A stretch of DNA of 64,000 nt from Psychroflexus lacisalsi (lineage in GTDB: Bacteria > Bacteroidota > Bacteroidia > Flavobacteriales > Flavobacteriaceae): positions 186,001-250,000 of the forward strand of contig NZ_JAIQYZ010000002.1 of the NCBI RefSeq assembly GCF_020164495.1, read 5' to 3'. The translations under genes were made by a program, and so were the position numbers. The notes under the pieces were generated by a model. It did not search any database and had not been told where the DNA came from. It saw only the letters and a program-made list of their open reading frames with translations. Below, piece by piece: positions 1 through 64,000 of the stretch; the stretch's first letter is position 1; each line of letters begins with the position of its first letter.

Positions 1-1172
1 CCACCACAGCTGGAGGTCGATTTGAACTGGAGTGGAAACTCGATGAGTTCTGGACGCTCTTTACCGGGACAGATGCCCTTTTAATTAGTAGAGATGGGCA
101 AAGAAACCGGCTGGTCAAACAAAACATGATGGGCATGCCGCTAGATCCGCCGCTGGCATTTACAGATAAGATCTGGCAAGATTCATTTATAAACAATTAT
201 GGTTTCTTTGCAGAATCACGGTATAGACTCAATTCCTCAACAGTACTCAATGCTGGTGTTCGCTATGATTTGGTCAACTCCGATATTCAAGATCCTGAAG
301 CAGATTTTCAGGCTTACTACCCTGGATTAGGAAACAGAACTGAGCATAATTTTAGTGCTACCGCATCGCTTAAGAAACTGCTGGATCCAAATAATCAATT
401 GGAATTTGCCTTTGGCCGTGGGGTACGATCTGCCAACATGATCGAACGGTTCATCAATCATTTTCAGGTAGGTCAGGATTCATTTGAATACATTGGTAAT
501 CCCAATCTGGATGCTGAAGTCAATAATCAATTTGAAGTCGCTTATACGGGCAAGAAGATATTAGATGGTGCCATCAATAGGTTAGACTGGGGCGCCTCCG
601 TGTATTTTTCTCATTTTGAAAATTACATCGTGGCCATCATAGACTCTACCAAAACCAGGAAGTTTATGCCTGCACAAGAACCACAAAATCCCAAGGTATT
701 TAGAAATCTTGAAGATGCTTACAAAACAGGGTTTGAAGCTAACTTAAGCGTAGCATTTTTGGACAATTTTCAATTGGATGCAGAGACTGCTTATGTGTAT
801 GCCAGAAATGAAGATTTGAGTGAGTCTTTACCGCTCACTCCACCATTGCGAACCAGGTTGAGTTTGCAGTACAACAAAGATAAATTTTGGGCTGCAACAG
901 ATGTAAGGTTGGTGAGCCGGCAAGATGAGCTAGCCACATCCTTTGGTGAAAACCAAGCGACTCCTGGTTACGAATTGATAGACTTCCGTTTGGGCTATGA
1001 ACTATTTCCAGGCTTGGATTTGGGTGCAGCGGTTCTCAATGCATTTGATCAGCAGTATTACGATCACCTTAATTTTGCTTTCAGAAATCAAGCCGATGCT
1101 GGCTTGAGTGGTCTGGAACGCTTAACAGATCCGGGGCAGAATTTTACAGTATTTGTTAAGTATGCGTTTTAA
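1..1172 (+). CDS. TonB-dependent outer-membrane receptor, C-terminal part (5' truncated by window edge)
   Basis: The reading frame is open from base 3 to the TAA at 1170-1172, so the window holds only the last ~390 residues of a larger protein. The sequence is all alternating aromatic/polar beta-strand pattern: a GVRYDLVNSD strand, an 'SANMIERF' segment, 'NPNLDAEVNNQFEVAY', a late 'NAFDQQYYDH' turn and a C-terminal strand ending FVKYAF with terminal Phe, the usual end of a TonB-dependent receptor barrel recognised by the BAM machinery. The plug domain and signal peptide lie outside the window. The substrate cannot be read from this part; the pattern is compatible with small siderophore or metal (copper type) receptors rather than SusC. 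The next gene follows after 273 bases holding a hairpin repeat. Confidence 0.85.
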   Translation, partial: TTAGGRFELEWKLDEFWTLFTGTDALLISRDGQRNRLVKQNMMGMPLDPPLAFTDKIWQDSFINNYGFFAESRYRLNSSTVLNAGVRYDLVNSDIQDPEADFQAYYPGLGNRTEHNFSATASLKKLLDPNNQLEFAFGRGVRSANMIERFINHFQVGQDSFEYIGNPNLDAEVNNQFEVAYTGKKILDGAINRLDWGASVYFSHFENYIVAIIDSTKTRKFMPAQEPQNPKVFRNLEDAYKTGFEANLSVAFLDNFQLDAETAYVYARNEDLSESLPLTPPLRTRLSLQYNKDKFWAATDVRLVSRQDELATSFGENQATPGYELIDFRLGYELFPGLDLGAAVLNAFDQQYYDHLNFAFRNQADAGLSGLERLTDPGQNFTVFVKYAF

Positions 1173-1186
1173 CTATTTGGACGTTT

Positions 1187-1324
1187 TACGGGCTGTCCGT
1201 TGCAAGTCCGCAGTATAATAGCCAGAAATTTCTAGCAATGGCAGTAGCTTCCTTAAGGTCGCTCTGCCACTGCTTTTTTCAAGGCTATTATCCTTTACGG
1301 GCTATCCACTACCATCCCGAACGC
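1187..1324. repeat. Dispersed hairpin repeat, family A, copy 1
   Basis: Begins ACGGGCTGTCCGTT with AGTCCGC and ends ACGGGCTATCCAC with CATCCCGAACG. Between these borders lies a long imperfect stem-loop: ATAATAGCC at the left pairs with GGCTATTAT at the right, and an inner GCAATGGCAG-type arm pairs with CTGCCACTGC. The same borders recur at 8146-8280 and, decayed, at 2326-2412. All three lie just downstream of plus-strand genes. Looks like a REP-type palindrome; it has no coding capacity. Confidence 0.75.
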
Positions 1325-1445
1325 AAAAAAATCTGATTAGTAAAAATGAGCTTAATAGTAAACCTAACGTAGAAGTTGCTAATCTAAAAGTTAATAAACA
1401 TAACTAAATTCATTATCTTAACAATTAAATAAAAATCGAACAATT

Positions 1446-2219
1446 ATGACAACAACAAGAACATTTTATTCTTTTACTCTAATGATAGTCTTAGCTTTTG
1501 CAACAATGTCTTGCAATCAAAAATCAGATCAAAAAGAGGATTCGGCAAAAGAAACAGTTATGTCTTCTGATGGGGCAAGTAAAGCAGACAAAAAAACTGA
1601 ATCAATTGATGCTGAAGCAACGTTCACCTTACCAGACTTACCTTACACTTATGATGCGTTAGCACCTTATATCGACGAACTTACCATGAGAACACATCAT
1701 GGTAAACACTTTCAAGGCTACACTAATAAACTCAATAAAGCTATTGAAAACACGGAATTTAAAGAAAGCTCAATCACTGAAATTTTAAAATCGGTTGATC
1801 CAAATTCTTCTGCGACTCGAAATAACGGCGGTGGATATTATAACCATAAACTATTTTTTGAGAGTCTTTCTCCAGAACCAAAACTAAAGCCTGGAGGTGA
1901 ATTAATGGATGCCATTGAAACTGATTTTGGTTCTTACGATGCTTTTATAGATGAGTTCTCCAAAACAGCTGGGAGTGTTTTTGGTTCAGGCTGGGCTTGG
2001 CTAATCAAAGATGAAAATGGTAAACTGGCAATTGTGGGTACAGCCAATCAGGACAATCCGTTAATGTCTTTTGCAGAGAAACAAGGCTTTCCATTAATGG
2101 GCATTGACGTCTGGGAACACGCCTACTACCTCAACTATCAAAATAAAAGGGGCGATTATATTGAAGCTTTTTTTAGCGTTTTAGATTGGGAATATGTTGA
2201 GAATAGGTATGCACAATAG
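1446..2219 (+). CDS. Exported lipoprotein superoxide dismutase (Mn/Fe family)
   Basis: Converts superoxide to hydrogen peroxide and oxygen. Residues 1-22 are a lipoprotein signal ending in FATMSC, followed by a charged linker rich in Lys/Glu/Asp to about residue 60, then a full SOD domain. Metal ligands are visible: the His in HHGKH, the His in GGGYYNHKLFF, and Asp/His in DVWEHAYY. 'GSGWAWL' and 'TANQDNPLM' are typical of the Mn-type enzyme, whose second-sphere Gln lies in the NQD motif, so Mn or cambialistic use is likelier than Fe. The lipobox places it outside the cytoplasm, unusual for this normally cytosolic family. It stands alone between repeat-containing spacers; no regulator is adjacent. 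Confidence 0.93.
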   Translation: MTTTRTFYSFTLMIVLAFATMSCNQKSDQKEDSAKETVMSSDGASKADKKTESIDAEATFTLPDLPYTYDALAPYIDELTMRTHHGKHFQGYTNKLNKAIENTEFKESSITEILKSVDPNSSATRNNGGGYYNHKLFFESLSPEPKLKPGGELMDAIETDFGSYDAFIDEFSKTAGSVFGSGWAWLIKDENGKLAIVGTANQDNPLMSFAEKQGFPLMGIDVWEHAYYLNYQNKRGDYIEAFFSVLDWEYVENRYAQ

Positions 2220-2325
2220 AGAAAACTAAAATCGAGAGATAAAATTTAAGGTCTTAACGAAAAAGATTTTAAATACTCGGTTTTTTTGTGCTGTCTTTCA
2301 CTAGTTCTAAAACATCTAGAAATCA

Positions 2326-2412
2326 AAAGCAGTGGTAGTCGTTTCCATAGGGAAGTTCTGCCACTGCTTTGTTTTTATGCAGTTATTCTTGAAGAGCTTA
2401 CCATTCCAAACG
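2326..2412. repeat. Decayed family A hairpin repeat
   Basis: AAAGCAGTGG (2326-2335) and CCACTGCTTT (2361-2370) form a perfect 10-bp stem matching the inner hairpin of the copy at 1187-1324. The right border survives as ACCATTCCAAACG (compare ACCATCCCGAACG) but the left border and outer stem are gone. Lies in the spacer between the SOD gene and the efflux operon. Confidence 0.5.
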
Positions 2413-2508
2413 CAAAAAAATATTTTTAGCTTCTTACTTATTTGAACATTTGTTACATTCAGTATGAATCTTACTTTCTAATTTTGCACAATCAAATTCA
2501 GAAGAAAA

Positions 2509-3837
2509 ATGAATGCATTTATAAAATTATTTTCTCTCATAGCTATTCTATTCAATCTTGGGGTTATGCAAGCTCAGGAAGAAATAAAATTTACGCTGCA
2601 AGAACTAAAGATCAAAGTTCTTCAAGACAACAGGTCGCTTCAAGTTAACGACAGTAAATTCAGAAAAATAAGAGCGCGCTATCGACAAACCAATGCGGCA
2701 TTTTTACCTCAACTAAGTGCTTCTCACAGTTTTTACAGAACCAATAATCCTGTACAGGCTTTTGGAACTTTATTGAATCAAGGTGTTTTTACAGAGCCGG
2801 ATTTTCAAATCGATAATTTGAACAATCCAAGTGCTATTTCAAACTTCACTACAGCCTTAAGGATTCAACAACCACTTATCAACCTGGATAAATGGGCTCA
2901 GCGTTCAGCACTAAATGCTCAAAAGGAAGCACAAGAGTACCAGAATGCATTTGAAGAAAAAGCGCTTTTAGTCGAAGTAGAAAAGCTTTATATGCAACTT
3001 CAATTGGCATACAGAGGTGTTGAAGTACTTGAGCAAACGAGAAAGATTGCCAGACAGAATTTTGAAAGTATAAAGAATTTTTATGAAGAAGGTTTATTGG
3101 TGATGCCAGATGTATTGAATGCAGATGTAAGATTAAACGAAGTTGAAAATGAATACATCGCCGCATCCAATCAGCTCAAAAATCTTTCTGATTATCTCCT
3201 GTTCCTCATGAACAATGATTCCAACGCGGTTATAAAACCAGATTCCAAGCTTGAACTTAAAGTGGTGGCTTTGGAAGAAAATAGTCAAATTGAAACCAGA
3301 GAAGATGTTCTGGCCGTCAGTTTGAAAGCAGAAGCCCAATCCAAAATGCAAAAAGCTTCAAAATTGTCTTTTTTACCATCGCTAAATGCTTTCGGAAATG
3401 TACAGTGGTTTGCTGACGAGATTTTCACGACAAATTCCAGAAACTTTTTTGTAGGCGCTTCTCTTAATTGGAATATTTTTGAAGGTGGCAAAAACATCGC
3501 AAAACTGCAAGAAGAGACTGCAGGCTTGGACCAATCTAAATTGGAAGCCTCCATGTATACCTCTCAATCTTATTTGGAACTGGAAAAAGCCAGGCGACAA
3601 TTTCGTGAGGCAGAACAGAAGCTCAATAGAAATAGACTTTCCTTGGAACAAGCAGAAAAGGCTTACCAGATTAGAAAAGATAGATTTGATGAAGGTCTGG
3701 AAAGAACCACAGATTTACTTCAGGCTGAACAGCAACAATCTTCTATGAGACTCGCTTTTAATCAATCCATATTTGAATTTAATTACGCCCAGCTATACGT
3801 TCAATTTTTAGCAAATACCTCTACTTATGAAAACTAA
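2509..3837 (+). CDS. TolC-family outer-membrane efflux protein
   Basis: First gene of a three-gene tripartite efflux operon. A signal peptide (residues 1-22, cleaved after MQAQ) precedes two repeats of the outer-membrane efflux protein fold: long alpha-helical stretches rich in Glu, Lys, Gln and Ala with short beta segments, total 442 residues, normal for TolC-like channels. 'PSLNAFGNVQWF' and 'FVGASLNWNIFEGGKN' are the typical strand/turn entering the second helical hairpin. The product would be a trimeric channel crossing the outer membrane and periplasm. Its stop overlaps the adaptor gene start by 11 bases, indicating co-translation. A possible -7 box TAATTTTG lies at 2479-2486; no clear -33 box is seen. 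Confidence 0.92.
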   Translation: MNAFIKLFSLIAILFNLGVMQAQEEIKFTLQELKIKVLQDNRSLQVNDSKFRKIRARYRQTNAAFLPQLSASHSFYRTNNPVQAFGTLLNQGVFTEPDFQIDNLNNPSAISNFTTALRIQQPLINLDKWAQRSALNAQKEAQEYQNAFEEKALLVEVEKLYMQLQLAYRGVEVLEQTRKIARQNFESIKNFYEEGLLVMPDVLNADVRLNEVENEYIAASNQLKNLSDYLLFLMNNDSNAVIKPDSKLELKVVALEENSQIETREDVLAVSLKAEAQSKMQKASKLSFLPSLNAFGNVQWFADEIFTTNSRNFFVGASLNWNIFEGGKNIAKLQEETAGLDQSKLEASMYTSQSYLELEKARRQFREAEQKLNRNRLSLEQAEKAYQIRKDRFDEGLERTTDLLQAEQQQSSMRLAFNQSIFEFNYAQLYVQFLANTSTYEN

Positions 3838-4897
3838 ACTATTACCTATATTATTTATTTCATTGCTTACGTTGAGCTTAGCCAGTTGTGGGGAAGAAAC
3901 ACAAAACGAAAAAACTGAACCACAAGCCGTCAATGTCAAAGTTCAAAATCCTACAACTACTTTACCTCAGCGTTTGAGCCATAAGGGGAAAATCCAGTCT
4001 TCAAAATCTATTGATATTCAATCCAGAGGGTCGAGCTATGTGGAACAAATTTTTGTAAATGTTGGAGATAAAGTCGAAAAAAATCAATTACTCGTAAAAT
4101 TAAATAGTGAGGACATCGCTTCAAAACGAACTCAGCTTTTAGCTCAACTTGAGGAAGTAAATGCAAGCCTTGAAAATACTGAAAGAGACTATGAACGCTA
4201 TAAAAATTTGAGAGAAAAAAATAGTGTTTCAGAAAAGGAACTTGAATCCATAAAACTGAAATTTAAATCTGTACAAAGTCAGAAAGCTGCCGTTGAAAGT
4301 CAGTTGAAAGGCATAGAATCAGAATTAAAATATTTCAACATCAAGTCACCATTTGATGGAATTATAACCTCCAAGCATTTGCAAGAAGGTGACTTGGCCA
4401 ATCCACAGATGCCTATTCTTCAAATGGAAGTCAACAATGCTTTCGAATTTCACTTTTCGGTTTCAGAACGAGAAATTTCCGCTTTGAGAAAAGGACAACT
4501 TTCCACGGTTGAAATTTCAAACGATCATCAAAAAATCGATGCGCAAATTTCAGAAATAAGTTCGTCGTCACTCAATTCTGGCGGGCAATACATCATTAAA
4601 GCCAAACTTTTAAACAGCGATAATATCGATTTATTTTCAGGTCAGCAAGGCGAAATACAATTGGTAACAGATAAGTTGGACCAGGGAGTTTTTGTTCCTG
4701 AATCTGCTTTGATAAGACGCGGAGGCTTGCAAGGCCTTTATGTGGTGAGTGCAGAACAAAAAGCAATGCTAAGGTGGGTAAAAGTTGGAGCTAATAACGG
4801 AAAGCATATTGAAATATTATCTGGTATCCAGACTGATGAAAGCATTATTACCTCATCAGACTCCAAACTATACAATGGTATAAACGTAAACTACTAG
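3827..4897 (+). CDS. RND efflux periplasmic adaptor (membrane fusion protein), lipoprotein
   Basis: Links the inner-membrane pump to the outer-membrane channel. A lipoprotein signal ends in SLASC at about residue 21. Order of parts: beta-barrel/lipoyl half motif (residues ~55-95, 'VGDKVEKNQLLVKL'), a coiled-coil hairpin (~100-160, many Glu/Lys), the second lipoyl half ('IKSPFDGIITSKHLQEGD'), then a beta-barrel and membrane-proximal region to 356. The length is normal for HlyD/AcrA-type adaptors. It overlaps the channel gene by 11 bases and is followed after 5 bases by the pump, so the three form one operon. The transported substrate cannot be inferred. Confidence 0.93.
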   Translation: MKTKLLPILFISLLTLSLASCGEETQNEKTEPQAVNVKVQNPTTTLPQRLSHKGKIQSSKSIDIQSRGSSYVEQIFVNVGDKVEKNQLLVKLNSEDIASKRTQLLAQLEEVNASLENTERDYERYKNLREKNSVSEKELESIKLKFKSVQSQKAAVESQLKGIESELKYFNIKSPFDGIITSKHLQEGDLANPQMPILQMEVNNAFEFHFSVSEREISALRKGQLSTVEISNDHQKIDAQISEISSSSLNSGGQYIIKAKLLNSDNIDLFSGQQGEIQLVTDKLDQGVFVPESALIRRGGLQGLYVVSAEQKAMLRWVKVGANNGKHIEILSGIQTDESIITSSDSKLYNGINVNY

Positions 4898-4902
4898 ATC
4901 CT

Positions 4903-7900
4903 ATGAAAAATGGTATTGCTGGAAAACTAGCCAACGCATTCCTTACCTCCAAAATCACTATTTTATTGATGGTGGTATTTATGGGAGTAGGTATTTATGC
5001 CACTTTACTTATTCCCAGAGAAGAAGAACCACAGATAGATGTACCTATGGCCGACATATTTGTGAGCTATCCTGGTGCAAGTCCCCAAGAAATTGAGTCT
5101 AAAGTTATAATTCCCTTGGAACGTATTATTTCTAACATCGACGGGATTGAATATGTTCACACTAATTCCATGCAGGGACAGGCCATGCTCATCGCTCAAT
5201 TCTATGTGGGTGAAGATATTGAAAGGTCTTATGTGAAACTCCATGATGAGATCATGCGCCATATGGATCAAATCCCAAAGGGTGTTTCACAGCCGCTCAT
5301 CAAGACACGCTCTATCAATGATGTGCCGGTTGTTGGATTGACTTTGCATAGCGAAAAACATGATGATTTCCGACTTAAGCAAATTGCAGACGAATTGATC
5401 ATGGAGATCGAAAAGGTTGAAAATGTAGCTTCCACTGAAGTTATCGGCGGTCGAAGCAGAGAATTAAAAATTTATTTTGATCACCAGAAAGCAGCGTCGT
5501 ATAATCTGGATATTTTAAAAGTGACGCAGTCAATTCAAGCTAACAATTCAAAATTTAAAAGTGGAAACATCCAAAATCAAGATGAGAATATACTTATTAC
5601 CACTGGAAAATTCATCGAAACTGAAAAAGATTTAAAGCAAATCGTTGTTGGAACTTACCAAGACCAACCGGTATATTTAGATCAAATCGCCAAAGTAGAA
5701 GATGGAGCCGAGGAGCCAAAAAATTATGTAGAATTCGGTTTTGGGGCTGGAAGTGCAGAACAGACAAAAATGCCATCCTCTTATTCTGCTGTGACTTTAT
5801 CTGTCGCTAAGCGAGAAGGGTCGGATGCGATGCAGGTAGCCGACCAGATTTTAGCTCAAAAAGAGCGCTGGGAAAAGTTTATCATACCCCATGATATCGA
5901 ACTTGAGGTCACAAGAAATTATGGTGAAACCGCTTCAGCTAAAGTATCAGACTTGCTGTTTAACCTTCTCAGTGCTATCATAGCAGTAACGCTAGTCGTT
6001 ATGATTTCTATGGGTTGGCGTGGCGGACTTGTGGTGTTTATCTCAGTCCCTGTGACCTTCGCTTTGACTATGCTGAGCTATTACCTATTTGATTATACCT
6101 TAAATAGAATTACGCTATTTGCCCTCATTTTCATTACAGGAATTGTGGTAGATGACTCTATTATTATTACAGAAAATATGCACCGGCATTTCAAAATGAA
6201 GAAGAGGTCCCTGCGAAAAGCGGCTATTTATGCGATCAACGAAGTAGGAAATCCAACTATTTTGGCAGCCTTTATAGTTATTGCTTCAGTGCTTCCTATG
6301 GCATTTGTGAGTGGGATGATGGGACCCTACATGAGTCCAATGCCTATTGGTGCTTCTATCACAATGATTCTTTCTTTATTTATAGCCCTTACTATTGTGC
6401 CTTATTTAGCCTATCACTTTTTAAAAGGTGATGGAAAAGCAGAAAGTGATGAAGAAGATGATGAGGAAGCGATTAAAGAAGCAGATAAACTTGGTGACGA
6501 AAAATTAAAAGAAACGAGAATTTATAAACTCTACGAAAAAATTCAAAGACCACTTCTTGAGAGTTCTAAAAAGCGCTGGCTTTTTATAGGTAGTACATTT
6601 GTCATCCTTATCGCCTCGCTACTTTTATTTTTAAATGAATCTGTGTTGGTAAAAATGCTTCCGTTCGATAACAAAAATGAATTTCAGATTGTTATCGATA
6701 TGCCGGAAGGGACAACTTTAGAACGCACTCAAGCTGTGACTTTAGAAATTGCAGAATACGTTAAGAGCCGTGATGAGGTTGTCAACTATCAAACTTATGT
6801 AGGAACCGCTTCTCCAATCACGTTTAATGGCTTAGTGAGACATTACGATTTGAGAAAAGACGCTCACTTAGCCGATATTCAGGTCAATATCACCAACAAA
6901 AGTGAACGCAGTGCACAGAGTCATGATATCGCCAAGTCATTCAGAAAAGATGTAAAAGCGATAGCAGATCGCTTTGGCGCAGCTATCAAAATTGTAGAAG
7001 TACCACCTGGACCTCCCGTTCTATCAACAATTGTTGCAGAAGTTTATGGACCAGATTACGAAGAACAAATCAAGATTGCCCAAAATGTAAAGAAAATTCT
7101 ACAGGAAACCCAAAGTGTAGTCGATATAGACTGGCGGGTAGAAGCCGACCAGACCGAAGTTGAATTTATGGTAGACACCGAAAGAGCTAACCTCGAAGGT
7201 GTAAGCGCACAGCAAGTGGCAGAAACCATGCATCTGAGCCTTGGTAATGCATCAATCGGCATGGCGTATAGAGAAAATGAACGCGAACAAGTTAGTATCA
7301 CTTATTACACTCCAAATGTGGATAAATCATCTATTGAAGATTTATTTAAGTTGAAAGTGAGATCTCAGCAAGGCCATATGGTGAATATTGGCGAACTGGT
7401 CAATCTAGTAAAGCAACCTATAGAAAAAAGCATTTACAGGAAAAACAAGCGCCGCGTAGTTTACGTTACTGCAGAGATGGCTGGAGAACTGGAAAGTCCT
7501 GTTTATGCTATTTTAGGCATGGAAGAGTATCTAAAAGATATGCACCTGCCTGAAGGTTATTCTATAGAAGAACTGTACACCGATATTCCCGTAGATACCG
7601 ATGACTATTCCGTAAAATGGGATGGAGAATGGCAGATTACGCTCGAAGTGTTTAGAGATCTGGGAATTGCATTTTTAGGGGTTATTTTTATTATCTATAT
7701 GTTGATTGTTGGCTGGTTTCAAAGCTTCCGTTCTCCTATTGTGATGATGATTGCTATACCGCTTTCCTTGATAGGCATTGTTCTAGCTCACTGGCTTTTC
7801 GATGCTTATTTTACAGCGACTTCATTTATAGGAATGATTGCCCTGGCGGGCATTATGGTGCGTAACTCAGTCCTACTTATCGATTTTATAGAAATCAGGC

Positions 7901-8133
7901 TCAATGAAGGTATTGCTTTTAAGCAAGCCATCGTTGAAGCAGGTGCTGTGAGAACCACCCCTATTTTACTCACAGCTGGGACTGTGGTCATAGGTGCTGT
8001 TGCTATCCTTTTTGATCCTATTTTTCAAGGTCTTGCTTTATCATTAATGGGGGGAACTATTGTTTCCACGTTCTTAACGCTGATTCTGGTTCCCCTCGTG
8101 TTTTATATGGTGATGAAAAAGAAGTATAACTAA
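4903..8133 (+). CDS. RND-family efflux pump (AcrB/MdtB-like inner-membrane transporter)
   Basis: A 1076-residue proton-driven pump with the duplicated RND architecture: TM1 at ~15-35, a large periplasmic loop, TM2-6 from ~340 to ~505, a charged cytoplasmic linker (about 510-545), TM7 at ~560, a second large loop, and TM8-12 from ~925 to the end. The paired Asp residues of the proton relay are visible in 'GIVVDDSIIITEN' in TM4. 'IPREEEPQIDVPMADI' and 'YPGASPQEIE' are typical of the drug/solvent-type HAE1 clade rather than the heavy-metal clade. Last gene of the operon; a family A repeat follows 12 bases after the stop. Confidence 0.95.
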   Translation: MKNGIAGKLANAFLTSKITILLMVVFMGVGIYATLLIPREEEPQIDVPMADIFVSYPGASPQEIESKVIIPLERIISNIDGIEYVHTNSMQGQAMLIAQFYVGEDIERSYVKLHDEIMRHMDQIPKGVSQPLIKTRSINDVPVVGLTLHSEKHDDFRLKQIADELIMEIEKVENVASTEVIGGRSRELKIYFDHQKAASYNLDILKVTQSIQANNSKFKSGNIQNQDENILITTGKFIETEKDLKQIVVGTYQDQPVYLDQIAKVEDGAEEPKNYVEFGFGAGSAEQTKMPSSYSAVTLSVAKREGSDAMQVADQILAQKERWEKFIIPHDIELEVTRNYGETASAKVSDLLFNLLSAIIAVTLVVMISMGWRGGLVVFISVPVTFALTMLSYYLFDYTLNRITLFALIFITGIVVDDSIIITENMHRHFKMKKRSLRKAAIYAINEVGNPTILAAFIVIASVLPMAFVSGMMGPYMSPMPIGASITMILSLFIALTIVPYLAYHFLKGDGKAESDEEDDEEAIKEADKLGDEKLKETRIYKLYEKIQRPLLESSKKRWLFIGSTFVILIASLLLFLNESVLVKMLPFDNKNEFQIVIDMPEGTTLERTQAVTLEIAEYVKSRDEVVNYQTYVGTASPITFNGLVRHYDLRKDAHLADIQVNITNKSERSAQSHDIAKSFRKDVKAIADRFGAAIKIVEVPPGPPVLSTIVAEVYGPDYEEQIKIAQNVKKILQETQSVVDIDWRVEADQTEVEFMVDTERANLEGVSAQQVAETMHLSLGNASIGMAYRENEREQVSITYYTPNVDKSSIEDLFKLKVRSQQGHMVNIGELVNLVKQPIEKSIYRKNKRRVVYVTAEMAGELESPVYAILGMEEYLKDMHLPEGYSIEELYTDIPVDTDDYSVKWDGEWQITLEVFRDLGIAFLGVIFIIYMLIVGWFQSFRSPIVMMIAIPLSLIGIVLAHWLFDAYFTATSFIGMIALAGIMVRNSVLLIDFIEIRLNEGIAFKQAIVEAGAVRTTPILLTAGTVVIGAVAILFDPIFQGLALSLMGGTIVSTFLTLILVPLVFYMVMKKKYN

Positions 8134-8145
8134 TTTGGCCTTCAA

Positions 8146-8280
8146 ACGGGCTGTCCGTTATTAGTCCGCCTCACAGAGCCTAGAGTCTCTTAGATATTGA
8201 AGGAGCTTCTCACATCGCTCTACTTTGCCTAGAGGTTCTAGGCTTTTAATTTAACGGGCTATCCACACACATCCCGAACG
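8146..8280. repeat. Dispersed hairpin repeat, family A, copy 3
   Basis: Has the same borders as the copy at 1187 (ACGGGCTGTCCGTT with AGTCCGCC, then ACGGGCTATCCAC with CATCCCGAACG) but a different inner stem: AGAGCCTAGA pairs with TCTAGGCTT near the right side, with an inner AGCTTCTCACATCGCTCT loop. Conserved ends around a variable palindrome suggest a mobile REP-like unit. It lies directly after the RND pump stop. Confidence 0.75.
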
Positions 8281-8363
8281 TATTACTATGTTTTACTATA
8301 AAATCTTCTTACTTAATTTTTAGTATCTTAAAATTTTAAACTAAATCTTAATATAATTAGATA

Positions 8364-9473
8364 ATGAAAACGTTTCTGAGTTCTATTGTTTTTTTCCTGA
8401 TCGCCTCTTATCATGTCAACGCACAACTAGACGTAGCCTGGAAAGAAACACCCACATTGAGTATCTATGGTTTTGCAGACCTTTTTTATGCTTATGATTT
8501 TAATGAGCCTCAAGGTAATATCAGGCAGCCATTCCTTTTCAATCATAATAGACATAACGAGTATAATTTAAATTTAGGTCTTTTCAAATTGAACTTGGAC
8601 CATCCTAGATATAGAGCTAACCTTGCTTTACAAACTGGAACTTATGCCAACGACAACTATGCTCAAGAGCCTGGAGTCTTAAAAAATATTTTTGAAGCCA
8701 ACATCGGTATCGCCCTTACTGCTGATCAAAAATTATGGCTGGATGTAGGAATCCTACCTTCTCACCTGGGCTTTGAGAGCGCCATTTCTTTAGACAATTT
8801 TACCCTTACCCGATCGTTATCGGCAGAAAGTTCTCCCTATTTTCTGGCCGGAGCTAAATTAACTTACCAGCTTAGTGAGAAGCTGGAGCTTGCAGGACTT
8901 ATGGTCAATGGCTGGCAACGCATTCAGCGGCTGGAAGGAAATTCACTTTCTTCGTTTGGAACACAACTCCTTTACAAAACCTCTGAAAATTTGAGTTTGA
9001 ACTGGAGTACGTTTGTAGGAACAGACGATCCCGATGACACTCGACGCATGCGCTACTTCAGTAATCTTTACAGCCAATTTCAGATTTCAGAGCGCTTTCA
9101 ATTTCTAGCTGGATTTGACGTTGGTGCACAGCAATCTTCTAAAGGAAGTTCGAGTTACGATCTTTGGTTTAGCCCTACGCTTATTGGTCAGTATACCATA
9201 AATGAAGCCTGGAAAACCGCCTTACGGGCAGAATATTACCAAGATGAAAAAGGGGTGATCATTTCAACTTTAACGCCTAATGGATTTAAGACAACAGGTG
9301 TTTCTGCAAATGTGGACTACTCTCCTATTCCTCATCTAGCCTGTAGACTGGAAGCCCGCTGGTTTAATAGTAAAGATGCTGTATTTGAAACTGAAAACGA
9401 TAGTAAAACGTCTAACTTTTTTGTTGGAGCCTCTATTGCAATTCAATTTATGGAGGTGATTGGTCAGCGTTAA
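8364..9473 (+). CDS. Outer-membrane beta-barrel porin (BBP2/OmpL-like)
   Basis: A signal peptide (residues 1-20, cleaved after YHVNA) is followed by about 350 residues of repeated amphipathic beta-strands. 'YGFADLFYAYDFNEP' at the start, 'NLGLFKLNLDHPRYRANLALQ', 'DVGILPSHLGFESAIS' and the late 'NVDYSPIPHLACRLEARWF' fit the putative beta-barrel porin-2 family. The C-terminus (IAIQFMEVIGQR) runs past the final aromatic strand residue by a few residues. It probably forms a small-solute channel; the substrate is unknown. It stands alone between a family A repeat and a REP-like element. Confidence 0.8.
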   Translation: MKTFLSSIVFFLIASYHVNAQLDVAWKETPTLSIYGFADLFYAYDFNEPQGNIRQPFLFNHNRHNEYNLNLGLFKLNLDHPRYRANLALQTGTYANDNYAQEPGVLKNIFEANIGIALTADQKLWLDVGILPSHLGFESAISLDNFTLTRSLSAESSPYFLAGAKLTYQLSEKLELAGLMVNGWQRIQRLEGNSLSSFGTQLLYKTSENLSLNWSTFVGTDDPDDTRRMRYFSNLYSQFQISERFQFLAGFDVGAQQSSKGSSSYDLWFSPTLIGQYTINEAWKTALRAEYYQDEKGVIISTLTPNGFKTTGVSANVDYSPIPHLACRLEARWFNSKDAVFETENDSKTSNFFVGASIAIQFMEVIGQR

Positions 9474-9567
9474 TGGGTTGTTTGTTCTCAGTTTTCTGTT
9501 GACGGTGATCTGTTAGCTGAGTACTACTTCAGGATTCGGTGTTTCATATTCAACATTTTTTATCAAA

Positions 9568-9710
9568 TAGCCCCGATAGCAATGGAAAGCCTGGAAGACG
9601 AATTGCTGAACAAAAGCTAGTTCCAAAAAGCGACCAACGGAAGCTCTTTTGGGACTTTGGTTTTGCCTGCCATTCGCTGAAGTTTTGAAATGTATAGCGG
9701 GATAAGCTCC
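9568..9710. repeat. REP-like element, family B, copy 1
   Basis: Starts TAGCCCCGATAGC and ends TATAGCGGGATAAGCTCC followed by poly-A. It shares most of its length with 20567-20710, including AAGCCTGGAAGACGAATTGC, AAAAGCGACCA and CGGAAGCTCTTTTGGGACTT. The ends CCCGATA and TAGCGGG are near-complementary and would close a long palindrome. Another copy lies in reverse at 39074-39215 and a 36-base remnant at 25241-25276. The poly-A at its right end runs directly into the terminator of the minus-strand operon. Confidence 0.8.
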
Positions 9711-9745
9711 AAAAAAAAAAGCAAGAAATGATTTCCTGCCTTTTT
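9711..9745 (-). terminator. Rho-independent terminator of the 3-hydroxybutyrate operon
   Basis: Read on the minus strand, GCAGGAAAT and ATTTCTTGC form a stem (one G-U pair), flanked by AAAAA and followed by a run of about ten T. It lies 19 bases after the stop of the dehydrogenase gene. Confidence 0.8.
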
Positions 9746-9764
9746 AATAAAACTAAAATTCAAT

Positions 9765-10535
9765 TTATTGCGCAGTCCAGCCGCCATCAAGCGTAAAAGA
9801 TGAACCAGTGATGGCGGATGAATTTTCTGCTGCCAGAAATAAAGCCAATTCTGAAATTTTTTCTTCTGGGATAAACTCTTTCACTGCTTGCTTTTTCAGC
9901 ATGACCTTTTGGACAACTTCCTCTTCTGTTAATCCGTGAGCTTTACTTTGATCTTTAATTTGTCCTTCAACCAGCGGCGTTTTGACATACCCAGGACAAA
10001 TGGCATTACAGGTAATATTTGACCCGGCACCTTCCAGACCAAGGACTTTTGTGAGTCCTATGATACCATGTTTTGCAGAGACGTAAGCGGATTTAAATTC
10101 TGATGCCCTTAATCCATGAACAGAAGAAATATTGATGATCCTTCCAAAATTATTTTTCTTCATACCAACCCAAACTGTTTTGGAGGTGATAAATGCTGCA
10201 GTAAGATTGATCGCAATAATAGCGTTCCATTTTTCTAAAGGAAATTCTTCTAAGGGAGATACATATTGAATTCCTGCGTTATTGATAAGTATATCTATTG
10301 TTTCAAATTTTTTGAATGTTGTTTTTATGAGTTTTTCAATTTCTTCTGGATGCATGAGGTTTGCATTGGAAAAATCTGTTTTTACATTGTATTCCTCTGC
10401 TACTTTTCTAGCTATTTCTGAGCCATTAGTTTCCAAGCCATGAAACATCACATTATATCCCTTGCTGGCGAAAGCTCGGGCAATGGTATAACCAATGCCG
10501 CTGGTGCTTCCTGTTATGAGTGCTGTTTTAGTCAT
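9765..10535 (-). CDS. bdhA: 3-hydroxybutyrate dehydrogenase (short-chain dehydrogenase/reductase)
   Basis: Oxidises (R)-3-hydroxybutyrate to acetoacetate with NAD. A 256-residue classical SDR: cofactor motif TGSTSGIG at residues 8-15, NNAG at ~86, catalytic Ser in 'INISSVHG' (~138), and the Tyr/Lys pair in 'YVSAKHG' (~151-155). The 'NAICPGYVKTPLVE' and 'LKKQAVKEFI' regions are characteristic of 3-hydroxybutyrate dehydrogenases rather than the general SDR background. Last gene of a seven-gene minus-strand operon; its ATG overlaps the stop of the upstream hydrolase by 4 bases. The neighbours (ligase, esterase-like hydrolases, TonB receptor) suggest that it acts on monomers released from an imported ester or oligomer. 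Confidence 0.85.
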   Translation of the reverse strand: MTKTALITGSTSGIGYTIARAFASKGYNVMFHGLETNGSEIARKVAEEYNVKTDFSNANLMHPEEIEKLIKTTFKKFETIDILINNAGIQYVSPLEEFPLEKWNAIIAINLTAAFITSKTVWVGMKKNNFGRIINISSVHGLRASEFKSAYVSAKHGIIGLTKVLGLEGAGSNITCNAICPGYVKTPLVEGQIKDQSKAHGLTEEEVVQKVMLKKQAVKEFIPEEKISELALFLAAENSSAITGSSFTLDGGWTAQ

Positions 10536-11323
10536 TTTTCTAAAAAATTTAAAACTATACTATTAAATTGAGTAGGTTGATCCATAGTTACTCCATGTCT
10601 TGACTGGCTGACCACTTCAACTTTGGAATCTTTCATTTTTTTGGCATAGGCTTCTTTCAAGGAAACTGGGGTGTAATCCAGATCTGAAGCTATGACCAAT
10701 GTGGGAACCTTTATGTCCTTAATCTTTTCACCAACTCCCCATTCCATAAGCGTTATAAATGAATTGAAATAGCTTTCTACAGGATTCATTTTTGCTCGAT
10801 TGTAAAAGGCCTCCCTAAGTTCTAGTTGTTCATCTTCTGGAAACATGCTTTCTGCTATTTGTTTGGCTAGAGGCTCTATTCCAACTGTTTCTAGAATTCT
10901 GGTTCGGTCCTTTATCATTTCTTTCCCCATTTCACCTAAATCGTTGAAATCTGGAGCTGTGTTGACAACAATCAGTTTAGAAATCAATTTGGGATGCTTT
11001 ACGGCCATCTCAAAAGCTATGGCACCACCCATGGAAAATCCAACAATCACACATTGTTTTATGGCTAATTCCTGAAGCAAAAGCTGATTATCTTCTGCAC
11101 AAAGAGAAATACCGTATTCGCTTCTGTTTTCTGGTTTTGATGAATTCCCATGGCCCCGAAGGTCTGGTGCTATAACCCGATAATGTTTGGAAAAGATGTC
11201 AACCTGCATGTTCCAGTCAGCTTTTGTGGATCCCAGACCATGAAGGAGAAGAATTGTTTCTCCTTCCCCCTTGTCAAGGTATTCCAGTTTTATGCCGTTG
11301 CTTAGTTTTTTACTTCGGATCAT
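10532..11323 (-). CDS. Cytosolic alpha/beta hydrolase (3-oxoadipate enol-lactonase/esterase-like)
   Basis: 263 residues with no signal peptide. Alpha/beta hydrolase fold: oxyanion 'LLLHGLGSTKADW' at residues ~26-38, nucleophile elbow GFSMGG (Ser ~97), acid residue in 'ASDLDYTPV' and catalytic His in 'SRHGVTMDQP'. 'APDLRGHGNSSKP' places it near enol-lactonase and carboxylesterase subfamilies. It starts 8 bases after the TonB receptor and overlaps the dehydrogenase by 4 bases, so it is co-expressed with both. The reasonable inference is ester or lactone hydrolysis inside the cell that feeds the dehydrogenase; the substrate is not proven. Confidence 0.82.
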   Translation of the reverse strand: MIRSKKLSNGIKLEYLDKGEGETILLLHGLGSTKADWNMQVDIFSKHYRVIAPDLRGHGNSSKPENRSEYGISLCAEDNQLLLQELAIKQCVIVGFSMGGAIAFEMAVKHPKLISKLIVVNTAPDFNDLGEMGKEMIKDRTRILETVGIEPLAKQIAESMFPEDEQLELREAFYNRAKMNPVESYFNSFITLMEWGVGEKIKDIKVPTLVIASDLDYTPVSLKEAYAKKMKDSKVEVVSQSRHGVTMDQPTQFNSIVLNFLEK

Positions 11324-11331
11324 AATTTGGT

Positions 11332-13821
11332 TTACATTTTGTTCTTTTTATTTTGACCAAACTGATACTTCAATTCTACTAGATATAATCTTCCGATAAC
11401 TGGTGAGGCCACAAACTCTCTGACTTCAGAATCGAAAATGTTGGTAACAGAAGCACCAAGGCTTAAATTTTCATTAATGTTATATCCGAGGTTGATATCA
11501 AAATTTACAAAACCTCCGAGTGGACCATAGTTCCATGTTCTTCCAACTCTTGCGTTTTCAACAATTTCATTGACTCCGTCTCCATTAAGGTCTTGAGTTT
11601 CTGCAGCGACATTGATACCTGAGAAAAAATCATATTCCTGCACCCATCTACTAAAAATAGATCCGAAAAATTTATCACCAGTGTAATAATAACCCAGGTT
11701 TGCTTTATGCTTTGGCGTATTAATAGGTAAGTCTGTTTTAGTTACAACCCCATCCCTGTTGGCATCATTAGCTGAATCGTTCAGATCGAGATCGTAGTCG
11801 AAATATGAATAGTTAAAAGCCAATCTGTTTCTGTCATTTAGGTAATAATTCAATCCAAGATCTGCTCCGTAGGTGTCCACTTTTCCAAAGTTTAAGTAAG
11901 TAAGGACAAATCCACCATTGGCTCCAGGAGTAACATCATTGATCGGAGTAGCACCTCTACTTACAACAGGATTGTCAGGTTGTGCAATGTTTAATAATGG
12001 GCTAAGGAAATCCTCAGAAACATTATAATATGCGTTAGCGTCAATAAAAAGTTTATCTCCAAAAAGTTTTCCTTTATAACCAGCTTCTAATGACCGTATA
12101 GTTTCTACCTTCAATTCAGGGATTTGAGTACCATCCTGTAATGTAAAACCTTCTCCGTTACCCAATACAAGGCCTCCAAAAAGGTTTCCACTTAAATTTA
12201 ATATTGAGGGCGCTGCTATGCCTTTTCCATAAGTAAGTCTAAAACTTCCAAAATCATAGTTTTTAACAAGGGCAGCTTTTGGAATAAAGTTTCCGCCATA
12301 AAGTTCGTGGTCATCATATCTTCCTACCAACAGAACATCAAGGTCGATATCTTCAAAATTATACTCTAGTTGACCGTAGAACCCTGTCTGGTCAATAATT
12401 ATTACTCCATCCTGATCCAATAAATAAGTTCCTTGTGAATCTGCTCTATCCTGTTGAAATTGAGCACCCGCAACATAAAGAAGATTACCAATCTGATTGT
12501 TGTATTGTGCCTCTGCATTCAATCTTCGCGACGCATCCTTAAATACTGCACCTCTCGGAAGAGTTATGCCACCACCTGGTGCACCTTGGATAGGAAAGAA
12601 AGCTTCAGTAAAAGAACGGCTTCTAGCCTCTTGTTCACCAAAACCATTTTCGATAAAAGACACATAATTTTGTGTTCTTTGATTCATTGCATAGGTATCT
12701 TCTGTATTACTCCAGTGATGATACACATTAGCATAGACACGTGGAGAAACAAATTTCAATTGTGCGTAATCTATGCTCCAATCTTTGATCTGATTTCTAC
12801 CAGCGTTGGTCACGCCAATATTATTGTTGTTACTGTGTCCATAAGAAGCAATAAGATCTGTTCTGTTATTAAATGAATAATAAGTAGAAGCCCCATATCT
12901 TGTAACTGAAAAATCTCTATCCAATTCCAATTCAGGATAGGCTGTTGTTCCAACATAAACAGAATCTACGTAATTGAATTCTTCACCTTGTTGCCTTTCT
13001 CCCCAAACTTTGAAAGCAAATTTGTCATTTACAACCTGAGCATGGCGAGCGCGCACGTTAAATTGTTTTTGGTTACCTCCCGCCAGAGCAATTGTTGTTC
13101 CTTCTGAAGATCTAGGATCTTTAGTAATAGTACTTATCAATCCATTATGAGCATTCGGTCCGTACAATGCAGCGTTTGGGCCTAAAATGATTTCATTTCT
13201 TTCGATATCATCCCTAATAATTGTAGTAAAACTTCCAAAAGGCAAGCCAGTAGCTATAAGAGAGGAAATTCTTCCGTCTTCTACCTGTAGATTTTTACTA
13301 TTGAAAGCAGAATTAAAACCACGAATATTGATGCCAATTCCCTGAACTCCGGTTCTAACGTAATCCACACCCTTTTGCCTTGCAGCCAACTCTGCAGGAT
13401 TTCCAGCATACCTTTCAATATCTTCAGAATTAATAATATTAACTGTAGCTGGAGCTCTCGTTACTTTTTGTGGCCTTCTGTTGGCTGAAATCACAACCTC
13501 ATCGATCATTGCTGAAGACTCAGATAAACTGAAATTTTCAACAAGAGCATCATTATCATTTACGACTATATTACGGGAAATGGTTCCGTAACCAATGTAA
13601 AAAACGTCTAAGGCATATTCTCCAGCATCAATATTTTTGAGCAAATATTTACCGTTGGAATCTGTAACCGCACCTATATTGGTTCCTCTTAGCACAACGC
13701 TAGTGCCTTTAAGTGGTTCTTGAGTATTTGCATCTGTAACAGTTCCGCTTACGTTGCCTTTTTGAGCATAAGCAGCCATACTGATTAACAGACAAAGGAA
13801 CATTGACATATGTATCTTCAT
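11332..13821 (-). CDS. TonB-dependent receptor with carboxypeptidase-regulatory-like N-terminal domain
   Basis: 829 residues. Signal peptide (1-19, cleaved after MAAYA), an N-terminal domain typical of Bacteroidota receptors (~20-105, 'VSGTVTDANTQEPLKGTSVVL'), a plug (~108-230, 'DEVVISANRRPQKVTRAPATV', 'GINIRGFNS', 'ILGPNAALYGPNAHNG') and a beta-barrel ending YLVELKYQF with a short lysine tail. It lacks a SusD partner and is not as long as SusC. Its place between two alpha/beta hydrolases, a symporter and a 3-hydroxybutyrate dehydrogenase suggests uptake of an ester or oligomer across the outer membrane. A 125-base spacer precedes it, the only gap of that size in the operon, so an internal promoter is possible. 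Confidence 0.9.
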   Translation of the reverse strand: MKIHMSMFLCLLISMAAYAQKGNVSGTVTDANTQEPLKGTSVVLRGTNIGAVTDSNGKYLLKNIDAGEYALDVFYIGYGTISRNIVVNDNDALVENFSLSESSAMIDEVVISANRRPQKVTRAPATVNIINSEDIERYAGNPAELAARQKGVDYVRTGVQGIGINIRGFNSAFNSKNLQVEDGRISSLIATGLPFGSFTTIIRDDIERNEIILGPNAALYGPNAHNGLISTITKDPRSSEGTTIALAGGNQKQFNVRARHAQVVNDKFAFKVWGERQQGEEFNYVDSVYVGTTAYPELELDRDFSVTRYGASTYYSFNNRTDLIASYGHSNNNNIGVTNAGRNQIKDWSIDYAQLKFVSPRVYANVYHHWSNTEDTYAMNQRTQNYVSFIENGFGEQEARSRSFTEAFFPIQGAPGGGITLPRGAVFKDASRRLNAEAQYNNQIGNLLYVAGAQFQQDRADSQGTYLLDQDGVIIIDQTGFYGQLEYNFEDIDLDVLLVGRYDDHELYGGNFIPKAALVKNYDFGSFRLTYGKGIAAPSILNLSGNLFGGLVLGNGEGFTLQDGTQIPELKVETIRSLEAGYKGKLFGDKLFIDANAYYNVSEDFLSPLLNIAQPDNPVVSRGATPINDVTPGANGGFVLTYLNFGKVDTYGADLGLNYYLNDRNRLAFNYSYFDYDLDLNDSANDANRDGVVTKTDLPINTPKHKANLGYYYTGDKFFGSIFSRWVQEYDFFSGINVAAETQDLNGDGVNEIVENARVGRTWNYGPLGGFVNFDINLGYNINENLSLGASVTNIFDSEVREFVASPVIGRLYLVELKYQFGQNKKNKM

Positions 13822-13946
13822 AACATAGATTTTTAATTGTTTAAGACTAAATTAAGAATTGACTTAAGCCTGTGATGAGAAGAAAAAAAATTACTTCATG
13901 TGACTCCTGAAATAAAAAGCTGCTACATGTTAAGTACATAGGGTAT

Positions 13947-15377
13947 TTATTGCCCTGACACCAAGTGCGACTTTATAGAGGAAAAAAGTCCTGGAAAGGT
14001 AAATGAGAGTCTTTCCAAAAAATCAGTGAAGTCCAAACGTCCCTTTTTGGAGAAATTTTTGGTTTTTTCTGAAGTTTTTATGAAATCTTTTTTCAATTTT
14101 TCTTCGGAAAAATTTCCAACCATGTAGTTGGCAAGACTATGATACCAATGAATTTTAGGAATGAAATCTTCAAGATGCATCACATCAGCTTCTCTTTCTA
14201 TCAAGTTATATTTTTTGATAGTTTTCAAAACATCTGAGTATTTCTCTTTAGTGATCAGCAACATCAAATAACTAGAAAAAAAATGCCTCCAACGGTGTTC
14301 AAAGACATCCTCGTTGTTGTCATTTAGAAAGTTATTAGCAAAATTTTCAGCAGCATTAAGTCGCTTGTTCCTTACCAAGGTTCGAATATAGTGTGTTGCA
14401 AAGCCTAACTTATGGTGATGATTATGAGTCTTTTTATATAGATCAAAGTTTTCTACTATTAATTCTAAAGCTTCTTTATTTTTTTCTTTTTTCAACAAAA
14501 TGGCAATTAAATTATTGAGATAGAAGAGTTTATCACTGTTCTCTTGTTTTACAGAGAGGTAAGCATAATATTCTGCCTTTTCCAAATCTTCAAGATTGGA
14601 ATGAAGTATAACTCGGTTTGCGTAATAATTGAAAAGAATACGGCGGGAATACATCAACCCTTCCTGGAAGTATTTATCGACTTGGTCAAAAATCGAAGTG
14701 GCCTTTTCATATTCCTTGTAATTGAAATACAAAAACACCAGTCTAATAAAAGCATTGTATCTATTGAGTCCGTCAAGGTTTTTACTTCGCATAAATCCCA
14801 GAAGTTTTTCCTCCCAGTGCTTTGTATCATGGCTGCCGCTAGTATATTGACGTGTAAGATCTTTGGTTGCAAAAAAAAGTTGCTCTTTTACGTCCACAGC
14901 TATAAGGTAATGGTCCCGATTGTCTTTCAAAAAGGATTCTGTCAATTTGCAGTCTTTATATCGAAAACGGATCAACAGAAAATCCTGATACTCCCTTACC
15001 AACTCATAAAACTTCTGAAAAAAGAAGGAAGTATGCGTGTAGCTTGTAATCTGGTTTAATAAGTGCTGTTCCTCAAAGGGTTGTATGGTGTCGGTTAAAA
15101 TCTTATTTTCTATAATCGAGAGGTAGTTGAGATGTCCGTCTACATCTTTACTTTCCAATTTTTTAGAAATCCATTTTTTTATATAAGTATATTTTCTTTT
15201 GTCAATATTTTCATCAAAATCATAAGAAACCACTAATGAGCTGGCATTGGAGCAAACCGTATTAAGAATAGATTCTTTCTCCTTATCCCTTATTTTATGA
15301 TCCTTTAAAAGGTATGAAGCTTCGTGAGGAAGAATTCCTTCAGCAAAATCATTAAATATCTTCAGTTTAGATTTCAT
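13947..15377 (-). CDS. Unknown helical repeat protein (TPR-like) of the 3-hydroxybutyrate operon
   Basis: 476 residues, not recognised as a named family. There is no signal peptide or membrane segment, so it is probably cytoplasmic. It is almost entirely helical, rich in Lys, Phe, Tyr and Asn. Segments such as 'FNYKEYEKATSIFDQVDKYF', 'EDLEKAEYYAYLSVKQ', 'LLKKEKNKEALELIVENFD' and 'NKRLNAAENFANNFLND' have the spacing of tetratricopeptide-like helix pairs from about residue 215 to 390. No DNA-binding or enzymatic motif is seen. It starts 2 bases after the exported hydrolase, within the operon, and precedes the TonB receptor. It could be an assembly factor or a regulator; both are guesses. Confidence 0.75.
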   Translation of the reverse strand: MKSKLKIFNDFAEGILPHEASYLLKDHKIRDKEKESILNTVCSNASSLVVSYDFDENIDKRKYTYIKKWISKKLESKDVDGHLNYLSIIENKILTDTIQPFEEQHLLNQITSYTHTSFFFQKFYELVREYQDFLLIRFRYKDCKLTESFLKDNRDHYLIAVDVKEQLFFATKDLTRQYTSGSHDTKHWEEKLLGFMRSKNLDGLNRYNAFIRLVFLYFNYKEYEKATSIFDQVDKYFQEGLMYSRRILFNYYANRVILHSNLEDLEKAEYYAYLSVKQENSDKLFYLNNLIAILLKKEKNKEALELIVENFDLYKKTHNHHHKLGFATHYIRTLVRNKRLNAAENFANNFLNDNNEDVFEHRWRHFFSSYLMLLITKEKYSDVLKTIKKYNLIEREADVMHLEDFIPKIHWYHSLANYMVGNFSEEKLKKDFIKTSEKTKNFSKKGRLDFTDFLERLSFTFPGLFSSIKSHLVSGQ

Positions 15378-15379
15378 TA

Positions 15380-16306
15380 TTAGTTTAAAAATTCCGTAAT
15401 CAAAGCATTCACCTGTTTTGACTTCTCAAAGTTTACAAAATGTCCAGCTTCGTTAATCAATTCAACTTTTAGATTTCGTATATTTTCTTTAGCCGTTTTT
15501 ACTAAGGAAGCAATATCTTGGGAAGGATGAAAAAATGTATTGGGTATTAAAAGATCATCTTTACCGTAAATCATCAAGACAGGAATTTCAATGTCGGACA
15601 ACCTACCGATGATCGGTTCTTCCAGCATCGCATGAATATTATTCACAACGACTTCAGAATAAATTTTCATGTCATCAGCGTTCTTCATCTCAATTCGTTC
15701 ACGAACCATGAATTCAGCATCTTCAGGAAATTGGTGGAAATTCATTTTAAAATTATTCCTGATTTGTTCTGGTGTGGATTTTTCAACCATCTCAGCAGTG
15801 TAAGAAGCTTTCATCAGCGCTGCTTCATTCTCTGAGAATGTTTCTATGCCAGCAGGAGCAATCAGCACAAGACTTTTGAAATTATCCTGAGCGGCCAACA
15901 GCGTGTGAACTGCGACCTGACCTCCCATAGAATGACCTACCAAAACCACATCATGAAGGTTCTTTTTTTCGATAAAGCTATTTAAAAAATCAGCATAGTC
16001 TTTCAGGGAATACGTCGTGCTGTTTTTTGTGGACTTTCCATAACCCGGAAGATCTATTGCTATACATCTGTACTCATTCTTTAGTCTTGAAATATTTTTA
16101 TTCCATGACTGCAAATTGCTGGAAAGTCCGTGAATAAACAAAAGTGTGTTTTCTCCTGAACCGACATCCACAAAAGCAATTTTTTCGTTTTCTATTAAAA
16201 TTTTTTCCACGTTTTCCTCATAGTTTAAAATATCACTAATCTGGTTCTGGCTTAAAGCGCTAAACCAGAACAATAATAGGCTAATACGAAAAATTCTTTT
16301 TATCAT
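15380..16306 (-). CDS. Exported alpha/beta hydrolase
   Basis: 308 residues with a signal peptide (1-19, basic MIKR start, hydrophobic core, SALSQ), so it acts in the periplasm or beyond. Fold motifs: 'LLFIHGLSSNLQSW' oxyanion loop, 'AIDLPGYGKS', nucleophile elbow GHSMGG (Ser ~125), acid in 'YGKDDLLIP' and His in 'EAGHFVNFE'. The start lies inside the ligase gene (26-base overlap), a strong sign of co-translation. With the cytosolic hydrolase of the same operon it gives one ester-cleaving enzyme on each side of the inner membrane. The likely substrate class is an ester or short polyester. Confidence 0.83.
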   Translation of the reverse strand: MIKRIFRISLLLFWFSALSQNQISDILNYEENVEKILIENEKIAFVDVGSGENTLLFIHGLSSNLQSWNKNISRLKNEYRCIAIDLPGYGKSTKNSTTYSLKDYADFLNSFIEKKNLHDVVLVGHSMGGQVAVHTLLAAQDNFKSLVLIAPAGIETFSENEAALMKASYTAEMVEKSTPEQIRNNFKMNFHQFPEDAEFMVRERIEMKNADDMKIYSEVVVNNIHAMLEEPIIGRLSDIEIPVLMIYGKDDLLIPNTFFHPSQDIASLVKTAKENIRNLKVELINEAGHFVNFEKSKQVNALITEFLN

Positions 16307-17810
16307 TATTCATTTTTTTAAATGCGACTTTCAATTCGTTTTTATTGATTTTTCCTAACCCTGACTTAGGTAACTTCTCCATAACTATAATCTGTTGGGG
16401 AACTTTGTAGGAAGCCAGGTTATTCTTCAGATAAGCTCTTATCTCTTTTTTCTGAAGTTTTTGATTTTGAAGCACAACAAAAGCAACTCCAGTTTCTCCC
16501 CATTTTTCATCCTCTACTCCAACGACTGCTGCCTCCATAATTCCATCTATTTGGTAAAGTGTTTTTTCAATTTCTGAAGGATGAATGTTTTCTCCACCAG
16601 AAATATAAATCTGATTTTTTCTTCCAAGAATGTACAAAAACCCATCATCATCTTTGGTGACAACATCCCCAGTGTGTAACCACTCATCTTTAATCTTTAG
16701 GAGTGTATAAGAAGTGTTGTTCCAATATCCAGGAGTTACAATTTGGCCTCTTATGCAAAGCTCACCTGCTTCGTTGTTACTCACTTTTTCATTTTCATCG
16801 TTTACAATCTTCACATCCACGTAAAAATTAGGCTTTCCTATCGAGCCTTTTTTCCACAAAGCTTCATGCCGGTGCAGAGAAGTAATGGATGGACCTGCTT
16901 CTGTAAGTCCATAACCCTGACTGATGAGAATTTCTTTTTTCGCCCAGGCATCTATTAATTGAGTCGACAAATTTTCTCCACCTACAATGAAATAATTGAG
17001 TTTTTTTGGCTTGAATGCGGTAAAGGCTTTAGAGTTTACCATCATGCGAAGCATTGTAGGCACTGCTAAAAATAAACTTATCGGTTGTTCCTGCAAATAG
17101 CTTAAAACTTTTTCAGGTTTAAATTTGCTTATAAAATCTACTCTTGCTCCTCGATGAAGCATGGGTAATAATAAAACATTCCATCCTGAAGTATGATAAG
17201 GAGGCAATGCGTTGAGAGTATGGTCTGCAGAAGTTATTTCTAGTTGAATAGCTGTATTGAGATTGTTCCAAAGCATCATCTGGTTGGTGTAAATGACTCC
17301 TTTAGGTTTTCCTGTTGACCCTGAGGTGAAGAAAATAAATATGGGCTGCTCCTTTTCTATTTTAAAATCTGGTTCAAAATCTTCTAAACTTATTGTTTGA
17401 GCTTTTTCAAAAAAACTCCCAAAAGAAATAATCTGAGTGTTAACCCTCTCTTTTAAATCAAGAATTTGTGTTTCAAATTTGACATCTTCGGCTATAATGA
17501 GAGAAGGACTCACGTCTTTTAAACAATGAAGCATTTCAGTAGATGTATACCGGTAGTTGAGAGGAACCAGAATAATACCCAAACGCTGCGCAGCGATAAA
17601 GAGCATTAGGTATTGCGGAGAGTGTTCTGCTATCACCGCCAATCGGTCTCCTTTTTTGAGCTGAAATCTATTAAGAAGATAACTGCCAATCTTCAATGAA
17701 TTCTTATGGAGTTGCAGGTATGAAAAAGACTGTTTGGTATCCAGACTAAACACCGCCTTTTTATGCGGCGTGTACGATGACCATTTCGATATCCAGTCCA
17801 GGTAATTCAT
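16281..17810 (-). CDS. AMP-forming acyl-CoA synthetase/ligase
   Basis: 509 residues, class I adenylate-forming family. P-loop 'FFTSGSTGKPKGV' near residue 165, 'QGYGLTEAGPS' near 310, 'DEWLHTGDV' near 382, 'GRKNQIYISGGENIHPSEIE' near 400, and the C-terminal catalytic Lys in 'KSGLGKINKNEL' near 490; all core motifs are present. The length fits medium- or long-chain acyl or short-acid ligases, and is shorter than acetoacetyl-CoA synthetases (~650), so the acid activated is uncertain. It overlaps the symporter by 4 bases and the exported hydrolase by 26. In this operon it would activate an imported acid, or acetoacetate made by the dehydrogenase, for beta-oxidation or the thiolase step. Confidence 0.85.
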   Translation of the reverse strand: MNYLDWISKWSSYTPHKKAVFSLDTKQSFSYLQLHKNSLKIGSYLLNRFQLKKGDRLAVIAEHSPQYLMLFIAAQRLGIILVPLNYRYTSTEMLHCLKDVSPSLIIAEDVKFETQILDLKERVNTQIISFGSFFEKAQTISLEDFEPDFKIEKEQPIFIFFTSGSTGKPKGVIYTNQMMLWNNLNTAIQLEITSADHTLNALPPYHTSGWNVLLLPMLHRGARVDFISKFKPEKVLSYLQEQPISLFLAVPTMLRMMVNSKAFTAFKPKKLNYFIVGGENLSTQLIDAWAKKEILISQGYGLTEAGPSITSLHRHEALWKKGSIGKPNFYVDVKIVNDENEKVSNNEAGELCIRGQIVTPGYWNNTSYTLLKIKDEWLHTGDVVTKDDDGFLYILGRKNQIYISGGENIHPSEIEKTLYQIDGIMEAAVVGVEDEKWGETGVAFVVLQNQKLQKKEIRAYLKNNLASYKVPQQIIVMEKLPKSGLGKINKNELKVAFKKMNNDKKNFSY

Positions 17811-19309
17811 GCTTTCTTTTTACTCAATAAATATAGAAAATTAGCCACAATAAAAGATATTACAATGGCAATAGCCGCGGAGACTCCCGGATTATTTACG
17901 GGCTCTTGCATGTACTCTGTGATTCTACCGTAATAAATTATAAAATGAAGTGCTACAGCAGAAAAACTGGCGATAAAAACGGCTGTTTTTTTTACTTTTT
18001 TAAAATATATTCCAAAAAGTACAGGCACAAAAGCAGCAGCGAAATAGGCGTAAACTCCATTTTGAGCAAAAATGGCAACGCTTACATTTGGATTAACTAT
18101 CTGATCGTAGCTTAATAAAAAGCTCGCTATAGCTAATGCGACAATCACCATCTTATTTAATGCCACGCCACTTATATTTTTTACAGCAGGAAAAAGTGGT
18201 GTGATAAGATCTGTACTTATTGTGGTAGAAAGTGATTGAATTAAATTTTCTAATGTTGAGAGTCCTGCTGAAATCAAACCCGCCACGATAATGACACCAG
18301 CACCCGCAGTGAAGGTTTTTACGACATAAGCAGAAACCAGTTCATCCATTTGAAGCGGAACACCATTCAACGTGAGATCTGGAAATAGTATTCTGGCGTA
18401 CAACCCAACAATAACAACCATAAAGAAAAGAATCATGCATATAATGGCGATCACAAGATATTGATTCACCGACTTCTCACTCTTGAGAAAAAGAGTTTTA
18501 GTAATGATGTGAGGCTGACAAACAATGGCAATACCAATTACAATCTGACAGAAAATAATCTCAAAATAATCTCTGAAGAGAAAACTTTTTTCATTTGTAG
18601 TCTTGACCAGATTCGGATCAATACTTTTTAATGTAGCCACAAATCCATCAAAGCCTTCGTTGAAGTAGTCTGCACCTGAAGCAAGAAGCATCACAGCAAC
18701 TATAAACATAAGAATTGCCTGAATAGAATTGGTGTATACCATAGAATTGGCGCCACCAAACATCATATACCCAAATACAAATACAACCAGTCCCATAAGT
18801 ACCCAGAAGGGTTCCAAATTAAGTGATTTGGAAATAATCTGAGTGAGTCCGACACAAATGAGAACAATAAAAGTAATAAGCAAAAGAGAAAGAATTGCAA
18901 AAAATACAGTCATGGCTTTACTATCGTAACGTTTACCAATCCATTGTGCCATGGTAACGGCCTTAACTGTCGATCCATATTTTTGAAAGGCTTTCGTAAA
19001 AAAGATGAGTGATGCAAAAATGGCAATCGGCATAACGAATCCAAAAGATATAATTCCTGAAAATCCATAAAGCGCAATAAATCCAGGATTAATAATAAAC
19101 GTTGCAGCACTAGTCATGGAGGCTGCCAGAGACAAACCAACTGCCCAGGCAGGAAATCCTTTACTGCCTATTGCAAAGTCATTGATGTCCTTTGTTTTTA
19201 TCATTCCTCTAACCACGAAGAAAATGATAACTATTGCATATATAACAAGTAAAATAGTGACGTAGGTGGACCAAGTATCGCTAGCAAACATATGAAGTAT
19301 AAATTTCAA
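17807..19309 (-). CDS. Sodium:solute symporter (SSS family)
   Basis: 500 residues with about 13 membrane segments. 'FAIGSKGFPAWAVGLSLAASMTSAATFI' at residues ~43-70 is the conserved SSS entry with the Ser/Ala-rich TM1 sodium site; 'SAGLSTLENLIQSLSTTISTDL' near 345-365 is the second signature region. A second in-frame Met at residue 7 is an alternative start. First gene of the seven-gene operon, so the operon promoter must lie in 19310-19509. SSS carriers in such positions usually import organic acids (acetate, pyruvate, hydroxybutyrate-like), which fits the dehydrogenase and ligase downstream. Confidence 0.9.
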   Translation of the reverse strand: MKFILHMFASDTWSTYVTILLVIYAIVIIFFVVRGMIKTKDINDFAIGSKGFPAWAVGLSLAASMTSAATFIINPGFIALYGFSGIISFGFVMPIAIFASLIFFTKAFQKYGSTVKAVTMAQWIGKRYDSKAMTVFFAILSLLLITFIVLICVGLTQIISKSLNLEPFWVLMGLVVFVFGYMMFGGANSMVYTNSIQAILMFIVAVMLLASGADYFNEGFDGFVATLKSIDPNLVKTTNEKSFLFRDYFEIIFCQIVIGIAIVCQPHIITKTLFLKSEKSVNQYLVIAIICMILFFMVVIVGLYARILFPDLTLNGVPLQMDELVSAYVVKTFTAGAGVIIVAGLISAGLSTLENLIQSLSTTISTDLITPLFPAVKNISGVALNKMVIVALAIASFLLSYDQIVNPNVSVAIFAQNGVYAYFAAAFVPVLFGIYFKKVKKTAVFIASFSAVALHFIIYYGRITEYMQEPVNNPGVSAAIAIVISFIVANFLYLLSKKKA

Positions 19310-19509
19310 ATGTGAAATTAGAGTTAAAAAACTGATTCCACATCCTCACTTAATGAATATCAAAGTGTGACCTATTAAAATTTATACTTAAATATATATT
19401 CAACTTCAATAATAACGGGTAAATATATAAGTGCGACTTCATTATGAGATACATCGTAAGTACTATAAAAAAACATACATCAGAAAATCCTCAAATGAAA
19501 CGATCTAAT

Positions 19510-20316
19510 TTAAGAATTAGGAGAAATCAGTTGTTTTAAAACGGACTCTACTCCAAAATCATCATTAGTTGAAGTGTGGTAATTGGCTACATTTTTCACG
19601 TTGGGATGTGCATTGGACATTGCGTAGCTAAACTGAGCTAATTTCAACATTTCAATATCATTGTTATAATCACCAAAGACCATAGTTTCTTCGGGAGTAA
19701 TGTTGAGATGCTTTTGAATTTGCTTCAAAGCATAAGATTTATTTGTCTCTTTATGTGAGATATCCACCCAATTTTGACTAGAAACAGTAACTTGAAATCG
19801 ATCTGTTATATCTATAACTTTGGGGTATATATATTTCTCTGAGGACTTAAAATGGAACACTGCAATTTTTACAAAATCATCATCTTCTACTTGCGTCAAA
19901 TCTTTTACATGGCTCACCTCCGAATAATAATTACGAAGTGTAGTAATAAATTCTGAATCATTGGATTCGATATAAGCTGTTTTTCTTCCACATAAAACGA
20001 TGTAAGAATCGTCTACTTTTCTTAAATGTGTAATACATTCTAAAATTTCATCGCGATTCAGCTTCAGTAAGACTTTGGTTTCCTTGTTAAACATCATAAT
20101 GGCTCCATTTTCTGCAATCACACTGATATCTTCTTTGATGGAGGACAACTTTTCTAAAATACTCTGAAACTGTCTCCCACTTGCTGCCACAAAATGAATG
20201 TCGTTTCTTTTTAATTGGTCGAACTGACTTAAAAACAATGAACTCACTTGATGTTCACTATTCAATAAGGTGCCGTCCATATCTGAAACCACGAGTTTTA
20301 TTTTTGAAAAATCCAT
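19510..20316 (-). CDS. Cof-type HAD-superfamily phosphatase
   Basis: 268 residues, cytosolic. Motif I 'VVSDMDGTLL' (residues 9-18) has both catalytic Asp; motif II Ser in 'AASGRQF'; motif III Lys near 'NKSYALKQI'; motif IV 'FGDYNNDIEML'. The cap in the middle is of the C2 type usual for Cof/YidA enzymes, which remove phosphate from small sugar phosphates or cofactors. Monocistronic, separated from the symporter operon by 200 bases. Confidence 0.9.
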   Translation of the reverse strand: MDFSKIKLVVSDMDGTLLNSEHQVSSLFLSQFDQLKRNDIHFVAASGRQFQSILEKLSSIKEDISVIAENGAIMMFNKETKVLLKLNRDEILECITHLRKVDDSYIVLCGRKTAYIESNDSEFITTLRNYYSEVSHVKDLTQVEDDDFVKIAVFHFKSSEKYIYPKVIDITDRFQVTVSSQNWVDISHKETNKSYALKQIQKHLNITPEETMVFGDYNNDIEMLKLAQFSYAMSNAHPNVKNVANYHTSTNDDFGVESVLKQLISPNS

Positions 20317-20459
20317 TTTTTATTTAGTATTAATAACTTTTGAAAAGTGTTTATTGAAATAAAGTTTGTTTTGCTAAGCTATTAAAAGATATATCACCCC
20401 AAAATTGATTTGACTTTTAATTCTAAAGTTTACATCAATTAATGTCAGTCTTATTCGTA

Positions 20460-20482
20460 GTCGGGAGTCGGGAGTCGGGAGT
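20460..20482. repeat. 7-bp tandem repeat (GTCGGGA, ~3.3 copies)
   Basis: Three GTCGGGA units followed by GT. It lies about 85 bases before a REP-like element, the same arrangement as the related GTGAGTC array at 25155-25197. Confidence 0.8.
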
Positions 20483-20566
20483 TGATAATCGATAATTAAA
20501 AAATTAACTTTGATATTTAATTATCAGATTTATTGAAAATTTGAAATTCCAATTTTGAAATCTCCC

Positions 20567-20710
20567 TAGCCCCGATAGCAATGTAAAGCCTGGAAGACGA
20601 ATTGCTGTGCAAAACCCAGGTACAAAAAGCGACCAGCGGAAGCTCTTTTGGGACTTTTGGTTTTGCAAGCCGGCGAGGTCGGACTTGAAATGGATAGCGG
20701 GATAAGCTCC
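20567..20710. repeat. REP-like element, family B, copy 2
   Basis: Near-identical to 9568-9710 over most of its length, starting TAGCCCCGATAGC and ending ATAGCGGGATAAGCTCC. The inner part differs mainly at the loop (GCCGGCGAGGTCGG here). Together with the tandem heptamer and terminator it fills the 449-base space between the HAD phosphatase and the sulfide:quinone oxidoreductase; I see nothing else there. Confidence 0.8.
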
Positions 20711-20745
20711 AAAAAAAAACAGAATCCTTTTGAGATTCTGCTTTT
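20711..20745 (-). terminator. Rho-independent terminator after sulfide:quinone oxidoreductase
   Basis: On the minus strand, CAGAATC and GATTCTG form a 7-bp stem with a 7-base loop followed by nine T. It directly abuts the poly-A end of the family B element. Confidence 0.8.
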
Positions 20746-20765
20746 AAATTATTTGGTAACATAAA

Positions 20766-22022
20766 TTATACTTCTACGCCTTTCATCATTTTGTTCCAAT
20801 ACAAGTATGGTAGACCATATTTCTTCAACATCCATAATCTCCAATGTTCTTTGGCTGAATTGAAGACTAACATCTGTTTTAGTTTTGGGTCTGGAGTGAA
20901 ATTGCCTTCATAGTCAAATTCAGCCAGCGCCATCTTCCCATAACCAGTAACTAATGGACATGAAGAGTAGCCTTGGTAGCTTTTATTGCTAGCGGGTTTA
21001 TTATTCATCATAAACATCAAGTTTTCTACAACTACGGGCACTTGTTTTCTAATGGCAGCACCAGTTTTGGCGGTTGGTAAAGCTGCGACATCTCCTAAAC
21101 CAAAAATGTTTGGGTATTGATTATGTTGGAGAGAATTGATGTTCACATCCAACCAGCCCTCTTTGGTTACTAAATTAGACTCTTTAATAAATTTTGGAGC
21201 AGTTTGAGGTGGTGCTAAGTGCAACATATCAAATGGCATTTCAATAATGGCGTCGCCAGATATTTTTTCGCCAATGCTTTTGCTTTCATTTTCCACACAT
21301 TGATTCTCATCGTCTCCTACATACTTGAAAGTGATAATTTTTTTATCAGCATCAATTTTGACTGGAGCATAAAAAGGTTTGAAATGCATACCATAACGAT
21401 CAACCACTTTGGTAAGTGTATCCCGAATTTCTTTTACACCGAACAAAACGGAGCCAGGTGTAGCAAAAATGACTTGCGCATCAATTTTATTTTTTTTGAA
21501 ATAATCTGCTGCTAGGTAAGCGATTTTCTGAGGAGCCCCACCGCACTTGATAGGTGTTGTAGGTTGGGTAAAAATGGCGTTCCCTCCTTTAAAATTTTGA
21601 AGGACTTCCCAGGTATGCTTGGAATCTGTGTAATTACTACACACCACACCTTTCCCCAGAGAGGATTCTAATCCTTCAATTAATGAAAGGTCCATGATCA
21701 AACCTGGTGCAACAACAAGATAATCATAACTGATGTCACCGCTGTTTTGGGTTTTAACTAAATTGTTGTCTGCATCAAATCCAGTGGCGTAATCTTGTAT
21801 CCAATCTGCACCTTTAGGAATTAGATCTTTCATGGGTTTGGCGGTATCTTCATAATCGTAAGTTCCTGCTCCAACTAGCGTCCATGCAGGTTGATAATAA
21901 TGTGTATCTGCAGGATCTATAATTCCAATCGACAGGCTTGGGTTTTTCTTTAAAAGTTGCGCTGACGTCATTATACCTGCGGTACCTCCTCCTATGATTA
22001 AAACTGAATATTTTGATTTCAT
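20766..22022 (-). CDS. sqr: Sulfide:quinone oxidoreductase, type II-like
   Basis: An FAD-dependent enzyme that oxidises sulfide to sulfane sulfur and passes electrons to the quinone pool. 418 residues. FAD-binding 'VLIIGGGTAGIMTSAQL' at 7-23; second motif 'DYLVVAPGL'; 'NIFGLGDVAALPTAKTG' near 310. The two redox Cys expected of SQR are visible in 'PIKCGGAPQKI' (~160) and 'SSCPLVTGYGK' (~352). The PIKCGGAPQKI context resembles the type II (SQRDL-like) enzymes, which lack the third N-terminal Cys; none is seen here either. It may sit on the inner face of the membrane through its C-terminal amphipathic end. A palindromic operator and -7 box lie just upstream (22038-22081). No persulfide dioxygenase or rhodanese is adjacent. 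Confidence 0.88.
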   Translation of the reverse strand: MKSKYSVLIIGGGTAGIMTSAQLLKKNPSLSIGIIDPADTHYYQPAWTLVGAGTYDYEDTAKPMKDLIPKGADWIQDYATGFDADNNLVKTQNSGDISYDYLVVAPGLIMDLSLIEGLESSLGKGVVCSNYTDSKHTWEVLQNFKGGNAIFTQPTTPIKCGGAPQKIAYLAADYFKKNKIDAQVIFATPGSVLFGVKEIRDTLTKVVDRYGMHFKPFYAPVKIDADKKIITFKYVGDDENQCVENESKSIGEKISGDAIIEMPFDMLHLAPPQTAPKFIKESNLVTKEGWLDVNINSLQHNQYPNIFGLGDVAALPTAKTGAAIRKQVPVVVENLMFMMNNKPASNKSYQGYSSCPLVTGYGKMALAEFDYEGNFTPDPKLKQMLVFNSAKEHWRLWMLKKYGLPYLYWNKMMKGVEV

Positions 22023-22037
22023 GTCCTTAGTTTTGTT

Positions 22038-22081
22038 TAAAAATAACTAATTAACCCAACTCAGAACGTGACAAAAGTTAC
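22038..22081 (-). promoter_or_regulatory. Palindromic operator plus -7 box upstream of sqr
   Basis: Plus-strand GTGACAAAAGTTAC at 22068-22081 is one base off a perfect GTAAC-N4-GTTAC palindrome. On the minus strand a -7-like box TATTTTTA occupies 22045-22038, its TA 29.5 bp from the palindrome centre. The same distance is found at three other promoters in the window. The predicted start would be near 22033, 11 bases before the ATG. Confidence 0.6.
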
Positions 22082-22111
22082 ACAGGTTTTGATGTATGCT
22101 TAAATCTATAA

Positions 22112-22789
22112 TTAATCAATTATAAAATCAACTGCCATTTGTATGTGTAAATCTGTGGTGGCTAGAAATGGTAATTTTGTTGTTTCATTTTTCAGCAAAA
22201 TTGGTAATTCTGTACAACCTAGTATCACCGCATCTACTTCGTTTTCAAATGTAATAATAAGCTCCTTATAGAAGGTTTTAGCCTCTTCAGTAAATTTCCC
22301 CTGAGTTAATTCTTTGGAAACAAAGTGATGAGATTTTTCAATATCAGTTTCATCGGGAATCACAATTTCGAGGCGATGTTTGCTGGTTAAATAATCCTTT
22401 AAAAAGCCCTTGGTCATCGTAGGTTTATTGCCGAGTAAAAGTAACTTTTTGAAGTTGTACTTCTTAGAATCTTTAGCCACAGCATTCCCTATATGTAGAA
22501 ACGGAATCCCTATTTTTGGCTGAACAAAATCCACAGCCATGTGCGGTGTGTTAGCACAAATCAAAAGAGCCTCAGCGCCTGACTGCTCCAAAGTCTTGGC
22601 GACTCTAAGGTAGGTTTGATTGATTTCATCTTCGTCCTGTCTTCTCATCACATCAATGTTGATGCTATAGAGCAGTAATTCTGGATTTTGCGAACCTCCC
22701 AGTTGGTCAGCCACCTTTGCGTTGATGTCCCGATAATATTCCAGTGTGGAGTGGTAGGATGTTCCTCCAATTAGACCAAGTAGTTTCAT
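22112..22789 (-). CDS. Aspartate/glutamate racemase-family protein
   Basis: 225 residues, PLP-independent amino-acid racemase fold with two cysteines as acid/base: 'LICANTPHMAVD' near residue 78 and 'VILGCTELPILL' near 190; the N-terminal 'GLIGGTSYHSTLEYY' is the substrate-phosphate-binding start typical of the YgeA-type aspartate racemases. Both catalytic Cys are present, so it is probably active, but the amino acid is not certain. It lies 25 bases after the YjdM gene and may be co-transcribed with it. Confidence 0.87.
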   Translation of the reverse strand: MKLLGLIGGTSYHSTLEYYRDINAKVADQLGGSQNPELLLYSINIDVMRRQDEDEINQTYLRVAKTLEQSGAEALLICANTPHMAVDFVQPKIGIPFLHIGNAVAKDSKKYNFKKLLLLGNKPTMTKGFLKDYLTSKHRLEIVIPDETDIEKSHHFVSKELTQGKFTEEAKTFYKELIITFENEVDAVILGCTELPILLKNETTKLPFLATTDLHIQMAVDFIID

Positions 22790-22814
22790 AAGAAATAGTT
22801 TGAATCTTTATTAG

Positions 22815-23177
22815 TTATGCTTTTTTGACAAATTCAGATTTTAAAGCCATGGCTCCAAAATCTTTAATTTTGCAATCGATATTGTGATCGCCATCTGTGA
22901 GACGAATATTTTTCACTTTTGTTCCTGCTTTCAATGGTTTTGAGAAGCCCTTCACTGGAAGGTCTTTTACAATAACTATGTTATCACCATCTTCAAGTAC
23001 GTTCCCATTGGCATCTTTTATAAGAAGTTCGTTATTTTCTGCCTCGTTTTCTTCTGGTTTATTTTCTTCGATATTCCACTCAAAACTACATTCCGGACAG
23101 TTGTATAAACCTTGCCCTACGGAGTAACCATAAGGTGATTTACAATTTGGGCATTCTTTCATTTCTTCTGACATCAT
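22815..23177 (-). CDS. yjdM: Zinc-ribbon protein YjdM (PhnA-like)
   Basis: 120 residues. The N-terminal zinc ribbon has [10 protein letters not shown] and CPEC knuckles (residues ~9-31), followed by an acidic Glu/Asn linker and the small C-terminal SH3-like '[34 protein letters not shown]' domain of the YjdM/PhnA family. The old name alkylphosphonate utilisation protein is not supported by function; the role is unknown. MM at the start allows either Met; the second gives the usual family length. Confidence 0.9.
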
Positions 23178-23255
23178 GATTTTGAAATATTATTTTAAGC
23201 TCAAAAATGCGATAAACCTTTTACTTCTTAGGCATTGATTAGTTTTTATTCTAGT

Positions 23256-24032
23256 CTAAAAAGAAGTCGAGTACACTGCTCTACCATGTTGAGGTTGCTC
23301 GTCCCTGTAATTGTTGATTGGCATCAGATATTTTAATAATTCTACTTGCTCAAGCGAAACTTCTATAGCTTGCTTGAACACAATCCAGGTCACTTTTTCA
23401 GAGCAAGGCGGCGTGGTGAGCGAACCCTGATACGAAAAATAGCCCCTGTTCTGTGGCAGATTTTGAGAAATATCAAAAGGGCGTTGTATCAATTTCATTT
23501 CTCCTTTTTGAATAGGAAGGTAACTTTCTAAAAGTTCAAAAGGTTTGCTGTTATTTCCTTCCTTAGCCATCACTGAAAGCACGACAAATTCTTTTGATTC
23601 ATTTTGGTGAACCAAATGAATTTCCAGAGGATAGCGAACACCTTCAATAAGATGTTCTGCTGGTTCGTGAAAATGAAATTGTTTGAGATGAAAAGTATCC
23701 TCTTTATGAATCAAAAAATCACCTCTTTCAAAGTCATACTGAATGGAATGCCCATTATTGGCAACATCATGGAGTATTGTTTTTTCTGAATAATGCAAAT
23801 CTATAGGCTCAAGGTCCTCTGCAACTTTATAATTTACAAGGTTAATTGGCGATTGGAAATTTCCATTACAATGGGTCTCACCTTCCAGCTCCGCCCAATG
23901 CTCCGGACCTGTTTCACCCTCATAACTCCAGTGATTTGATTTATCATTGGTTTCAACCTTTTCTTTTTTAGGTTGATCTTGACAACTTAAAACCAAAACA
24001 AGAACAGAAATAGATATAAGAAGTCTATTCAT
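23256..24032 (-). CDS. Alpha-class carbonic anhydrase, lipoprotein
   Basis: Interconverts CO2 and bicarbonate outside the cytoplasm. 258 residues with a lipoprotein signal ending LVLVLSC (Cys at ~17). Domain from ~34: 'HWAELEGETHCNGNFQSPINL', zinc ligands in 'FHFHEPAEH' (two His) and the third in 'EIHLVHQN', and 'GSLTTPPCSEKVTW', the conserved Thr region of the active site. The Cys in 'THCNGNFQSPI' and in 'PPCSE' would form the usual alpha-CA disulfide, consistent with export. Its start overlaps the stop of the upstream haem lipoprotein by 8 bases, so the two are co-translated. Confidence 0.93.
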   Translation of the reverse strand: MNRLLISISVLVLVLSCQDQPKKEKVETNDKSNHWSYEGETGPEHWAELEGETHCNGNFQSPINLVNYKVAEDLEPIDLHYSEKTILHDVANNGHSIQYDFERGDFLIHKEDTFHLKQFHFHEPAEHLIEGVRYPLEIHLVHQNESKEFVVLSVMAKEGNNSKPFELLESYLPIQKGEMKLIQRPFDISQNLPQNRGYFSYQGSLTTPPCSEKVTWIVFKQAIEVSLEQVELLKYLMPINNYRDEQPQHGRAVYSTSF

Positions 24033-25026
24033 TTTTAGAAAAATTGATGCTCCACATCCCTCTAACTTCGTTCACCCCGTACCCAATAGCCTTATCTTGT
24101 GGATACAGCTCTTTGATTTTATCGTAAGTTTCTCTTTCGATTTCCTGACCTGGCGTCCCGTGGCATTTTAAACACATATCATTGGTGACTATAGGATAAT
24201 AAAAATTTACATTTTCACCTTCTTCTACCACCATAGGTTCCGGTTCTTCCCCATTTTCTAATATCTGCTTGTAAAGCGAAATATATTCCAACTCTACCTC
24301 GTTGGCTTTATTTTTTGGATTTCTAAACTTATCGGAGACTCGCTTTATAATCGCGTTGTGTTTGGTTGCCATAGAATCGGTAAGTGGCATCGCCTGGACA
24401 TTACAAAATGATAAGGCATGCAGGACGCCTTCTTTTTGTATAGCTCCCATCAGGTTTTTACCCAAAGTTTGCTTAGTAGATTTGGCATAAGACATACCGA
24501 TTTCCGCATAGCTTTGCTCCGGTTCAGCCAAGCTCCCTACAGATTTCCCTTTTTGCTTGTATCCTTTACCATGATTCTTTTTCCAATGCTCTTGAAACCA
24601 TTCCGGCTTTTCAATTTCATAATCGTACATAAATGCGGCGATAGCTTCAATATCTTTTTGCTGGTAAGGCTGGTAAGGCATCAATCCGAAACGCTTGACC
24701 GCTCCTTTTAGTTTTGCTTTTTCATGGGTGGGTTTTTCAACAAAATTCCATAAATCAGCAATAAATTCTTCTTTGGAATCCGCATCGCGGGTATATCTCG
24801 CTTTCAAAGCAATCATTGGTGGAGCAATCATGGATTTTTCAGCGGCTTTGGGACTGTGGCAGAGGTAGCATTTGTTCTGCATCAGGGTTTTACCTCTTGC
24901 TGCTATTTCTTCTGAATTTAATTCCGTTGACTTTAGTTTGATGTAATTATCATCCTCTTTTTGAGTTGACTTTTTGCAGGATGTCAGGCTCACGGCTATA
25001 ACTAAAGCGATTAAGGTCCATTTCAT
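24025..25026 (-). CDS. Lipoprotein with N-terminal cytochrome c motif and C-terminal haem-binding Tll0287-like (DUF3365) domain
   Basis: I take ATG at 25026 (MKWTLIALVIAVSLTSC) because it gives a clean lipoprotein signal; a TTG three codons further up is less likely. 333 residues. The first haem site CYLCH (~52) lies in a mono-haem cytochrome c domain with a distal Met in 'FGLMPYQPY'; a second CLKCH site (~285) lies in the C-terminal domain, which resembles Tll0287-like/DUF3365 haem proteins that sense or carry electrons in the periplasm. Followed by alpha carbonic anhydrase with an 8-base overlap. A palindromic operator lies 50 bases upstream of the ATG. The role is probably extracytoplasmic redox or sensing; its link to CO2/bicarbonate is open. 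Confidence 0.8.
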   Translation of the reverse strand: MKWTLIALVIAVSLTSCKKSTQKEDDNYIKLKSTELNSEEIAARGKTLMQNKCYLCHSPKAAEKSMIAPPMIALKARYTRDADSKEEFIADLWNFVEKPTHEKAKLKGAVKRFGLMPYQPYQQKDIEAIAAFMYDYEIEKPEWFQEHWKKNHGKGYKQKGKSVGSLAEPEQSYAEIGMSYAKSTKQTLGKNLMGAIQKEGVLHALSFCNVQAMPLTDSMATKHNAIIKRVSDKFRNPKNKANEVELEYISLYKQILENGEEPEPMVVEEGENVNFYYPIVTNDMCLKCHGTPGQEIERETYDKIKELYPQDKAIGYGVNEVRGMWSINFSKNE

Positions 25027-25045
25027 GATATTCAAATTTAATAAA

Positions 25046-25089
25046 GCAATTTAGGCAGAGTCTATATATTGAATGGTAACTAAAGTTAC
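25046..25089 (-). promoter_or_regulatory. Palindromic operator plus weak -7 box upstream of the haem lipoprotein/carbonic anhydrase operon
   Basis: GTAACTAAAGTTAC at 25076-25089 is a perfect GTAAC-N4-GTTAC palindrome. A TAAATTGC box (two mismatches to TAnnTTTG) starts at 25053 on the minus strand, 29.5 bp from the palindrome centre, as in the other three sites. Confidence 0.55.
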
Positions 25090-25154
25090 AAGAAAGAATT
25101 TAGGTAATAGGCAACAGGCTTTTTAGAGAATTGAGAATTATGATTTTTTTATCC

Positions 25155-25197
25155 GTGAGTCGTGAGTCGTGAGTCGTGAGTCGTGAGTCGTGAGTCG
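25155..25197. repeat. 7-bp tandem repeat (GTGAGTC, ~6 copies)
   Basis: Six uninterrupted GTGAGTC units plus one base. It lies ~45 bases from a short family B remnant and is related in sequence and position to the GTCGGGA array at 20460-20482. Confidence 0.9.
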
Positions 25198-25240
25198 AAA
25201 ATTAAAAAAGGAATTTTGAAATTACAAGTTTGAAATACCC

Positions 25241-25276
25241 CAGATCCCGATAATATTGAAAAGCGGGAATAGCTCC
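25241..25276. repeat. Family B element remnant, 36 bases
   Basis: Only the outer ends remain: CAGATCCCGATAA at the left and AGCGGGAATAGCTCC at the right, joined by TATTGAAA. It looks like an internally deleted form of the ~143-base element and shows that the ends alone can persist next to a terminator. Confidence 0.6.
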
Positions 25277-25280
25277 AAAC

Positions 25281-25311
25281 AAAAAAAGCGAAGGCTTACA
25301 CCTTCGCTTTT
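25281..25311 (-). terminator. Rho-independent terminator after peroxiredoxin
   Basis: On the minus strand AAAAGCGAAGG and CCTTCGCTTTT form a perfect 11-bp stem with a 6-base loop and a T run (TTTTTTTGTTT). Confidence 0.9.
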
Positions 25312-25338
25312 AACAATCATTAAAACTTAAAACACTAA

Positions 25339-26010
25339 TTAAAATTGCTTTTTGGCCAGATACCAAGTTGTTTTTTCAATAGAGTCATCTGCTACTCTTT
25401 CTTCGTAAGCCTTTAATGTTTTTGGTGGTGGCACTATTGCTTTTTCACCTTTTTTCCAGTCTAGTGGGCAAGCTGCACCATGCTCATCTGAGAATTGAAG
25501 AGCTTCCAAACATCTTAAAATTTCGTCCATGTTTCTACCAACATTTAGCGGGTAATACATGATCAATCTTATTTTTTTACTTGGATCGATAAAGAATACA
25601 GCTCTTACGGCTGCAGTTTCACTTTCGTTAGGCTGCAACATTCCGTACAGCTTGGATACCTTCATATCGATATCTGCGATAATTGGAAAGTCCATATAGA
25701 CTCCCGTGTTTTGTTTTACACTGTCTACCCAACCAATGTGCGAGTGAATAGAGTCGATGCTCAATCCTAAAAGCTCAGTGTTAAGAGCTTCAAATTCTTT
25801 TTTCCTTACCGCAAAACCACTCATTTCAGTAGTACATACAGGCGTAAAATCTGCTGGGTGAGAAAACATTACCGTCCATTTGTCTGGAGCAAACTCAGAC
25901 ATTTTCATATTACCTGTAGTCGTTACCGCTTCAAAATCTGGAGCTTGATCTCCGATTCTTGGCATCTGAATTGGTTGTTCTGTTTTGTTTATTTCTTTTA
26001 AATCTTCCAT
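25339..26010 (-). CDS. Peroxiredoxin (Prx6-type)
   Basis: Reduces hydrogen peroxide, organic peroxides or peroxynitrite in the cytosol. 223 residues. Peroxidatic Cys in 'HPADFTPVCTTEM' (~59); conserved Arg in 'VRAVFFIDPSKKIR'; further Cys in 'RCLEALQ' and 'GAACPLDWKKGE' near 170-180, as in bacterial/archaeal Prx6 forms that can form a disulfide. The C-terminal extension with 'WYLAKKQF' is normal for the subfamily. Preceded by a good promoter with two palindromes (26037-26080) and followed by a strong terminator, so it is a single-gene unit. Confidence 0.93.
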   Translation of the reverse strand: MEDLKEINKTEQPIQMPRIGDQAPDFEAVTTTGNMKMSEFAPDKWTVMFSHPADFTPVCTTEMSGFAVRKKEFEALNTELLGLSIDSIHSHIGWVDSVKQNTGVYMDFPIIADIDMKVSKLYGMLQPNESETAAVRAVFFIDPSKKIRLIMYYPLNVGRNMDEILRCLEALQFSDEHGAACPLDWKKGEKAIVPPPKTLKAYEERVADDSIEKTTWYLAKKQF

Positions 26011-26036
26011 AGTTAATTTGTTTTTTTATGATGGCA

Positions 26037-26080
26037 CAAATATAAGTTTAAACTATAGTTTTTAAAGTAACGATAGTTAC
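26037..26080 (-). promoter_or_regulatory. Peroxiredoxin promoter: -7 box with two upstream palindromes
   Basis: On the minus strand TATATTTG (26044-26037) matches the Bacteroidota -7 consensus TAnnTTTG exactly. GTAACGATAGTTAC at 26067-26080 is a perfect palindrome whose centre is 29.5 bp from the box, which places it near -41.5. A second perfect 12-base palindrome, AAACTATAGTTT, sits between them at 26050-26061 and could hold a second regulator. Confidence 0.7.
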
Positions 26081-26410
26081 ACAGAATAGTATAATGTGGA
26101 AATAATTAAAAAAAACTGATTTTATTGAAGTAGAACCTGAAACATCCTGAGTGGTCTTCAAATCAAGAATAAGGCTTAGGGAATGTTTTAAAACTTACTA
26201 AAGTAGTTGTTTGCTGAAGGCAAATCAAGCGTCTTAAACACCTTGATTAGGTTGAATAAAGAAATATTGTATACCATTACTAAGTTTAAAATTTGCTTTT
26301 TATAAAATCTTTAATTTTTAAAAACAAATCATCTACACACAGTGAATAAACTTTTCAGTAACTCCCGCAGATTTGATTTTACTTTTTGAACAAAACAATT
26401 CAGCAACGAA
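26081..26410. other. Intergenic stretch with no recognised feature
   Basis: About 330 AT-rich bases between the peroxiredoxin promoter and the end of the beta-propeller gene. No open frame with coding character, repeat or clear terminator was found. Confidence 0.5.
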
Positions 26411-27280
26411 TTACTTTTCATAAGAAACAAAAGCAAAACGTTTACCATCTGGCGACCAGGAGGGTACGTTTAGGCTTCCTTGTCCGCCGGTAAATTCGCA
26501 TAAAGTAGTGATCGCTTGTGTTTTCAAATCGAAAAGTCTTAAGGCTACTCTTTTCAGTGGTGGGTGGGCATCGCCCTGATCTTTGAGATAAGATAAAAAC
26601 ACAAAACAAGAACCGTCTGGAGACGGGTGCGGAAACCAGTTAGAGTATGCATCTTGAGTAAGTTGTGTTTTTTCGCTACCGTCAACCTTCATCCTCCAGA
26701 TCTCCATACTCCCCGATTGTATGGAGTTGTAGTAAATATAATGGCCGTCGTGTGAATAATCTGGACCATCGTCAAGCCATTCTCCATCTGTAAGTCGGCT
26801 CTCTTCACAACCAGAAATATCAATGCTATAAATATCAAACCCCTCATCACGTTTGGCTGTATAGACCAGAGTTTTCCCGTCTGGGGACCAGCCGTGCCAA
26901 AAGGAAGACTCCTTGGGCGTGATCAATTCTGGAGTGCCACCAGAGGCTGGGAGTCTATAAATTTTGGAAGTGAGCCAGTGTTCTTTATCCTTTGGTGGGA
27001 CTGCATCAGCAGAGCTGATTACTATCTGTTTGCCGTCTGGTGAAATACCATGGTCATTATTCAGGTTTTTGACAAAACTTGTATCTAAATCTGTTTTTGC
27101 TTTAGTTTTCAAATTCAATTTAAAAAGTTTCCCATCACTATTCAGAAGAAGATACTCATCATCTCGACTCCAGTTGGGCGCCTCAAAATGACCGGTTTCA
27201 GTATAGATTACTTCCCTTTGGTGAGTGTCGAGATTATAAGTTTCTAATATGGATTTCATTTTAAAATAATTTAAAGGCAT
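26411..27280 (-). CDS. TolB-like WD40/PD40 beta-propeller protein
   Basis: 289 residues with repeated PD40 blades: 'APNWSRDDEYLLLNSDGKLFKLNL', 'HGISPDGKQIVISS', 'WHGWSPDGKTLVYTAKR', 'GPDYSHDGHYIYYNS', 'FPHPSPDGSCFVFLSY', 'VPSWSPDGKRFAFVSY'. This is about six blades of the TolB C-terminal type. There is no signal peptide and no TolB N-terminal domain, so it is not the Tol-Pal component; it is probably a cytosolic binding scaffold of unknown ligand. Met at residue 8 (27259) is an alternative start; neither has a convincing ribosome binding site. Confidence 0.8.
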   Translation of the reverse strand: MPLNYFKMKSILETYNLDTHQREVIYTETGHFEAPNWSRDDEYLLLNSDGKLFKLNLKTKAKTDLDTSFVKNLNNDHGISPDGKQIVISSADAVPPKDKEHWLTSKIYRLPASGGTPELITPKESSFWHGWSPDGKTLVYTAKRDEGFDIYSIDISGCEESRLTDGEWLDDGPDYSHDGHYIYYNSIQSGSMEIWRMKVDGSEKTQLTQDAYSNWFPHPSPDGSCFVFLSYLKDQGDAHPPLKRVALRLFDLKTQAITTLCEFTGGQGSLNVPSWSPDGKRFAFVSYEK

Positions 27281-27322
27281 GTCTATATGCGAAGACTTAG
27301 AATTAGAAAGCCTTACTTCATA

Positions 27323-27496
27323 TTAATCCTCATCTGACTTTTTCAATTGATTATACCCAGTGACTCCTGTAGCAATAGATAGAAATAACATAATGGGGAC
27401 GGCGACTTTCCAAAGGGGACAAGAAAAATAGGCGCCGACCATTAGACCTAAAAATAATCCGCTTGCCCAAAATAAAACCATATGTTGCTTGATCAT
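27323..27496 (-). CDS. Small membrane protein (57 residues)
   Basis: An intact frame from ATG to TAA. Two membrane segments: 'MVLFWASGLFLGLMVGAYF' (6-24) and 'VAVPIMLFLSIATGVTGY' (31-48), then a charged tail KKSDED. There is no named family. Gene-like features are the hydrophobic pair with a basic N-terminus and acidic tail. It lies between the beta-propeller gene and a divergent plus-strand gene. Confidence 0.6.
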   Translation of the reverse strand: MIKQHMVLFWASGLFLGLMVGAYFSCPLWKVAVPIMLFLSIATGVTGYNQLKKSDED

Positions 27497-27691
27497 AAGT
27501 TTTTTTTTAAAGATATAATTTTTAAAAATTTTAAAATGGTTTTTATAAAATTTGAAAGCTTTACAGGCTTTCCTTTAAGAAGGAATGCAGTCCATCAAAA
27601 CCTTAATTATAGGTATTCACTTAAGGAGTATTGATTTCTGCAAATGGTTTCTTTTGCTTAACTTTTACATCGAGTTCAAGTCCTCATTTAA

Positions 27692-29611
27692 ATGGAAAAT
27701 GTAATTGTAGAACGCGTTGCCGATTTTCTGAAGCTATATCCGCCCTTTCAGGATTTGAGTTCAGAAGATTTATACCTTTTGGCTACAAAAGTAAGAGTTC
27801 ATTACATACCTAAAAGGAATTACGTGTTTAAGCAAGGAGATCCTGCACACAAGGAATTTTATGTGGTGCAGCAAGGAGCAGTTGGATTACGGTCAAAAGA
27901 GATGAGCTCATCCAACTGGATAGATATATGTGACGAAGGTGATATCCTGGGCTTACGACCATTGTTTGCAGATCAGACCTACGCTATGGAGGCCATGGCA
28001 AAAGAGGAATGCGTGTTGTATGCCATTCCTTTTGAAGCTTTTAAAGAGTTATTACTGAATAACAAAATGGTGATGGATTTTCTTCTGGAAAGCTTTGCTT
28101 CCAATACCAGGAACCCAAAAGCTTCAGAATCTAAAGGCAAACTACTCTCCAGCAATTACAATTCAAGCGAAGAGGCAAATTCAGAATTGGATTTTTTTCA
28201 ACAGGCATTTTACACCAAAAATCCTATATGCCTCACTCCTACTAAAACCGTCCAGGAAGCCGCTTATATCATGAATAAGCACAAAATTAGCTCGCTCATT
28301 ATTGAAGAGAATAAGCTCCCGATTGGTATCGTGACCGATAAGGATATTCGTCGTTGGGTCGCCAATGGTAGCATGAATAGTGAAGACAAATTAAGTACGA
28401 TCATGTCCTCTCCTGTAAAATGCGTTCCTCCGCATGTCCATTTAGCCGATGTGCAGGGCTTGCTCTTACAGCATAAAATCGGCCATTTGTGTGTCACCAA
28501 AGACGGGTCTCAAGACTCTGAAATTGTGGGAATTTTATCTGAACATGACATTGTTACGGCGCAAGCCAATAATCCTATTGCACTTCTGAAGCAAATTGAA
28601 CGGGTGAATCAAAAAGAGGATTTGACCAGAATTCGTAAATCTCTGAGTAGTCTTTTAAAGGCCTACCTCAACACGGGCTTACCGATGCCTTACGTTATGA
28701 AAGTAAGCCGATTGATCACGCAAGCTTTGATGCATCGGGTTATTGAATTAAGCCTAGAAAAAATAGGTGTTTCTCCAGTCAAATTTTCCTGGCTGGGAAT
28801 TGGGAGCCAAGGCCGCGGCGAACAATTATTACTGACAGATCAGGATCATGCGCTGGTTTTTGAAGACGTTCCCGATGAAAAATTTGAAAGTACCCAGGCT
28901 TACTTTTTGAAATTGGCTGAAGAAATTAGCCGTATTTTCAATGAACTAGGCTATGAGTTTTGCCCGGCAGACATGATGGCCAGCAATCCAGAATATTGTT
29001 TGAGTCTGAGTCAATGGAAACAAAAGTTTTCAAATTGGATAGAAGAACCTTCATCTGAAAGCATCATGATGTGTAATATCTTTTTTGATTACGCCAAAGT
29101 GTATGGTGAAGATGAACTTTCGAAACAACTGAGTGAACATATTTTCAGAAAATTGAAGGGCAATCAACGTTTTTTCGCTTATTTAGGTGAAGATGCGGTG
29201 AAAAATCCACCGCCTCTAGGGTTCTTCAGACAATTTATAATTGAAGACGATGGCAGGCATAAAGATGAATTTGATGTCAAAGCCAGAGCCATACAGCCCT
29301 TGGTGGAGGCAGCAAGGGTTTTAATTTTATCTGAAGGTATAGAAGGTAAAAACAATACGATTGAACGTTTTGAAAAATTGATAGAGCTCGAACCTCAAAA
29401 TGAAGACATCTACGCAGGATGTATCAAAAGCTTTCATGTCTTATCCAGGTTTAGAGCTGTCGAAGGCTTTAAACAAAATTCCTCAGGCAGGTATTTGGAA
29501 CTGTCCACATTGAGCAAGAGTGACAAAATGAAGCTGAAGCGTTCTTTTAAACCCATAAAAGACATTCAACGCTTATTAAAAAACCGATTTCAACTCACTT
29601 ATTTTCTCTAA
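27692..29611 (+). CDS. CNMP-binding/CBS/DUF294 nucleotidyltransferase-like signalling protein
   Basis: 639 residues with four parts in order: a cyclic-nucleotide-binding-like domain (~15-135, 'FKQGDPAHKEFYVVQQGAVGL'), two CBS domains (~175-300, 'ISSLIIEENKLPIGIVTDKDIRRW' and 'IGHLCVTKDG'), a DUF294 nucleotidyltransferase-like domain (~320-460, 'GIGSQGRGEQLLLTDQDHALV', with the Gly-Ser and Asp-x-Asp metal motif) and a helical substrate-binding domain to the end. The resemblance to GlnD-type enzymes suggests nucleotidyl transfer or sensing of adenine nucleotides; the target is unknown. Its stop overlaps the next start (TAATG), so it is co-translated with the exonuclease. This pair often accompanies acetate metabolism genes in other bacteria. 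Confidence 0.88.
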   Translation: MENVIVERVADFLKLYPPFQDLSSEDLYLLATKVRVHYIPKRNYVFKQGDPAHKEFYVVQQGAVGLRSKEMSSSNWIDICDEGDILGLRPLFADQTYAMEAMAKEECVLYAIPFEAFKELLLNNKMVMDFLLESFASNTRNPKASESKGKLLSSNYNSSEEANSELDFFQQAFYTKNPICLTPTKTVQEAAYIMNKHKISSLIIEENKLPIGIVTDKDIRRWVANGSMNSEDKLSTIMSSPVKCVPPHVHLADVQGLLLQHKIGHLCVTKDGSQDSEIVGILSEHDIVTAQANNPIALLKQIERVNQKEDLTRIRKSLSSLLKAYLNTGLPMPYVMKVSRLITQALMHRVIELSLEKIGVSPVKFSWLGIGSQGRGEQLLLTDQDHALVFEDVPDEKFESTQAYFLKLAEEISRIFNELGYEFCPADMMASNPEYCLSLSQWKQKFSNWIEEPSSESIMMCNIFFDYAKVYGEDELSKQLSEHIFRKLKGNQRFFAYLGEDAVKNPPPLGFFRQFIIEDDGRHKDEFDVKARAIQPLVEAARVLILSEGIEGKNNTIERFEKLIELEPQNEDIYAGCIKSFHVLSRFRAVEGFKQNSSGRYLELSTLSKSDKMKLKRSFKPIKDIQRLLKNRFQLTYFL

Positions 29612-30210
29612 TGGGCTGGTTTAAAGACTTATTTAAAAAGAAAGAAGATTATCCTGAGTTTTGGCAAGCTTATGCAGCAGAATTTAAACAATCTGATCTT
29701 AGCCGAGTGATTGTTTTAGATTGCGAAACAACAGGGCTCAACCCAGTGGAAGATAAAATTCTATCAATTGGAGCAGTCGCTTTACATGATAACGTGATAC
29801 ATGTAGAAAATCATTTTTCTGTGTTTCTCCATCAAAAACTAAATAAACCTGAAAGTATTGCAGTCCATGGCATCGTAAAAAATAAGATGCAGCCCTTAAC
29901 TTCTGAAAGCGATGCCATCAAGCAATTACTGAAATTCCTGGGCAATTCTAAAATCCTGGGGCATCACATTCAGTTTGACATTCAAATGATTAATACGGCC
30001 CTTGCAACTATGGGATTGCCTAAATTGAAAAACCAGGTAGCAGATACTAATGATTTATATTCAAAATTTAAAGGAGTTGATCAATCGATGCACAAAAGTT
30101 TAGATGAATTGTGCGATGAATTCAAGATCCCCAAGAAGGACAGGCATACTGCTCTAGGCGATGCATTTTTGACTGCGCAGGTCTATCAACGTTTAGTGAT
30201 TTCAGTTTAA
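29611..30210 (+). CDS. DnaQ-like 3'-5' exonuclease (DEDDh)
   Basis: 199 residues. ExoI 'VLDCETTGLNP' (Asp and Glu at ~36-38), ExoII 'GHHIQFDIQMI' with Asp, ExoIII 'KDRHTALGDAFLTAQ' with His and Asp: all four acidic/His residues are in place. The N-terminal ~30 residues (MGWFKDLFKKKEDYPEF) form a basic amphipathic helix. It overlaps the DUF294 gene by one base (TAATG). The length and solitary domain argue for a stand-alone RNA or DNA trimming exonuclease rather than the polymerase III proofreading subunit, but the target is not determined. Confidence 0.88.
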   Translation: MGWFKDLFKKKEDYPEFWQAYAAEFKQSDLSRVIVLDCETTGLNPVEDKILSIGAVALHDNVIHVENHFSVFLHQKLNKPESIAVHGIVKNKMQPLTSESDAIKQLLKFLGNSKILGHHIQFDIQMINTALATMGLPKLKNQVADTNDLYSKFKGVDQSMHKSLDELCDEFKIPKKDRHTALGDAFLTAQVYQRLVISV

Positions 30211-30260
30211 CTTTCAAATTTAGTCTCACTTTGTAATAAAGGATTAAAATTCAAAAAAGA

Positions 30261-30810
30261 TCATTTCTTATTACTAAGTGCCTTAAGATCGGATAGGATG
30301 TCCTGATGAATTTTTAAATCCTTGTCATCAAAAAGCACAAATCGTATGGTCTTGACCGCATTCAATTCGGGAATCACATCCGAAATCGTTTCAGAGGTAA
30401 TTTTGGTGGCCTCTTTTGTAGGAAACCCAAAAGCAGCAGTCGATATCGCTGGAAAGGCGACGTAATTAATTTTTTTATCCTCTGCAATTTGCAAAGCCTT
30501 ACGATAACAATTTGCTAAAAGCTGGTCTTCAGGTTGGTCTCTGCCGTAAACCAGGCCTAAACAATGAATGTCACAGTCGTTCGGCAATTGATGTCCTCCT
30601 GTAATTACTGCCTCACCGGGTTGTATTGGGACCAATGGTCTACATTCCTTCTCGAGACATGGACCCACCAGCTTTATATAGAGCACCTGCCACTCCACTG
30701 CTAATTATCAATTCTGCATTTGCTGCTTTAACAATAGCGAACACATCAGCTTGGGAGGCAACGTCTCCTTTTACACACTCTATTGTCATTCTTAAAATTG
30801 CTTTTTCCAT
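30261..30810 (-). pseudogene. Macro-domain (ADP-ribose/O-acetyl-ADP-ribose hydrolase-type) gene with a frameshift
   Basis: Reading from ATG at 30810 gives 'IECVKGDVASQADVFAIVKA', 'ANAELIISSGVAGALYKAGG' and then runs into TAG. The continuation 'PCLEKECRPLVPIQPGEAVI' is in the next frame and runs to the stop at 30261. Removing one C from the CCC at 30664-30666 restores a continuous 182-residue macro domain of normal length (ADP-ribose loops NAANAEL-like and 'PAISTAAFGFP'). An AGGTGAG sits before the ATG. It is either a real recent inactivation or a base-call error; the protein is otherwise undamaged. If expressed in two pieces, neither contains the full binding site. Confidence 0.85.
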
Positions 30811-30842
30811 ACTCACCTATTCTATTTTGAAGTTTTCTTCAA

Positions 30843-31910
30843 CTAATTTTCTTCTGAAGGCTTATCGTTTTCATAACCTATCAAAATCCCTAGGGGTTCT
30901 AATCCTGGAGTATGATCAAAAATTATTTTCATAATAGCAAACAGAGGAACAAATAACACCAAACCTGCAAATCCCCAAATCGCACCGCCCAGTACAATTG
31001 CTATAATCACAAACAGAGGACTTTGTTTGATCTCAGAACCTATAATAATCGGCTCAAGTACATAACTTTCTATCAGTTGTATCACCAGCACTATGGCTGC
31101 AAATGAAATAATCTCTGCAGAACTATCACTAAATACAACCATAAATAGTACCGGGAGTAATCCACTCACAAAAGGTCCGATGTAAGGAACAATTGTAATA
31201 AGAACGCCAAAAATGATGAGTAGTGCTGAATATTCCAAGTCATAAGCGAGGAATGTAATGGTATACATTATCGCCAAAGCTATCATCACCTGCACTCTAC
31301 CCCATAAATACCTATTGGCTACAGTTTTTGATTCATTGATAATTTTTTCTGCGTTACTGTTATTATGACTAGAAGCATACTTCATGAAAAAATTGAAAAA
31401 TTGATCTCGATACAAAAGGAATAAAAACACATATATCAACATGACGAGAAAATCCATCAGGATATCAACAAAATTATTGAACAAATTGGATAAATGTTTT
31501 TGTAACTCCTGGATCATCCCAAAAATTCGATCCTTAAAAACCTCTTCCTGCTGCTCCAGAGTAATGCCTGTTAACTGTACAACCTGCTCACGTAAATTAT
31601 CAATAAAGCCTAATATATCTTCTTTTCTCTCTAGAAGATCACTCACGAAAATGCTGAATTGTCTAATCAATAAAAAGAAGAGTCCTCCAACTACCAAGAA
31701 TAAAATAAACGTGCTGACAAAAGATGAAAGCATTCTCCCAAATTTAAATTTATTCTCAAAAACAGAGCTTATGGGGAGAACTAAAGTGGTGAAGAATATT
31801 CCAAATGTAAGTGGAATTAAAAATGAAGAGCCATAGTATAACCCTACGATTAAAAGAAAACAAAAGAATAAAACACTATTAATTTTTTGAAGTTTACTGC
31901 TTGAGGCCAT
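30843..31910 (-). CDS. AI-2E-family transporter (PerM/TqsA-like)
   Basis: 355 residues with about 8 membrane segments: two N-terminal (~10-45), one near 65-85, a helical soluble stretch (~90-145), then a run of hydrophobic segments to ~325, including 'LIIFGVLITIVPYIGPFVSGLLPVL' and 'GGAIWGFAGLVLFVPLFAI', which are diagnostic of the family. Members export small molecules or act as sodium/proton antiporters; a role in autoinducer export cannot be assumed. It lies 32 bases upstream of the macro-domain start on the same strand and could be co-transcribed with it. Confidence 0.9.
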   Translation of the reverse strand: MASSSKLQKINSVLFFCFLLIVGLYYGSSFLIPLTFGIFFTTLVLPISSVFENKFKFGRMLSSFVSTFILFLVVGGLFFLLIRQFSIFVSDLLERKEDILGFIDNLREQVVQLTGITLEQQEEVFKDRIFGMIQELQKHLSNLFNNFVDILMDFLVMLIYVFLFLLYRDQFFNFFMKYASSHNNSNAEKIINESKTVANRYLWGRVQVMIALAIMYTITFLAYDLEYSALLIIFGVLITIVPYIGPFVSGLLPVLFMVVFSDSSAEIISFAAIVLVIQLIESYVLEPIIIGSEIKQSPLFVIIAIVLGGAIWGFAGLVLFVPLFAIMKIIFDHTPGLEPLGILIGYENDKPSEEN

Positions 31911-32010
31911 TATCCAATTTTTGAATACATAAAACTAAAAAATGGCAGGCAACCCATGTTTTTAATCACATTATGACTACCTGTCATTTAAAATTTGATT
32001 TTAAAATGAA

Positions 32011-33174
32011 TTAGTATCTATACACCGCATTTACAGTTTTATGATGCTCATCTGGCATATCCTCTTTTTCCATAATAAAAATGGTGCCTCCTTTTTCAAA
32101 AACTTTTATCGCGATAAGGTTAAGCAATGAGATGTTATTGTCTGTCAGGTCTTCTTGAATACTTGCTTCTTGGCTAGTATTGTCATAATGACCAAAGATT
32201 TCAGCTCCATTTTGCACAAATAAACTGTCAATTCTTCCTTCTATAGCAGACCTTATAATTGCATTTGTATCTGCGGAAGCCTTGCCAGTTCCAATATATT
32301 CTGAATATAGATTCAATTTATCCTCACGAGCTTTTTCAAAATGAGGCTGAAGTAGACTCCAGGCTTCTTCATGAAGTTGATCGATGTCTTTGTCCTCTGG
32401 ATTTCCTGACACATGCTCATCGTGAAGGTTTTGGTATGTATTTACATCCTTGTAGATAGGAAATTGGAAATCCTGACAAGCCATTACAAATGGCGGCTTT
32501 TGGTCGTCATGAAGCATGGTCATAATACCGTCGTTCACCGCTCTAAAGTAACGTTTCATTTCATTTAATTCCTCAGCTTTTCCCTCTCCGGCTCCATGGT
32601 ACATTCCAGATTTGCTGTCACCTTGTTGCCCAGACCGAAACTGAAGATTTTTCTGTTCAAAATCATACCCAACAACATCTTCTAATCTTGATGGGACATC
32701 TTCGGGAGTAATGACTTCTGTCATGGAGTAACGAGTTCCTTCATAGAATTTTACCATGTCATTTTTAAGCGATAAAAGGTAAAACAGGCCATCACCATTA
32801 AAAAGTGGCATCAGTGATTTGAGGTAAAACTCATCGGATACATAATTAAACTCTTTGAAATAAACAGGAACCGTGTAGGTTTTGAAGGTGTTTTCTGAAA
32901 GAAAAATAGCCAGTCCATCTGACTGATGTCTCCAAAATTCACTATCATTTACAAGGTCATATACAGGCTTAACTAATCCTTCAATTTCTTTATCACTTAA
33001 ACCTCGCTTTTCTAACTTTGCTTTTGCATTTTTAAGCTGAGTTTTGAGTCTGATTTTATCTTGTCCATCCAAAGTTTCTGCACCAGCGCGATGAGTTGGT
33101 ATATAAATAGAAACATAATTTGGACTTTGTTCGTTTGCTAATTTTAGAACTTCTTGTTTTGTTATCATTGCCAT
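32011..33174 (-). CDS. baeRF-like protein (bacterial archaeo-eukaryotic release-factor family)
   Basis: 387 residues, soluble. 'SPNYVSIYIPTHRAGAETLDGQDKIRLKTQLKNA' at ~17-50 and the C-terminal 'GGTIFIMEKEDMPDEHHKTVNAVYRY' match the shape of bacterial eRF1/pelota-like (baeRF) proteins, as does the middle domain (~125-240) with 'FYLLSLKNDMVKFYEG'. There is no GGQ motif. The family is thought to act on ribosomes, possibly in dormancy or rescue. The assignment rests on motif memory, not alignment, so moderate confidence. Confidence 0.65.
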   Translation of the reverse strand: MAMITKQEVLKLANEQSPNYVSIYIPTHRAGAETLDGQDKIRLKTQLKNAKAKLEKRGLSDKEIEGLVKPVYDLVNDSEFWRHQSDGLAIFLSENTFKTYTVPVYFKEFNYVSDEFYLKSLMPLFNGDGLFYLLSLKNDMVKFYEGTRYSMTEVITPEDVPSRLEDVVGYDFEQKNLQFRSGQQGDSKSGMYHGAGEGKAEELNEMKRYFRAVNDGIMTMLHDDQKPPFVMACQDFQFPIYKDVNTYQNLHDEHVSGNPEDKDIDQLHEEAWSLLQPHFEKAREDKLNLYSEYIGTGKASADTNAIIRSAIEGRIDSLFVQNGAEIFGHYDNTSQEASIQEDLTDNNISLLNLIAIKVFEKGGTIFIMEKEDMPDEHHKTVNAVYRY

Positions 33175-33531
33175 ATTAGTAGGTTTTATAGTAATTAATA
33201 AAAATTGATCTTGTGATTATCGACAATTTCAAACTATGAAATACATAGTCCTTCCAATTATATTTAAGAATAATTTAAAGATAATTGAATGAATTAAGAT
33301 TCTAAAATTTATGCTTATTAAATTTTTAGAGAATTCAACACAAAGTTTTACAAGTTTTTTTTGGTTTTGATTGGGGATGGGTTTGGATAGATCACTCGGA
33401 GCTAGTCTTTTGGTAATCTGATTGGGAACATGAAGGATTCTAAATAAGGGAAGCTTAGGATTATGTAAACTTCTTCAAAAATCAAAGTGTTTAAGGAAAT
33501 AATTATTTTAACTAAAACACTACAATACAAA
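33175..33531. other. Intergenic stretch, promoter region of the baeRF-like gene
   Basis: About 360 AT-rich bases. No open frame with coding character or repeat was found. It must contain the promoter of the minus-strand baeRF-like gene, but no box matching TAnnTTTG with good spacing stands out. Confidence 0.4.
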
Positions 33532-33584
33532 AAAAACTACATTCATGATGTAAAGGTTGATTTTACATCATCAATGTAGTTTTT
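33532..33584 (-). terminator. Long terminator hairpin after beta carbonic anhydrase
   Basis: Arms at 33532-33554 and 33562-33584 pair over 23 bases with one mismatch, with a 7-base loop and A/T tracts at both ends, so it could stop transcription from either side. It lies just after the stop of the minus-strand gene at 33608. Confidence 0.85.
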
Positions 33585-33607
33585 GTAATAATTTCAATTA
33601 TATCTTA

Positions 33608-34204
33608 CTAGCTTGGTCTTCCTACTTCAGTAGCCTGAGAAATCTCATTTAGCTTTCCTGTGTGACAGTCATAAATATAACCATAAATAGCAATATCATT
33701 GGGAACCATTGAATTTTCCCTTATACGTTTGACGTCCTCAATAACACTTTTTTCGTTGTCGCTTATGGTTAACCAATTTATAAATCGTCCTTCATTGGTT
33801 CCGTCTTCAGCACCCGTATCATGCCAGCCGTTCTCATCAACTGTTGCTGGTTTTAGACTTTGAGAGAGTAAATCACCCATAATCTCGTTCGTAAACGTTA
33901 ACATACCACAATCCGTGTGATGAATAACAAACCACTCACGAGTCCCCAGTAACTTATAGGATATAACCAATGAGCGAATTGCATCATCTGTTGCTCTTCC
34001 TCCTGCATTGCGAATTACGTGTGCATCACCTTCAGCGAGTCCAGCATATTTTGCAGGATCAAGACGTGCATCCATACATGTAAGAATAGAAAACTTTCTT
34101 CCTGGAGGCATAGGAATATTTGCTTTATCTCCAAAATTATTTGCATATTCCATATTAGCCTTGACGACTTCATTCACTACTTTACTCTTTGTTTCATTAC
34201 TCAT
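33608..34204 (-). CDS. Beta-class carbonic anhydrase
   Basis: 198 residues, cytosolic. Zinc ligands and catalytic pair are visible: '[11 protein letters not shown]' (Cys ~43, Asp-Arg dyad) and '[11 protein letters not shown]' (His, Cys ~100). The shortened sequence between these motifs and '[21 protein letters not shown]' fit the type seen in small Rv1284-like enzymes. It converts CO2 to bicarbonate in the cytoplasm, complementing the exported alpha-class enzyme at 23256. Single gene with a long terminator. Confidence 0.92.
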
Positions 34205-34353
34205 ATCTAATATTTTTTATTTGGGGTCTAATTTATGGAACAAATCATTTCATCGACTTTAGAGCGTTAAGAAATAAGTTATTGTTCCCATTTGTTTATC
34301 TGAAAACTCTCAAGGTGATTTTAAAGTTTCAGTTGTCTATTTCAAGCTTTAGT

Positions 34354-34677
34354 TCAGTTGATTTTTTTGTAGCGTGCAAGTACTCGATAAATTCCATTTT
34401 TATATTGTGCCAGACACACTTCCTCATTATCAATAACTTCCTTATCGGTCACACAGTGTATTCTGCCATTTTTTCTGGTAAAGTTCCAATGGTCTGATAC
34501 TCTATAACTCCCCTCGGGTTTAAAACTCCAATCGATTTGATCACTGGAATAAAACGATTCGCTGTAGGGTGATTTGGTAATCACATACCAACTTTTCATC
34601 CTTTTCTTAATTTCTTCTGGAATGTTATAGTTGTCTAAATCAATAATATTTAGATAAATTTCTCTTTTAAAAGGCAT
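34354..34677 (-). CDS. Hypothetical protein, 107 residues
   Basis: Not recognised. Soluble, no signal peptide, rich in aromatic residues (SWYVITKSPYSESFYSS, 'WSFKPEGSYRVSDHWNFTRK') in beta-strand-like pattern, with two Cys far apart. It lies in a group of three small unknown minus-strand genes (34354-35640) separated by 40-320 bases, of lower GC than the neighbouring housekeeping genes. Confidence 0.6.
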   Translation of the reverse strand: MPFKREIYLNIIDLDNYNIPEEIKKRMKSWYVITKSPYSESFYSSDQIDWSFKPEGSYRVSDHWNFTRKNGRIHCVTDKEVIDNEEVCLAQYKNGIYRVLARYKKIN

Positions 34678-34720
34678 TAAGATTCAATGAATAATGAAAT
34701 CGAATTATTGAAATTATTGG

Positions 34721-35044
34721 TTATATGTTCTTTACTGATTTTTCTGCATGCTCCTTTGATAAGAAGCTTTTTATGTAGAGGTTATAAAAATTATCTTTTG
34801 AAAACGTTGCTGGTATTTTCTTTTCATCTACGTGACCAATGATTTCGTTAAAGTCATTTGTGAGTAGTAGCAATTGATTTCCAGTTCTTAGATGATCGGC
34901 TTCATATTCAAAAGTCCACCACAGCCCCTTATCCTTATTTAAAGATTCTTTGTACGTGATTAGGTAATTTAGTAAATCATCATGGCTATAATGAAAATCA
35001 TTAAAAGATCGATTTTCATCTTGAATCTTTAGTTTTACCAGCAT
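34721..35044 (-). CDS. Hypothetical protein, 107 residues
   Basis: Not recognised. Soluble, no signal. An N-terminal beta/alpha region 'MLVKLKIQDENRSFNDFHYSH', then 'GLWWTFEYEADHLRTGNQLLLLTNDFNEIIGHVDEKKIP' suggests a small alpha/beta fold. It ends 43 bases before the 34354-34677 gene, so the two could share a transcript. No functional inference. Confidence 0.6.
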   Translation of the reverse strand: MLVKLKIQDENRSFNDFHYSHDDLLNYLITYKESLNKDKGLWWTFEYEADHLRTGNQLLLLTNDFNEIIGHVDEKKIPATFSKDNFYNLYIKSFLSKEHAEKSVKNI

Positions 35045-35364
35045 AGTTTGAAAATTTATTTTCTGTTACAGTATAATATTGAAAATAATTGCGGTAAAGA
35101 CTTATTAGGGTTTAAAAATTAAAGTACTTTTTTATAAGTTTCAACGGATAACCGATTTAGTAGCTGATATTGAATTTTTTAAAATTAATATCCGTTTGGG
35201 TTTAGAAAATCACATTTTAGTTAATAGTCAATTCGCTCTGATACTTTTAATTGTTTTTAGCTTTATTTTTGATCACAACTATGCCTATAAATTGGACTAA
35301 ACGCATTAAGCCTATTTGTTTTATTTAAAAACGAAATTGATTACAATTCCGTAAATTTTAAAAG
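35045..35364. other. Intergenic stretch with no recognised feature
   Basis: About 320 AT-rich bases between two small unknown genes. No frame with coding character, repeat or hairpin of note was seen. Confidence 0.4.
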
Positions 35365-35640
35365 TTATTTCTTACCTCTGTAGGCTAAAGAAATCCTATT
35401 GTGCTCTATAAGCAACTGTTCGTCTCCCTTATAGCTTTTTAATAAATGAATGACGTGGTCGAATTGTTCTTCACTTATGTTTTTATAGGCTGGGGCCGGT
35501 ACGACATCTTTCCATTTAGCTTGCATAGTGTTGTCCAAAGCAATACGCCAATAACAATGATTATCAAAATTCAAATGTCTGTGAATTTTTGGTAACTCAT
35601 TTCCTAGACTAAAATATAATTTTCTCTTTCCTGTATCCAT
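35365..35640 (-). CDS. Hypothetical protein, 91 residues
   Basis: Not recognised. Basic, soluble; 'LPKIHRHLNFDNHCYWRIALDNTMQAKWKDVVPAPAY' followed by a helix 'ISEEQFDHVIHLLKSY' and a basic end. The balanced composition and His/Trp/Cys-containing central block look like real protein. Stand-alone, between two long non-coding stretches. Confidence 0.6.
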   Translation of the reverse strand: MDTGKRKLYFSLGNELPKIHRHLNFDNHCYWRIALDNTMQAKWKDVVPAPAYKNISEEQFDHVIHLLKSYKGDEQLLIEHNRISLAYRGKK

Positions 35641-35750
35641 AGCTAATTCTTATTCTAAAAGAAGCAAAATAATTTAATGCACGGATTTAGATCATTAAAC
35701 AATTGAAATTAATTTCCTCAATTTTTGATAAGACATAGACTTTCGAAAAT

Positions 35751-35776
35751 TTCGTTTTCGTTTTCGTTTTCGTTTC
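35751..35776. repeat. 6-bp tandem repeat (TTCGTT, ~4.3 copies)
   Basis: Four TTCGTT units plus two bases within a 325-base AT-rich spacer (35641-35965) that otherwise shows no feature apart from the presumed promoter of the following plus-strand gene. Confidence 0.8.
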
Positions 35777-35965
35777 AGTGAACGTTGTACATTTATCTTA
35801 AATAAAATACTTAATCGTGTAGTGTCTAAATTATTTTTAGTTTGATTCACAACTTAGTCTGTATTATTTTAAGTAATTAATCAAAAAAAAATCCAAACTC
35901 AATATTTTATTAACGTTTATTTTATATTGCTCAACTAAAAAATATTAATTAAGTTAATCTATAAA

Positions 35966-37201
35966 ATGACTTATAAAATTTCAATCCTCCTTTTATTTTC
36001 TTTCTTTTTCACTAGTGCACAAAAAGATTTTAAATCAGGCTATTTCATTGCTGATGGAATAAAAACAGATTGTTTAATTGAAAATAAATTTTGGAATTCT
36101 AGTCCCGATGAGTTTGTTTACAAACTCGATAAAGATAGTCCTACCAAAACACGAAATAAATTCAACACCAGTGAATTTGGCTTAAATGGTTATTTTAAAT
36201 TTATAAGTGCTGATTTAGATATTGATGAAAGTAAATGGGAAACTGATAATTTAGACTACAATAGAGAACCTGAGTTTGAAAAGAAAAGGGTCTTCTTAAG
36301 ATTAATTATTGATAGTGAAGTCAAATTTTATAATTACACAAGAGGCAAAAATATAAAACGCTATTTCTATCAAATTGGAAATTCTGATATTGAGCAATTA
36401 GTTTACAAGAAATATTTAATAAGAGATAAAAACAAACAAATAGGAGAAAATGATGCCTATAAACAATGGTTGTTTAATAATTTAAAGTGTGAAGATCAGT
36501 CTCTAAATGATGTCGAGAAATTGAAATATAATGAAACTAGTCTTAAAAAATATTTTATAGAATATAATGAGTGTATAGGAGCAGAAATTAAGTTCATTGA
36601 TAAAAAACAAAAAGTAGATTTTTTAAAATATCTTGATTTTAGTTTTTCTCTAAAAGGAGGAGTTGAATTTGGCTCAACCAAGGTTGTAAATGCGTTGAGA
36701 GAAAACCTAAACACTGATTTAGGCAGCAGTGAAGCTTTTCGTTATGGGGTGGAAGCAGAATTCTATTTGCCATTTTTGAAAAAGCAATTTTCTTTTTACT
36801 CTGATCCGAGTTATCGCTCAATTTCTATCTCACTATCTATTCCTGATGAAAGATTGACTGGAAATCTTAAGAATGTCAACTATAATTACAGCTCATTTGA
36901 AATACCACTTGGCATTAGATATTATTATTACTTCAATGAGGCTACACAACTATTTCTAAATTATGCATACGTATTTGATAATGTGGGTGATGATTCTTCT
37001 GTAGAATTCAGTAGAGCTGATGGAACAAGCCTGGGAGGTTTTAGTAATTTGAAAACAAATGAAAGTCAATATTTCGGTGTAGGTTTAAGAGCTTTCGATC
37101 GCTTTAGTGGTGAATTGAGATTCTATACCAACAAGGACATAGGACCAAATATTGAGTATTCAAATTCAATTACCCTAGTGGTTGGATATAAAGTTTTTTA
37201 G
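35966..37201 (+). CDS. Outer-membrane beta-barrel protein with a novel N-terminal domain
   Basis: 411 residues. Signal peptide 1-18 (LLLFSFFFTSAQ). N-terminal domain (~20-200) starts 'KSGYFIADGIKTDCLIEN', a layout seen in many flavobacterial proteins of unknown role; the C-terminal half (~220-411) is an 8-strand-type barrel ('FSLKGGVEFGSTK', 'LGIRYYYYFNEATQLFLNYAYVF', 'YFGVGLRAFDR', ending LVVGYKVF with terminal Phe). It is probably a surface-exposed or periplasm-facing outer-membrane protein. The function is unknown. Confidence 0.75.
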   Translation: MTYKISILLLFSFFFTSAQKDFKSGYFIADGIKTDCLIENKFWNSSPDEFVYKLDKDSPTKTRNKFNTSEFGLNGYFKFISADLDIDESKWETDNLDYNREPEFEKKRVFLRLIIDSEVKFYNYTRGKNIKRYFYQIGNSDIEQLVYKKYLIRDKNKQIGENDAYKQWLFNNLKCEDQSLNDVEKLKYNETSLKKYFIEYNECIGAEIKFIDKKQKVDFLKYLDFSFSLKGGVEFGSTKVVNALRENLNTDLGSSEAFRYGVEAEFYLPFLKKQFSFYSDPSYRSISISLSIPDERLTGNLKNVNYNYSSFEIPLGIRYYYYFNEATQLFLNYAYVFDNVGDDSSVEFSRADGTSLGGFSNLKTNESQYFGVGLRAFDRFSGELRFYTNKDIGPNIEYSNSITLVVGYKVF

Positions 37202-37315
37202 GTAGTGAATCCAGTTGCATTACACGATACAAATACAACTGAAGATTTTAAAAAGTCATGGTATCTAGAACATAAAAACACTCAAGCAAGCAACTTTTTT
37301 CTTTAAAAAAGAACC

Positions 37316-37384
37316 CACTTCGTGCATCCCAAAGCGTTCTGCTTTGAAAATCAAAACACCCCATTTAAAACTTCAAGCAAGCTT
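37316..37384. repeat. 69-bp direct repeat, copy 1 (second copy 37439-37507)
   Basis: CACTTCGTGCATCCCAAAGC to TTCAAGCAAGCTT; 65 of 69 bases match the copy at 37439-37507, 54 bases apart. Each contains a small AAAGC-GTTCYG-CTTT hairpin. The second copy forms part of the tRNA-Arg terminator, so this one looks like a duplicated and decayed terminator block. Confidence 0.85.
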
Positions 37385-37438
37385 GGTCTTAAATTAAGAA
37401 CAGACACGGTTCTCAATTAATAGTAATACGTAAGGATT

Positions 37439-37507
37439 CACTTCGTGCATCCCAAAGCGTTCCGCTTTGAAAATCAAAACACCTTATTTAAAATTTCAAG
37501 CAAGCTT
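37439..37507. repeat. 69-bp direct repeat, copy 2
   Basis: Matches 37316-37384 at 65 of 69 positions. Its right part supplies one arm of the terminator hairpin at 37477-37526. Confidence 0.85.
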
Positions 37508-37526
37508 GATTTTAAATAAGGTGTTT
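37477..37526 (-). terminator. Terminator of tRNA-Arg
   Basis: AAACACCTTATTTAAAAT (37477-37494) and its exact complement (37509-37526) form an 18-bp perfect stem with a 14-base loop, 12 bases after the tRNA 3' end. Confidence 0.8.
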
Positions 37527-37538
37527 CTATTTATTCGT

Positions 37539-37611
37539 GACCGCGGAGGGATTCAAACCCCCAACCCTCAGAGCCGAAATCTGATGCGCTATTCAGTTGC
37601 GCCACGCGGCC
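37539..37611 (-). tRNA. tRNA-Arg (anticodon UCG)
   Basis: 73 bases fold as a full cloverleaf on the minus strand: acceptor GGCCGCG/CGCGGTC (one G-U pair), D arm GCGC/GCGC, anticodon stem TCAGA/TCTGA with loop TTTCGGC giving anticodon TCG, 5-base variable loop, T arm GGGGG/CCCTC with loop TTTGAAT. CCA is not encoded. It reads CGN arginine codons. Confidence 0.95.
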
Positions 37612-37670
37612 TCAAATTCCCGCGAAAGCGGAAATATATTTACATTGCAAAATTACAATACTAATCTATC

Positions 37671-38120
37671 TTAAGACAAGTTCTCTTTTACAATTTTAGA
37701 AATAGTTTTGCCATCAGCTCTACCGGCAAGCTTTTGCGTAGCCAAGCCCATCACTTTTCCCATGTCTTTCATCGAGTCGGCGCCGGTTTCAGCAATAATA
37801 GCTTTTACCTCCTTCCCCACTTCCTCTTCACTCAATTGTGCTGGTAGAAATTGTTCGATGATTTTAGCCTCTTCCAATTCTGCATCAGCCAGATCTTTAC
37901 GGTCCTGCTCCAGATACAAGTCAGCACTATCTTTTCTTTGTTTTACCAGTTTTTGAACCAACTTCAACTCATCCGCTTCACTCATGTCTTCCTTATTGGA
38001 TGAGGCGGTTTTAGCCTTCAAAATTTCACTTTTTATAGATCTTAAAGAAGCTAAAGCAACAGAATCTTTTGCTTTCATCGCTTCTTTCATTTTAGTCATT
38101 ACTTCTTGTTCCAGTGCCAT
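37671..38120 (-). CDS. GatB/YqeY domain protein
   Basis: 149 residues, helical, cytosolic. 'MTKMKEAMKAKDSVALASLRSIKSEIL' at the start, 'RKDSADLYLEQDRKDLADAELEE' and 'MKDMGKVMGLATQKLAGRADGKTISKIVKE' at the end are the YqeY family. The domain is shared with the C-terminal tRNA-binding part of the GatB amidotransferase subunit, but YqeY alone has no proven role. In many flavobacteria this gene follows ftsZ; here it is next to tRNA-Arg instead. Divergent from the TauE/SafE gene. Confidence 0.93.
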   Translation of the reverse strand: MALEQEVMTKMKEAMKAKDSVALASLRSIKSEILKAKTASSNKEDMSEADELKLVQKLVKQRKDSADLYLEQDRKDLADAELEEAKIIEQFLPAQLSEEEVGKEVKAIIAETGADSMKDMGKVMGLATQKLAGRADGKTISKIVKENLS

Positions 38121-38184
38121 TATCTATTTTTTGGCTAAGATAATTAATAATCTTTCAAAATCAATTGAAAGCCCTACTTTCAAT

Positions 38185-38228
38185 GTAACCAAAGTTACTG
38201 CCTCAGCTTTAGTTGCGTTCTACATTTG
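38185..38228 (+). promoter_or_regulatory. Palindromic operator plus -7 box upstream of the TauE/SafE gene
   Basis: GTAACCAAAGTTAC at 38185-38198 is a perfect GTAAC-N4-GTTAC palindrome and TACATTTG at 38221-38228 is a perfect TAnnTTTG -7 box, 29.5 bp from the palindrome centre, exactly as at the peroxiredoxin promoter. Confidence 0.7.
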
Positions 38229-38253
38229 TATTTTAAAAAAGGAAATTTACCTC

Positions 38254-39057
38254 ATGGAAATAATAGAGATATTAGGTTTTTTTGGAGCACTCATCATAGG
38301 AATAGTTCTTGGGCTCATAGGAGGCGGAGGCTCAATTCTTACAGTTCCAGTGTTGGTGTATTTACTCATGGAAGATCCGGTCACAGCAACCGCCTATTCG
38401 CTTTTTGTCGTGGGTACAGCAAGTTTGGTGGGCGCCGTGCGCAATATGCAAAAGGGTCTGGTGGACATCAAAACAGCCACCGTATTTGCCATTCCGGCGT
38501 TTATTGCCGTTTATGCGACACGAAAATATGCAGTTCCCGCCATTCCTGACTCCCTTTTTACCGTTGCCGACTTCGAAGTGACCAAAGACGTAGGCATCAT
38601 GCTGTTTTTCGCACTGATTATGCTTTTGGCCTCTTATTCCATGATCAAAAACAAAAAAGAAGAACTGAACGATATAGAAGTGGAGGTCAAATACAATTAT
38701 CCTCTCATCATAGTCGAAGGAATTGTCGTTGGATTCCTTACGGGAATTGTAGGCGCAGGAGGAGGATTTCTTATCATTCCAGCTTTGGTGTTGCTTGCCA
38801 AACTCCCTATGAAAAAAGCTGTGGCGACCTCATTGCTTATTATCGCCGTCAAGTCCTTAATTGGGTTCTTGGGCGACGTCCAAAATATAGATATTGAGTG
38901 GTCCTTCCTGGGAATTTTCACCGGACTCTCCGTCGTCGGTATTTTTCTAGGCATCTGGCTCAACAAATTTATCGACGGCAAAAAGCTTAAAAAAGGCTTT
39001 GGCTGGTTCGTCCTCCTCATGGGCATCTACATTGTTTACAAAGAGTTCACCGCTTAA
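38254..39057 (+). CDS. TauE/SafE-family sulfite/sulfur-anion permease
   Basis: 267 residues from ATG 38254, preceded by AAAAGGA and the promoter described above; the frame stays open further upstream but that part lies before the promoter and is antisense to yqeY. About 8 membrane segments in two halves, each opening with the family's glycine signature: 'IVLGLIGGGGSILTVPVLVYLL' and 'FLTGIVGAGGGFLIIPALVLL'. Members export sulfite, sulfoacetate or other anions, or take up sulfur compounds. The shared operator with sqr suggests a role in handling sulfur oxidation products. Confidence 0.9.
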   Translation: MEIIEILGFFGALIIGIVLGLIGGGGSILTVPVLVYLLMEDPVTATAYSLFVVGTASLVGAVRNMQKGLVDIKTATVFAIPAFIAVYATRKYAVPAIPDSLFTVADFEVTKDVGIMLFFALIMLLASYSMIKNKKEELNDIEVEVKYNYPLIIVEGIVVGFLTGIVGAGGGFLIIPALVLLAKLPMKKAVATSLLIIAVKSLIGFLGDVQNIDIEWSFLGIFTGLSVVGIFLGIWLNKFIDGKKLKKGFGWFVLLMGIYIVYKEFTA

Positions 39058-39073
39058 ATCAGAATAATCTTCA

Positions 39074-39215
39074 GGAGCTATTCCCGCTATCCGTTTCAAG
39101 TCCAGCTGCATCTGCTGGCAAAAACTAGAAAGACTCAAAGAGCTCATAAAATCGCTTTTGGTCTTGAGTTTTTCAGCGCACCTGCACCTTGGGCTTTTCA
39201 CTTCTATCGGGGCTA
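39074..39215. repeat. REP-like element, family B, reverse orientation
   Basis: Starts GGAGCTATTCCCGCTATCC and ends CTATCGGGGCTA, the reverse complement of the borders of the copies at 9568 and 20567. The interior differs (AACTAGAAAGACTCAAAGAG, TTTTGGTCTTGAGTTTTT form its own stem). Lies 16 bases after the TauE/SafE stop. Confidence 0.75.
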
Positions 39216-39578
39216 AGGTGGTTTTAATTTAGAATTTGAGATTTAAGATTTGTAATGTCATTCTAATTCACCTTTTAAAACCAAATTTCACGACTCAATC
39301 AAGTTATAATTTCACTCTCTCGGCGATATTCAAATTTCTCAAAGATTCATACCAAAGGGTGTTATCCACAATTTCAACTGCATTCCCTCACGGTTTTGGA
39401 GATAACTTTCATAAAACTTTTATATCATCTCTTGTCATTAATCATAAGAATACGCTAGTTTAGCTATCAAATAACTAGCGAATCTTACTAAAATCTGTTT
39501 TTATCACGTTTCTAAGATGGGATAATGATTGGTTTGGTAATCATATAACCCGTTGTGTTTCATACTAAAAAAAAATAA
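39216..39578. other. Intergenic stretch with no recognised gene
   Basis: About 360 bases between a REP-like element and an accessory gene. A 75-codon frame (39236-39463) has no recognisable composition or motif and I do not call it. No hairpin of note. Confidence 0.4.
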
Positions 39579-40250
39579 ATGCAATATGATAACTTAACAA
39601 AAGAAGAATTACTAATTGAAATTGATAATAAGTCAAAAGCAATTATTAATATGGGAAAACAATTAAAAGCCATTACTCCCAAACTAGAAACATTTGATAT
39701 TTATTTAATAGCTTCTCTTAATAGAACAGTTAACATTTCCAAAGCATATACAAGTCTAATTAGAGATAATAATTTTATCGCTGCCGCCCCATTAGTTAGA
39801 ATAAATATTGACACATTATTAAGATTGTATGCATCAATTATTTCGGCATACGATAGAAATACATTTGCATCAAAAGTAATGAATGGTGAATTGATAAATA
39901 AAATGAAACTTGGGACGACTAAGCAAAAGCTGAGTGATGTAACTCTTTATACTGAAATGTCTAAAATTGAAAAAATGGAATGGGTTACTAAAATATATAA
40001 AGCAGGTAATTCATTTGTCCATTTAGAAAAATCTCATATTTTTTCATCTTTGAAAGTTATCGATAAAAAAGAAAAACTTATTAATATGTCGATAGGTTTT
40101 CACGATTCATTTATTCCTGAGAGCGAAAAAATTGGGTCAGCATATTGGATGAATAAAACCATTGACTCAATCATAGAGCAAGCACAAATTTGGATGTATG
40201 AAAAGTCTCAAAAAACAGGCTTTGACATTGAAAAATTGAACGACATATAA
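39579..40250 (+). CDS. Hypothetical protein, 223 residues (accessory region)
   Basis: Not recognised. Soluble and helical, with a short coiled-coil-like N-terminus ('LTKEELLIEIDNKSKAIINMGKQL'), 'AAAPLVRINIDTLLRLYASI' near 75 and 'YKAGNSFVHLEKSHIF' near 155, a pattern seen in proteins resembling abortive-infection or hospitalised-type helical bundles, but that is only a resemblance. Very AT-rich. It is followed by a palindromic element of the type that separates single accessory genes in flavobacteria (40282-40398). Confidence 0.6.
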   Translation: MQYDNLTKEELLIEIDNKSKAIINMGKQLKAITPKLETFDIYLIASLNRTVNISKAYTSLIRDNNFIAAAPLVRINIDTLLRLYASIISAYDRNTFASKVMNGELINKMKLGTTKQKLSDVTLYTEMSKIEKMEWVTKIYKAGNSFVHLEKSHIFSSLKVIDKKEKLINMSIGFHDSFIPESEKIGSAYWMNKTIDSIIEQAQIWMYEKSQKTGFDIEKLNDI

Positions 40251-40281
40251 ACTGTCTAAAAGAAAGTACGAAAACACAACA

Positions 40282-40398
40282 CCGCATATAGCAAATGGCT
40301 AGGGTTTAGGCTAAACCGAAAATTATTGTATTTTTAAAAAAATTAGTCCTTAACTATAACGCTTGTTTGCAAATCATCGCCAAAAGCTATATGCGCGG
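40282..40398. other. Palindrome-bounded intergenic element in the accessory region
   Basis: CCGCATATAGC (40282-40292) and GCTATATGCGCGG (40386-40398) are near-perfect inverted ends, with an inner GCTAGGG/TTCTAGCC-like pair reaching to about 40410. It separates two unrelated single genes. A similar AAACCGAAAATTA string recurs at ~40958. Reminiscent of cassette recombination sites; not proven. Confidence 0.45.
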
Positions 40399-40422
40399 AC
40401 CGTTCTAGCCCCTTTTAAGAAA

Positions 40423-40863
40423 ATGAAAGAAATACAGATAAAAAAATATGTTTTATACTTATTCGGCATATCAATTTTGGCCTTTATTCTAAATAAGTTG
40501 TACATCAGAAATTGGATTTTAGAAAACGATATGCCTGAATTCATTAAAATCGTAACATTCTCAATTCCAAATTTGATAGAAGCGATAATTGTAACGCTTA
40601 TTTCAACAGGAATACTTTTGCAAATGCGTCAACATTTCAGTAAGAAATTCGGTTCAATGAAAATAAAACATGTCCATATACTTGCATCAAGTGTTACAAC
40701 TATTTATGTTATATCTCAAGAACTGAAATTCCACAACTTAGGTGGAAATAACGTCTATGATCCTTACGACTTAATAGCCTCATTCATAGGATTGATTGGT
40801 ACATTTGGACTAATACGATTATTTGGATTTGCTGACAAGACAGGAATTGATACAAGAGATTAA
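40423..40863 (+). CDS. Small integral membrane protein, unknown function
   Basis: 146 residues from ATG 40423 (the frame is open further 5' but that part lies inside the palindromic element). About four membrane segments: 'YVLYLFGISILAFIL' (9-23), 'LIEAIIVTLISTGILL' (~51-66), 'ILASSVTTIYVIS' (~85-97), 'LIASFIGLIGTFGLIRLFGF' (~118-137). No family recognised. Stand-alone accessory gene. Confidence 0.55.
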   Translation: MKEIQIKKYVLYLFGISILAFILNKLYIRNWILENDMPEFIKIVTFSIPNLIEAIIVTLISTGILLQMRQHFSKKFGSMKIKHVHILASSVTTIYVISQELKFHNLGGNNVYDPYDLIASFIGLIGTFGLIRLFGFADKTGIDTRD

Positions 40864-41080
40864 ACGAGGAAAAATGAAAACGTGTGGCAACATCTAGTAT
40901 GGACAACAGCTACTATGAGCTAAAACCAAAGTTTTGAAATATTTAGAAACGTATAAGAGAAACCGAAAATTAAGCTAGTACTATGAATCTACTAGCCAAA
41001 GTAGCGGAACATTGTGGAAAATTAGGAGTAATTGAAAAAGCTTAACTTAGAATGATTAAATAAATCTAAAACAGATAATT

Positions 41081-41431
41081 ATGAAAACATTTAAACTGAT
41101 TTTCGCTGCATTTTTAATGTGTGTTACAATAATTAGTTGTTCAACGGCAAAACAATCTTCAGACTTTAATATAGATTATAAATTAGAAAAGGTTGTCTTT
41201 GACGTTAAAGATAATAGAGTTAAACAATTATTGGAACGTCAAAAAAATAAAACTGAGTTTAAAAAGGGACAATCTCTAAAAAAATCCACTTTTACTAAAG
41301 AAAGATCAAGGATTGTAAAACTAATCCGTGAAAATCACAATTCAAATTTTTCAGTAAATAAAATTCGCTTTGAAATTGACACCACTCTAGCGGATAATAA
41401 ATTTTCTGTTGTTGCAATAGTTCAAGAATGA
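41081..41431 (+). CDS. Small lipoprotein, unknown function
   Basis: 116 residues. Lipoprotein signal ending TIISC (Cys ~20), then a highly basic mature region (many Lys/Arg, 'RVKQLLERQKNKTEFKKGQSLKK') and a C-terminal beta-rich 'KIRFEIDTTLADNKFSVVAIVQE'. Not recognised. Flanked on both sides by non-coding segments of ~220 bases, consistent with a single-gene accessory unit. Confidence 0.65.
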   Translation: MKTFKLIFAAFLMCVTIISCSTAKQSSDFNIDYKLEKVVFDVKDNRVKQLLERQKNKTEFKKGQSLKKSTFTKERSRIVKLIRENHNSNFSVNKIRFEIDTTLADNKFSVVAIVQE

Positions 41432-41649
41432 TATGGGCTAAAGCTTTTAAATAATCTCTTGGATTTCTTGGAAAAACGTTGCAAAACAACATATAAAAAC
41501 AATCAATAATAAAAAATCGTGCTCGCTTGCTTAGCAGATTGTTATGCGGACAAACACGCCCACCTGCACAGTTTTTGTATAAGACGATATGCATTATTTT
41601 AAAAAATATATCGTCATAAACAGATTAACTAAAAATTAAAACCATCATT

Positions 41650-42498
41650 ATGAAAAACCTAATCATTATTCTATTAGTCTTTGTCGCCCCCCTCATCTCT
41701 TGTAAAGAGAGTCCAGAAGAAAAAAATGTAGTTAAAAAAGAAGAAGTTATTAGACCCATAAAAAGTTATGATTATTTAATATCCGATTATAAAAATTGGT
41801 GGTCTTATCATTACAATGAAATAGCATTAACCTCTGACTTTGAAGCGCTGAATGAAGACTCCGAAAAAATATCAAAAGAAGATTTTTTAAAGAAATTAAT
41901 ATCTGGAGATTACATCACTATCGAGATTGATTCTGAAAAGGACTTAACCGCCTATAAGCTTTATAGGTTACCAAAAGATCTAGATAATGAAATTTCAAAT
42001 GTTATGAAAAATGATGCCTACAGAGCTTTTGAGCTTTTTAAAATGGAGGGAACTAAATTTCCTGATTTTAAGGTTACTGACGTCAATGGAATAGAATACA
42101 GTAATAAAAAATTTGAAGGGAAGACGACAGTCATCAAAACATGGTTTATAAATTGTAAAGCGTGTATAGCTGAGATGCCAGAATTAAATGAATTTGTCGA
42201 CATTTATAAAAATAAAGATATACAGTTTTTAAGTCTTGCAACAAATGAAAGAGAACCTCTACTGAATTTTCTGAAGAAAAATGAATTCAAATACGATGTT
42301 TTACCAAATCAAGAGCATTTAATTGAAAATAAACTTAAGCTTACTGTATATCCAACTCATTTAATAGTAAATGAAAAAGGGATAATTAAAAAGGTTTTTA
42401 AAAAAGCTTCTCAAATCATTTCCTACATTGATCAGGATAAATTGATGATTAAAGATGAGAAAACAAATTTAGCCCCACCGCCACCACCAGCTGGATAA
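41650..42498 (+). CDS. TlpA/AhpC-type thiol-disulfide lipoprotein
   Basis: 282 residues. Lipoprotein signal ending PLISC (Cys ~18). A charged N-terminal region of ~120 residues is followed by a thioredoxin-like domain (~135-265): 'FPDFKVTDVNGIEYSNKKFEGKTTVIKTWFINCKACIAEMPEL' carries the redox pair as CKAC instead of the common CGPC or CxPC, followed by cis-Pro in 'TVYPTHLIV'. It ends in a short APPPPPAG tail. Probably a periplasmic disulfide reductase. It is followed by a truncated relative at 42509. Confidence 0.82.
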   Translation: MKNLIIILLVFVAPLISCKESPEEKNVVKKEEVIRPIKSYDYLISDYKNWWSYHYNEIALTSDFEALNEDSEKISKEDFLKKLISGDYITIEIDSEKDLTAYKLYRLPKDLDNEISNVMKNDAYRAFELFKMEGTKFPDFKVTDVNGIEYSNKKFEGKTTVIKTWFINCKACIAEMPELNEFVDIYKNKDIQFLSLATNEREPLLNFLKKNEFKYDVLPNQEHLIENKLKLTVYPTHLIVNEKGIIKKVFKKASQIISYIDQDKLMIKDEKTNLAPPPPPAG

Positions 42499-42508
42499 AT
42501 AGCTTTAA

Positions 42509-43282
42509 AATGCTAATAAGGACTTTTCTCACTATCGCTTCTTGTGGTTGGAAGATAGTCCCATGACATTTGAGGCTTCAGGTTCAGACTTCAAAAAGGC
42601 AACGGTGAAAGGTTCAAAAGAGGAAGATTTAAGTCAGCAACTAAGCAAACAAACGGATTCACTACCCAGAAATGAGCGCCTGCAAAAAGACCTGGAGTTT
42701 GTAAACAATCATCCCAATAGCCTTCATGCGGCTTATCTTCTATCTGTCTTTTCATCGACTTGGGGAAAAAAGAAATCGAAAGAGCTGTTTGACAACTTTT
42801 CAGAGAATAACAAAAACTCCGACTACGGAAAAAGCATTTCAAAATTTATCGAGCTGAATCAGAATCCTGAAATCGGAGACCAGTACATCGATTTCGAAAT
42901 GCCGGATACCCGTGGCGAAATGAAACGTTTATCGGAAGTTGAAGGTGAATTGGTGCTGTTGGAATTTTGGGCTTCAAACTGTGGACCTTGCAGACAGGAA
43001 AATCCAAATTTGGTAAACACCTATAACGAATTCAAAGACAAAGGATTTGAAATTTTTGCGGTGTCTGAGGACATCCAAAAAGAGAAATGGTTAAAAGCTA
43101 TTGAAGAAGATAATTTACCATGGCTACAAGTAAGTGATTTAAAAAGGAACAATACGGCATCCATGATTTATGGATTAAATGGAATTCCTGACAATTTCCT
43201 GATTGACAACGACGGGATTATCGTTGGACGAAATTTACGCGGTGAAAAGCTAAATGAAAAATTGAAAGATATTTTGAATTAG
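42509..43282 (+). pseudogene. N-terminally truncated TlpA-like (DUF4369 type) thiol-disulfide oxidoreductase
   Basis: The frame is open from 42509 to the TAG... stop at 43282, with 'KDFSHYRFLWLEDSPMTFEASG' readable before any ATG. In full-length relatives this text lies well inside the N-terminal DUF4369 domain, so the signal peptide and first ~80 residues are missing. The C-terminal domain is intact: 'FWASNCGPCRQENPNLV' with CGPC and 'GLNGIPDNFLIDNDG' with cis-Pro. A start at TTG 42542 or ATG 42563 would give a cytosolic fragment lacking export. The break point is close to the stop of the preceding TlpA-like gene, suggesting deletion or recombination there. Confidence 0.7.
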
Positions 43283-43371
43283 ACTTAGTTTTCAACGTCA
43301 ATTAAAATAAATTACTATTTTCACTTAAAATTTTCATACCCCTGACTGAAACCAATCCTTAAACCAACCTT

Positions 43372-43836
43372 ATGAAAACCTGGAATTTTAAGATAGATGA
43401 CCACCCCAAAGAGGTAAGTCAAAAACTAAAGTTGGCATTCAGACCTGTTACTGGTTTAGTGTTCAAGATGAACCAGGATAAAAATTCAATAACTTTCAAA
43501 ATGCGAAGGAGAATTTTATACCCCTGGTACCTGTTTTTTCTCAATAGTATCATTGTGAAAGGAAAATTATCAAAGGCTGAGGCCCCAGACAAGGCTCAGG
43601 TAGAAATTTCCTTTAACCAGCATTTTCTATGGGTTTTAGTTATCGCTACAGATATCATTCTGGGTTTAGCACTTTTCATTGCGGTTATTTCAGGTAAAAT
43701 TGAAGGTAGCTTAGCCTACGGCGTTGCAGCTCTGATTTTAGCGATTGGAATTGTAGTCTGGTTTAGAATTCAGAAGAAATATTCAAGAGATGTTCAGGAT
43801 TATAAAACTTTAATTTCTGAAACTCTTGGTGTCTAG
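43372..43836 (+). CDS. Small membrane protein, unknown function
   Basis: 154 residues. A soluble N-terminal half ('WNFKIDDHPKEVSQKLKLAFRPVTGLVFKMNQDKNSITFKMRRR') resembles a small PH-like beta domain, then two membrane segments 'LWVLVIATDIILGLALFIAVI' (~87-107) and 'LAYGVAALILAIGIVVWFRI' (~114-133). No named family. It is one of a run of plus-strand small membrane or exported proteins in 41-49.6 kb. Confidence 0.6.
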   Translation: MKTWNFKIDDHPKEVSQKLKLAFRPVTGLVFKMNQDKNSITFKMRRRILYPWYLFFLNSIIVKGKLSKAEAPDKAQVEISFNQHFLWVLVIATDIILGLALFIAVISGKIEGSLAYGVAALILAIGIVVWFRIQKKYSRDVQDYKTLISETLGV

Positions 43837-43931
43837 TTCTATAATTCAGTTTAAAATATGGGATCGATTTTAAGTAAAATAAAAAAATCCATTTTTTTAA
43901 AAAATTGAAATTATCCTAAATAACCAAAAGA

Positions 43932-44078
43932 ATGAAAATCAAATCCAGAGACGTAGCCTTCTTCTTTTTAGGCGTATTCACTCTAATTACAATTAACGCT
44001 GTCTTGGATTGGGAAGGAACAAAAGAGGCTTATGATGAGGCCTATAAAAACGCACGTTTTGTTGAGTCATCAAATTAA
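43932..44078 (+). CDS. Small membrane peptide (48 residues)
   Basis: ATG to TAA frame with an N-terminal MKIKSRD, one membrane segment 'VAFFFLGVFTLITINAVL' (8-25) and a polar tail 'DWEGTKEAYDEAYKNARF'. Gene-like because of a basic start, a single hydrophobic span and an acidic amphipathic tail, and because it fills the gap between two genes. Not recognised. Confidence 0.45.
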   Translation: MKIKSRDVAFFFLGVFTLITINAVLDWEGTKEAYDEAYKNARFVESSN

Positions 44079-44097
44079 CTTAGAAACTTTCTGTAAC

Positions 44098-44526
44098 ATG
44101 AAATTTAATCTTGCTTTTTGTTTTTTCATTGTTACTTTGTTGCCACAATTGTTATTGAGTCAATCTAACTTCAGGATTGGAACCTCTGATAATGATCGTT
44201 TAGTCAAAGCATTAAATGACATTAAACAAGTTGCTGAAAACAAAGAAACCTATCTATCAGTTAGAGTATATATTTTAGATAACGGAATTGGAAGTGCAGG
44301 AAACCCAAGCTCTGAGGTTTCACATGATGTACTGGTAGCCGTTTCAGAATTTGATGACGCTCCAATGCAAAATCTATTTGAAATAGGCCCGTTTATAAAT
44401 CCTAAATTCATTAAATGGGTTGAAGTAAATCAATACAACAAAAGTTTTGAAATAGAACACGGAAACTTTCATGAACGAAAAAGAATAAAGTTTAAAGCCC
44501 ATATTGATGAAATAATTCAATTATAA
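44098..44526 (+). CDS. Exported hypothetical protein, 142 residues
   Basis: I choose ATG 44098 because it gives a proper signal peptide (MKFNLAFCFFIVTLLPQLLLSQ); the frame is open further upstream but without export signal. The mature part is beta-rich, with 'TYLSVRVYILDNGIGSAGNPSSEVSHDVLVAVSEFDD'. No family recognised. It is followed after 39 bases by a DUF5694 gene. Confidence 0.65.
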   Translation: MKFNLAFCFFIVTLLPQLLLSQSNFRIGTSDNDRLVKALNDIKQVAENKETYLSVRVYILDNGIGSAGNPSSEVSHDVLVAVSEFDDAPMQNLFEIGPFINPKFIKWVEVNQYNKSFEIEHGNFHERKRIKFKAHIDEIIQL

Positions 44527-44561
44527 AAAATCATCCATTTACCAATTAAATTAACTCCCCC

Positions 44562-44631
44562 AATCATGATCAAACTTGTCCTCATCCTCATCCTTTACTT
44601 GGTAAGTCTTTTTTCTAATGCGCAAACCGAC
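44562..44631. repeat. 70-bp direct repeat encoding a signal peptide, copy 1 (second copy 45454-45523)
   Basis: AATCATGATC to GCGCAAACCGAC; the copies differ at one silent base (TTACTTG versus TTACCTG). Each covers the last bases before the ATG and the first 21-22 codons (MIKLVLILILYLVSLFSNAQ), and similarity stops abruptly after the Thr-Asp codons. Confidence 0.95.
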
Positions 44632-45438
44632 CCAGATCAAATTCTAATCGGAGGTAATAAGCGTCCAGAAGTCCTTCTGGTAGGCACATTCCATTTTGCC
44701 TATTATGATCAGGATTTATATAAGACTGATAAAGACAAAAGGGTTGATATTTTGTCTAAAAAAAGACAAAAAGAAATTCAAGAGCTGGTAGAATATATAT
44801 CTCTGTTTAAGCCAACAAAAATATTTGTTGAAGATTTTAATAAGGATAATATTCTAATGAAAAATTACAGGAATTACAAAAATGGAAATTATAAACTAAC
44901 AGCTGATGAAATTGATCAACTGGCTTACAGATTGATGGATAATTTTGAACTTGACACTTTATATGGTGTAGATGAAAAAACAATCTTTCAGACATTATAT
45001 AGTAAACCAGAAACTAAAAACTACGCTTCAGATTTAAGCAAAGGCTTTGATTTACAAAAAGATTTTTTAGAAAGTGACATCGGTAAAAGGTACATGAAAT
45101 GGTATGAAATAGATGATAGCTTAAAATTAGAAAATTCAATGCTTGATTATTTCAAAATATTAAATTCACCAATAAGTCAGAAAAGAGGATTTTACAGCTT
45201 GTTTGCAGGGACCTTTGGATATGAAAATACAGATGGCGCTGACATATTAACTTTAAGCTTGGTAAGTCGAAATATGAGAATTTTAAATCACATTGAAAGA
45301 AATATTAATTCACCTGATGAAAGAATTTTGATTTTATTTGGCTCATCTCATACAGACTTTTTTAAATTATTTTATAATTCGTCACCTGAACATAAATTGA
45401 TAGACTTTAATGAGCTATACTCTTTAGAGATGAATTAA
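44566..45438 (+). CDS. DUF5694-type exported protein (TraB/EreA-like fold)
   Basis: 290 residues. Signal peptide 1-20 (MIKLVLILILYLVSLFSNAQ) shared at DNA level with the next gene. The mature part has 'PEVLLVGTFHFAYYDQD', 'SKKRQKEIQELVEYISLFKPTKIFVED' and the late 'ILILFGSSHTDFFKLFY': a GTFHF start, a Glu-Asp after the second strand and a GSSH near the end, the layout of the DUF5694 family, related to erythromycin esterase and TraB/GumN proteins. Those motifs hold the conserved His/Glu residues of the fold. The activity is unknown; hydrolase-like is an inference. Confidence 0.75.
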   Translation: MIKLVLILILYLVSLFSNAQTDPDQILIGGNKRPEVLLVGTFHFAYYDQDLYKTDKDKRVDILSKKRQKEIQELVEYISLFKPTKIFVEDFNKDNILMKNYRNYKNGNYKLTADEIDQLAYRLMDNFELDTLYGVDEKTIFQTLYSKPETKNYASDLSKGFDLQKDFLESDIGKRYMKWYEIDDSLKLENSMLDYFKILNSPISQKRGFYSLFAGTFGYENTDGADILTLSLVSRNMRILNHIERNINSPDERILILFGSSHTDFFKLFYNSSPEHKLIDFNELYSLEMN

Positions 45439-45453
45439 TTACATTAATAAAAA

Positions 45454-45523
45454 AATCATGATCAAACTTGTCCTCATCCTCATCCTTTACCTGGTAAGTC
45501 TTTTTTCTAATGCGCAAACCGAC
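45454..45523. repeat. 70-bp direct repeat encoding a signal peptide, copy 2
   Basis: Differs from 44562-44631 at a single base. It provides the 5' end of the gene at 45458. Confidence 0.95.
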
Positions 45524-46315
45524 AGTGTTGAAGAGTCTGTAGATTTAAAATGGAAAATAGCAGATACATTAACGTACCATACTGTTATGAGAGATACCAT
45601 TTATGGAAGCAGTAAATCACAAACTGAAACCGATTCCATCAGAAGTAATATGAACGGCTTATTACAACTCATGCAAAAACAATTTTTCAACCTGAACTAT
45701 GAAACAAAACTGTTTCCAGACAAAAATGGAAACGTTGACATCGCTATGATGCTAAAAGAAAATAGAGCAGACTCTACAAAATCGATTTTCTCAGGAATTG
45801 CAAAAATGAACGGTAATGTAGCTTTAAGAGGTAAAGTTAGTCCTGAAGGAAAACTATTAAGCTATTACTACAAAAGAGCTCAAAACAATATCATTTCGAT
45901 TTTATTTGAACTACCAACGGCCTCCGTAAAGGTTGGAGATGCATGGAGTTTGGATGTAAATATGATTTCGATGGACCAGAATTTCAAAGCTGACTCGACT
46001 TACAAGAACAATACAGTAAGACTTAGTGAAATAAAGATCCTGAATGGAAATAAAATTGCAGTCATAAAATACGATTTGCAAGAGTTTGTTTCTGGAGAAT
46101 TTGATAATAGATTCATGTCCATGTTTTCAAAAGAATCAGCTTACAAAGAAACGTACATGAAAATATCTCACAAAGCAACTGCGGAATTTGATATCGATAA
46201 AGGATATTGGATTTTATATGACGGAGTTATGGACACAGAAACCAATTTTTCTCCACTAGGCATGAATGGAAATAAAAGAACTAAATTTAAATTAACACCT
46301 GTAAACAAGAGCTGA
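45458..46315 (+). CDS. Exported protein of unknown function, 285 residues
   Basis: Same signal peptide as the preceding DUF5694 gene, with an unrelated mature part. The mature region is beta-rich with repeated 'VALRGKVSPEGKLLSYYYK', 'VKVGDAWSLDVNMISMDQNF' and 'KATAEFDIDKGYWILYDGVMDTETNF', resembling periplasmic DUF6263-like proteins where a 'VGDSW' motif recurs. No catalytic residues stand out. It is probably periplasmic or surface-attached after cleavage at SNAQ. Confidence 0.65.
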   Translation: MIKLVLILILYLVSLFSNAQTDSVEESVDLKWKIADTLTYHTVMRDTIYGSSKSQTETDSIRSNMNGLLQLMQKQFFNLNYETKLFPDKNGNVDIAMMLKENRADSTKSIFSGIAKMNGNVALRGKVSPEGKLLSYYYKRAQNNIISILFELPTASVKVGDAWSLDVNMISMDQNFKADSTYKNNTVRLSEIKILNGNKIAVIKYDLQEFVSGEFDNRFMSMFSKESAYKETYMKISHKATAEFDIDKGYWILYDGVMDTETNFSPLGMNGNKRTKFKLTPVNKS

Positions 46316-46402
46316 TCAAAATTTAAAAACCCTGGTCTTTCATTTAAATTTCATAGACCTAAACGATCAATTAACATTCAATTCATCACAACCAAAAGTA
46401 AT

Positions 46403-46990
46403 ATGGTATTCAACTGTTTTAAAAGTACACTCTGTGCTGCCTTGCTGATAGTTTCAGTAAAAGCCATTGCTCAAGATTCAAAATTGAGCCTGGAAGTCAA
46501 TTATCCTATAACTTTTGGTAATAGTTATATCGGCGAGGCTTACGATGGTATTGTAGATGTTGGTGCCAATTACCGACTTTCAGAATTGAATTTTGTAACT
46601 ATTGGAACGTCCCTAAATGCAGGGGTTTATAAGTTACAAGACGATATCAGTCCCCAATTGATAGACGCTTACGTCTACATGATTCAACCAAGGGCTTTTG
46701 GAGAGCTAAATATTGAAACTTTGCCAAGGCTTCATCCTAAAATAGGTGCCGGTTACACTTTGGTAATTTACAATTTGATCAATTCAGAACCTTTTGCAAA
46801 TTTTGACAGTAATACCGAAACAGAGGGAGCGATAAACCTTAATTTTAGTCTTGCGTTTGATATTTCTTCGAGACTATACATCCAGGCTCAGTATGATTTT
46901 ATCACTTTTGATTTTGGCTTTGAAAGACCAAATCCAGATATAGACGATAATTTCAATATCTTTAAAGCAGGATTGGGTTACCGATTTTAA
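46403..46990 (+). CDS. Small outer-membrane beta-barrel protein
   Basis: 195 residues with a signal peptide (1-23, cleaved after KAIAQ). About eight amphipathic strands, for example 'DVGANYRLSELNFVTIGTSLNAGVYKL', 'IGAGYTLVIYNLI', 'INLNFSLAFDISSRLYIQAQYDFITF', ending FKAGLGYRF with terminal Phe. The size fits OmpA/OmpX-like 8-strand barrels. The role is unknown. Confidence 0.75.
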   Translation: MVFNCFKSTLCAALLIVSVKAIAQDSKLSLEVNYPITFGNSYIGEAYDGIVDVGANYRLSELNFVTIGTSLNAGVYKLQDDISPQLIDAYVYMIQPRAFGELNIETLPRLHPKIGAGYTLVIYNLINSEPFANFDSNTETEGAINLNFSLAFDISSRLYIQAQYDFITFDFGFERPNPDIDDNFNIFKAGLGYRF

Positions 46991-47038
46991 AAAAGAGATT
47001 GCCTTGAAACTAGTTTTTGATAAAAAATTATTACAGTT

Positions 47039-47206
47039 ATGAAATTCAATAAAGTCAGAATGCTGGGAATAGTAATATTCATTGCTGCATTTACAGTTCA
47101 TTATTTCTTTGAAAATTCTGCGATTAGTTTTTTCCTTGGAATATCAACTGCAATCGGGATTCTACTTGTAGTTTATGGGCGTTTAAATATCTTCAGAAGA
47201 AAATAA
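47039..47206 (+). CDS. Small membrane protein (55 residues)
   Basis: ATG to TAA frame: MKFNKVRM, then two membrane segments 'LGIVIFIAAFTVHYFF' and 'AISFFLGISTAIGILLVVYG', and a basic end RLNIFRRK. Positive-inside pattern at both ends and tight fit between neighbours make it a likely gene. Not recognised. Confidence 0.6.
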   Translation: MKFNKVRMLGIVIFIAAFTVHYFFENSAISFFLGISTAIGILLVVYGRLNIFRRK

Positions 47207-47241
47207 ACATTTAATAATCCTGGATTTAAACGTTCAAAATC

Positions 47242-47676
47242 ATGAAAATCAAATACAAAAAGAGTAACATTTTTAATAACCTACTACTGGCGATTTTTTG
47301 GTTTGGTATAGCCATATTTTATTGGGTTGTAAAAAGATTTGAGCCCTTAATTTTATTTCTACATTTAATTCCTATATCCAATTTTATATATCGGTATCTT
47401 TATAAGAAGGAGAACCAATACCTCACTATTGAAGATGGAGTGATACAGAAAAATAATCTCTACAGCTCAAATACTAAAATTCAAGTCAATGAGATCTCAG
47501 AAATTGAAAAAATTGGCCTTGATTATCTTCTCAAATCTGAAGACATCAACTTAAGATTCGACCCAAACTTAATTGATGAAGAATCACTCAAAGAATTGAC
47601 TCAGTTTTTAGGACAACTGAATTTACCTTCAGAAAATAATCTCTACAGCAAGCTTAATACAGGATTGAAAGTTTAG
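47242..47676 (+). CDS. Membrane protein with PH-like tail, unknown function
   Basis: 144 residues. Two membrane segments near the start ('LLLAIFWFGIAIFYWVV' and 'LILFLHLIPISNFIYRYL'), then a soluble domain 'QYLTIEDGVIQKNNLYSSNTKIQVNEISEIEKI...YLLKSEDINLRFDP' with the strand pattern of bacterial PH domains. A damaged paralogue follows immediately at 47688-48113 with the same order and about one-third identical residues in the tail. Confidence 0.65.
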   Translation: MKIKYKKSNIFNNLLLAIFWFGIAIFYWVVKRFEPLILFLHLIPISNFIYRYLYKKENQYLTIEDGVIQKNNLYSSNTKIQVNEISEIEKIGLDYLLKSEDINLRFDPNLIDEESLKELTQFLGQLNLPSENNLYSKLNTGLKV

Positions 47677-47687
47677 AATCTATATTC

Positions 47688-48113
47688 ATGAAAATCAAAT
47701 TCAAAAAAAAAACGATTACGTTACAACCTAAACATCGGTATTTTAATGACGTGTTTAGGTTCGGCATATTTCATTTTCGATGCAAGTCCAATGATCTCCG
47801 GCTATCTATATTTGGCAGCTGGTCTGAGTATGACTTTCCAATACCTTTATGATGTAAAGCACCAGTACCTCATCATTGAGAATGGCATCATCAAAAAGAA
47901 CAAACTGTATAGTTTAAAAAAAAAATCCTTATCGAGGATATTCTTGAAATAAAAGGTACCAACAAGGGATATCTTCTTAAATCTGAAAAAGTAAATCTAA
48001 AGATTAACCCTAAAGTAATTGATGAAGAGTCGATGCCAGACTTAATTCAATATCTGCAAAGCATAAATATTCCAGATGACAAAAACCTTTTCAGTAAATT
48101 TAAATTCAATTAA
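47688..48113 (+). pseudogene. Paralogue of the 47242 gene, broken at two A10 tracts
   Basis: ATG 47688 gives MKIKFKKK and then runs out of frame at the A10 tract 47703-47712. Dropping one A yields 'RLRYNLNIGILMTCLGSAYF', with two membrane segments and 'HQYLIIENGIIKKNKLYS'. At a second A10 tract (47916-47925) one added A yields 'KILIEDILEIKGTNKGYLLK' and the stop at 48113. The restored protein aligns end to end with the preceding gene (IDEESMPDLIQYL versus IDEESLKELTQFL). The two shifts cancel, so the last part is in the original frame. As read it is not translatable as one protein without slippage. Confidence 0.8.
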
Positions 48114-48133
48114 AAAACTTAAAACCAATTTTT

Positions 48134-49000
48134 ATGAAAATCAAATTTCTATTTATTTTATTTCTCGGCTGTGCTTTATCACTCACAGGGCAAGCGCAAT
48201 CCACAGAAAATGCCTTGTTTTGGAAAGTTAGCGGCAATGGGTTAACTGCCGACTCTTACCTCTACGGTACAATTCACCTGGCTTGCGAAGTCAAGATTTC
48301 TGACAATGTAAAGCAAGCTTTCGACTCTACGGAGCAACTCGCTTTGGAGATTAATATGGCAGACCCCAATATGATGACAGTCATGATGCAAAACATGTAC
48401 ATGAAAGACGGCAAAAAACTATCCGATTTTGCTAACGATGAGGAATTGAAACAGCTCGAGGCATTTTTTAAAGGTAAAGTACAAGGAATGAATTTTGGCA
48501 TGATGCAAAGCATAAAACCATTCTTTTTGAGTGCTATGGCTGTAACAAGTTTTATGAGCTGCTCGACTCCACAAGGTTATGATATGTATTTTATGGAACA
48601 GGCGAAAGCAAAAGAAAAATCCATCATCGGCCTTGAAACCTTAATGGATCAAGTCAATATGATCGATAAAATACCTTATCAGGAACAAGTTGATGAACTC
48701 CTAGAGATGGCAAGTAAACCCGCAGAGGAGAATAGCCGTGTTTACCAAGAAATGCTCAGAAGATACGAGGCAAAAGACCTGGACGGACTCATGAAGTTTA
48801 TGACAGAGCAAGAATCTAGCATGAACTTATACGCCGAAGACTTCCTGGATAATCGTAACAAAAAATGGATCCCAGTCATCGAAGAAAAAGCAAAGGAAAC
48901 CTCAACTTTTTTTGCCTTTGGAGCCGCCCATTTGGCCGGTAACAATGGAGTGATTAATTTGCTAAGGAGAGCAGGTTATACTATAAAAGCGATGGAATAA
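48134..49000 (+). CDS. TraB/GumN-family exported protein
   Basis: 288 residues with a signal peptide (1-21, SLTGQAQ). The fold's conserved elements are visible: 'YLYGTIHLAC' (GTIH), 'LALEINMAD' (Glu), 'IIGLETLMDQ' (Glu) and 'FFAFGAAHLAGNNGVINLLRRAGY' (GAAH-L). Members of TraB/GumN (PF01963-type) are Tiki-like metal-dependent proteases or of unknown function; the His/Glu residues are intact. It lies in the same run as a DUF5694 protein of related fold (44566). Confidence 0.87.
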   Translation: MKIKFLFILFLGCALSLTGQAQSTENALFWKVSGNGLTADSYLYGTIHLACEVKISDNVKQAFDSTEQLALEINMADPNMMTVMMQNMYMKDGKKLSDFANDEELKQLEAFFKGKVQGMNFGMMQSIKPFFLSAMAVTSFMSCSTPQGYDMYFMEQAKAKEKSIIGLETLMDQVNMIDKIPYQEQVDELLEMASKPAEENSRVYQEMLRRYEAKDLDGLMKFMTEQESSMNLYAEDFLDNRNKKWIPVIEEKAKETSTFFAFGAAHLAGNNGVINLLRRAGYTIKAME

Positions 49001-49367
49001 TTCCAGAATTAAAGTAATTATTTTCTTATCAGAATTAATTAAAATGATTTTGCTAAAGTTAGATTAATACTCTTCGATACATTTCTTAAAATGCGAAACT
49101 AATTTGGTACCCCAGTCTTATGAAAAGTTTCAACTGAAGGGTTTAAGTTGGCTTAAGACTGAGATGAGCAAACTTAGATTTCCAAATGCTTAACCAATAT
49201 TTAAACAAATACATGTTTTTAAAATTACTTAGACCTCACAGGTTTTAGAAACCTGTGAGGTCTAAGTAATTAAGTTTTAACCTAAACAAATATTTTTTTT
49301 AATAGCATCACTTTTATATAAACTGAAATCTGGGTATCGAAATATAAATTATCTTTATGTTTAACCA
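49001..49367. other. Intergenic stretch containing a long perfect inverted repeat
   Basis: A 367-base AT-rich space after the TraB/GumN gene. Apart from the inverted repeat at 49223-49271 and the presumed promoter of the next small gene I see nothing coding. Confidence 0.5.
49223..49271. repeat. 49-bp perfect palindrome (23-bp arms, TAG loop)
   Basis: Left arm 49223-49245 runs AATTACTTAGACCTC then ACAGGTTT; right arm 49249-49271 is its exact complement. The core CAGGTTT/AAACCTG with AGACCTCA is a motif I know as a frequent intergenic palindrome in Bacteroidota genomes. Confidence 0.9.
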
Positions 49368-49553
49368 ATGAAAAAGGCAAAGCGCTATGTATATTTGAAT
49401 TTGGTATTCGGTATCATCTGGCTTTTGGCAGGCTTTTTCAAGGTAGGCTTTAATGGTCAGGATAATTGGTTTGGCTATGTCTGGTTTGTTTTGGCAACTT
49501 TTTATCTTGGAGTTTTTATCTATCAGATTTTAAAACTCAAAAACAAAAGCTAA
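49368..49553 (+). CDS. Small membrane protein (61 residues)
   Basis: Two membrane segments 'YLNLVFGIIWLLAGFFKVGF' and 'WFGYVWFVLATFYLGVFIYQI', basic ends (MKKAKR, KLKNKS). Not recognised, but similar in size and layout to other two-span proteins in this region. It ends 68 bases before the DUF885 peptidase start. Confidence 0.6.
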   Translation: MKKAKRYVYLNLVFGIIWLLAGFFKVGFNGQDNWFGYVWFVLATFYLGVFIYQILKLKNKS

Positions 49554-49621
49554 AAAACAAAGTCGATATAAAATGTGACTCTGTTCAGCTTAGCCTATTC
49601 TGTAATCTAAACATCAATTTT

Positions 49622-51331
49622 ATGAAATCAAATTTAAGTGTAATTATCATTTTTATAGTTTGCAACTCACTTTGGAGTCAAACACCGAGTCAAAGCTTAG
49701 ACTCTATTATACAGACCTATCAAGACCATAAAGGTTACGACCAAAAAATCTATCCCTTGGGTTTATACACAAAAGCTTATTACCAACAAGAAGCAAATTT
49801 TGCGAGTCAACTCCTTACCGATTTAGCTGAAATGGATAACAGCCAACTTTCAGAAACTGAACAGATTTCATTAGAAATGCTAAAGTTTAAGCTCAAGGAA
49901 ACAGTGGACTTCTATGAGTTTGAAGCCTACTTAAATCCACTGCTGTCCGATTCTGGTTTCCATCTTAGTCTATCTTATGAAGTGAGAGACCTCAACACTT
50001 ATGAGCAAGTGAAAGCTTATCTCAATAAACTCAATGCTATTCCTACTTATGTGGACCAACATTTTAAACTTCTGAGACAAGGCTTAAAAAAAGGCATCAC
50101 CCAACCCCGAGTGATTTTTGAAGGCTATGAGTCGACTTACGATTCTCAAATCGTTGACCAGCCTGAAGACAGTTATTTTTACGAACCTTTTCAGAACTTA
50201 CCCTCTACCCTATCAGAATCTCAAAAAGACTCTGTAATGCAAGCAGCAAGAACGGCCATAAAAGCCAACGTCATTCCACAATTTAAGCGTGTTAAAAGCT
50301 TTTTTGAAACGGAATATTTACCCACTACTAAAACCACTTTAGGAGTTTCAGAAGGACCACAAGGCGAAGCCTACTATCAAAATCGGTTAAATTACTATAC
50401 AACCTTGGATTTAACTGCTGAAGACATTCATCAAATTGGTTTGGATGAAGTGGCGAGAATCAATTCAGAAATGAAAGCTATCATAGCAGAAGTCGATTTT
50501 GAGGGGAGCTTTGAAGAGTTCATCTACTTCCTTAGAACCGATGAGCAGTTTTATGCTAAAACTGGAGAAGAACTTTTAAAAGAAGCCCGTGATATAGCCA
50601 AACGTATCGATGCCAAACTCCCGGCTTATTTCAAAACTTTACCTAGGAAACCCTACGGTGTCACAAAAGTCCCCGATGCCATTGCTCCTAAATATACCAC
50701 AGGCCGCTATATTGGCGCTTCCAATGACACTCAACCTGGCTATTACTGGGTCAACACCTATAACTTGCCCAACCGGCCTTTGTATGTTTTACCGTCGTTA
50801 ACCGCTCACGAAGCGGTGCCTGGACATCATTTACAAAACGCTCTTAATGCAGAGCTTGGCGATAGCATTCCTGATTTTAGAAAAAACATGTATTTATCCG
50901 CCTATGGAGAAGGTTGGGGTTTGTACTCTGAGTTCCTTGCTGAAGAAATGGGGATTTATACCACCGCCTATGAGCGATTTGGAAAATTGACTTACGAACA
51001 ATGGCGTGCTTGTCGTTTGGTTATAGATACGGGCATTCATGCCATGGGATGGACTCGAGAGGAAGCTGTAGACTATTTCACCAAAGAGACAGCCCTTTCG
51101 TTACACAATATCAATACCGAAGTAGATCGCTATATTTCATGGCCAGGACAAGCCGTTTCTTACAAGATTGGTGAGATCAAAATTCGCGAATTACGAGCGA
51201 AAGCTGAAAAAATGCTTGGCAGTGGCTTTGATATCCGTGAGTTTCATGAAGTTATTCTTGAACAAGGGGTTGTCACCTTACCGATTTTAGAACAACGTAT
51301 TAATACATTTATTGATAAAAATAAAAGTTAG
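49622..51331 (+). CDS. DUF885-family exported metallopeptidase-like protein
   Basis: 569 residues from ATG 49622, chosen because it gives a clean signal peptide (MKSNLSVIIIFIVCNSLWSQ); the frame is open further upstream but overlaps the preceding small gene. DUF885 signature 'LTAHEAVPGHHLQNAL' (HE-x4-HH zinc site, ~400) and 'YGEGWGLYSEFLAEEMG' (~435) with the second Glu cluster. The family resembles M32/gluzincin-like peptidases acting on peptides outside the cytoplasm. Convergent with the thiamin operon, with only 16 bases between stops. Confidence 0.9.
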   Translation: MKSNLSVIIIFIVCNSLWSQTPSQSLDSIIQTYQDHKGYDQKIYPLGLYTKAYYQQEANFASQLLTDLAEMDNSQLSETEQISLEMLKFKLKETVDFYEFEAYLNPLLSDSGFHLSLSYEVRDLNTYEQVKAYLNKLNAIPTYVDQHFKLLRQGLKKGITQPRVIFEGYESTYDSQIVDQPEDSYFYEPFQNLPSTLSESQKDSVMQAARTAIKANVIPQFKRVKSFFETEYLPTTKTTLGVSEGPQGEAYYQNRLNYYTTLDLTAEDIHQIGLDEVARINSEMKAIIAEVDFEGSFEEFIYFLRTDEQFYAKTGEELLKEARDIAKRIDAKLPAYFKTLPRKPYGVTKVPDAIAPKYTTGRYIGASNDTQPGYYWVNTYNLPNRPLYVLPSLTAHEAVPGHHLQNALNAELGDSIPDFRKNMYLSAYGEGWGLYSEFLAEEMGIYTTAYERFGKLTYEQWRACRLVIDTGIHAMGWTREEAVDYFTKETALSLHNINTEVDRYISWPGQAVSYKIGEIKIRELRAKAEKMLGSGFDIREFHEVILEQGVVTLPILEQRINTFIDKNKS

Positions 51332-51347
51332 CTCAAAATCCAAGAGG

Positions 51348-52157
51348 TCAACCCTCCAACTTATAAAAATGATGAATTGGGCCTGAGCCTTTGCCTATTT
51401 TATAGTCACCACCCGCTTTGATAGCTTGGTAAATAAATGTTTTTGCTTTTTGAGACGCTTCTTCTAAACTAAAACCTTGAGCCAAATAACTTGCCAATGC
51501 AGAAGATAGACTACACCCTGTACCATGCGTATTTTTGGTTGTGATTCTTGGGGAACTCAATTTTGTTATCTGTTTTGTTTTAACATTGAATAAAATATCG
51601 ACAGATTTATCACCTTTTAGGTGTCCAGCTTTAAGTAATACAGAGACCTTAAACTTTTCGGCCAAAGCTTTTGCATACTCTGAAAACTCCATAGAATTTT
51701 TAATATTTTCACCTAGTAGAAGCTCCATTTCGGGAACATTAGGTGTCATCACTTCTGCCTGCGGTATTATTTGATCCATCAAGGCTTGTATAGCATCTTC
51801 CTGAAGCAAACGATCACCAGAAGTTGCTACCATAACGGGATCTATAACGATATGTTTTGGTTTGTAATGTTGAAGATGTTTTGCAACCTCTTCGATCACC
51901 TCTTTAGAATGAAGCATTCCTATTTTTACGGCATCTGCTCCAATATCCTCCATCACTGCTGTAAATTGATTTGCAATCATCTGAGGAGAAACTCCTTCAA
52001 TGGCGTTTACACCAAGGGTGTTCTGGGCTGTAATAGCAGTAATTACTGTTGCAGAATAAGCTCCGCAGGCTCCAGCCGACTTTATATCAGCTTGTATGCC
52101 TGCACCACCTCCAGAATCACTTCCTGCTATAATTAAAAGCTTTGGGTAAGTTTTCAT
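51348..52157 (-). CDS. thiD: Hydroxymethylpyrimidine/phosphomethylpyrimidine kinase
   Basis: 269 residues of the ribokinase family. 'LIIAGSDSGGGAGIQADIKSAGACGAY' at ~9-35 is the substrate site; 'NTHGTGCSLSSALASYLAQG' near 215 is the catalytic anion-hole motif with Asp replaced by Cys as usual in ThiD. Phosphorylates HMP and HMP-P with ATP. Last gene of the TPP-riboswitch-controlled thiamin salvage operon; starts 33 bases after tenA. Confidence 0.93.
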   Translation of the reverse strand: MKTYPKLLIIAGSDSGGGAGIQADIKSAGACGAYSATVITAITAQNTLGVNAIEGVSPQMIANQFTAVMEDIGADAVKIGMLHSKEVIEEVAKHLQHYKPKHIVIDPVMVATSGDRLLQEDAIQALMDQIIPQAEVMTPNVPEMELLLGENIKNSMEFSEYAKALAEKFKVSVLLKAGHLKGDKSVDILFNVKTKQITKLSSPRITTKNTHGTGCSLSSALASYLAQGFSLEEASQKAKTFIYQAIKAGGDYKIGKGSGPIHHFYKLEG

Positions 52158-52190
52158 TTTTAGTCATTTATTAATGATGGTTTTTTTAGC

Positions 52191-52850
52191 TCAAACTGGC
52201 CACTTTTCCTTGCGATACGCACTATCCCAAAACATCCATTCCAGTTGTGCAGTCTTTAGAAAAGCTTCTGTCATTTCTTCTCTTACTTTGGACGTTGTAT
52301 TTTCAGCATAATACTCTGTAATTTCAATAGCACGATCTACAGAATTTGAAAAATCCTCACCTCCATAGGTATCCATCCACTTTTGGTAAGGATTATTGTT
52401 TGTGTTGGCAATTGACAGCAAATAATCCCCGACTTCTTTATAAATCCAGAAACAAGGCAAAACAGCAGATAAGCTCACTTCTATAGAATCGTACTGATAA
52501 ACTTCAGTAAGAAAACCAGTATACAAGCTACAAGTTGGAGATTTCTCTGGTGGCTTAAATCCTCCCAATTGACTTATAAATTCTTTGTGCAAGGCTTTTT
52601 CAACTTCAATAGTTCCATTCGCAAAACTCATATAGTCCAACGAATGATCAGGGTCTTTTAATTGGGTAGCGATATTACCCAGTACCTTCCCGTAAATAGT
52701 TAGATAAAAGGCATCTTGATGCATATAAAAATGGAATTGTTCAGCACTTAAAGTTCCTTCACTTAACTCTTTAATGAACGCATGATTTTTAATTTGGTTC
52801 ATTAATGGATGTACTAGATCAATTGTCTTAGGAAACCATTTATAATTCAT
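52191..52850 (-). CDS. tenA: TenA-type thiaminase II/aminopyrimidine aminohydrolase
   Basis: 219 residues, all-helical. The catalytic Cys lies in 'LSAVLPCFWIYKEVGDYL' (~132), Glu in 'AQLEWMFWDSAY' near 205, and 'FYMHQDAFYL' near 42 gives the pyrimidine-binding Asp and Tyr: the Cys-type TenA. It hydrolyses the aminomethyl form of the pyrimidine from degraded thiamin to HMP, for ThiD. Third or fourth step of the salvage operon; no thiC is present nearby. Confidence 0.93.
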   Translation of the reverse strand: MNYKWFPKTIDLVHPLMNQIKNHAFIKELSEGTLSAEQFHFYMHQDAFYLTIYGKVLGNIATQLKDPDHSLDYMSFANGTIEVEKALHKEFISQLGGFKPPEKSPTCSLYTGFLTEVYQYDSIEVSLSAVLPCFWIYKEVGDYLLSIANTNNNPYQKWMDTYGGEDFSNSVDRAIEITEYYAENTTSKVREEMTEAFLKTAQLEWMFWDSAYRKEKWPV

Positions 52851-52895
52851 AATTCAATTATTTTGATAGTGGTTAATCATATGGTATTATACGAA

Positions 52896-53705
52896 TTAAA
52901 CAAATTCAATCTTGGATTTATCTCTCAAAATCGTATCAGTAAGTTTATATATTTCATCGATAAGAAATACTCTAAAACTGCCAGGATAACACCCTCTATT
53001 GTGCTGGGCAGCATGTTCGCCAGCTATTCCCATACTCAAAAAACTCGCTATACAAGAGGCCAATAAATTATCCGTGTTGGCTCCGCAAAATCCAGCAGTA
53101 AGTGCCCCAAGCATACACCCAGAACCTGTGACTTTGGTTAGCATGTCATCGCCATTATGAACAAGTGCTGTTATTTCTCCGTCGGTTATAATATCAATTT
53201 TGCCTGAAGCTGCAACAATACATTTCCAATCTTTAGCTAGTTGTTGACAAACTTCTACACCATCCTCACCCTTATCTAAGGAATCCACTCCACGCACTTT
53301 AGTTTCTACTCCTGCCAAAGATTTGATCTCGCCAAGATTACCTTTAATAATATCTACTTTACCAAAAGATCTTAACTTATCTATAAAACCAATTCGTCTT
53401 GGGATAGCTGCACATCCTACTGGGTCCAAAATCACGGGTATGTTGAGCTCATCTGCTGCTTTAACGGCTTGTAGCATCGCTAACTCCTGCTCTTTGGTTA
53501 AGGTTCCAATATTTAGGTAAACAGCGTTGGCAAGTTTCGTAAAATCATAAGCTTCATCTGCAGATTCACACATGGCTGGTGATGCACCAATACTCAACAA
53601 TATATTAGCACAATCGTTTATAGTCACATAATTGGTAATGGCCTCTACAAGAGGAGTTTTGGATTTTAAATTTGATAGTTGTTCGTAAATTTGATTTTCT
53701 AACAT
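52896..53705 (-). CDS. thiM: Hydroxyethylthiazole kinase
   Basis: 269 residues, ribokinase-like. 'VEAITNYVTINDCANILLSIGASPAMCES' (~21-50) is the family start with the thiazole site; 'NIGTLTKEQ' and 'LDPVGCAAIPRR' are conserved; 'KVTGSGCMLGALTAGF' near 195 holds the catalytic Cys. Phosphorylates the thiazole alcohol for thiamin phosphate synthesis by the ThiE of the same operon. Starts 5 bases after the NMT1-like gene. Confidence 0.95.
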   Translation of the reverse strand: MLENQIYEQLSNLKSKTPLVEAITNYVTINDCANILLSIGASPAMCESADEAYDFTKLANAVYLNIGTLTKEQELAMLQAVKAADELNIPVILDPVGCAAIPRRIGFIDKLRSFGKVDIIKGNLGEIKSLAGVETKVRGVDSLDKGEDGVEVCQQLAKDWKCIVAASGKIDIITDGEITALVHNGDDMLTKVTGSGCMLGALTAGFCGANTDNLLASCIASFLSMGIAGEHAAQHNRGCYPGSFRVFLIDEIYKLTDTILRDKSKIEFV

Positions 53706-53710
53706 TGCTT

Positions 53711-54586
53711 TTAATTTAAAAATGCTTTTTTGAATTTATCTTCACTTAAATCTGTGACGCCGATCTCATTAAAGAACTTCAAAATAGGAAGCTCTTTTTC
53801 CGATGAAGATTCAAAATCTTTACTAAAACATTTGGCTGTAGCTTTCAAGATATCGTCCATCAATGGAGTTGATTTTTCTTTTGTATACGCATAGTAAATA
53901 CCATAAGCTTCCTCTGGATTTGTTTCAATAAATTGAATAGCCTCTTGGATAGCTTCTACGAATGCATTTACTTTTTCTTTATCTTTTTGATAATACGATT
54001 TTGAAGTGAAAAGATCTAAAGCACAAAAATTAGCGAACCCGGCCGAATCGGCGTCCATATGGATGACATCCATATTTTCATGCTTAGCTTCAATACCTTC
54101 AAAATTGTAAAAATACAGCCATCCTGCATCTGCACCCTCTTTCATGTGTTTGATAAGATAAAAATCCTTAGCAACAAATTCAACCTGTGAAGGCTTGATG
54201 TTTACGCCTTGTTTAGCCGCATAGCGCTTTATAATTTCAAGTCCAATACCATTAGTTTTCTCATTAGAAACTGGAGTGGCCACTTGGATTTTCTCCCCTT
54301 TCTTTAAGGCTTCATAAGAAGTTGTTTTCATGATAACACCGCCTTTGGTTTCAAAATAAGTTCCAAGAGAAAGGAATTCTGGATGATACTGCTCAATGAG
54401 GTGTAAAGGTTCGTTGGTCGCGAATTGTATGTTTCCTTCAATGAGATCTTGAAGTCCATCGTAGTGGTCTGTTGGAACTATCAATTCAAAATCGGTAATT
54501 CCTTTTTTTTTCAAAAACCCCTTTTCTTCGGCAACGATTATTGGTAAGTGGTCCGGGTTTAAAAACCATTCGATAGCTAGTTTCAT
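53711..54586 (-). CDS. THI5/NMT1-like pyrimidine-precursor protein without export signal
   Basis: 291 residues. It starts MKLAIEWFLNPDHLPIIVAEEKGFLKKKG, directly in the mature domain of the THI5/NMT1/ThiY family, so it is cytosolic. Two-domain binding-protein fold: 'QFATNEPLHLIEQY', 'GWLYFYNFEGIEAK', 'GFANFCALDLFTSKSYYQ'. The Cys-rich CCCFC loop of yeast Thi5 is reduced to FANFC with one Cys. No ABC permease or ATPase accompanies it in the operon. It lies between thiE (1 base gap) and thiM (5 bases). Either a cytosolic HMP carrier or a Thi5-like HMP-P source; not decidable from sequence alone. Confidence 0.8.
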   Translation of the reverse strand: MKLAIEWFLNPDHLPIIVAEEKGFLKKKGITDFELIVPTDHYDGLQDLIEGNIQFATNEPLHLIEQYHPEFLSLGTYFETKGGVIMKTTSYEALKKGEKIQVATPVSNEKTNGIGLEIIKRYAAKQGVNIKPSQVEFVAKDFYLIKHMKEGADAGWLYFYNFEGIEAKHENMDVIHMDADSAGFANFCALDLFTSKSYYQKDKEKVNAFVEAIQEAIQFIETNPEEAYGIYYAYTKEKSTPLMDDILKATAKCFSKDFESSSEKELPILKFFNEIGVTDLSEDKFKKAFLN

Positions 54587-54587
54587 T

Positions 54588-55217
54588 TTATTCTGATTTT
54601 GAGATGAGTTCGTTTAATTCTGTAACCGTTTGTTTTATACTTTCAGATTCAAAAATATCACTTACCAAAGCATATAAATCTGGTTGAAAATCGACAATTT
54701 CATTGATGTTTTTACGATTGATTCCCCCTATGACACAGACAGGGACATTGAGTTCTGCTTTAGCTTTGGAAATAACTTCTTTGCTTACCACATCGGCTTT
54801 AGGCTTGGTTTTGGAGGGATAAAAAGCACCAAATGCCACATAATCGGCTCCATCTTTTACCGCTTGTTTTGCGCGTTCTATATCTCCGTAGCAGGACACT
54901 CCAATAAGCATTTTTTCTCCAACTTCTTCTCGAGTTTCCTTTACAGTTTGATCGGAGAAACCAACGTGAACTCCATCAGCACCTATTTTTTTGGCTAATT
55001 GCACTCGGTCATTTATAAAAAAAGTGGCGTTTTTTTGGTCACACAAAGCTTGCAGAGATTTAGCAATAGGCTCTAGTTCGTCATCTGTAGAAGACTTATC
55101 TCTTAGTTGTATGACTTTGGCTCCTGCCTCCAAGGCTTCTTCTACCTGTTTTACAATGGTAGATTTTGGAGTTAGTACTTCGTCTGTAACAGCATAAATT
55201 CCTTTTAATGATTTCAT
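54588..55217 (-). CDS. thiE: Thiamin-phosphate synthase
   Basis: 209 residues from ATG 55217; an upstream in-frame TTG (55229) would lie inside the leader's terminator region and is unlikely. TIM-barrel motifs: 'IYAVTDEVL', 'VIQLRDKSS' (~43-51), 'DRVQLAKKIGADGVHVGFSD' (family usually GQSD/GQED), 'GVSCYGDIERAKQAVKDGADYVAFGAFYPSKTK' and 'VCVIGGIN'. Joins HMP-PP and thiazole phosphate to TMP. First gene of the salvage operon, directly under the TPP riboswitch. Confidence 0.93.
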   Translation of the reverse strand: MKSLKGIYAVTDEVLTPKSTIVKQVEEALEAGAKVIQLRDKSSTDDELEPIAKSLQALCDQKNATFFINDRVQLAKKIGADGVHVGFSDQTVKETREEVGEKMLIGVSCYGDIERAKQAVKDGADYVAFGAFYPSKTKPKADVVSKEVISKAKAELNVPVCVIGGINRKNINEIVDFQPDLYALVSDIFESESIKQTVTELNELISKSE

Positions 55218-55231
55218 TTTTGTATACAATT

Positions 55232-55267
55232 AAAAAAACCGCTTCATGTGAATACACGAAACGGTTT
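55232..55267 (-). terminator. Riboswitch-linked terminator in the thi leader
   Basis: On the minus strand AAACCGTTTCGTGT and ACATGAAGCGGTTT pair as a long stem followed by TTTTTTT, 15 bases before the thiE ATG. Placed after the TPP aptamer, it is the expression platform for transcription attenuation. Confidence 0.85.
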
Positions 55268-55293
55268 ATTGATTTTTCCTCAATTTTTGTTTC

Positions 55294-55366
55294 GTTTTCC
55301 TACGCTGATATTATTCAGTTCAGGTTCTAGGATATACTCTCAGCCTTTCAGCACTCCTAACGACAC
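55294..55366 (-). ncRNA. TPP riboswitch (THI element)
   Basis: Minus-strand motifs in order: GGAGTGCTGAAAGGCTGAGA, then ACCTGAACTGAATAATATCAG and CGTAGGAAA; these are the conserved CTGAGA loop, the ACCTGA-NYTGG-like segment and the GCGTAGG end of the thi box. Binding of thiamin pyrophosphate should favour the downstream terminator and shut off the salvage operon. Confidence 0.95.
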
Positions 55367-55505
55367 TATAAAAGTAAATAATGTAAGTTAACTTATCACC
55401 TTCAGAGGTTCTAAATCTCTGGATTTTACATTAATTTTAAGATTAAGCCTAAGCTGAATATCGTTAAGCGTAAATTATAACGGAAATAAAATCAGAAAAA
55501 ACGTT

Positions 55506-55889
55506 CTAAACTACTTTGACAGGATTTTTGTCTTCATCTATAGCTACGAAGGTGAATTCTCCAGTCACCGCTTTTTCTCTGAATTCTGTATACATCTCTT
55601 CTACAAAAATATCTACTCTCACTTTTAGGCTTGTATTGCCAACGTAGGTTACAAGTCCTATTAGTTCAATTATTGTTCCAGCTGGTATTGGTTTTTTAAA
55701 ATCAATTTTATCACTACTTACAGTTACCATACGTTGTCTGCTAAACCTAGTTGCTGTTATAAAAGCGGTCTCGTCCATGGATTGCATGGCAGTTCCTCCA
55801 AATAGGGTATCGTAATGATTTGTAGTGTTTGGAAAAACGGCTTTAAAAATGGTAGTCTTTGAATTTTCAATTCGCTCTTGAATGGTCAT
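55506..55889 (-). CDS. Acyl-CoA thioesterase, hot-dog fold (YciA/BACH type)
   Basis: 127 residues. 'NTTNHYDTLFGGTAMQSMDETAFITATRFS' (~21-50) is the hot-dog helix with the conserved Asp and Gly-Gly; 'KIDFKKPIPAGTIIELIGLVTYVGNTSLKVRV' the following strands. The length is that of single-domain YciA-like enzymes. Hydrolyses acyl-CoA to acid and CoA. Stands alone between the thi leader and the protease pseudogene. Confidence 0.9.
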   Translation of the reverse strand: MTIQERIENSKTTIFKAVFPNTTNHYDTLFGGTAMQSMDETAFITATRFSRQRMVTVSSDKIDFKKPIPAGTIIELIGLVTYVGNTSLKVRVDIFVEEMYTEFREKAVTGEFTFVAIDEDKNPVKVV

Positions 55890-56069
55890 ACTCTTAAATT
55901 AAGATGCTAAGGTAGTTTTTTTCACAAACTTAGTTTGATACCAAATTTGCATTTAACTTGTCTTAAAAAACTGAATTATTTTTACTCCCATGATTAAAAA
56001 AAGCCAAGCATTTGCGACATTATAGGTTCAATTTGGTATAATCTATAGAAGTTGGATTTACTTCATATA

Positions 56070-56105
56070 AAACAAAACCCCCGCATCAATAGACGCAGGG
56101 GTTAC
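56070..56105 (-). terminator. Rho-independent terminator after the protease gene
   Basis: On the minus strand AACCCCTGCGTC and GATGCGGGGGTT pair with a 4-base loop and are followed by TTGTTTT. It lies 22 bases after the stop at 56127. Confidence 0.85.
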
Positions 56106-56126
56106 TAATAATTAGATTATAGAGTG

Positions 56127-59100
56127 TTATTTCTTAATAAATCTTTTAGTCATTGTATCTTTTCCTGATGTCATCATCAAGAAATAATTTCCTGAGGATA
56201 AAGAGGATACATCTATTGCAGTATTCGATCCATTGGGTGTTAAAGACATAAGTTGTTTTCCTTGTATATCAAAAACAATCACTTTATCAATGGTTAATGG
56301 AGTATTCCCAAGTTCCAGATATAAGGTCTGTTGAGCAGGATTTGGGTATAGTGCTACTTCCAGAGTCTCAAATACGTTTGAACTTAATGTACAGGTTGAG
56401 AAAGGATCTAACACTGTAATACTTACTGTTTCCTGAGTTTGGTTACCACTAGTATCAGTCACTATATATGTGACCTCTACCATTTCATTTTCAGGGTCAT
56501 AATCATCACAGTTGAAATTAACTTGACTTAACTCCTGAGTTGCGATACCACAATTATCCATTGAACCTCCATCTACATCTTCTAGGGTAAGTGTTGCATT
56601 ACCGTCCTCATCCAATTCTAAAACAATATTCTCATTCAATAGTATTTCTGGATTTTTATTATCTTCAACAATGATATCTTGAGTTTGAGTACTAACATTT
56701 CCAGAACTATCTTCAAATTCCCATGTAATAGTAGTGTTTTCTACAATAGGAAATTCTACTGTTGTCGTTCCTTCTATTTCCCCTGTATCACAATTATCTT
56801 CTGACGTTGGAGCAACAAGTTCTAACACTTCACATTGAGCTATAACATCTTCTAAAACTGCTTGAGTTGGCACTGGCGCTACAAAATCTCCAAAAGTGAC
56901 AGTTACGGAAAGACGATCTTGGCTTTCACATTCACCTACTAAGTTAGCAGCATAAAGTGTTTCTCCATTAGAGATTGTATAGTCCGGTGCTAGAACAGTT
57001 CCATCATTTTCCTGAGCATACCAAATAACAGTTGCAGTGTCTACTTCTAATTCCTCCAACAAAGGTAGAGAGCAGAAATCTTGTTCTGCTTCGCCTACCG
57101 GCGTAAGGACATTACAAGTCCCAGCAGGTAAAAGAACTACTGAGTAATCCTCAACCTCTCCCCAATCGAAAGATTCACAAGATGATGGTAAACCATTCCA
57201 CTTCATAGAGACTCGCATTCTTAAATTTTCTCCTTCTACAGCACCTTCAGGAACTGTAAAAGAACTACTTACTTCATCACTTGTAGATGGTGGAGCAGAT
57301 AAGATAAGCTCACCATCATCTGTAAAATCTCCGTTTAGATTAAAATCAATCCAAACATTAATTCCTTCGTTATAAACTGTTCCTGGCCAATCGGGATTAA
57401 CTGTAATTGTATACGATTCTCCTACCACAAGGTCAGTGGAAAGATTGGTAAAATCTGAGTAACCTGGTCCAGCTCCAGATTCATTATCTAAAGCATGTAA
57501 TCTTACTCTGGCGATGTGCTCATCACTGGTATTTTGCCCTGAAGAATTACAATATTCTAAAACAAATTCTTCAGTTGTGAATGTTATGATTTCAGAATAT
57601 TCTGACGTGGTGTTTTCAGTTAAACATTGAGTTCTGATTTGAACTTCGTAGGTAGTCAATTCTGTAAGACCCTCTAAGTTAATTGTGTTAATTTGTAAAC
57701 TACTTTCAATCCATTCAGTGGTTCCTTCTTCTCTATATCTGAAATCAAACTCAGCTCCTCCAGGAGCATTATCCCAAAATAACGATGCAGATTCAGAATC
57801 TACTCCACCAACTGTAATACCAGATGGAGGAACAGCTTCACAAACAACTGGCTCTGCATTAAGACCAGTCACAATTAAAGTGAAATTCTGCTGTGCATTG
57901 TCAGATTGCCCTTATGAGTAACTGAGATCGTGTAAGTACCTGTTGCGTTTTCAATATCCACTCTTTCGAAGGGGTCCTTGGAATTGTTCGCCTTTTCATT
58001 GGTAATGACGCCGGTTAATCTCCAAGGAAGATACTCGGTTCCTGTTTGTTCTAAGGATATGTCAAGGTCATTCACCAATCGAGCTTCATCAGAATTGACT
58101 TGAGTTGTTGCTACACCAGCAGGATCTGTCCAAGAAATAGAAGCTAAAAGTGCATCAACATCATTACTTTGCACTTCTAAGGTATACGTTTGGCCAGGAA
58201 ACAGAGACAATTCATTTACAACAGCACCATTATCTTTTTGACTCAAAGTTTCAGCAGCTCTTTTAGAATTCATTAATCCCCAACCAAAATTGTTATCAGG
58301 TCCCTCAATTCCAGCATCATCTGCGGTATGCAAAATAAGACCTTTAAGTGTAGCAGATCTCATATAGTTCCCGAAAAGATTATTTGCGTGTTGTTGAAGC
58401 AATAATGCACTCCCAGCAACATTAGGAGAAGCCATAGAAGTCCCTGAAATAGAGTTGTAAGCTGCATCTCCGCTAGCAAAAGTCGAAAAAACACCAGTTC
58501 CATTACCTGTTATATCTGGCTTGATTCTAAGATCGTCTGTAGGGCCTTGACTACTACCAGAATTAATGATTACCGAAATTAACTCTCCATCCTCAGAGAC
58601 GTTAGCATCCTGACCATTAGCTACGACCAAGTTATTTTTTGAAGTAGAATGCCCTGTTAATTTATCAAATCTAGGATTTGCAGGATCTAAAGGGGAGCCA
58701 TTCCAAGATGCATTACCATCGTTTCCCGCAGCTACAACCATTAAGTAATAAGGAGCGTTATACTGTATCACATCCCAAATTCTAGATTCACCAATGTAAG
58801 CTCCAAAATAATAGTCTGGTAAATTATCTGCTCTAAATCCGTAGGAATGGTTAGAAACCAACATACCCTGAGCGGCGGCAGCTGTTGCCTCAGCTTTGTC
58901 ATTATTCCATTTATAACCTTCAACATTGCCCTTCGGAGCCATTCCCTTTGCATTTGGAACCACGCCAGAAGCCATGATAGTCCCAGTGACATGGGCCGCA
59001 TGAAAATTTAAATCTAAACCTTCCGAGGCTACATCCATTAATGTAACTCTACTGCTCCCTGAGGTTTGGTATTCTTGATGAGTAACTCTAGCATGACCGC

Positions 59101-59470
59101 CATCCCAAACATGGGCTGTCATATCTTGCCCATCTAAGTTAAATCCAGTTGAGCCGCCAATATTTAAATGATTTGTTCTCGTTGAACGAGAAGCATCTAC
59201 ATTATAAGTCTGATAATAAATAGGAGTTCCATTAGCATCGAAGCGTTGAAGTTCCGCATAACTCCCATCTTTTAGAGTTAGAGAAATCTCTAAATTTCTA
59301 CGTTTAGCCTGATTTAAAACCGATTGTTTTTGTGATGTAAACACATCACTAAAATCATTTGAAAGTTGATTTAGTAAGGTAGAATTGTATTTGGAAGTAA
59401 TTCTTTGTTTTTGAGCTTCCGTTTGTGAAAAGGTCGTTAAGCTGATAGAAACAGTAAGACTAAACATCAA
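56127..59470 (-). pseudogene. T9SS-secreted subtilisin-like serine protease split by a frameshift
   Basis: One long gene read in two frames. Part 1 (59470-57875, 531 codons): signal-like start 'MFSLTVSISLTTFSQ', then an S8 domain with Asp in 'MTAHVWDGGH', His in 'FHAAHVTGTIMASG' and Ser in 'SISGTSMASPNVAGSALL'. After 'VTHKGNL' the frame slips to 'TMHSRISL' and stop. Part 2 (57872-56127) continues as 'DNAQQNFTLIVTGL', two fibronectin-like/GEVED-like segments, HYR-like repeats and a C-terminal sorting domain 'LYPNPAQQTLYLELG...SGNYFLMM'. One added base near 57890-57896 restores a ~1114-residue protein. The expected upstream Met of the signal (before KSNYFKLL) is ATA at 59494-59492. As read, the catalytic half lacks the T9SS tag. 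Confidence 0.85.
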
Positions 59471-59576
59471 AAGCTTGAAGTAATTTGATTTTATGTTTTT
59501 TTTTGTTAAATAATTAAGGATCTAAAATTAACAAATAACACTATATTAACTAATGCAAAAACGTTAATTTTTTAAA

Positions 59577-59608
59577 CAAAAAAGGCCAACAAAATTGTTG
59601 ACCTTTTT
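59577..59608 (-). terminator. Rho-independent terminator after ftsZ
   Basis: On the minus strand AAAAGGTCAACA and TGTTGGCCTTTT pair (one G-U) with a 4-base loop and a T run, about 22 bases after the ftsZ stop. Confidence 0.85.
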
Positions 59609-59629
59609 AAAGCTGTAAAATTATTACTT

Positions 59630-61501
59630 TTAGTCTACATTATCATGGAGAAACGAGTTGTTGGATCTAAAGTTTAAATTGTCCTTATCACCTTCAACAC
59701 TTGTTCTTGACAAACCTTTTCCTTGAGATTGATTATGATCTAGTTCGATGCCTGCGCGCTTGTAAGCGGGTTGCTTTTCAATTTCATCAATATTATTGGT
59801 GTTTCTGAATTTATAATTAAACTGCTTCATCTTAGCTTTTCGCTCCGCTGCTCGGGAAGCAAGCTCAGACAAAGGAGTGTTCATAGGATCTATTTCATCA
59901 CTTGTTCCTCTTTCGGTTCTTGTAGGCTCAACGGTTCGTCTAGTAAATTTGACTTCTTCCGGTTCTTCTTCCTTAGATTTTGACTGTGGTTTTTTAGATG
60001 GTGAAGCTTGCTTTGAGTCTCCCTCATCCATAAACTCCGATAAGTCGTATTTTTTAACTTCAGAAGTTGAGAGATTTTTCATTGAATTTACTTCTTCTGG
60101 CTCGTTAACTTCAATATCCCTTACAGATCTGGAAGATGGCGATTGTTCATCTTCCTCCTCATTTTCAGAAAAATCAAAACTCAACATGCCAGATGAATTG
60201 TCTTCGTCTTTTAAAGGACTGTCTTCAATAATTTCAAAATCATCTTCATGAGCATTTACGATCTCAAAATCAACATCCAGATGATTAACATTTGGTTGAT
60301 CCGTTTCGTTTGACTCATCTTTCGGCTCATCTTCAGAATCCAGGTTATGAACAACTTTAGACTGCTCCTTTGTTTCCGGAGTTTGCCTTCTGGACTGAGG
60401 CACATCTATAGAAGACTGCTTTTTGAATCTGCCAGTCGATAGATTTTGTTCGATACGCTGATCATCCTCAAGTGTATGAATAATTTTTTTGGTCTCAGTA
60501 TTGACGATTTCGTCTTGTTGTTCAGTATTAAATCCCGTAGCAATAACGGTTACTGAAATTGAGTCCTCTAAGCTTTCATCATCACCAACACCCATGATGA
60601 TGTTAGCACTGTTACCAGCTTCTGCCTGAATGTGGTCGTTGATTTCACCTATTTCATCTAATGTGATTTCGTCGGTTCCTGAAACGATGAGTAACAATAC
60701 ATTTTGAGCTCCTTTAATTTTATTGTCATTCAATAAAGGAGAATCTAATGCTTTTTCAATAGCGATTTGAGACCTATTGGTACCTGACGCTACTGCAGAT
60801 CCCATGATAGCAGTTCCGCTGTTACTCAAAACTGTTTTAGCATCACGTAAGTCAATGTTTTGAGTGTAGTGATGAGTGATGACTTCAGCAATACCTCGAG
60901 AGGCAGTGGCTAAAACTTCATCAGCTTTTGAAAATCCAGACTTAAAGCCAAGATTTCCATACACTTCCCTCAATTTATTATTATTGATAACTATGAGTGA
61001 GTCCACATTGTTTCTAAGTTCTTCAACTCCCAACTGAGCCTGTTCATTTCTTGTGCGTCCTTCAAACTGAAATGGAATGGTAACGATACCAACCGTAAGT
61101 ATATCCATTTCCTTTGCAAGTCTTGCAATAACTGGTGCAGCTCCTGTTCCTGTTCCACCACCCATTCCTGCGGTGATAAATACCATTTTGGTATTGGTAC
61201 TCAATAAACCCTTAAGGTCTTCTCTACTTTCTTCTGCCGCTTGCTTACCAATATCTGGATTTGCACCTGCACCAAGTCCTTCTGTAAGGTCAACACCCAA
61301 TTGTATTTTGGTGGGTACTGGACTGTTTTCCAACGCTTGTGCATCTGTATTACATATAACAAAGTCAACGCCCTTAATGCCTTGACTAAACATATGATTG
61401 ATGGCATTGGAACCTCCACCGCCTACTCCAATGACTTTGATCACGTTGGATTGGTTTTTTGGGAGATCGAATGAAATATTTTCAAATTCTTGCTGACTCA
61501 T
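59630..61501 (-). CDS. ftsZ: Cell division GTPase FtsZ with a long acidic tail
   Basis: Tubulin-like GTPase that forms the division ring. 623 residues, against about 350-400 in most bacteria. Core to ~320: 'IGVGGGGSNAINHM' (~26-39), the GTP signature 'GMGGGTGTGAAPVIA' (~115), 'NNNKLREVYGNL' and the T7-loop region 'GEINDHIQAEAG'. The tail from ~330 is low-complexity and acidic (many Glu/Asp/Ser, 'NEEEDEQSPSSRSVRD'), ending in a basic Arg/Asn-rich peptide; no classical LDIPAFLR end is seen. Bacteroidota FtsZ often has such tails. Third gene after ftsQ and ftsA (26-base gap). Confidence 0.97.
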   Translation of the reverse strand: MSQQEFENISFDLPKNQSNVIKVIGVGGGGSNAINHMFSQGIKGVDFVICNTDAQALENSPVPTKIQLGVDLTEGLGAGANPDIGKQAAEESREDLKGLLSTNTKMVFITAGMGGGTGTGAAPVIARLAKEMDILTVGIVTIPFQFEGRTRNEQAQLGVEELRNNVDSLIVINNNKLREVYGNLGFKSGFSKADEVLATASRGIAEVITHHYTQNIDLRDAKTVLSNSGTAIMGSAVASGTNRSQIAIEKALDSPLLNDNKIKGAQNVLLLIVSGTDEITLDEIGEINDHIQAEAGNSANIIMGVGDDESLEDSISVTVIATGFNTEQQDEIVNTETKKIIHTLEDDQRIEQNLSTGRFKKQSSIDVPQSRRQTPETKEQSKVVHNLDSEDEPKDESNETDQPNVNHLDVDFEIVNAHEDDFEIIEDSPLKDEDNSSGMLSFDFSENEEEDEQSPSSRSVRDIEVNEPEEVNSMKNLSTSEVKKYDLSEFMDEGDSKQASPSKKPQSKSKEEEPEEVKFTRRTVEPTRTERGTSDEIDPMNTPLSELASRAAERKAKMKQFNYKFRNTNNIDEIEKQPAYKRAGIELDHNQSQGKGLSRTSVEGDKDNLNFRSNNSFLHDNVD

Positions 61502-61527
61502 AATTCTTTATTTTGGTTGGTATACTT

Positions 61528-62922
61528 CTACTCTGCGTTATCTAAAAAATCTTTTAATTTGTCAAACCATTTTTCGACGACATTTCTGCTTGGTCGAGCA
61601 GGTTGATTGGGCTGCTCTGGAATTCCTTTGTCCTGTTCTGTATCTGGAGACTCTTCTGTTACTCCGTTCACATTATATTCCATTGCTGTTTCTGCAGACT
61701 TTTCGACATTTTCAGGGTTTTCCATTTCTTCCTGCTCTAGACGTTCCGCCTTATCAAAAGCTTTGCGTTCCAATCCGTCCATCACTAAACCCACTGCTGT
61801 AGCGTAGAGCGGACTTGCAATTTCTTTGTCGGTTTCTCCAGCTAGATACTCGTTTGGATAACCAATTCTAGTATCCATACCAGTAACATATTCTACTAGC
61901 TGCTTTAAATGCTTCAATTGTGCTCCTCCACCAGTAATGACAATACCGGCGATTAACTTTTTCTTTTGTTCATCATGACCGTAGTTTTTAATTTCTAAAT
62001 AAACCTGATCTATAATTTCTACTGCTCTGTAGTGAATCACTTTCGACAAATTCTTAAGTGATATTTCTTTGGGATCTCTCCCTCTTAATCCAGGAATCGA
62101 AACAATTTCATTTTCTTTATTTTCTCCAGGCCACGCTGAACCAAATTTTACTTTAAGTAATTCAGCTTGCTTTTCAATAATAGAACATCCTTCTTTAATG
62201 TCCTCCGTGATTACATTACCACCTAACGGAATTACAGCGGTGTGTCTTATAATTCCATCTTTGAAGATGGCTAAATCTGTAGTTCCACCACCTATATCAA
62301 TTAAGGCTACGCCTGCTTCTTTTTCCTCTTGGCTCAATACTGAATTTGCCGATGCCAGCGGCTCTAATGTCATTCCATTGAGCTCCAAACCAGAATTCTT
62401 CACACATCTACCAATGTTTCTGATAGATGAAATCTGTCCCACAACCACATGAAAGTTGGCTTCCAGGCGTCCACCAGACATTCCCCTGGGTTCCATGATT
62501 TCAGACTGACCATCTACTTTATATTCTTGTGGCAACACATGAATAATTTCTTCTCCGGGCAGCATAACTAACTTGTGAACCTGGTTACATAAATTGTCGA
62601 TATCATCATCTTCTATTACCTCCTCAACATCATTTCTTGTGATGTAGTCACTATGCTGTAAACTTCTTATATGTTGCCCTGCAATTCCTACGGTGACTCC
62701 TTTGACATCTATCCCAGAATTTGCTTCTGCTTGCTGTATAGCTTGTTGTATAGATTGTATAGTTTGAGTAATATTATTGACGACACCTCGATGTACACCC
62801 AGACTTTTGGTTCTTCCGATGCCTAAAATCTCTACTTTTCCATATTCATTTTTGCGACCAATCATGGCAACAATCTTTGTTGTTCCTATGTCTAAGCCTA
62901 CTGCAATATTATCTTCTTCCAT
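61528..62922 (-). CDS. ftsA: Cell division protein FtsA
   Basis: Actin-like ATPase that tethers FtsZ to the membrane. 464 residues. 'AVGLDIGTTKIVAMIG' (phosphate 1) at the start, 'LIDIGGGTTDLAIFKDG' near 205, 'GIVITGGGAQLKHLKQLVE' near 330. The C-terminal ~70 residues are an acidic linker ('ERLEQEEMENPENVEKSAET') ending in an amphipathic helix 'EKWFDKLKDFLDNAE' that fits the membrane-targeting sequence. 12 bases after ftsQ. Confidence 0.96.
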   Translation of the reverse strand: MEEDNIAVGLDIGTTKIVAMIGRKNEYGKVEILGIGRTKSLGVHRGVVNNITQTIQSIQQAIQQAEANSGIDVKGVTVGIAGQHIRSLQHSDYITRNDVEEVIEDDDIDNLCNQVHKLVMLPGEEIIHVLPQEYKVDGQSEIMEPRGMSGGRLEANFHVVVGQISSIRNIGRCVKNSGLELNGMTLEPLASANSVLSQEEKEAGVALIDIGGGTTDLAIFKDGIIRHTAVIPLGGNVITEDIKEGCSIIEKQAELLKVKFGSAWPGENKENEIVSIPGLRGRDPKEISLKNLSKVIHYRAVEIIDQVYLEIKNYGHDEQKKKLIAGIVITGGGAQLKHLKQLVEYVTGMDTRIGYPNEYLAGETDKEIASPLYATAVGLVMDGLERKAFDKAERLEQEEMENPENVEKSAETAMEYNVNGVTEESPDTEQDKGIPEQPNQPARPSRNVVEKWFDKLKDFLDNAE

Positions 62923-62934
62923 CTTTGTAGATTA

Positions 62935-63654
62935 TTACTTTTTTGTACACACTACCTGATTACCAAATTGCAAATCTATGCGTTTATAGTCATCTAATTT
63001 CTTGTATTCCAAAGCCTTTGAATAAAAAACTTTATAGTTAGTCAACTTTTTCTCAAGATAAGAAATTTGACCAAAATTGACTAAATATTCCCTATCTCTC
63101 ACCTCTAAAACAAAGTTTTTTTCCGATTTTTTTCGGATTGCAATTATATGTTTTTTTAAAAAATCATCGGACTCTATTTTCATCAAAAGTGGATAAACTT
63201 CTTTAAGCTCATCCGTATTCAATCCAGAGACCAAAGGCACTCTAGATGAGTAGTTTGCAGATAAAGGCATCGCCAAACCCTCAGCATCCAGATAGTAAAA
63301 TCCTTTATCTCTAATCCTGGCAATGGGTTCTCTTTGGATAATTTTCGCTGAAAGTGTTCCATCCAGGGTATAATAAACTTCAGAGGTCTTTATCATTTCG
63401 TTATTATCTAAAATTTTTTCGAAGGTGGCCAAACGATTTTCATTGATCAATGAATCACCATTAACTTCTAAAACTTCACCTAGCAACTGTTCAACTTCAA
63501 CCTCTGTTATAAAAATTTTGGAGGCATCCAATAATTCGACCTTCAGAGTTTTTACTGGTTTCAGATTTTGGCGATGGTTCGCAAACCCCACTAGGAAAAA
63601 GAGGACACCCAGGATCAAAACCAAACGTACGGTATGTAGTTTAAATGCTTTCAT
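62935..63654 (-). CDS. ftsQ: Cell division protein FtsQ
   Basis: 239 residues, single membrane segment 'LVLILGVLFFLVGFA' (~11-25) with a short cytoplasmic start, then POTRA-like 'KTLKVELLDASKIFITEVEVEQLL' and beta domain ('YLDAEGLAMPLSANYSSRVPLVSGL'). The sequence is divergent as usual for Bacteroidota FtsQ, but position between murC and ftsA supports the name. Overlaps the stop of murC by 14 bases. Confidence 0.93.
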   Translation of the reverse strand: MKAFKLHTVRLVLILGVLFFLVGFANHRQNLKPVKTLKVELLDASKIFITEVEVEQLLGEVLEVNGDSLINENRLATFEKILDNNEMIKTSEVYYTLDGTLSAKIIQREPIARIRDKGFYYLDAEGLAMPLSANYSSRVPLVSGLNTDELKEVYPLLMKIESDDFLKKHIIAIRKKSEKNFVLEVRDREYLVNFGQISYLEKKLTNYKVFYSKALEYKKLDDYKRIDLQFGNQVVCTKK

Positions 63655-64000
63655 GTAGGTAATTTGAAATTTTAATTGCTTCTACTCCTATGTCTCCAGC
63701 GCCAAGCAGAACAATGACTTCATTTTTGGCTCTCGTTATTCTATCTTGAATATCATTTTTAGTAATCATTTTTTTTAATGGATGTTGTATTAAATTCAGA
63801 AGAAATTCTGAATTTACTCCCGCCATAGATTCCTCTCTCGCTGGATAAATGTCCAGTAAATTGACTTCATCAAATTGAGCTAAGCTTTTTGCAAAATCTT
63901 CAGCAAAATCTTTGGTTCTCGAAAATAGATGGGGCTGAAAAATGACCACAGATTTTTTCTCTGGATGCATTTCAGAAATCGCCTGATATACAGCGTCTAT
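63641..64000 (-). CDS. murC: UDP-N-acetylmuramate-L-alanine ligase MurC, C-terminal part (truncated by window edge)
   Basis: The frame is open to the window end; only the last ~119 residues are present. 'VYQAISEMHPEKKSVVIFQPHLFSRTKDFAEDFAKSL' with the FQPHLFSRT motif and 'DEVNLLDIYPAREESM' (PAREE) are typical of the MurC C-terminal domain; 'EVIVLLGAGDIG' is the family end. Adds L-alanine to UDP-MurNAc in peptidoglycan synthesis. Confidence 0.95.
   Translation of the reverse strand: MDAVYQAISEMHPEKKSVVIFQPHLFSRTKDFAEDFAKSLAQFDEVNLLDIYPAREESMAGVNSEFLLNLIQHPLKKMITKNDIQDRITRAKNEVIVLLGAGDIGVEAIKISNYLHESI

Follow-up and report, generated by a model that had tools for sequence, protein, structure and literature searches.

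Crp/Fnr proteins sense many signals, and they are a protein type that is not usually linked to sulfide sensing. According to excerpts of PMC7315123 and PMC9774590, FisR controls SQR, PDO, and TauE, and BigR controls yeeE/yedE/pdo2 in Acinetobacter. For HcpR2, the excerpted text of PMC1274295 gives the predicted motif GTAACnnnnGTTAC for Bacteroides, clostridia, Thermotogales, and Treponema and mentions a few HcpR2 species that have Ser or Gln at position 181 together with other motifs. Our literature search, which was weak on the slash-written term Crp/Fnr, returned no sulfide-defense regulator named for Bacteroidota and no single paper in which Crp, persulfide, Flavobacteri, sulfide, and regulator were found together.

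We analyzed one contiguous stretch of 64 kb from Psychroflexus lacisalsi (the window), in which four GTAAC-N4-GTTAC palindromes had been read as a candidate Crp/Fnr-type regulon. All four sites were found at the coordinates given in the original prediction, three of them perfect and the sqr site with one change. Genes, operators, and -7 boxes are as follows.

20766..22022, minus strand: sqr-like sulfide:quinone reductase, 418 aa (Pfam Pyr_redox_2)
22038..22045, minus strand: sqr -7 box TATTTTTA, 29.5 bp from the operator center, 5/6 consensus letters
22068..22081, minus strand: sqr operator with one change, upstream of the gene (gene strand: GTAAC-TTTT-GTCAC)
23256..24032, minus strand: alpha carbonic anhydrase (PF00194)
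24025..25026, minus strand: cytochrome c plus Tll0287-like protein, ATG at 25026 (Pfam)
25046..25053, minus strand: weak cytochrome -7 box TAAATTGC, 29.5 bp from the center, 4/6 letters
25076..25089, minus strand: perfect operator upstream of the cytochrome c/Tll0287 lipoprotein gene
25339..26010, minus strand: AhpC/TSA-1-cysPrx_C peroxiredoxin (Pfam and NCBIfam)
26037..26044, minus strand: peroxiredoxin -7 box TATATTTG, 29.5 bp from the center, 6/6 letters
26067..26080, minus strand: perfect operator upstream of the peroxiredoxin gene
38185..38198, plus strand: perfect operator upstream of the TauE/SafE gene
38221..38228, plus strand: TauE/SafE -7 box TACATTTG, 29.5 bp from the center, 6/6 letters
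38254..39057, plus strand: TauE/SafE sulfite exporter family protein, 267 aa, ATG at 38254 (PF01925)

On the forward strand the sqr operator reads GTGAC-AAAA-GTTAC. With up to one mismatch, the window held no match to GTAAC-N4-GTTAC besides these four, as had been claimed for the intergenic regions scanned before; shuffled windows contained 0.79 such matches on average, and four were reached in none of 100 shuffles. The entire genome (3.04 Mb) carried nine perfect palindromes, three of them within the window, and six copies of a reversed control pattern, so the genome-wide palindrome count alone says little. Two of the nine perfect sites were coding (genes for topoisomerase IV subunit A and electron-transfer-flavoprotein alpha), and the site at yceI had no box at 29.5 bp (2/6 letters). 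Pfam agreed with the names alpha carbonic anhydrase, cytochrome c plus Tll0287-like protein, AhpC/TSA 1-Cys peroxiredoxin, and TauE. The name sqr held in part: Pfam gave only Pyr_redox_2, and the NCBIfam type III SQR model, which represents a selenoprotein subtype, reached 211 of the 525 bits set as its cut-off; this assignment is softer than the other gene names. The mechanical ORF of the cytochrome gene begins at TTG 25035 instead of ATG 25026. The alpha carbonic anhydrase gene overlaps the cytochrome c/Tll0287 gene, and both likely belong to the same operon. The lipoprotein character of the cytochrome c/Tll0287 protein was judged by eye.

A box at 29.5 bp was present in all four promoters as originally stated, but that of the cytochrome gene was the weakest; this promoter has a perfect TAAATTTG 42.5 bp from the center. 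The fixed spacing also held in other genomes. Among 157 sites, taken in 314 orientations, TAnnTTTG occurred exactly 29.5 bp from the center 91 times, compared with 4 for the next distances, and TAnnTTTA-type boxes recurred in sqr relatives. An excerpt of PMC9723704 places the F. psychrophilum promoter box at -12 to -5. Measured from the T of TAnnTTTG, the 29.5-bp spacing would put the operator center near -41.5, in support of the class II position that had been predicted. For the unusual -7 promoters found in Bacteroidota, this spacing provides a well-replicated example of how an activator would be placed.

The window contains no regulator gene, as had been noted; the genome has four HTH_Crp_2 matches, and all lie outside it. 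Our candidate is encoded on another contig, outside the window.

G000:C1:1493362-1493994: P0001, Crp/Fnr protein, 211 aa

P0001 harbors PF00027 (33.7 bits) and PF13545 (35.1 bits), both above cut-off, and belongs to the Crp/Fnr superfamily by its cNMP-binding-type domain and Crp HTH. A structure model (pLDDT 80.9, pTM 0.59), used for the fold alone, had Crp/Fnr-type regulators, e.g. CRP, FNR, NtcA, DNR, and HcpR, as its best 50 fold matches; it was least certain at residues 61-90 (block means 56-65), where the cysteines lie. The recognition helix reads R-V-V-I-S-R. Arg182 and Arg187 (CRP 180 and 185 by alignment) were present in 81/81 sequences, i.e. P0001 and 80 relatives, and in 60/60 distant regulators, which were hand-picked and non-random, one per genome, from 95 genomes with a match so as to span E-values. 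Both residues match Arg positions that contact the operator in the superfamily, and such contact is predicted here.

A perfect site lies directly behind the P0001 stop codon and precedes genes for an HMA protein and a metallo-beta-lactamase-rhodanese (MBL-rhodanese; persulfide-dioxygenase-like). In 1.53 Mb around the 80 related regulator loci, the palindrome occurred 150 times with 0.99 expected, and each of the other spacers from 0 to 12 gave 0-2 palindromes. A check against coding DNA also favored the prediction: only nine of the 150 perfect sites fell in ORFs of at least 100 aa, which cover 86% of this DNA. Allowing one change, the motif followed the regulator within 300 bp in 54/80 loci (box with at least 5/6 letters in 52) and preceded it within 700 bp in 14/80. 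Bare-palindrome counts in 149 whole genomes of the class, compared by eye without a statistic, gave no useful separation because the few true sites drown in background, and we therefore switched to the composite promoter. Counted with up to one mismatch in 199 family genomes, it averaged 4.33 in the 178 with a strong orthologue of P0001, 0.88 in eight with a weak orthologue (best E about 1e-33 to 1e-42, a class defined after inspection of the list), and 0.23 in 13 with none. The difference between strong and the rest was significant with the weak class joined to the 13 (p = 1e-11) and without it (p = 1e-8). Over the 199 genomes, a reversed-pattern control yielded 71 versus 781 composite promoters (hand tally). 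The search for a co-occurring Crp/Fnr gene thus provided a candidate whose presence the composite promoter tracks, and this regulator, found across flavobacteria and relatives, is the likely reader of the sites.

Orthologous upstream regions retained the operator to different degrees (counts exclude the own loci L094, L118, and L145, as well as two partial matches, L117 and L174; L132, with only 22 bases of upstream DNA, counts as a miss). With at most one change allowed, a site preceded sqr in 19 of 22 relatives and was missing in three; for close peroxiredoxin orthologues it was present in 12/17 and missing in 5/17, and six of nine distant peroxiredoxins were without it. The cytochrome belongs to the targets only occasionally, with a site in 8/28 relatives and none in 20/28, a count that omits five further matches without a locus. 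Target ORFs, taken as the longest ATG ORF of at least 50 aa starting within 500 bp of a boxed site and possibly not the first gene, formed groups that were named by Pfam on representatives: MBL-rhodanese/rhodanese, TauE, FA-hydroxylase, regulator, YeeE, SulP, and SQR, and further YgaP-like TM, peroxiredoxin, DoxX, and CydA. TauE-like genes made up the second largest group (26/105 ORFs). Twelve of 117 oriented boxed sites had no ORF, among them the TauE site of the window, where the ORF continues further upstream. The recurrent predicted targets are sulfur genes with a core of MBL-rhodanese, rhodanese, and sulfur-anion transport; sqr, PDO, rhodanese, and sulfur transporters, the set sought for a persulfide-responsive regulon, are all among the predicted targets.

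These results support the reading as a Crp/Fnr-type regulon. With motif, spacing, regulator pairing, target set, and conserved cysteines taken directly from the sequence, we consider it probable that all four palindromes serve as operators for a single activator, P0001, which would act by class II activation from -41.5 on a sulfide/persulfide-defense regulon, the signal most likely being sulfane sulfur/persulfide.

The cAMP cassette of CRP consists of Glu72, Arg82, and Ser83. In the alignment with CRP, P0001 lacks this cassette; Gly-Glu-Leu of CRP faces Ala-Met-Thr within C-A-M-T-L-S-C-C. An FNR-type N-terminal cysteine cluster is absent as well, as no Cys precedes residue 77. P0001 carries Cys77, Cys83, and Cys84, and all three are present in 81/81 sequences; the 60 distant regulators have Cys77 in 60, Cys83 in 45, and Cys84 in 35 cases, with C-G-G at the three columns in 11. 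The same regulator and regulon might instead respond to a general thiol-redox, peroxide, NO, or metal signal acting on the cysteines or to some small ligand in the cNMP domain. This is possible, if rather on the unlikely side: peroxiredoxin, cytochromes, and the HMA protein occur among the targets, and Cys77 is the sole one of the three cysteines kept in 11/60 distant relatives, whereas the recurring core of MBL-rhodanese, rhodanese, and sulfur-anion transport speaks against it.

Building on sulfane sulfur/persulfide as the signal, a wider proposal is quite possible, though short of probable: those Crp/Fnr proteins of Bacteroidia that have cysteines (Cys77, usually plus Cys83) in the place of the cAMP cassette may form an additional structural type of persulfide sensor, old within Bacteroidia, with persulfidation or a polysulfide bridge replacing cAMP. 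They would drive the regulon from -41.5 and follow one of at least two operator codes, GTAAC or GTGAC, according to the residue at a single helix position. Variation from V to E at residue 183 (CRP 181) went along with a shift toward GTGAC-N4-GTCAC; GTAAC:GTGAC composites numbered 78:28 versus 26:55 (p = 1e-4, genome-wide, with base composition and phylogeny uncontrolled and some one-change sites counted under both patterns). For regulator-adjacent operators alone, the test was not significant (per locus p = 0.087). The variation, which also favors P0001 as reader of the sites, offers a naturally occurring test of specificity among Crp/Fnr proteins.

P0001 could also be an HcpR2-type nitrosative-stress factor and the motif the known HcpR2 motif, the consensus in the excerpt of PMC1274295 being identical. 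We regard this as very unlikely and set HcpR2 membership aside despite the identical motif. HcpR2 sites lie upstream of hcp, but the P. lacisalsi genome had no Prismane/hcp (PF03063) match in a search that, as a control, found one in 5/14 genomes; HcpR2 proteins mostly have Pro at position 181 according to the same excerpt, whereas the P0001 group has Val in 81/81. The P. gingivalis HcpR structure was 16% identical to P0001 in the fold search and was not among 40 PDB sequences found by sequence with P0001. Another Crp/Fnr protein, e.g. P0002, 2 kb left of the window, is a still poorer candidate for reading the sites. The genome does have four HTH_Crp_2 genes, one at C12:183724 beside the window, but that gene lies near a hemerythrin-domain gene, and a site with at most one change was found at the P0001 locus alone, with none in the 3.2 kb covered at each of the other three Crp loci. 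The helix of the protein beside the window, V-E-T-V-I-R, is presumably FNR-like, with a TTGAT-type site expected; we rejected it as reader on account of this helix and because its own locus has no site. That the 4-fold recurrence reflects chance or a mobile repeat is practically negligible: whole-genome palindrome counts are indeed low and near background, but the fixed distance before orthologues is kept across genera while the spacers have diverged.

For the persulfide-responsive activator, we infer that a P0001 dimer would bind GTAAC-N4-GTTAC centered at about -41.5 and aid sigma-A polymerase at promoters in which a TAnnTTTG box is retained and a strong -33 box is missing. With enzyme roles assigned from family knowledge, SQR would convert sulfide to sulfane sulfur, MBL-rhodanese would oxidize persulfide to sulfite, and TauE and YeeE/YedE would transport sulfite or thiosulfate-like sulfur. 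Redox balance and respiration may be guarded by the peroxiredoxin and the cytochrome and, in a relative, also by bd oxidase. Sulfane sulfur/persulfide, the most likely signal, would be sensed by Cys77 with Cys83 in the place of the cAMP cassette of CRP. With a regulator, an operator, a promoter geometry, and targets named, and a strong orthologue present in 178/199 family genomes, this can be tested directly in cultivable flavobacteria.

The best PDB sequence match of P0001 was 3dv8, a Crp/Fnr protein of Eubacterium rectale (E 8e-15), which has Cys aligned with Cys77 and Cys83; it differs in its helix (R-E versus R-V) and is uncharacterized, with an entry title that names no function. A Crp-type protein of Acinetobacter is persulfidated in sulfide-treated cells, but it is 50% identical to E. 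coli CRP, and the effect of the modification is given as unknown (excerpt of PMC7315123). HcpR2, as far as excerpts describe it, shares with P0001 the superfamily, the identical operator consensus, and a coupling of the residue at CRP position 181 to an operator base; P0001 is set apart by Val at this position, sulfide-gene targets, the conserved Cys77/Cys83/Cys84, and a genome without hcp. FisR, BigR/SqrR, and CstR resemble it in their sulfide/persulfide regulons and cysteine-based persulfide sensing. In the excerpted sources, however, FisR is a sigma-54 activator, BigR/SqrR are of ArsR type, and CstR is of CsoR type, whereas P0001 is a Crp/Fnr protein with a predicted sigma-A-type class II promoter.

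The four GTAAC-N4-GTTAC palindromes of the original prediction were confirmed in the window sequence. They are listed here with the TAnnTTTG (-7) box found 29.5 bp from each palindrome centre, read in gene orientation:

22068-22081, palindrome before sqr; box TATTTTTA
25076-25089, palindrome before the cytochrome c plus Tll0287-like gene (cytochrome); box TAAATTGC
26067-26080, palindrome before the peroxiredoxin gene; box TATATTTG
38185-38198, palindrome before the TauE gene; box TACATTTG

These are all matches within the window at up to one mismatch; 100 shuffled windows gave a mean of 0.79, and none reached four. A box at this distance had been claimed for all four promoters and was present, but that of the cytochrome was weak, and a perfect TAAATTTG lay 13 bp beyond it. 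The interval from the cytochrome operator to the peroxiredoxin gene contains a perfect tandem repeat at positions 25154-25197 (7-base unit CGTGAGT, 6.3 copies).

The whole genome (3.04 Mb, 53 contigs) contained nine perfect palindromes versus six matches to the reversed control pattern, so the total is uninformative by itself. Three were located in the window, two within coding genes and four elsewhere:

after the gene of P0001, a 211-aa candidate Crp/Fnr regulator on another contig
before YeeE/YedE-type sulfur transporters
L001:1501-1514, before a YceI gene, no -7 box at 29.5 bp
before the gene of a 453-aa protein that matched no Pfam family

The YceI palindrome is perhaps used at a different distance. 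Searching for composite promoters (palindrome, 22 bases and TAnnTTTG, at most one mismatch) added sites before a DUF983 gene and before the following gene, where the site has one change and the box is perfect; homologues of this gene are recurrent targets in related loci:

L236:2108-2977, minus strand, fatty-acid-hydroxylase-family gene

The search for a co-occurring Crp/Fnr gene led to P0001. The genome encodes four Crp-type HTH proteins; of these, P0001 is followed by a perfect palindrome that begins 9 bases past the last codon, directly behind the stop codon, and precedes HMA protein and MBL-rhodanese (persulfide-dioxygenase-like) genes. At the three remaining Crp loci, each 3.2 kb long, no site at up to one change was present. 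One Crp protein, perhaps an oxygen/NO regulator, adjoins the window, near a hemerythrin-domain gene and a 132-aa protein that appears globin-like by eye and lacks a Pfam match:

G000:C12:183724-183909 (L011), FNR-type Crp protein with recognition helix V-E-T-V, some 2 kb to the left of the window

Scanning named genomes for relatives of P0001 yielded 227, and the best 80 of them were retained; the nearest is from Psychroflexus (92% identity), and the remainder are mostly flavobacterial. The 1.53 Mb around these 80 contained 150 palindromes, compared with 0.99 expected from half-site counts and 0-2 at each of the other spacer lengths between 0 and 12. The motif was not equally frequent in coding DNA: only 9 of the 150 fell in ORFs of at least 100 aa, though such ORFs make up 86% of the DNA. 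A site with at most one change was present within 300 bp behind the regulator at 54 of 80 loci (52 with at least 5/6 box letters); at 14 loci one fell in the 700 bp preceding the regulator. Together with seven sites from the own genome (157 sites, 314 orientations), TAnnTTTG occurred 91 times at 29.5 bp versus 4 at the next distances; the fixed spacing thus holds beyond the window. At 60 distant loci from other families of the class, dyad-plus-box pairs also peaked at 29.5 bp (26 loci), with 6 at 30.5 bp and at most 3 at the remaining distances from 20.5 to 44.5. The spacing, combined with the F. psychrophilum box at -12 to -5 (PMC9723704, in excerpt), would place the operator at -41.5, pointing to class II activation. 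Next to the palindrome, the consensus of 135 boxed promoters lacked a strong -33 box, as expected if an activator substitutes for it.

Composite promoters co-occurred with the regulator across 199 genomes (185 genera) of one family, presumably Flavobacteriaceae. Genomes with a strong orthologue (178) averaged 4.33, with at least one in 173; those with a weak orthologue (8) averaged 0.88, with at least one in 5; and those without (13) averaged 0.23, with one in 3. By hand tally, the reversed pattern gave 71 matches versus 781. Unlike composite promoters, bare palindrome counts, compared by eye over 149 genomes of the class, did not discriminate.

A box, scored as TA plus three of TTTG at 29.5 bp, accompanied 116 of the 157 sites, one of them on both sides, and 105 ORFs were found behind them.

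Predicted targets behind boxed sites, named from Pfam scans of cluster representatives (ORFs of 105)
MBL-rhodanese/rhodanese: 33 (MBL signature in 25 by simple text match)
TauE: 26
fatty-acid-hydroxylase-like: 10
regulator: 9
YeeE-type: 7
SulP: 5
SQR: 3
YgaP-like TM: 3
peroxiredoxin: 2
DoxX: 2
singletons, including cytochrome bd subunit I: 5

Conservation upstream of relatives of the window genes was uneven. For sqr, which occurs in 24 of 119 sampled genomes, 19 of 22 relatives had a site with at most one change; it lay at -61 to -73 relative to the start codon, always with at least 4/6 box letters. Close peroxiredoxins had one in 12 of 17 cases but distant ones in only 3 of 9, and cytochrome relatives in 8 of 28 (7 boxed), the remainder lacking it. 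Thus, sqr is a predicted core target wherever the gene exists, peroxiredoxin a frequent and cytochrome an occasional one.

The recognition helix of P0001 is T-S-R-V-V-I-S-R. At helix position 183, 60 distant regulators from 60 genomes carried V in 30 cases and E in 30. Counting composites with one change in each direction under both patterns, V genomes had 78 GTAAC-type and 28 GTGAC-type composites, whereas E genomes had 26 and 55 (Mann-Whitney p = 1e-4, ignoring base composition and phylogeny); per genome, the contrast was 20 to 6 versus 7 to 17 (Fisher p = 0.0015, ignoring kinship and base composition). Beside the regulator gene alone, no V-type operator had G at the middle base, but the contrast was not significant (p = 0.087) because 6 of 11 E-type loci carry A only. 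Behind the regulators at L213, L214, L222 and L229, whose helices read Q-R-E-[SA]-A-T-R or H-R-E-A-I-S-R, lie GTAAC/GGAAC-N4-GTTCC sites with the 29.5-bp spacing kept, possibly a third operator code.

Three cysteines of P0001, Cys77, Cys83 and Cys84, were invariant in P0001 and its 80 relatives (81/81); distant relatives retained them in 60, 45 and 35 of 60. In the alignment they stand opposite the CRP residues forming the cAMP cassette. A structure model of P0001 had the Crp fold, but its lowest certainty around these cysteines. Sensing would take place there. C-G-G occupied the three columns in 11 of 60 distant regulators (L211, L212, L215-L217, L219-L221, L226, L228 and L231), several still adjoining GTAAC-type sites; these may respond to a different signal. 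Because of the conserved cysteines and a set of predicted targets that parallels those controlled by FisR and BigR in Acinetobacter (PMC7315123, in excerpt), sulfane sulfur would be the likeliest signal, with perhaps an even chance of being correct; another thiol or ligand signal may act instead.

Sulfide-defence regulators reviewed in PMC9774590 (in excerpt) include CstR, SqrR, PigS/PigP and FisR; BigR appears among the works that this review cites. The literature searched, which held few subscription papers and matched "Crp/Fnr" poorly, yielded no Crp/Fnr sulfide regulator for Bacteroidota, and among the matches listed the exact motif string was found for HcpR2 only. Membership of P0001 in HcpR2 was rejected, since hcp had no match in the own genome and position 181 differs. 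Aligned with CRP, P0001 retains Arg180 and Arg185, and Glu181 is replaced by Val. As far as the excerpt of PMC1274295 goes, Arg180 and position 181 are linked to operator bases, and the HcpR2 operator consensus is GTAACnnnnGTTAC. The helix chemistry of P0001 fits its candidate operator, because Arg180 is kept and the consensus is identical to that of HcpR2; P0001 and its relatives differ in having Val at 181 (81/81), versus Pro in most HcpR2 proteins.
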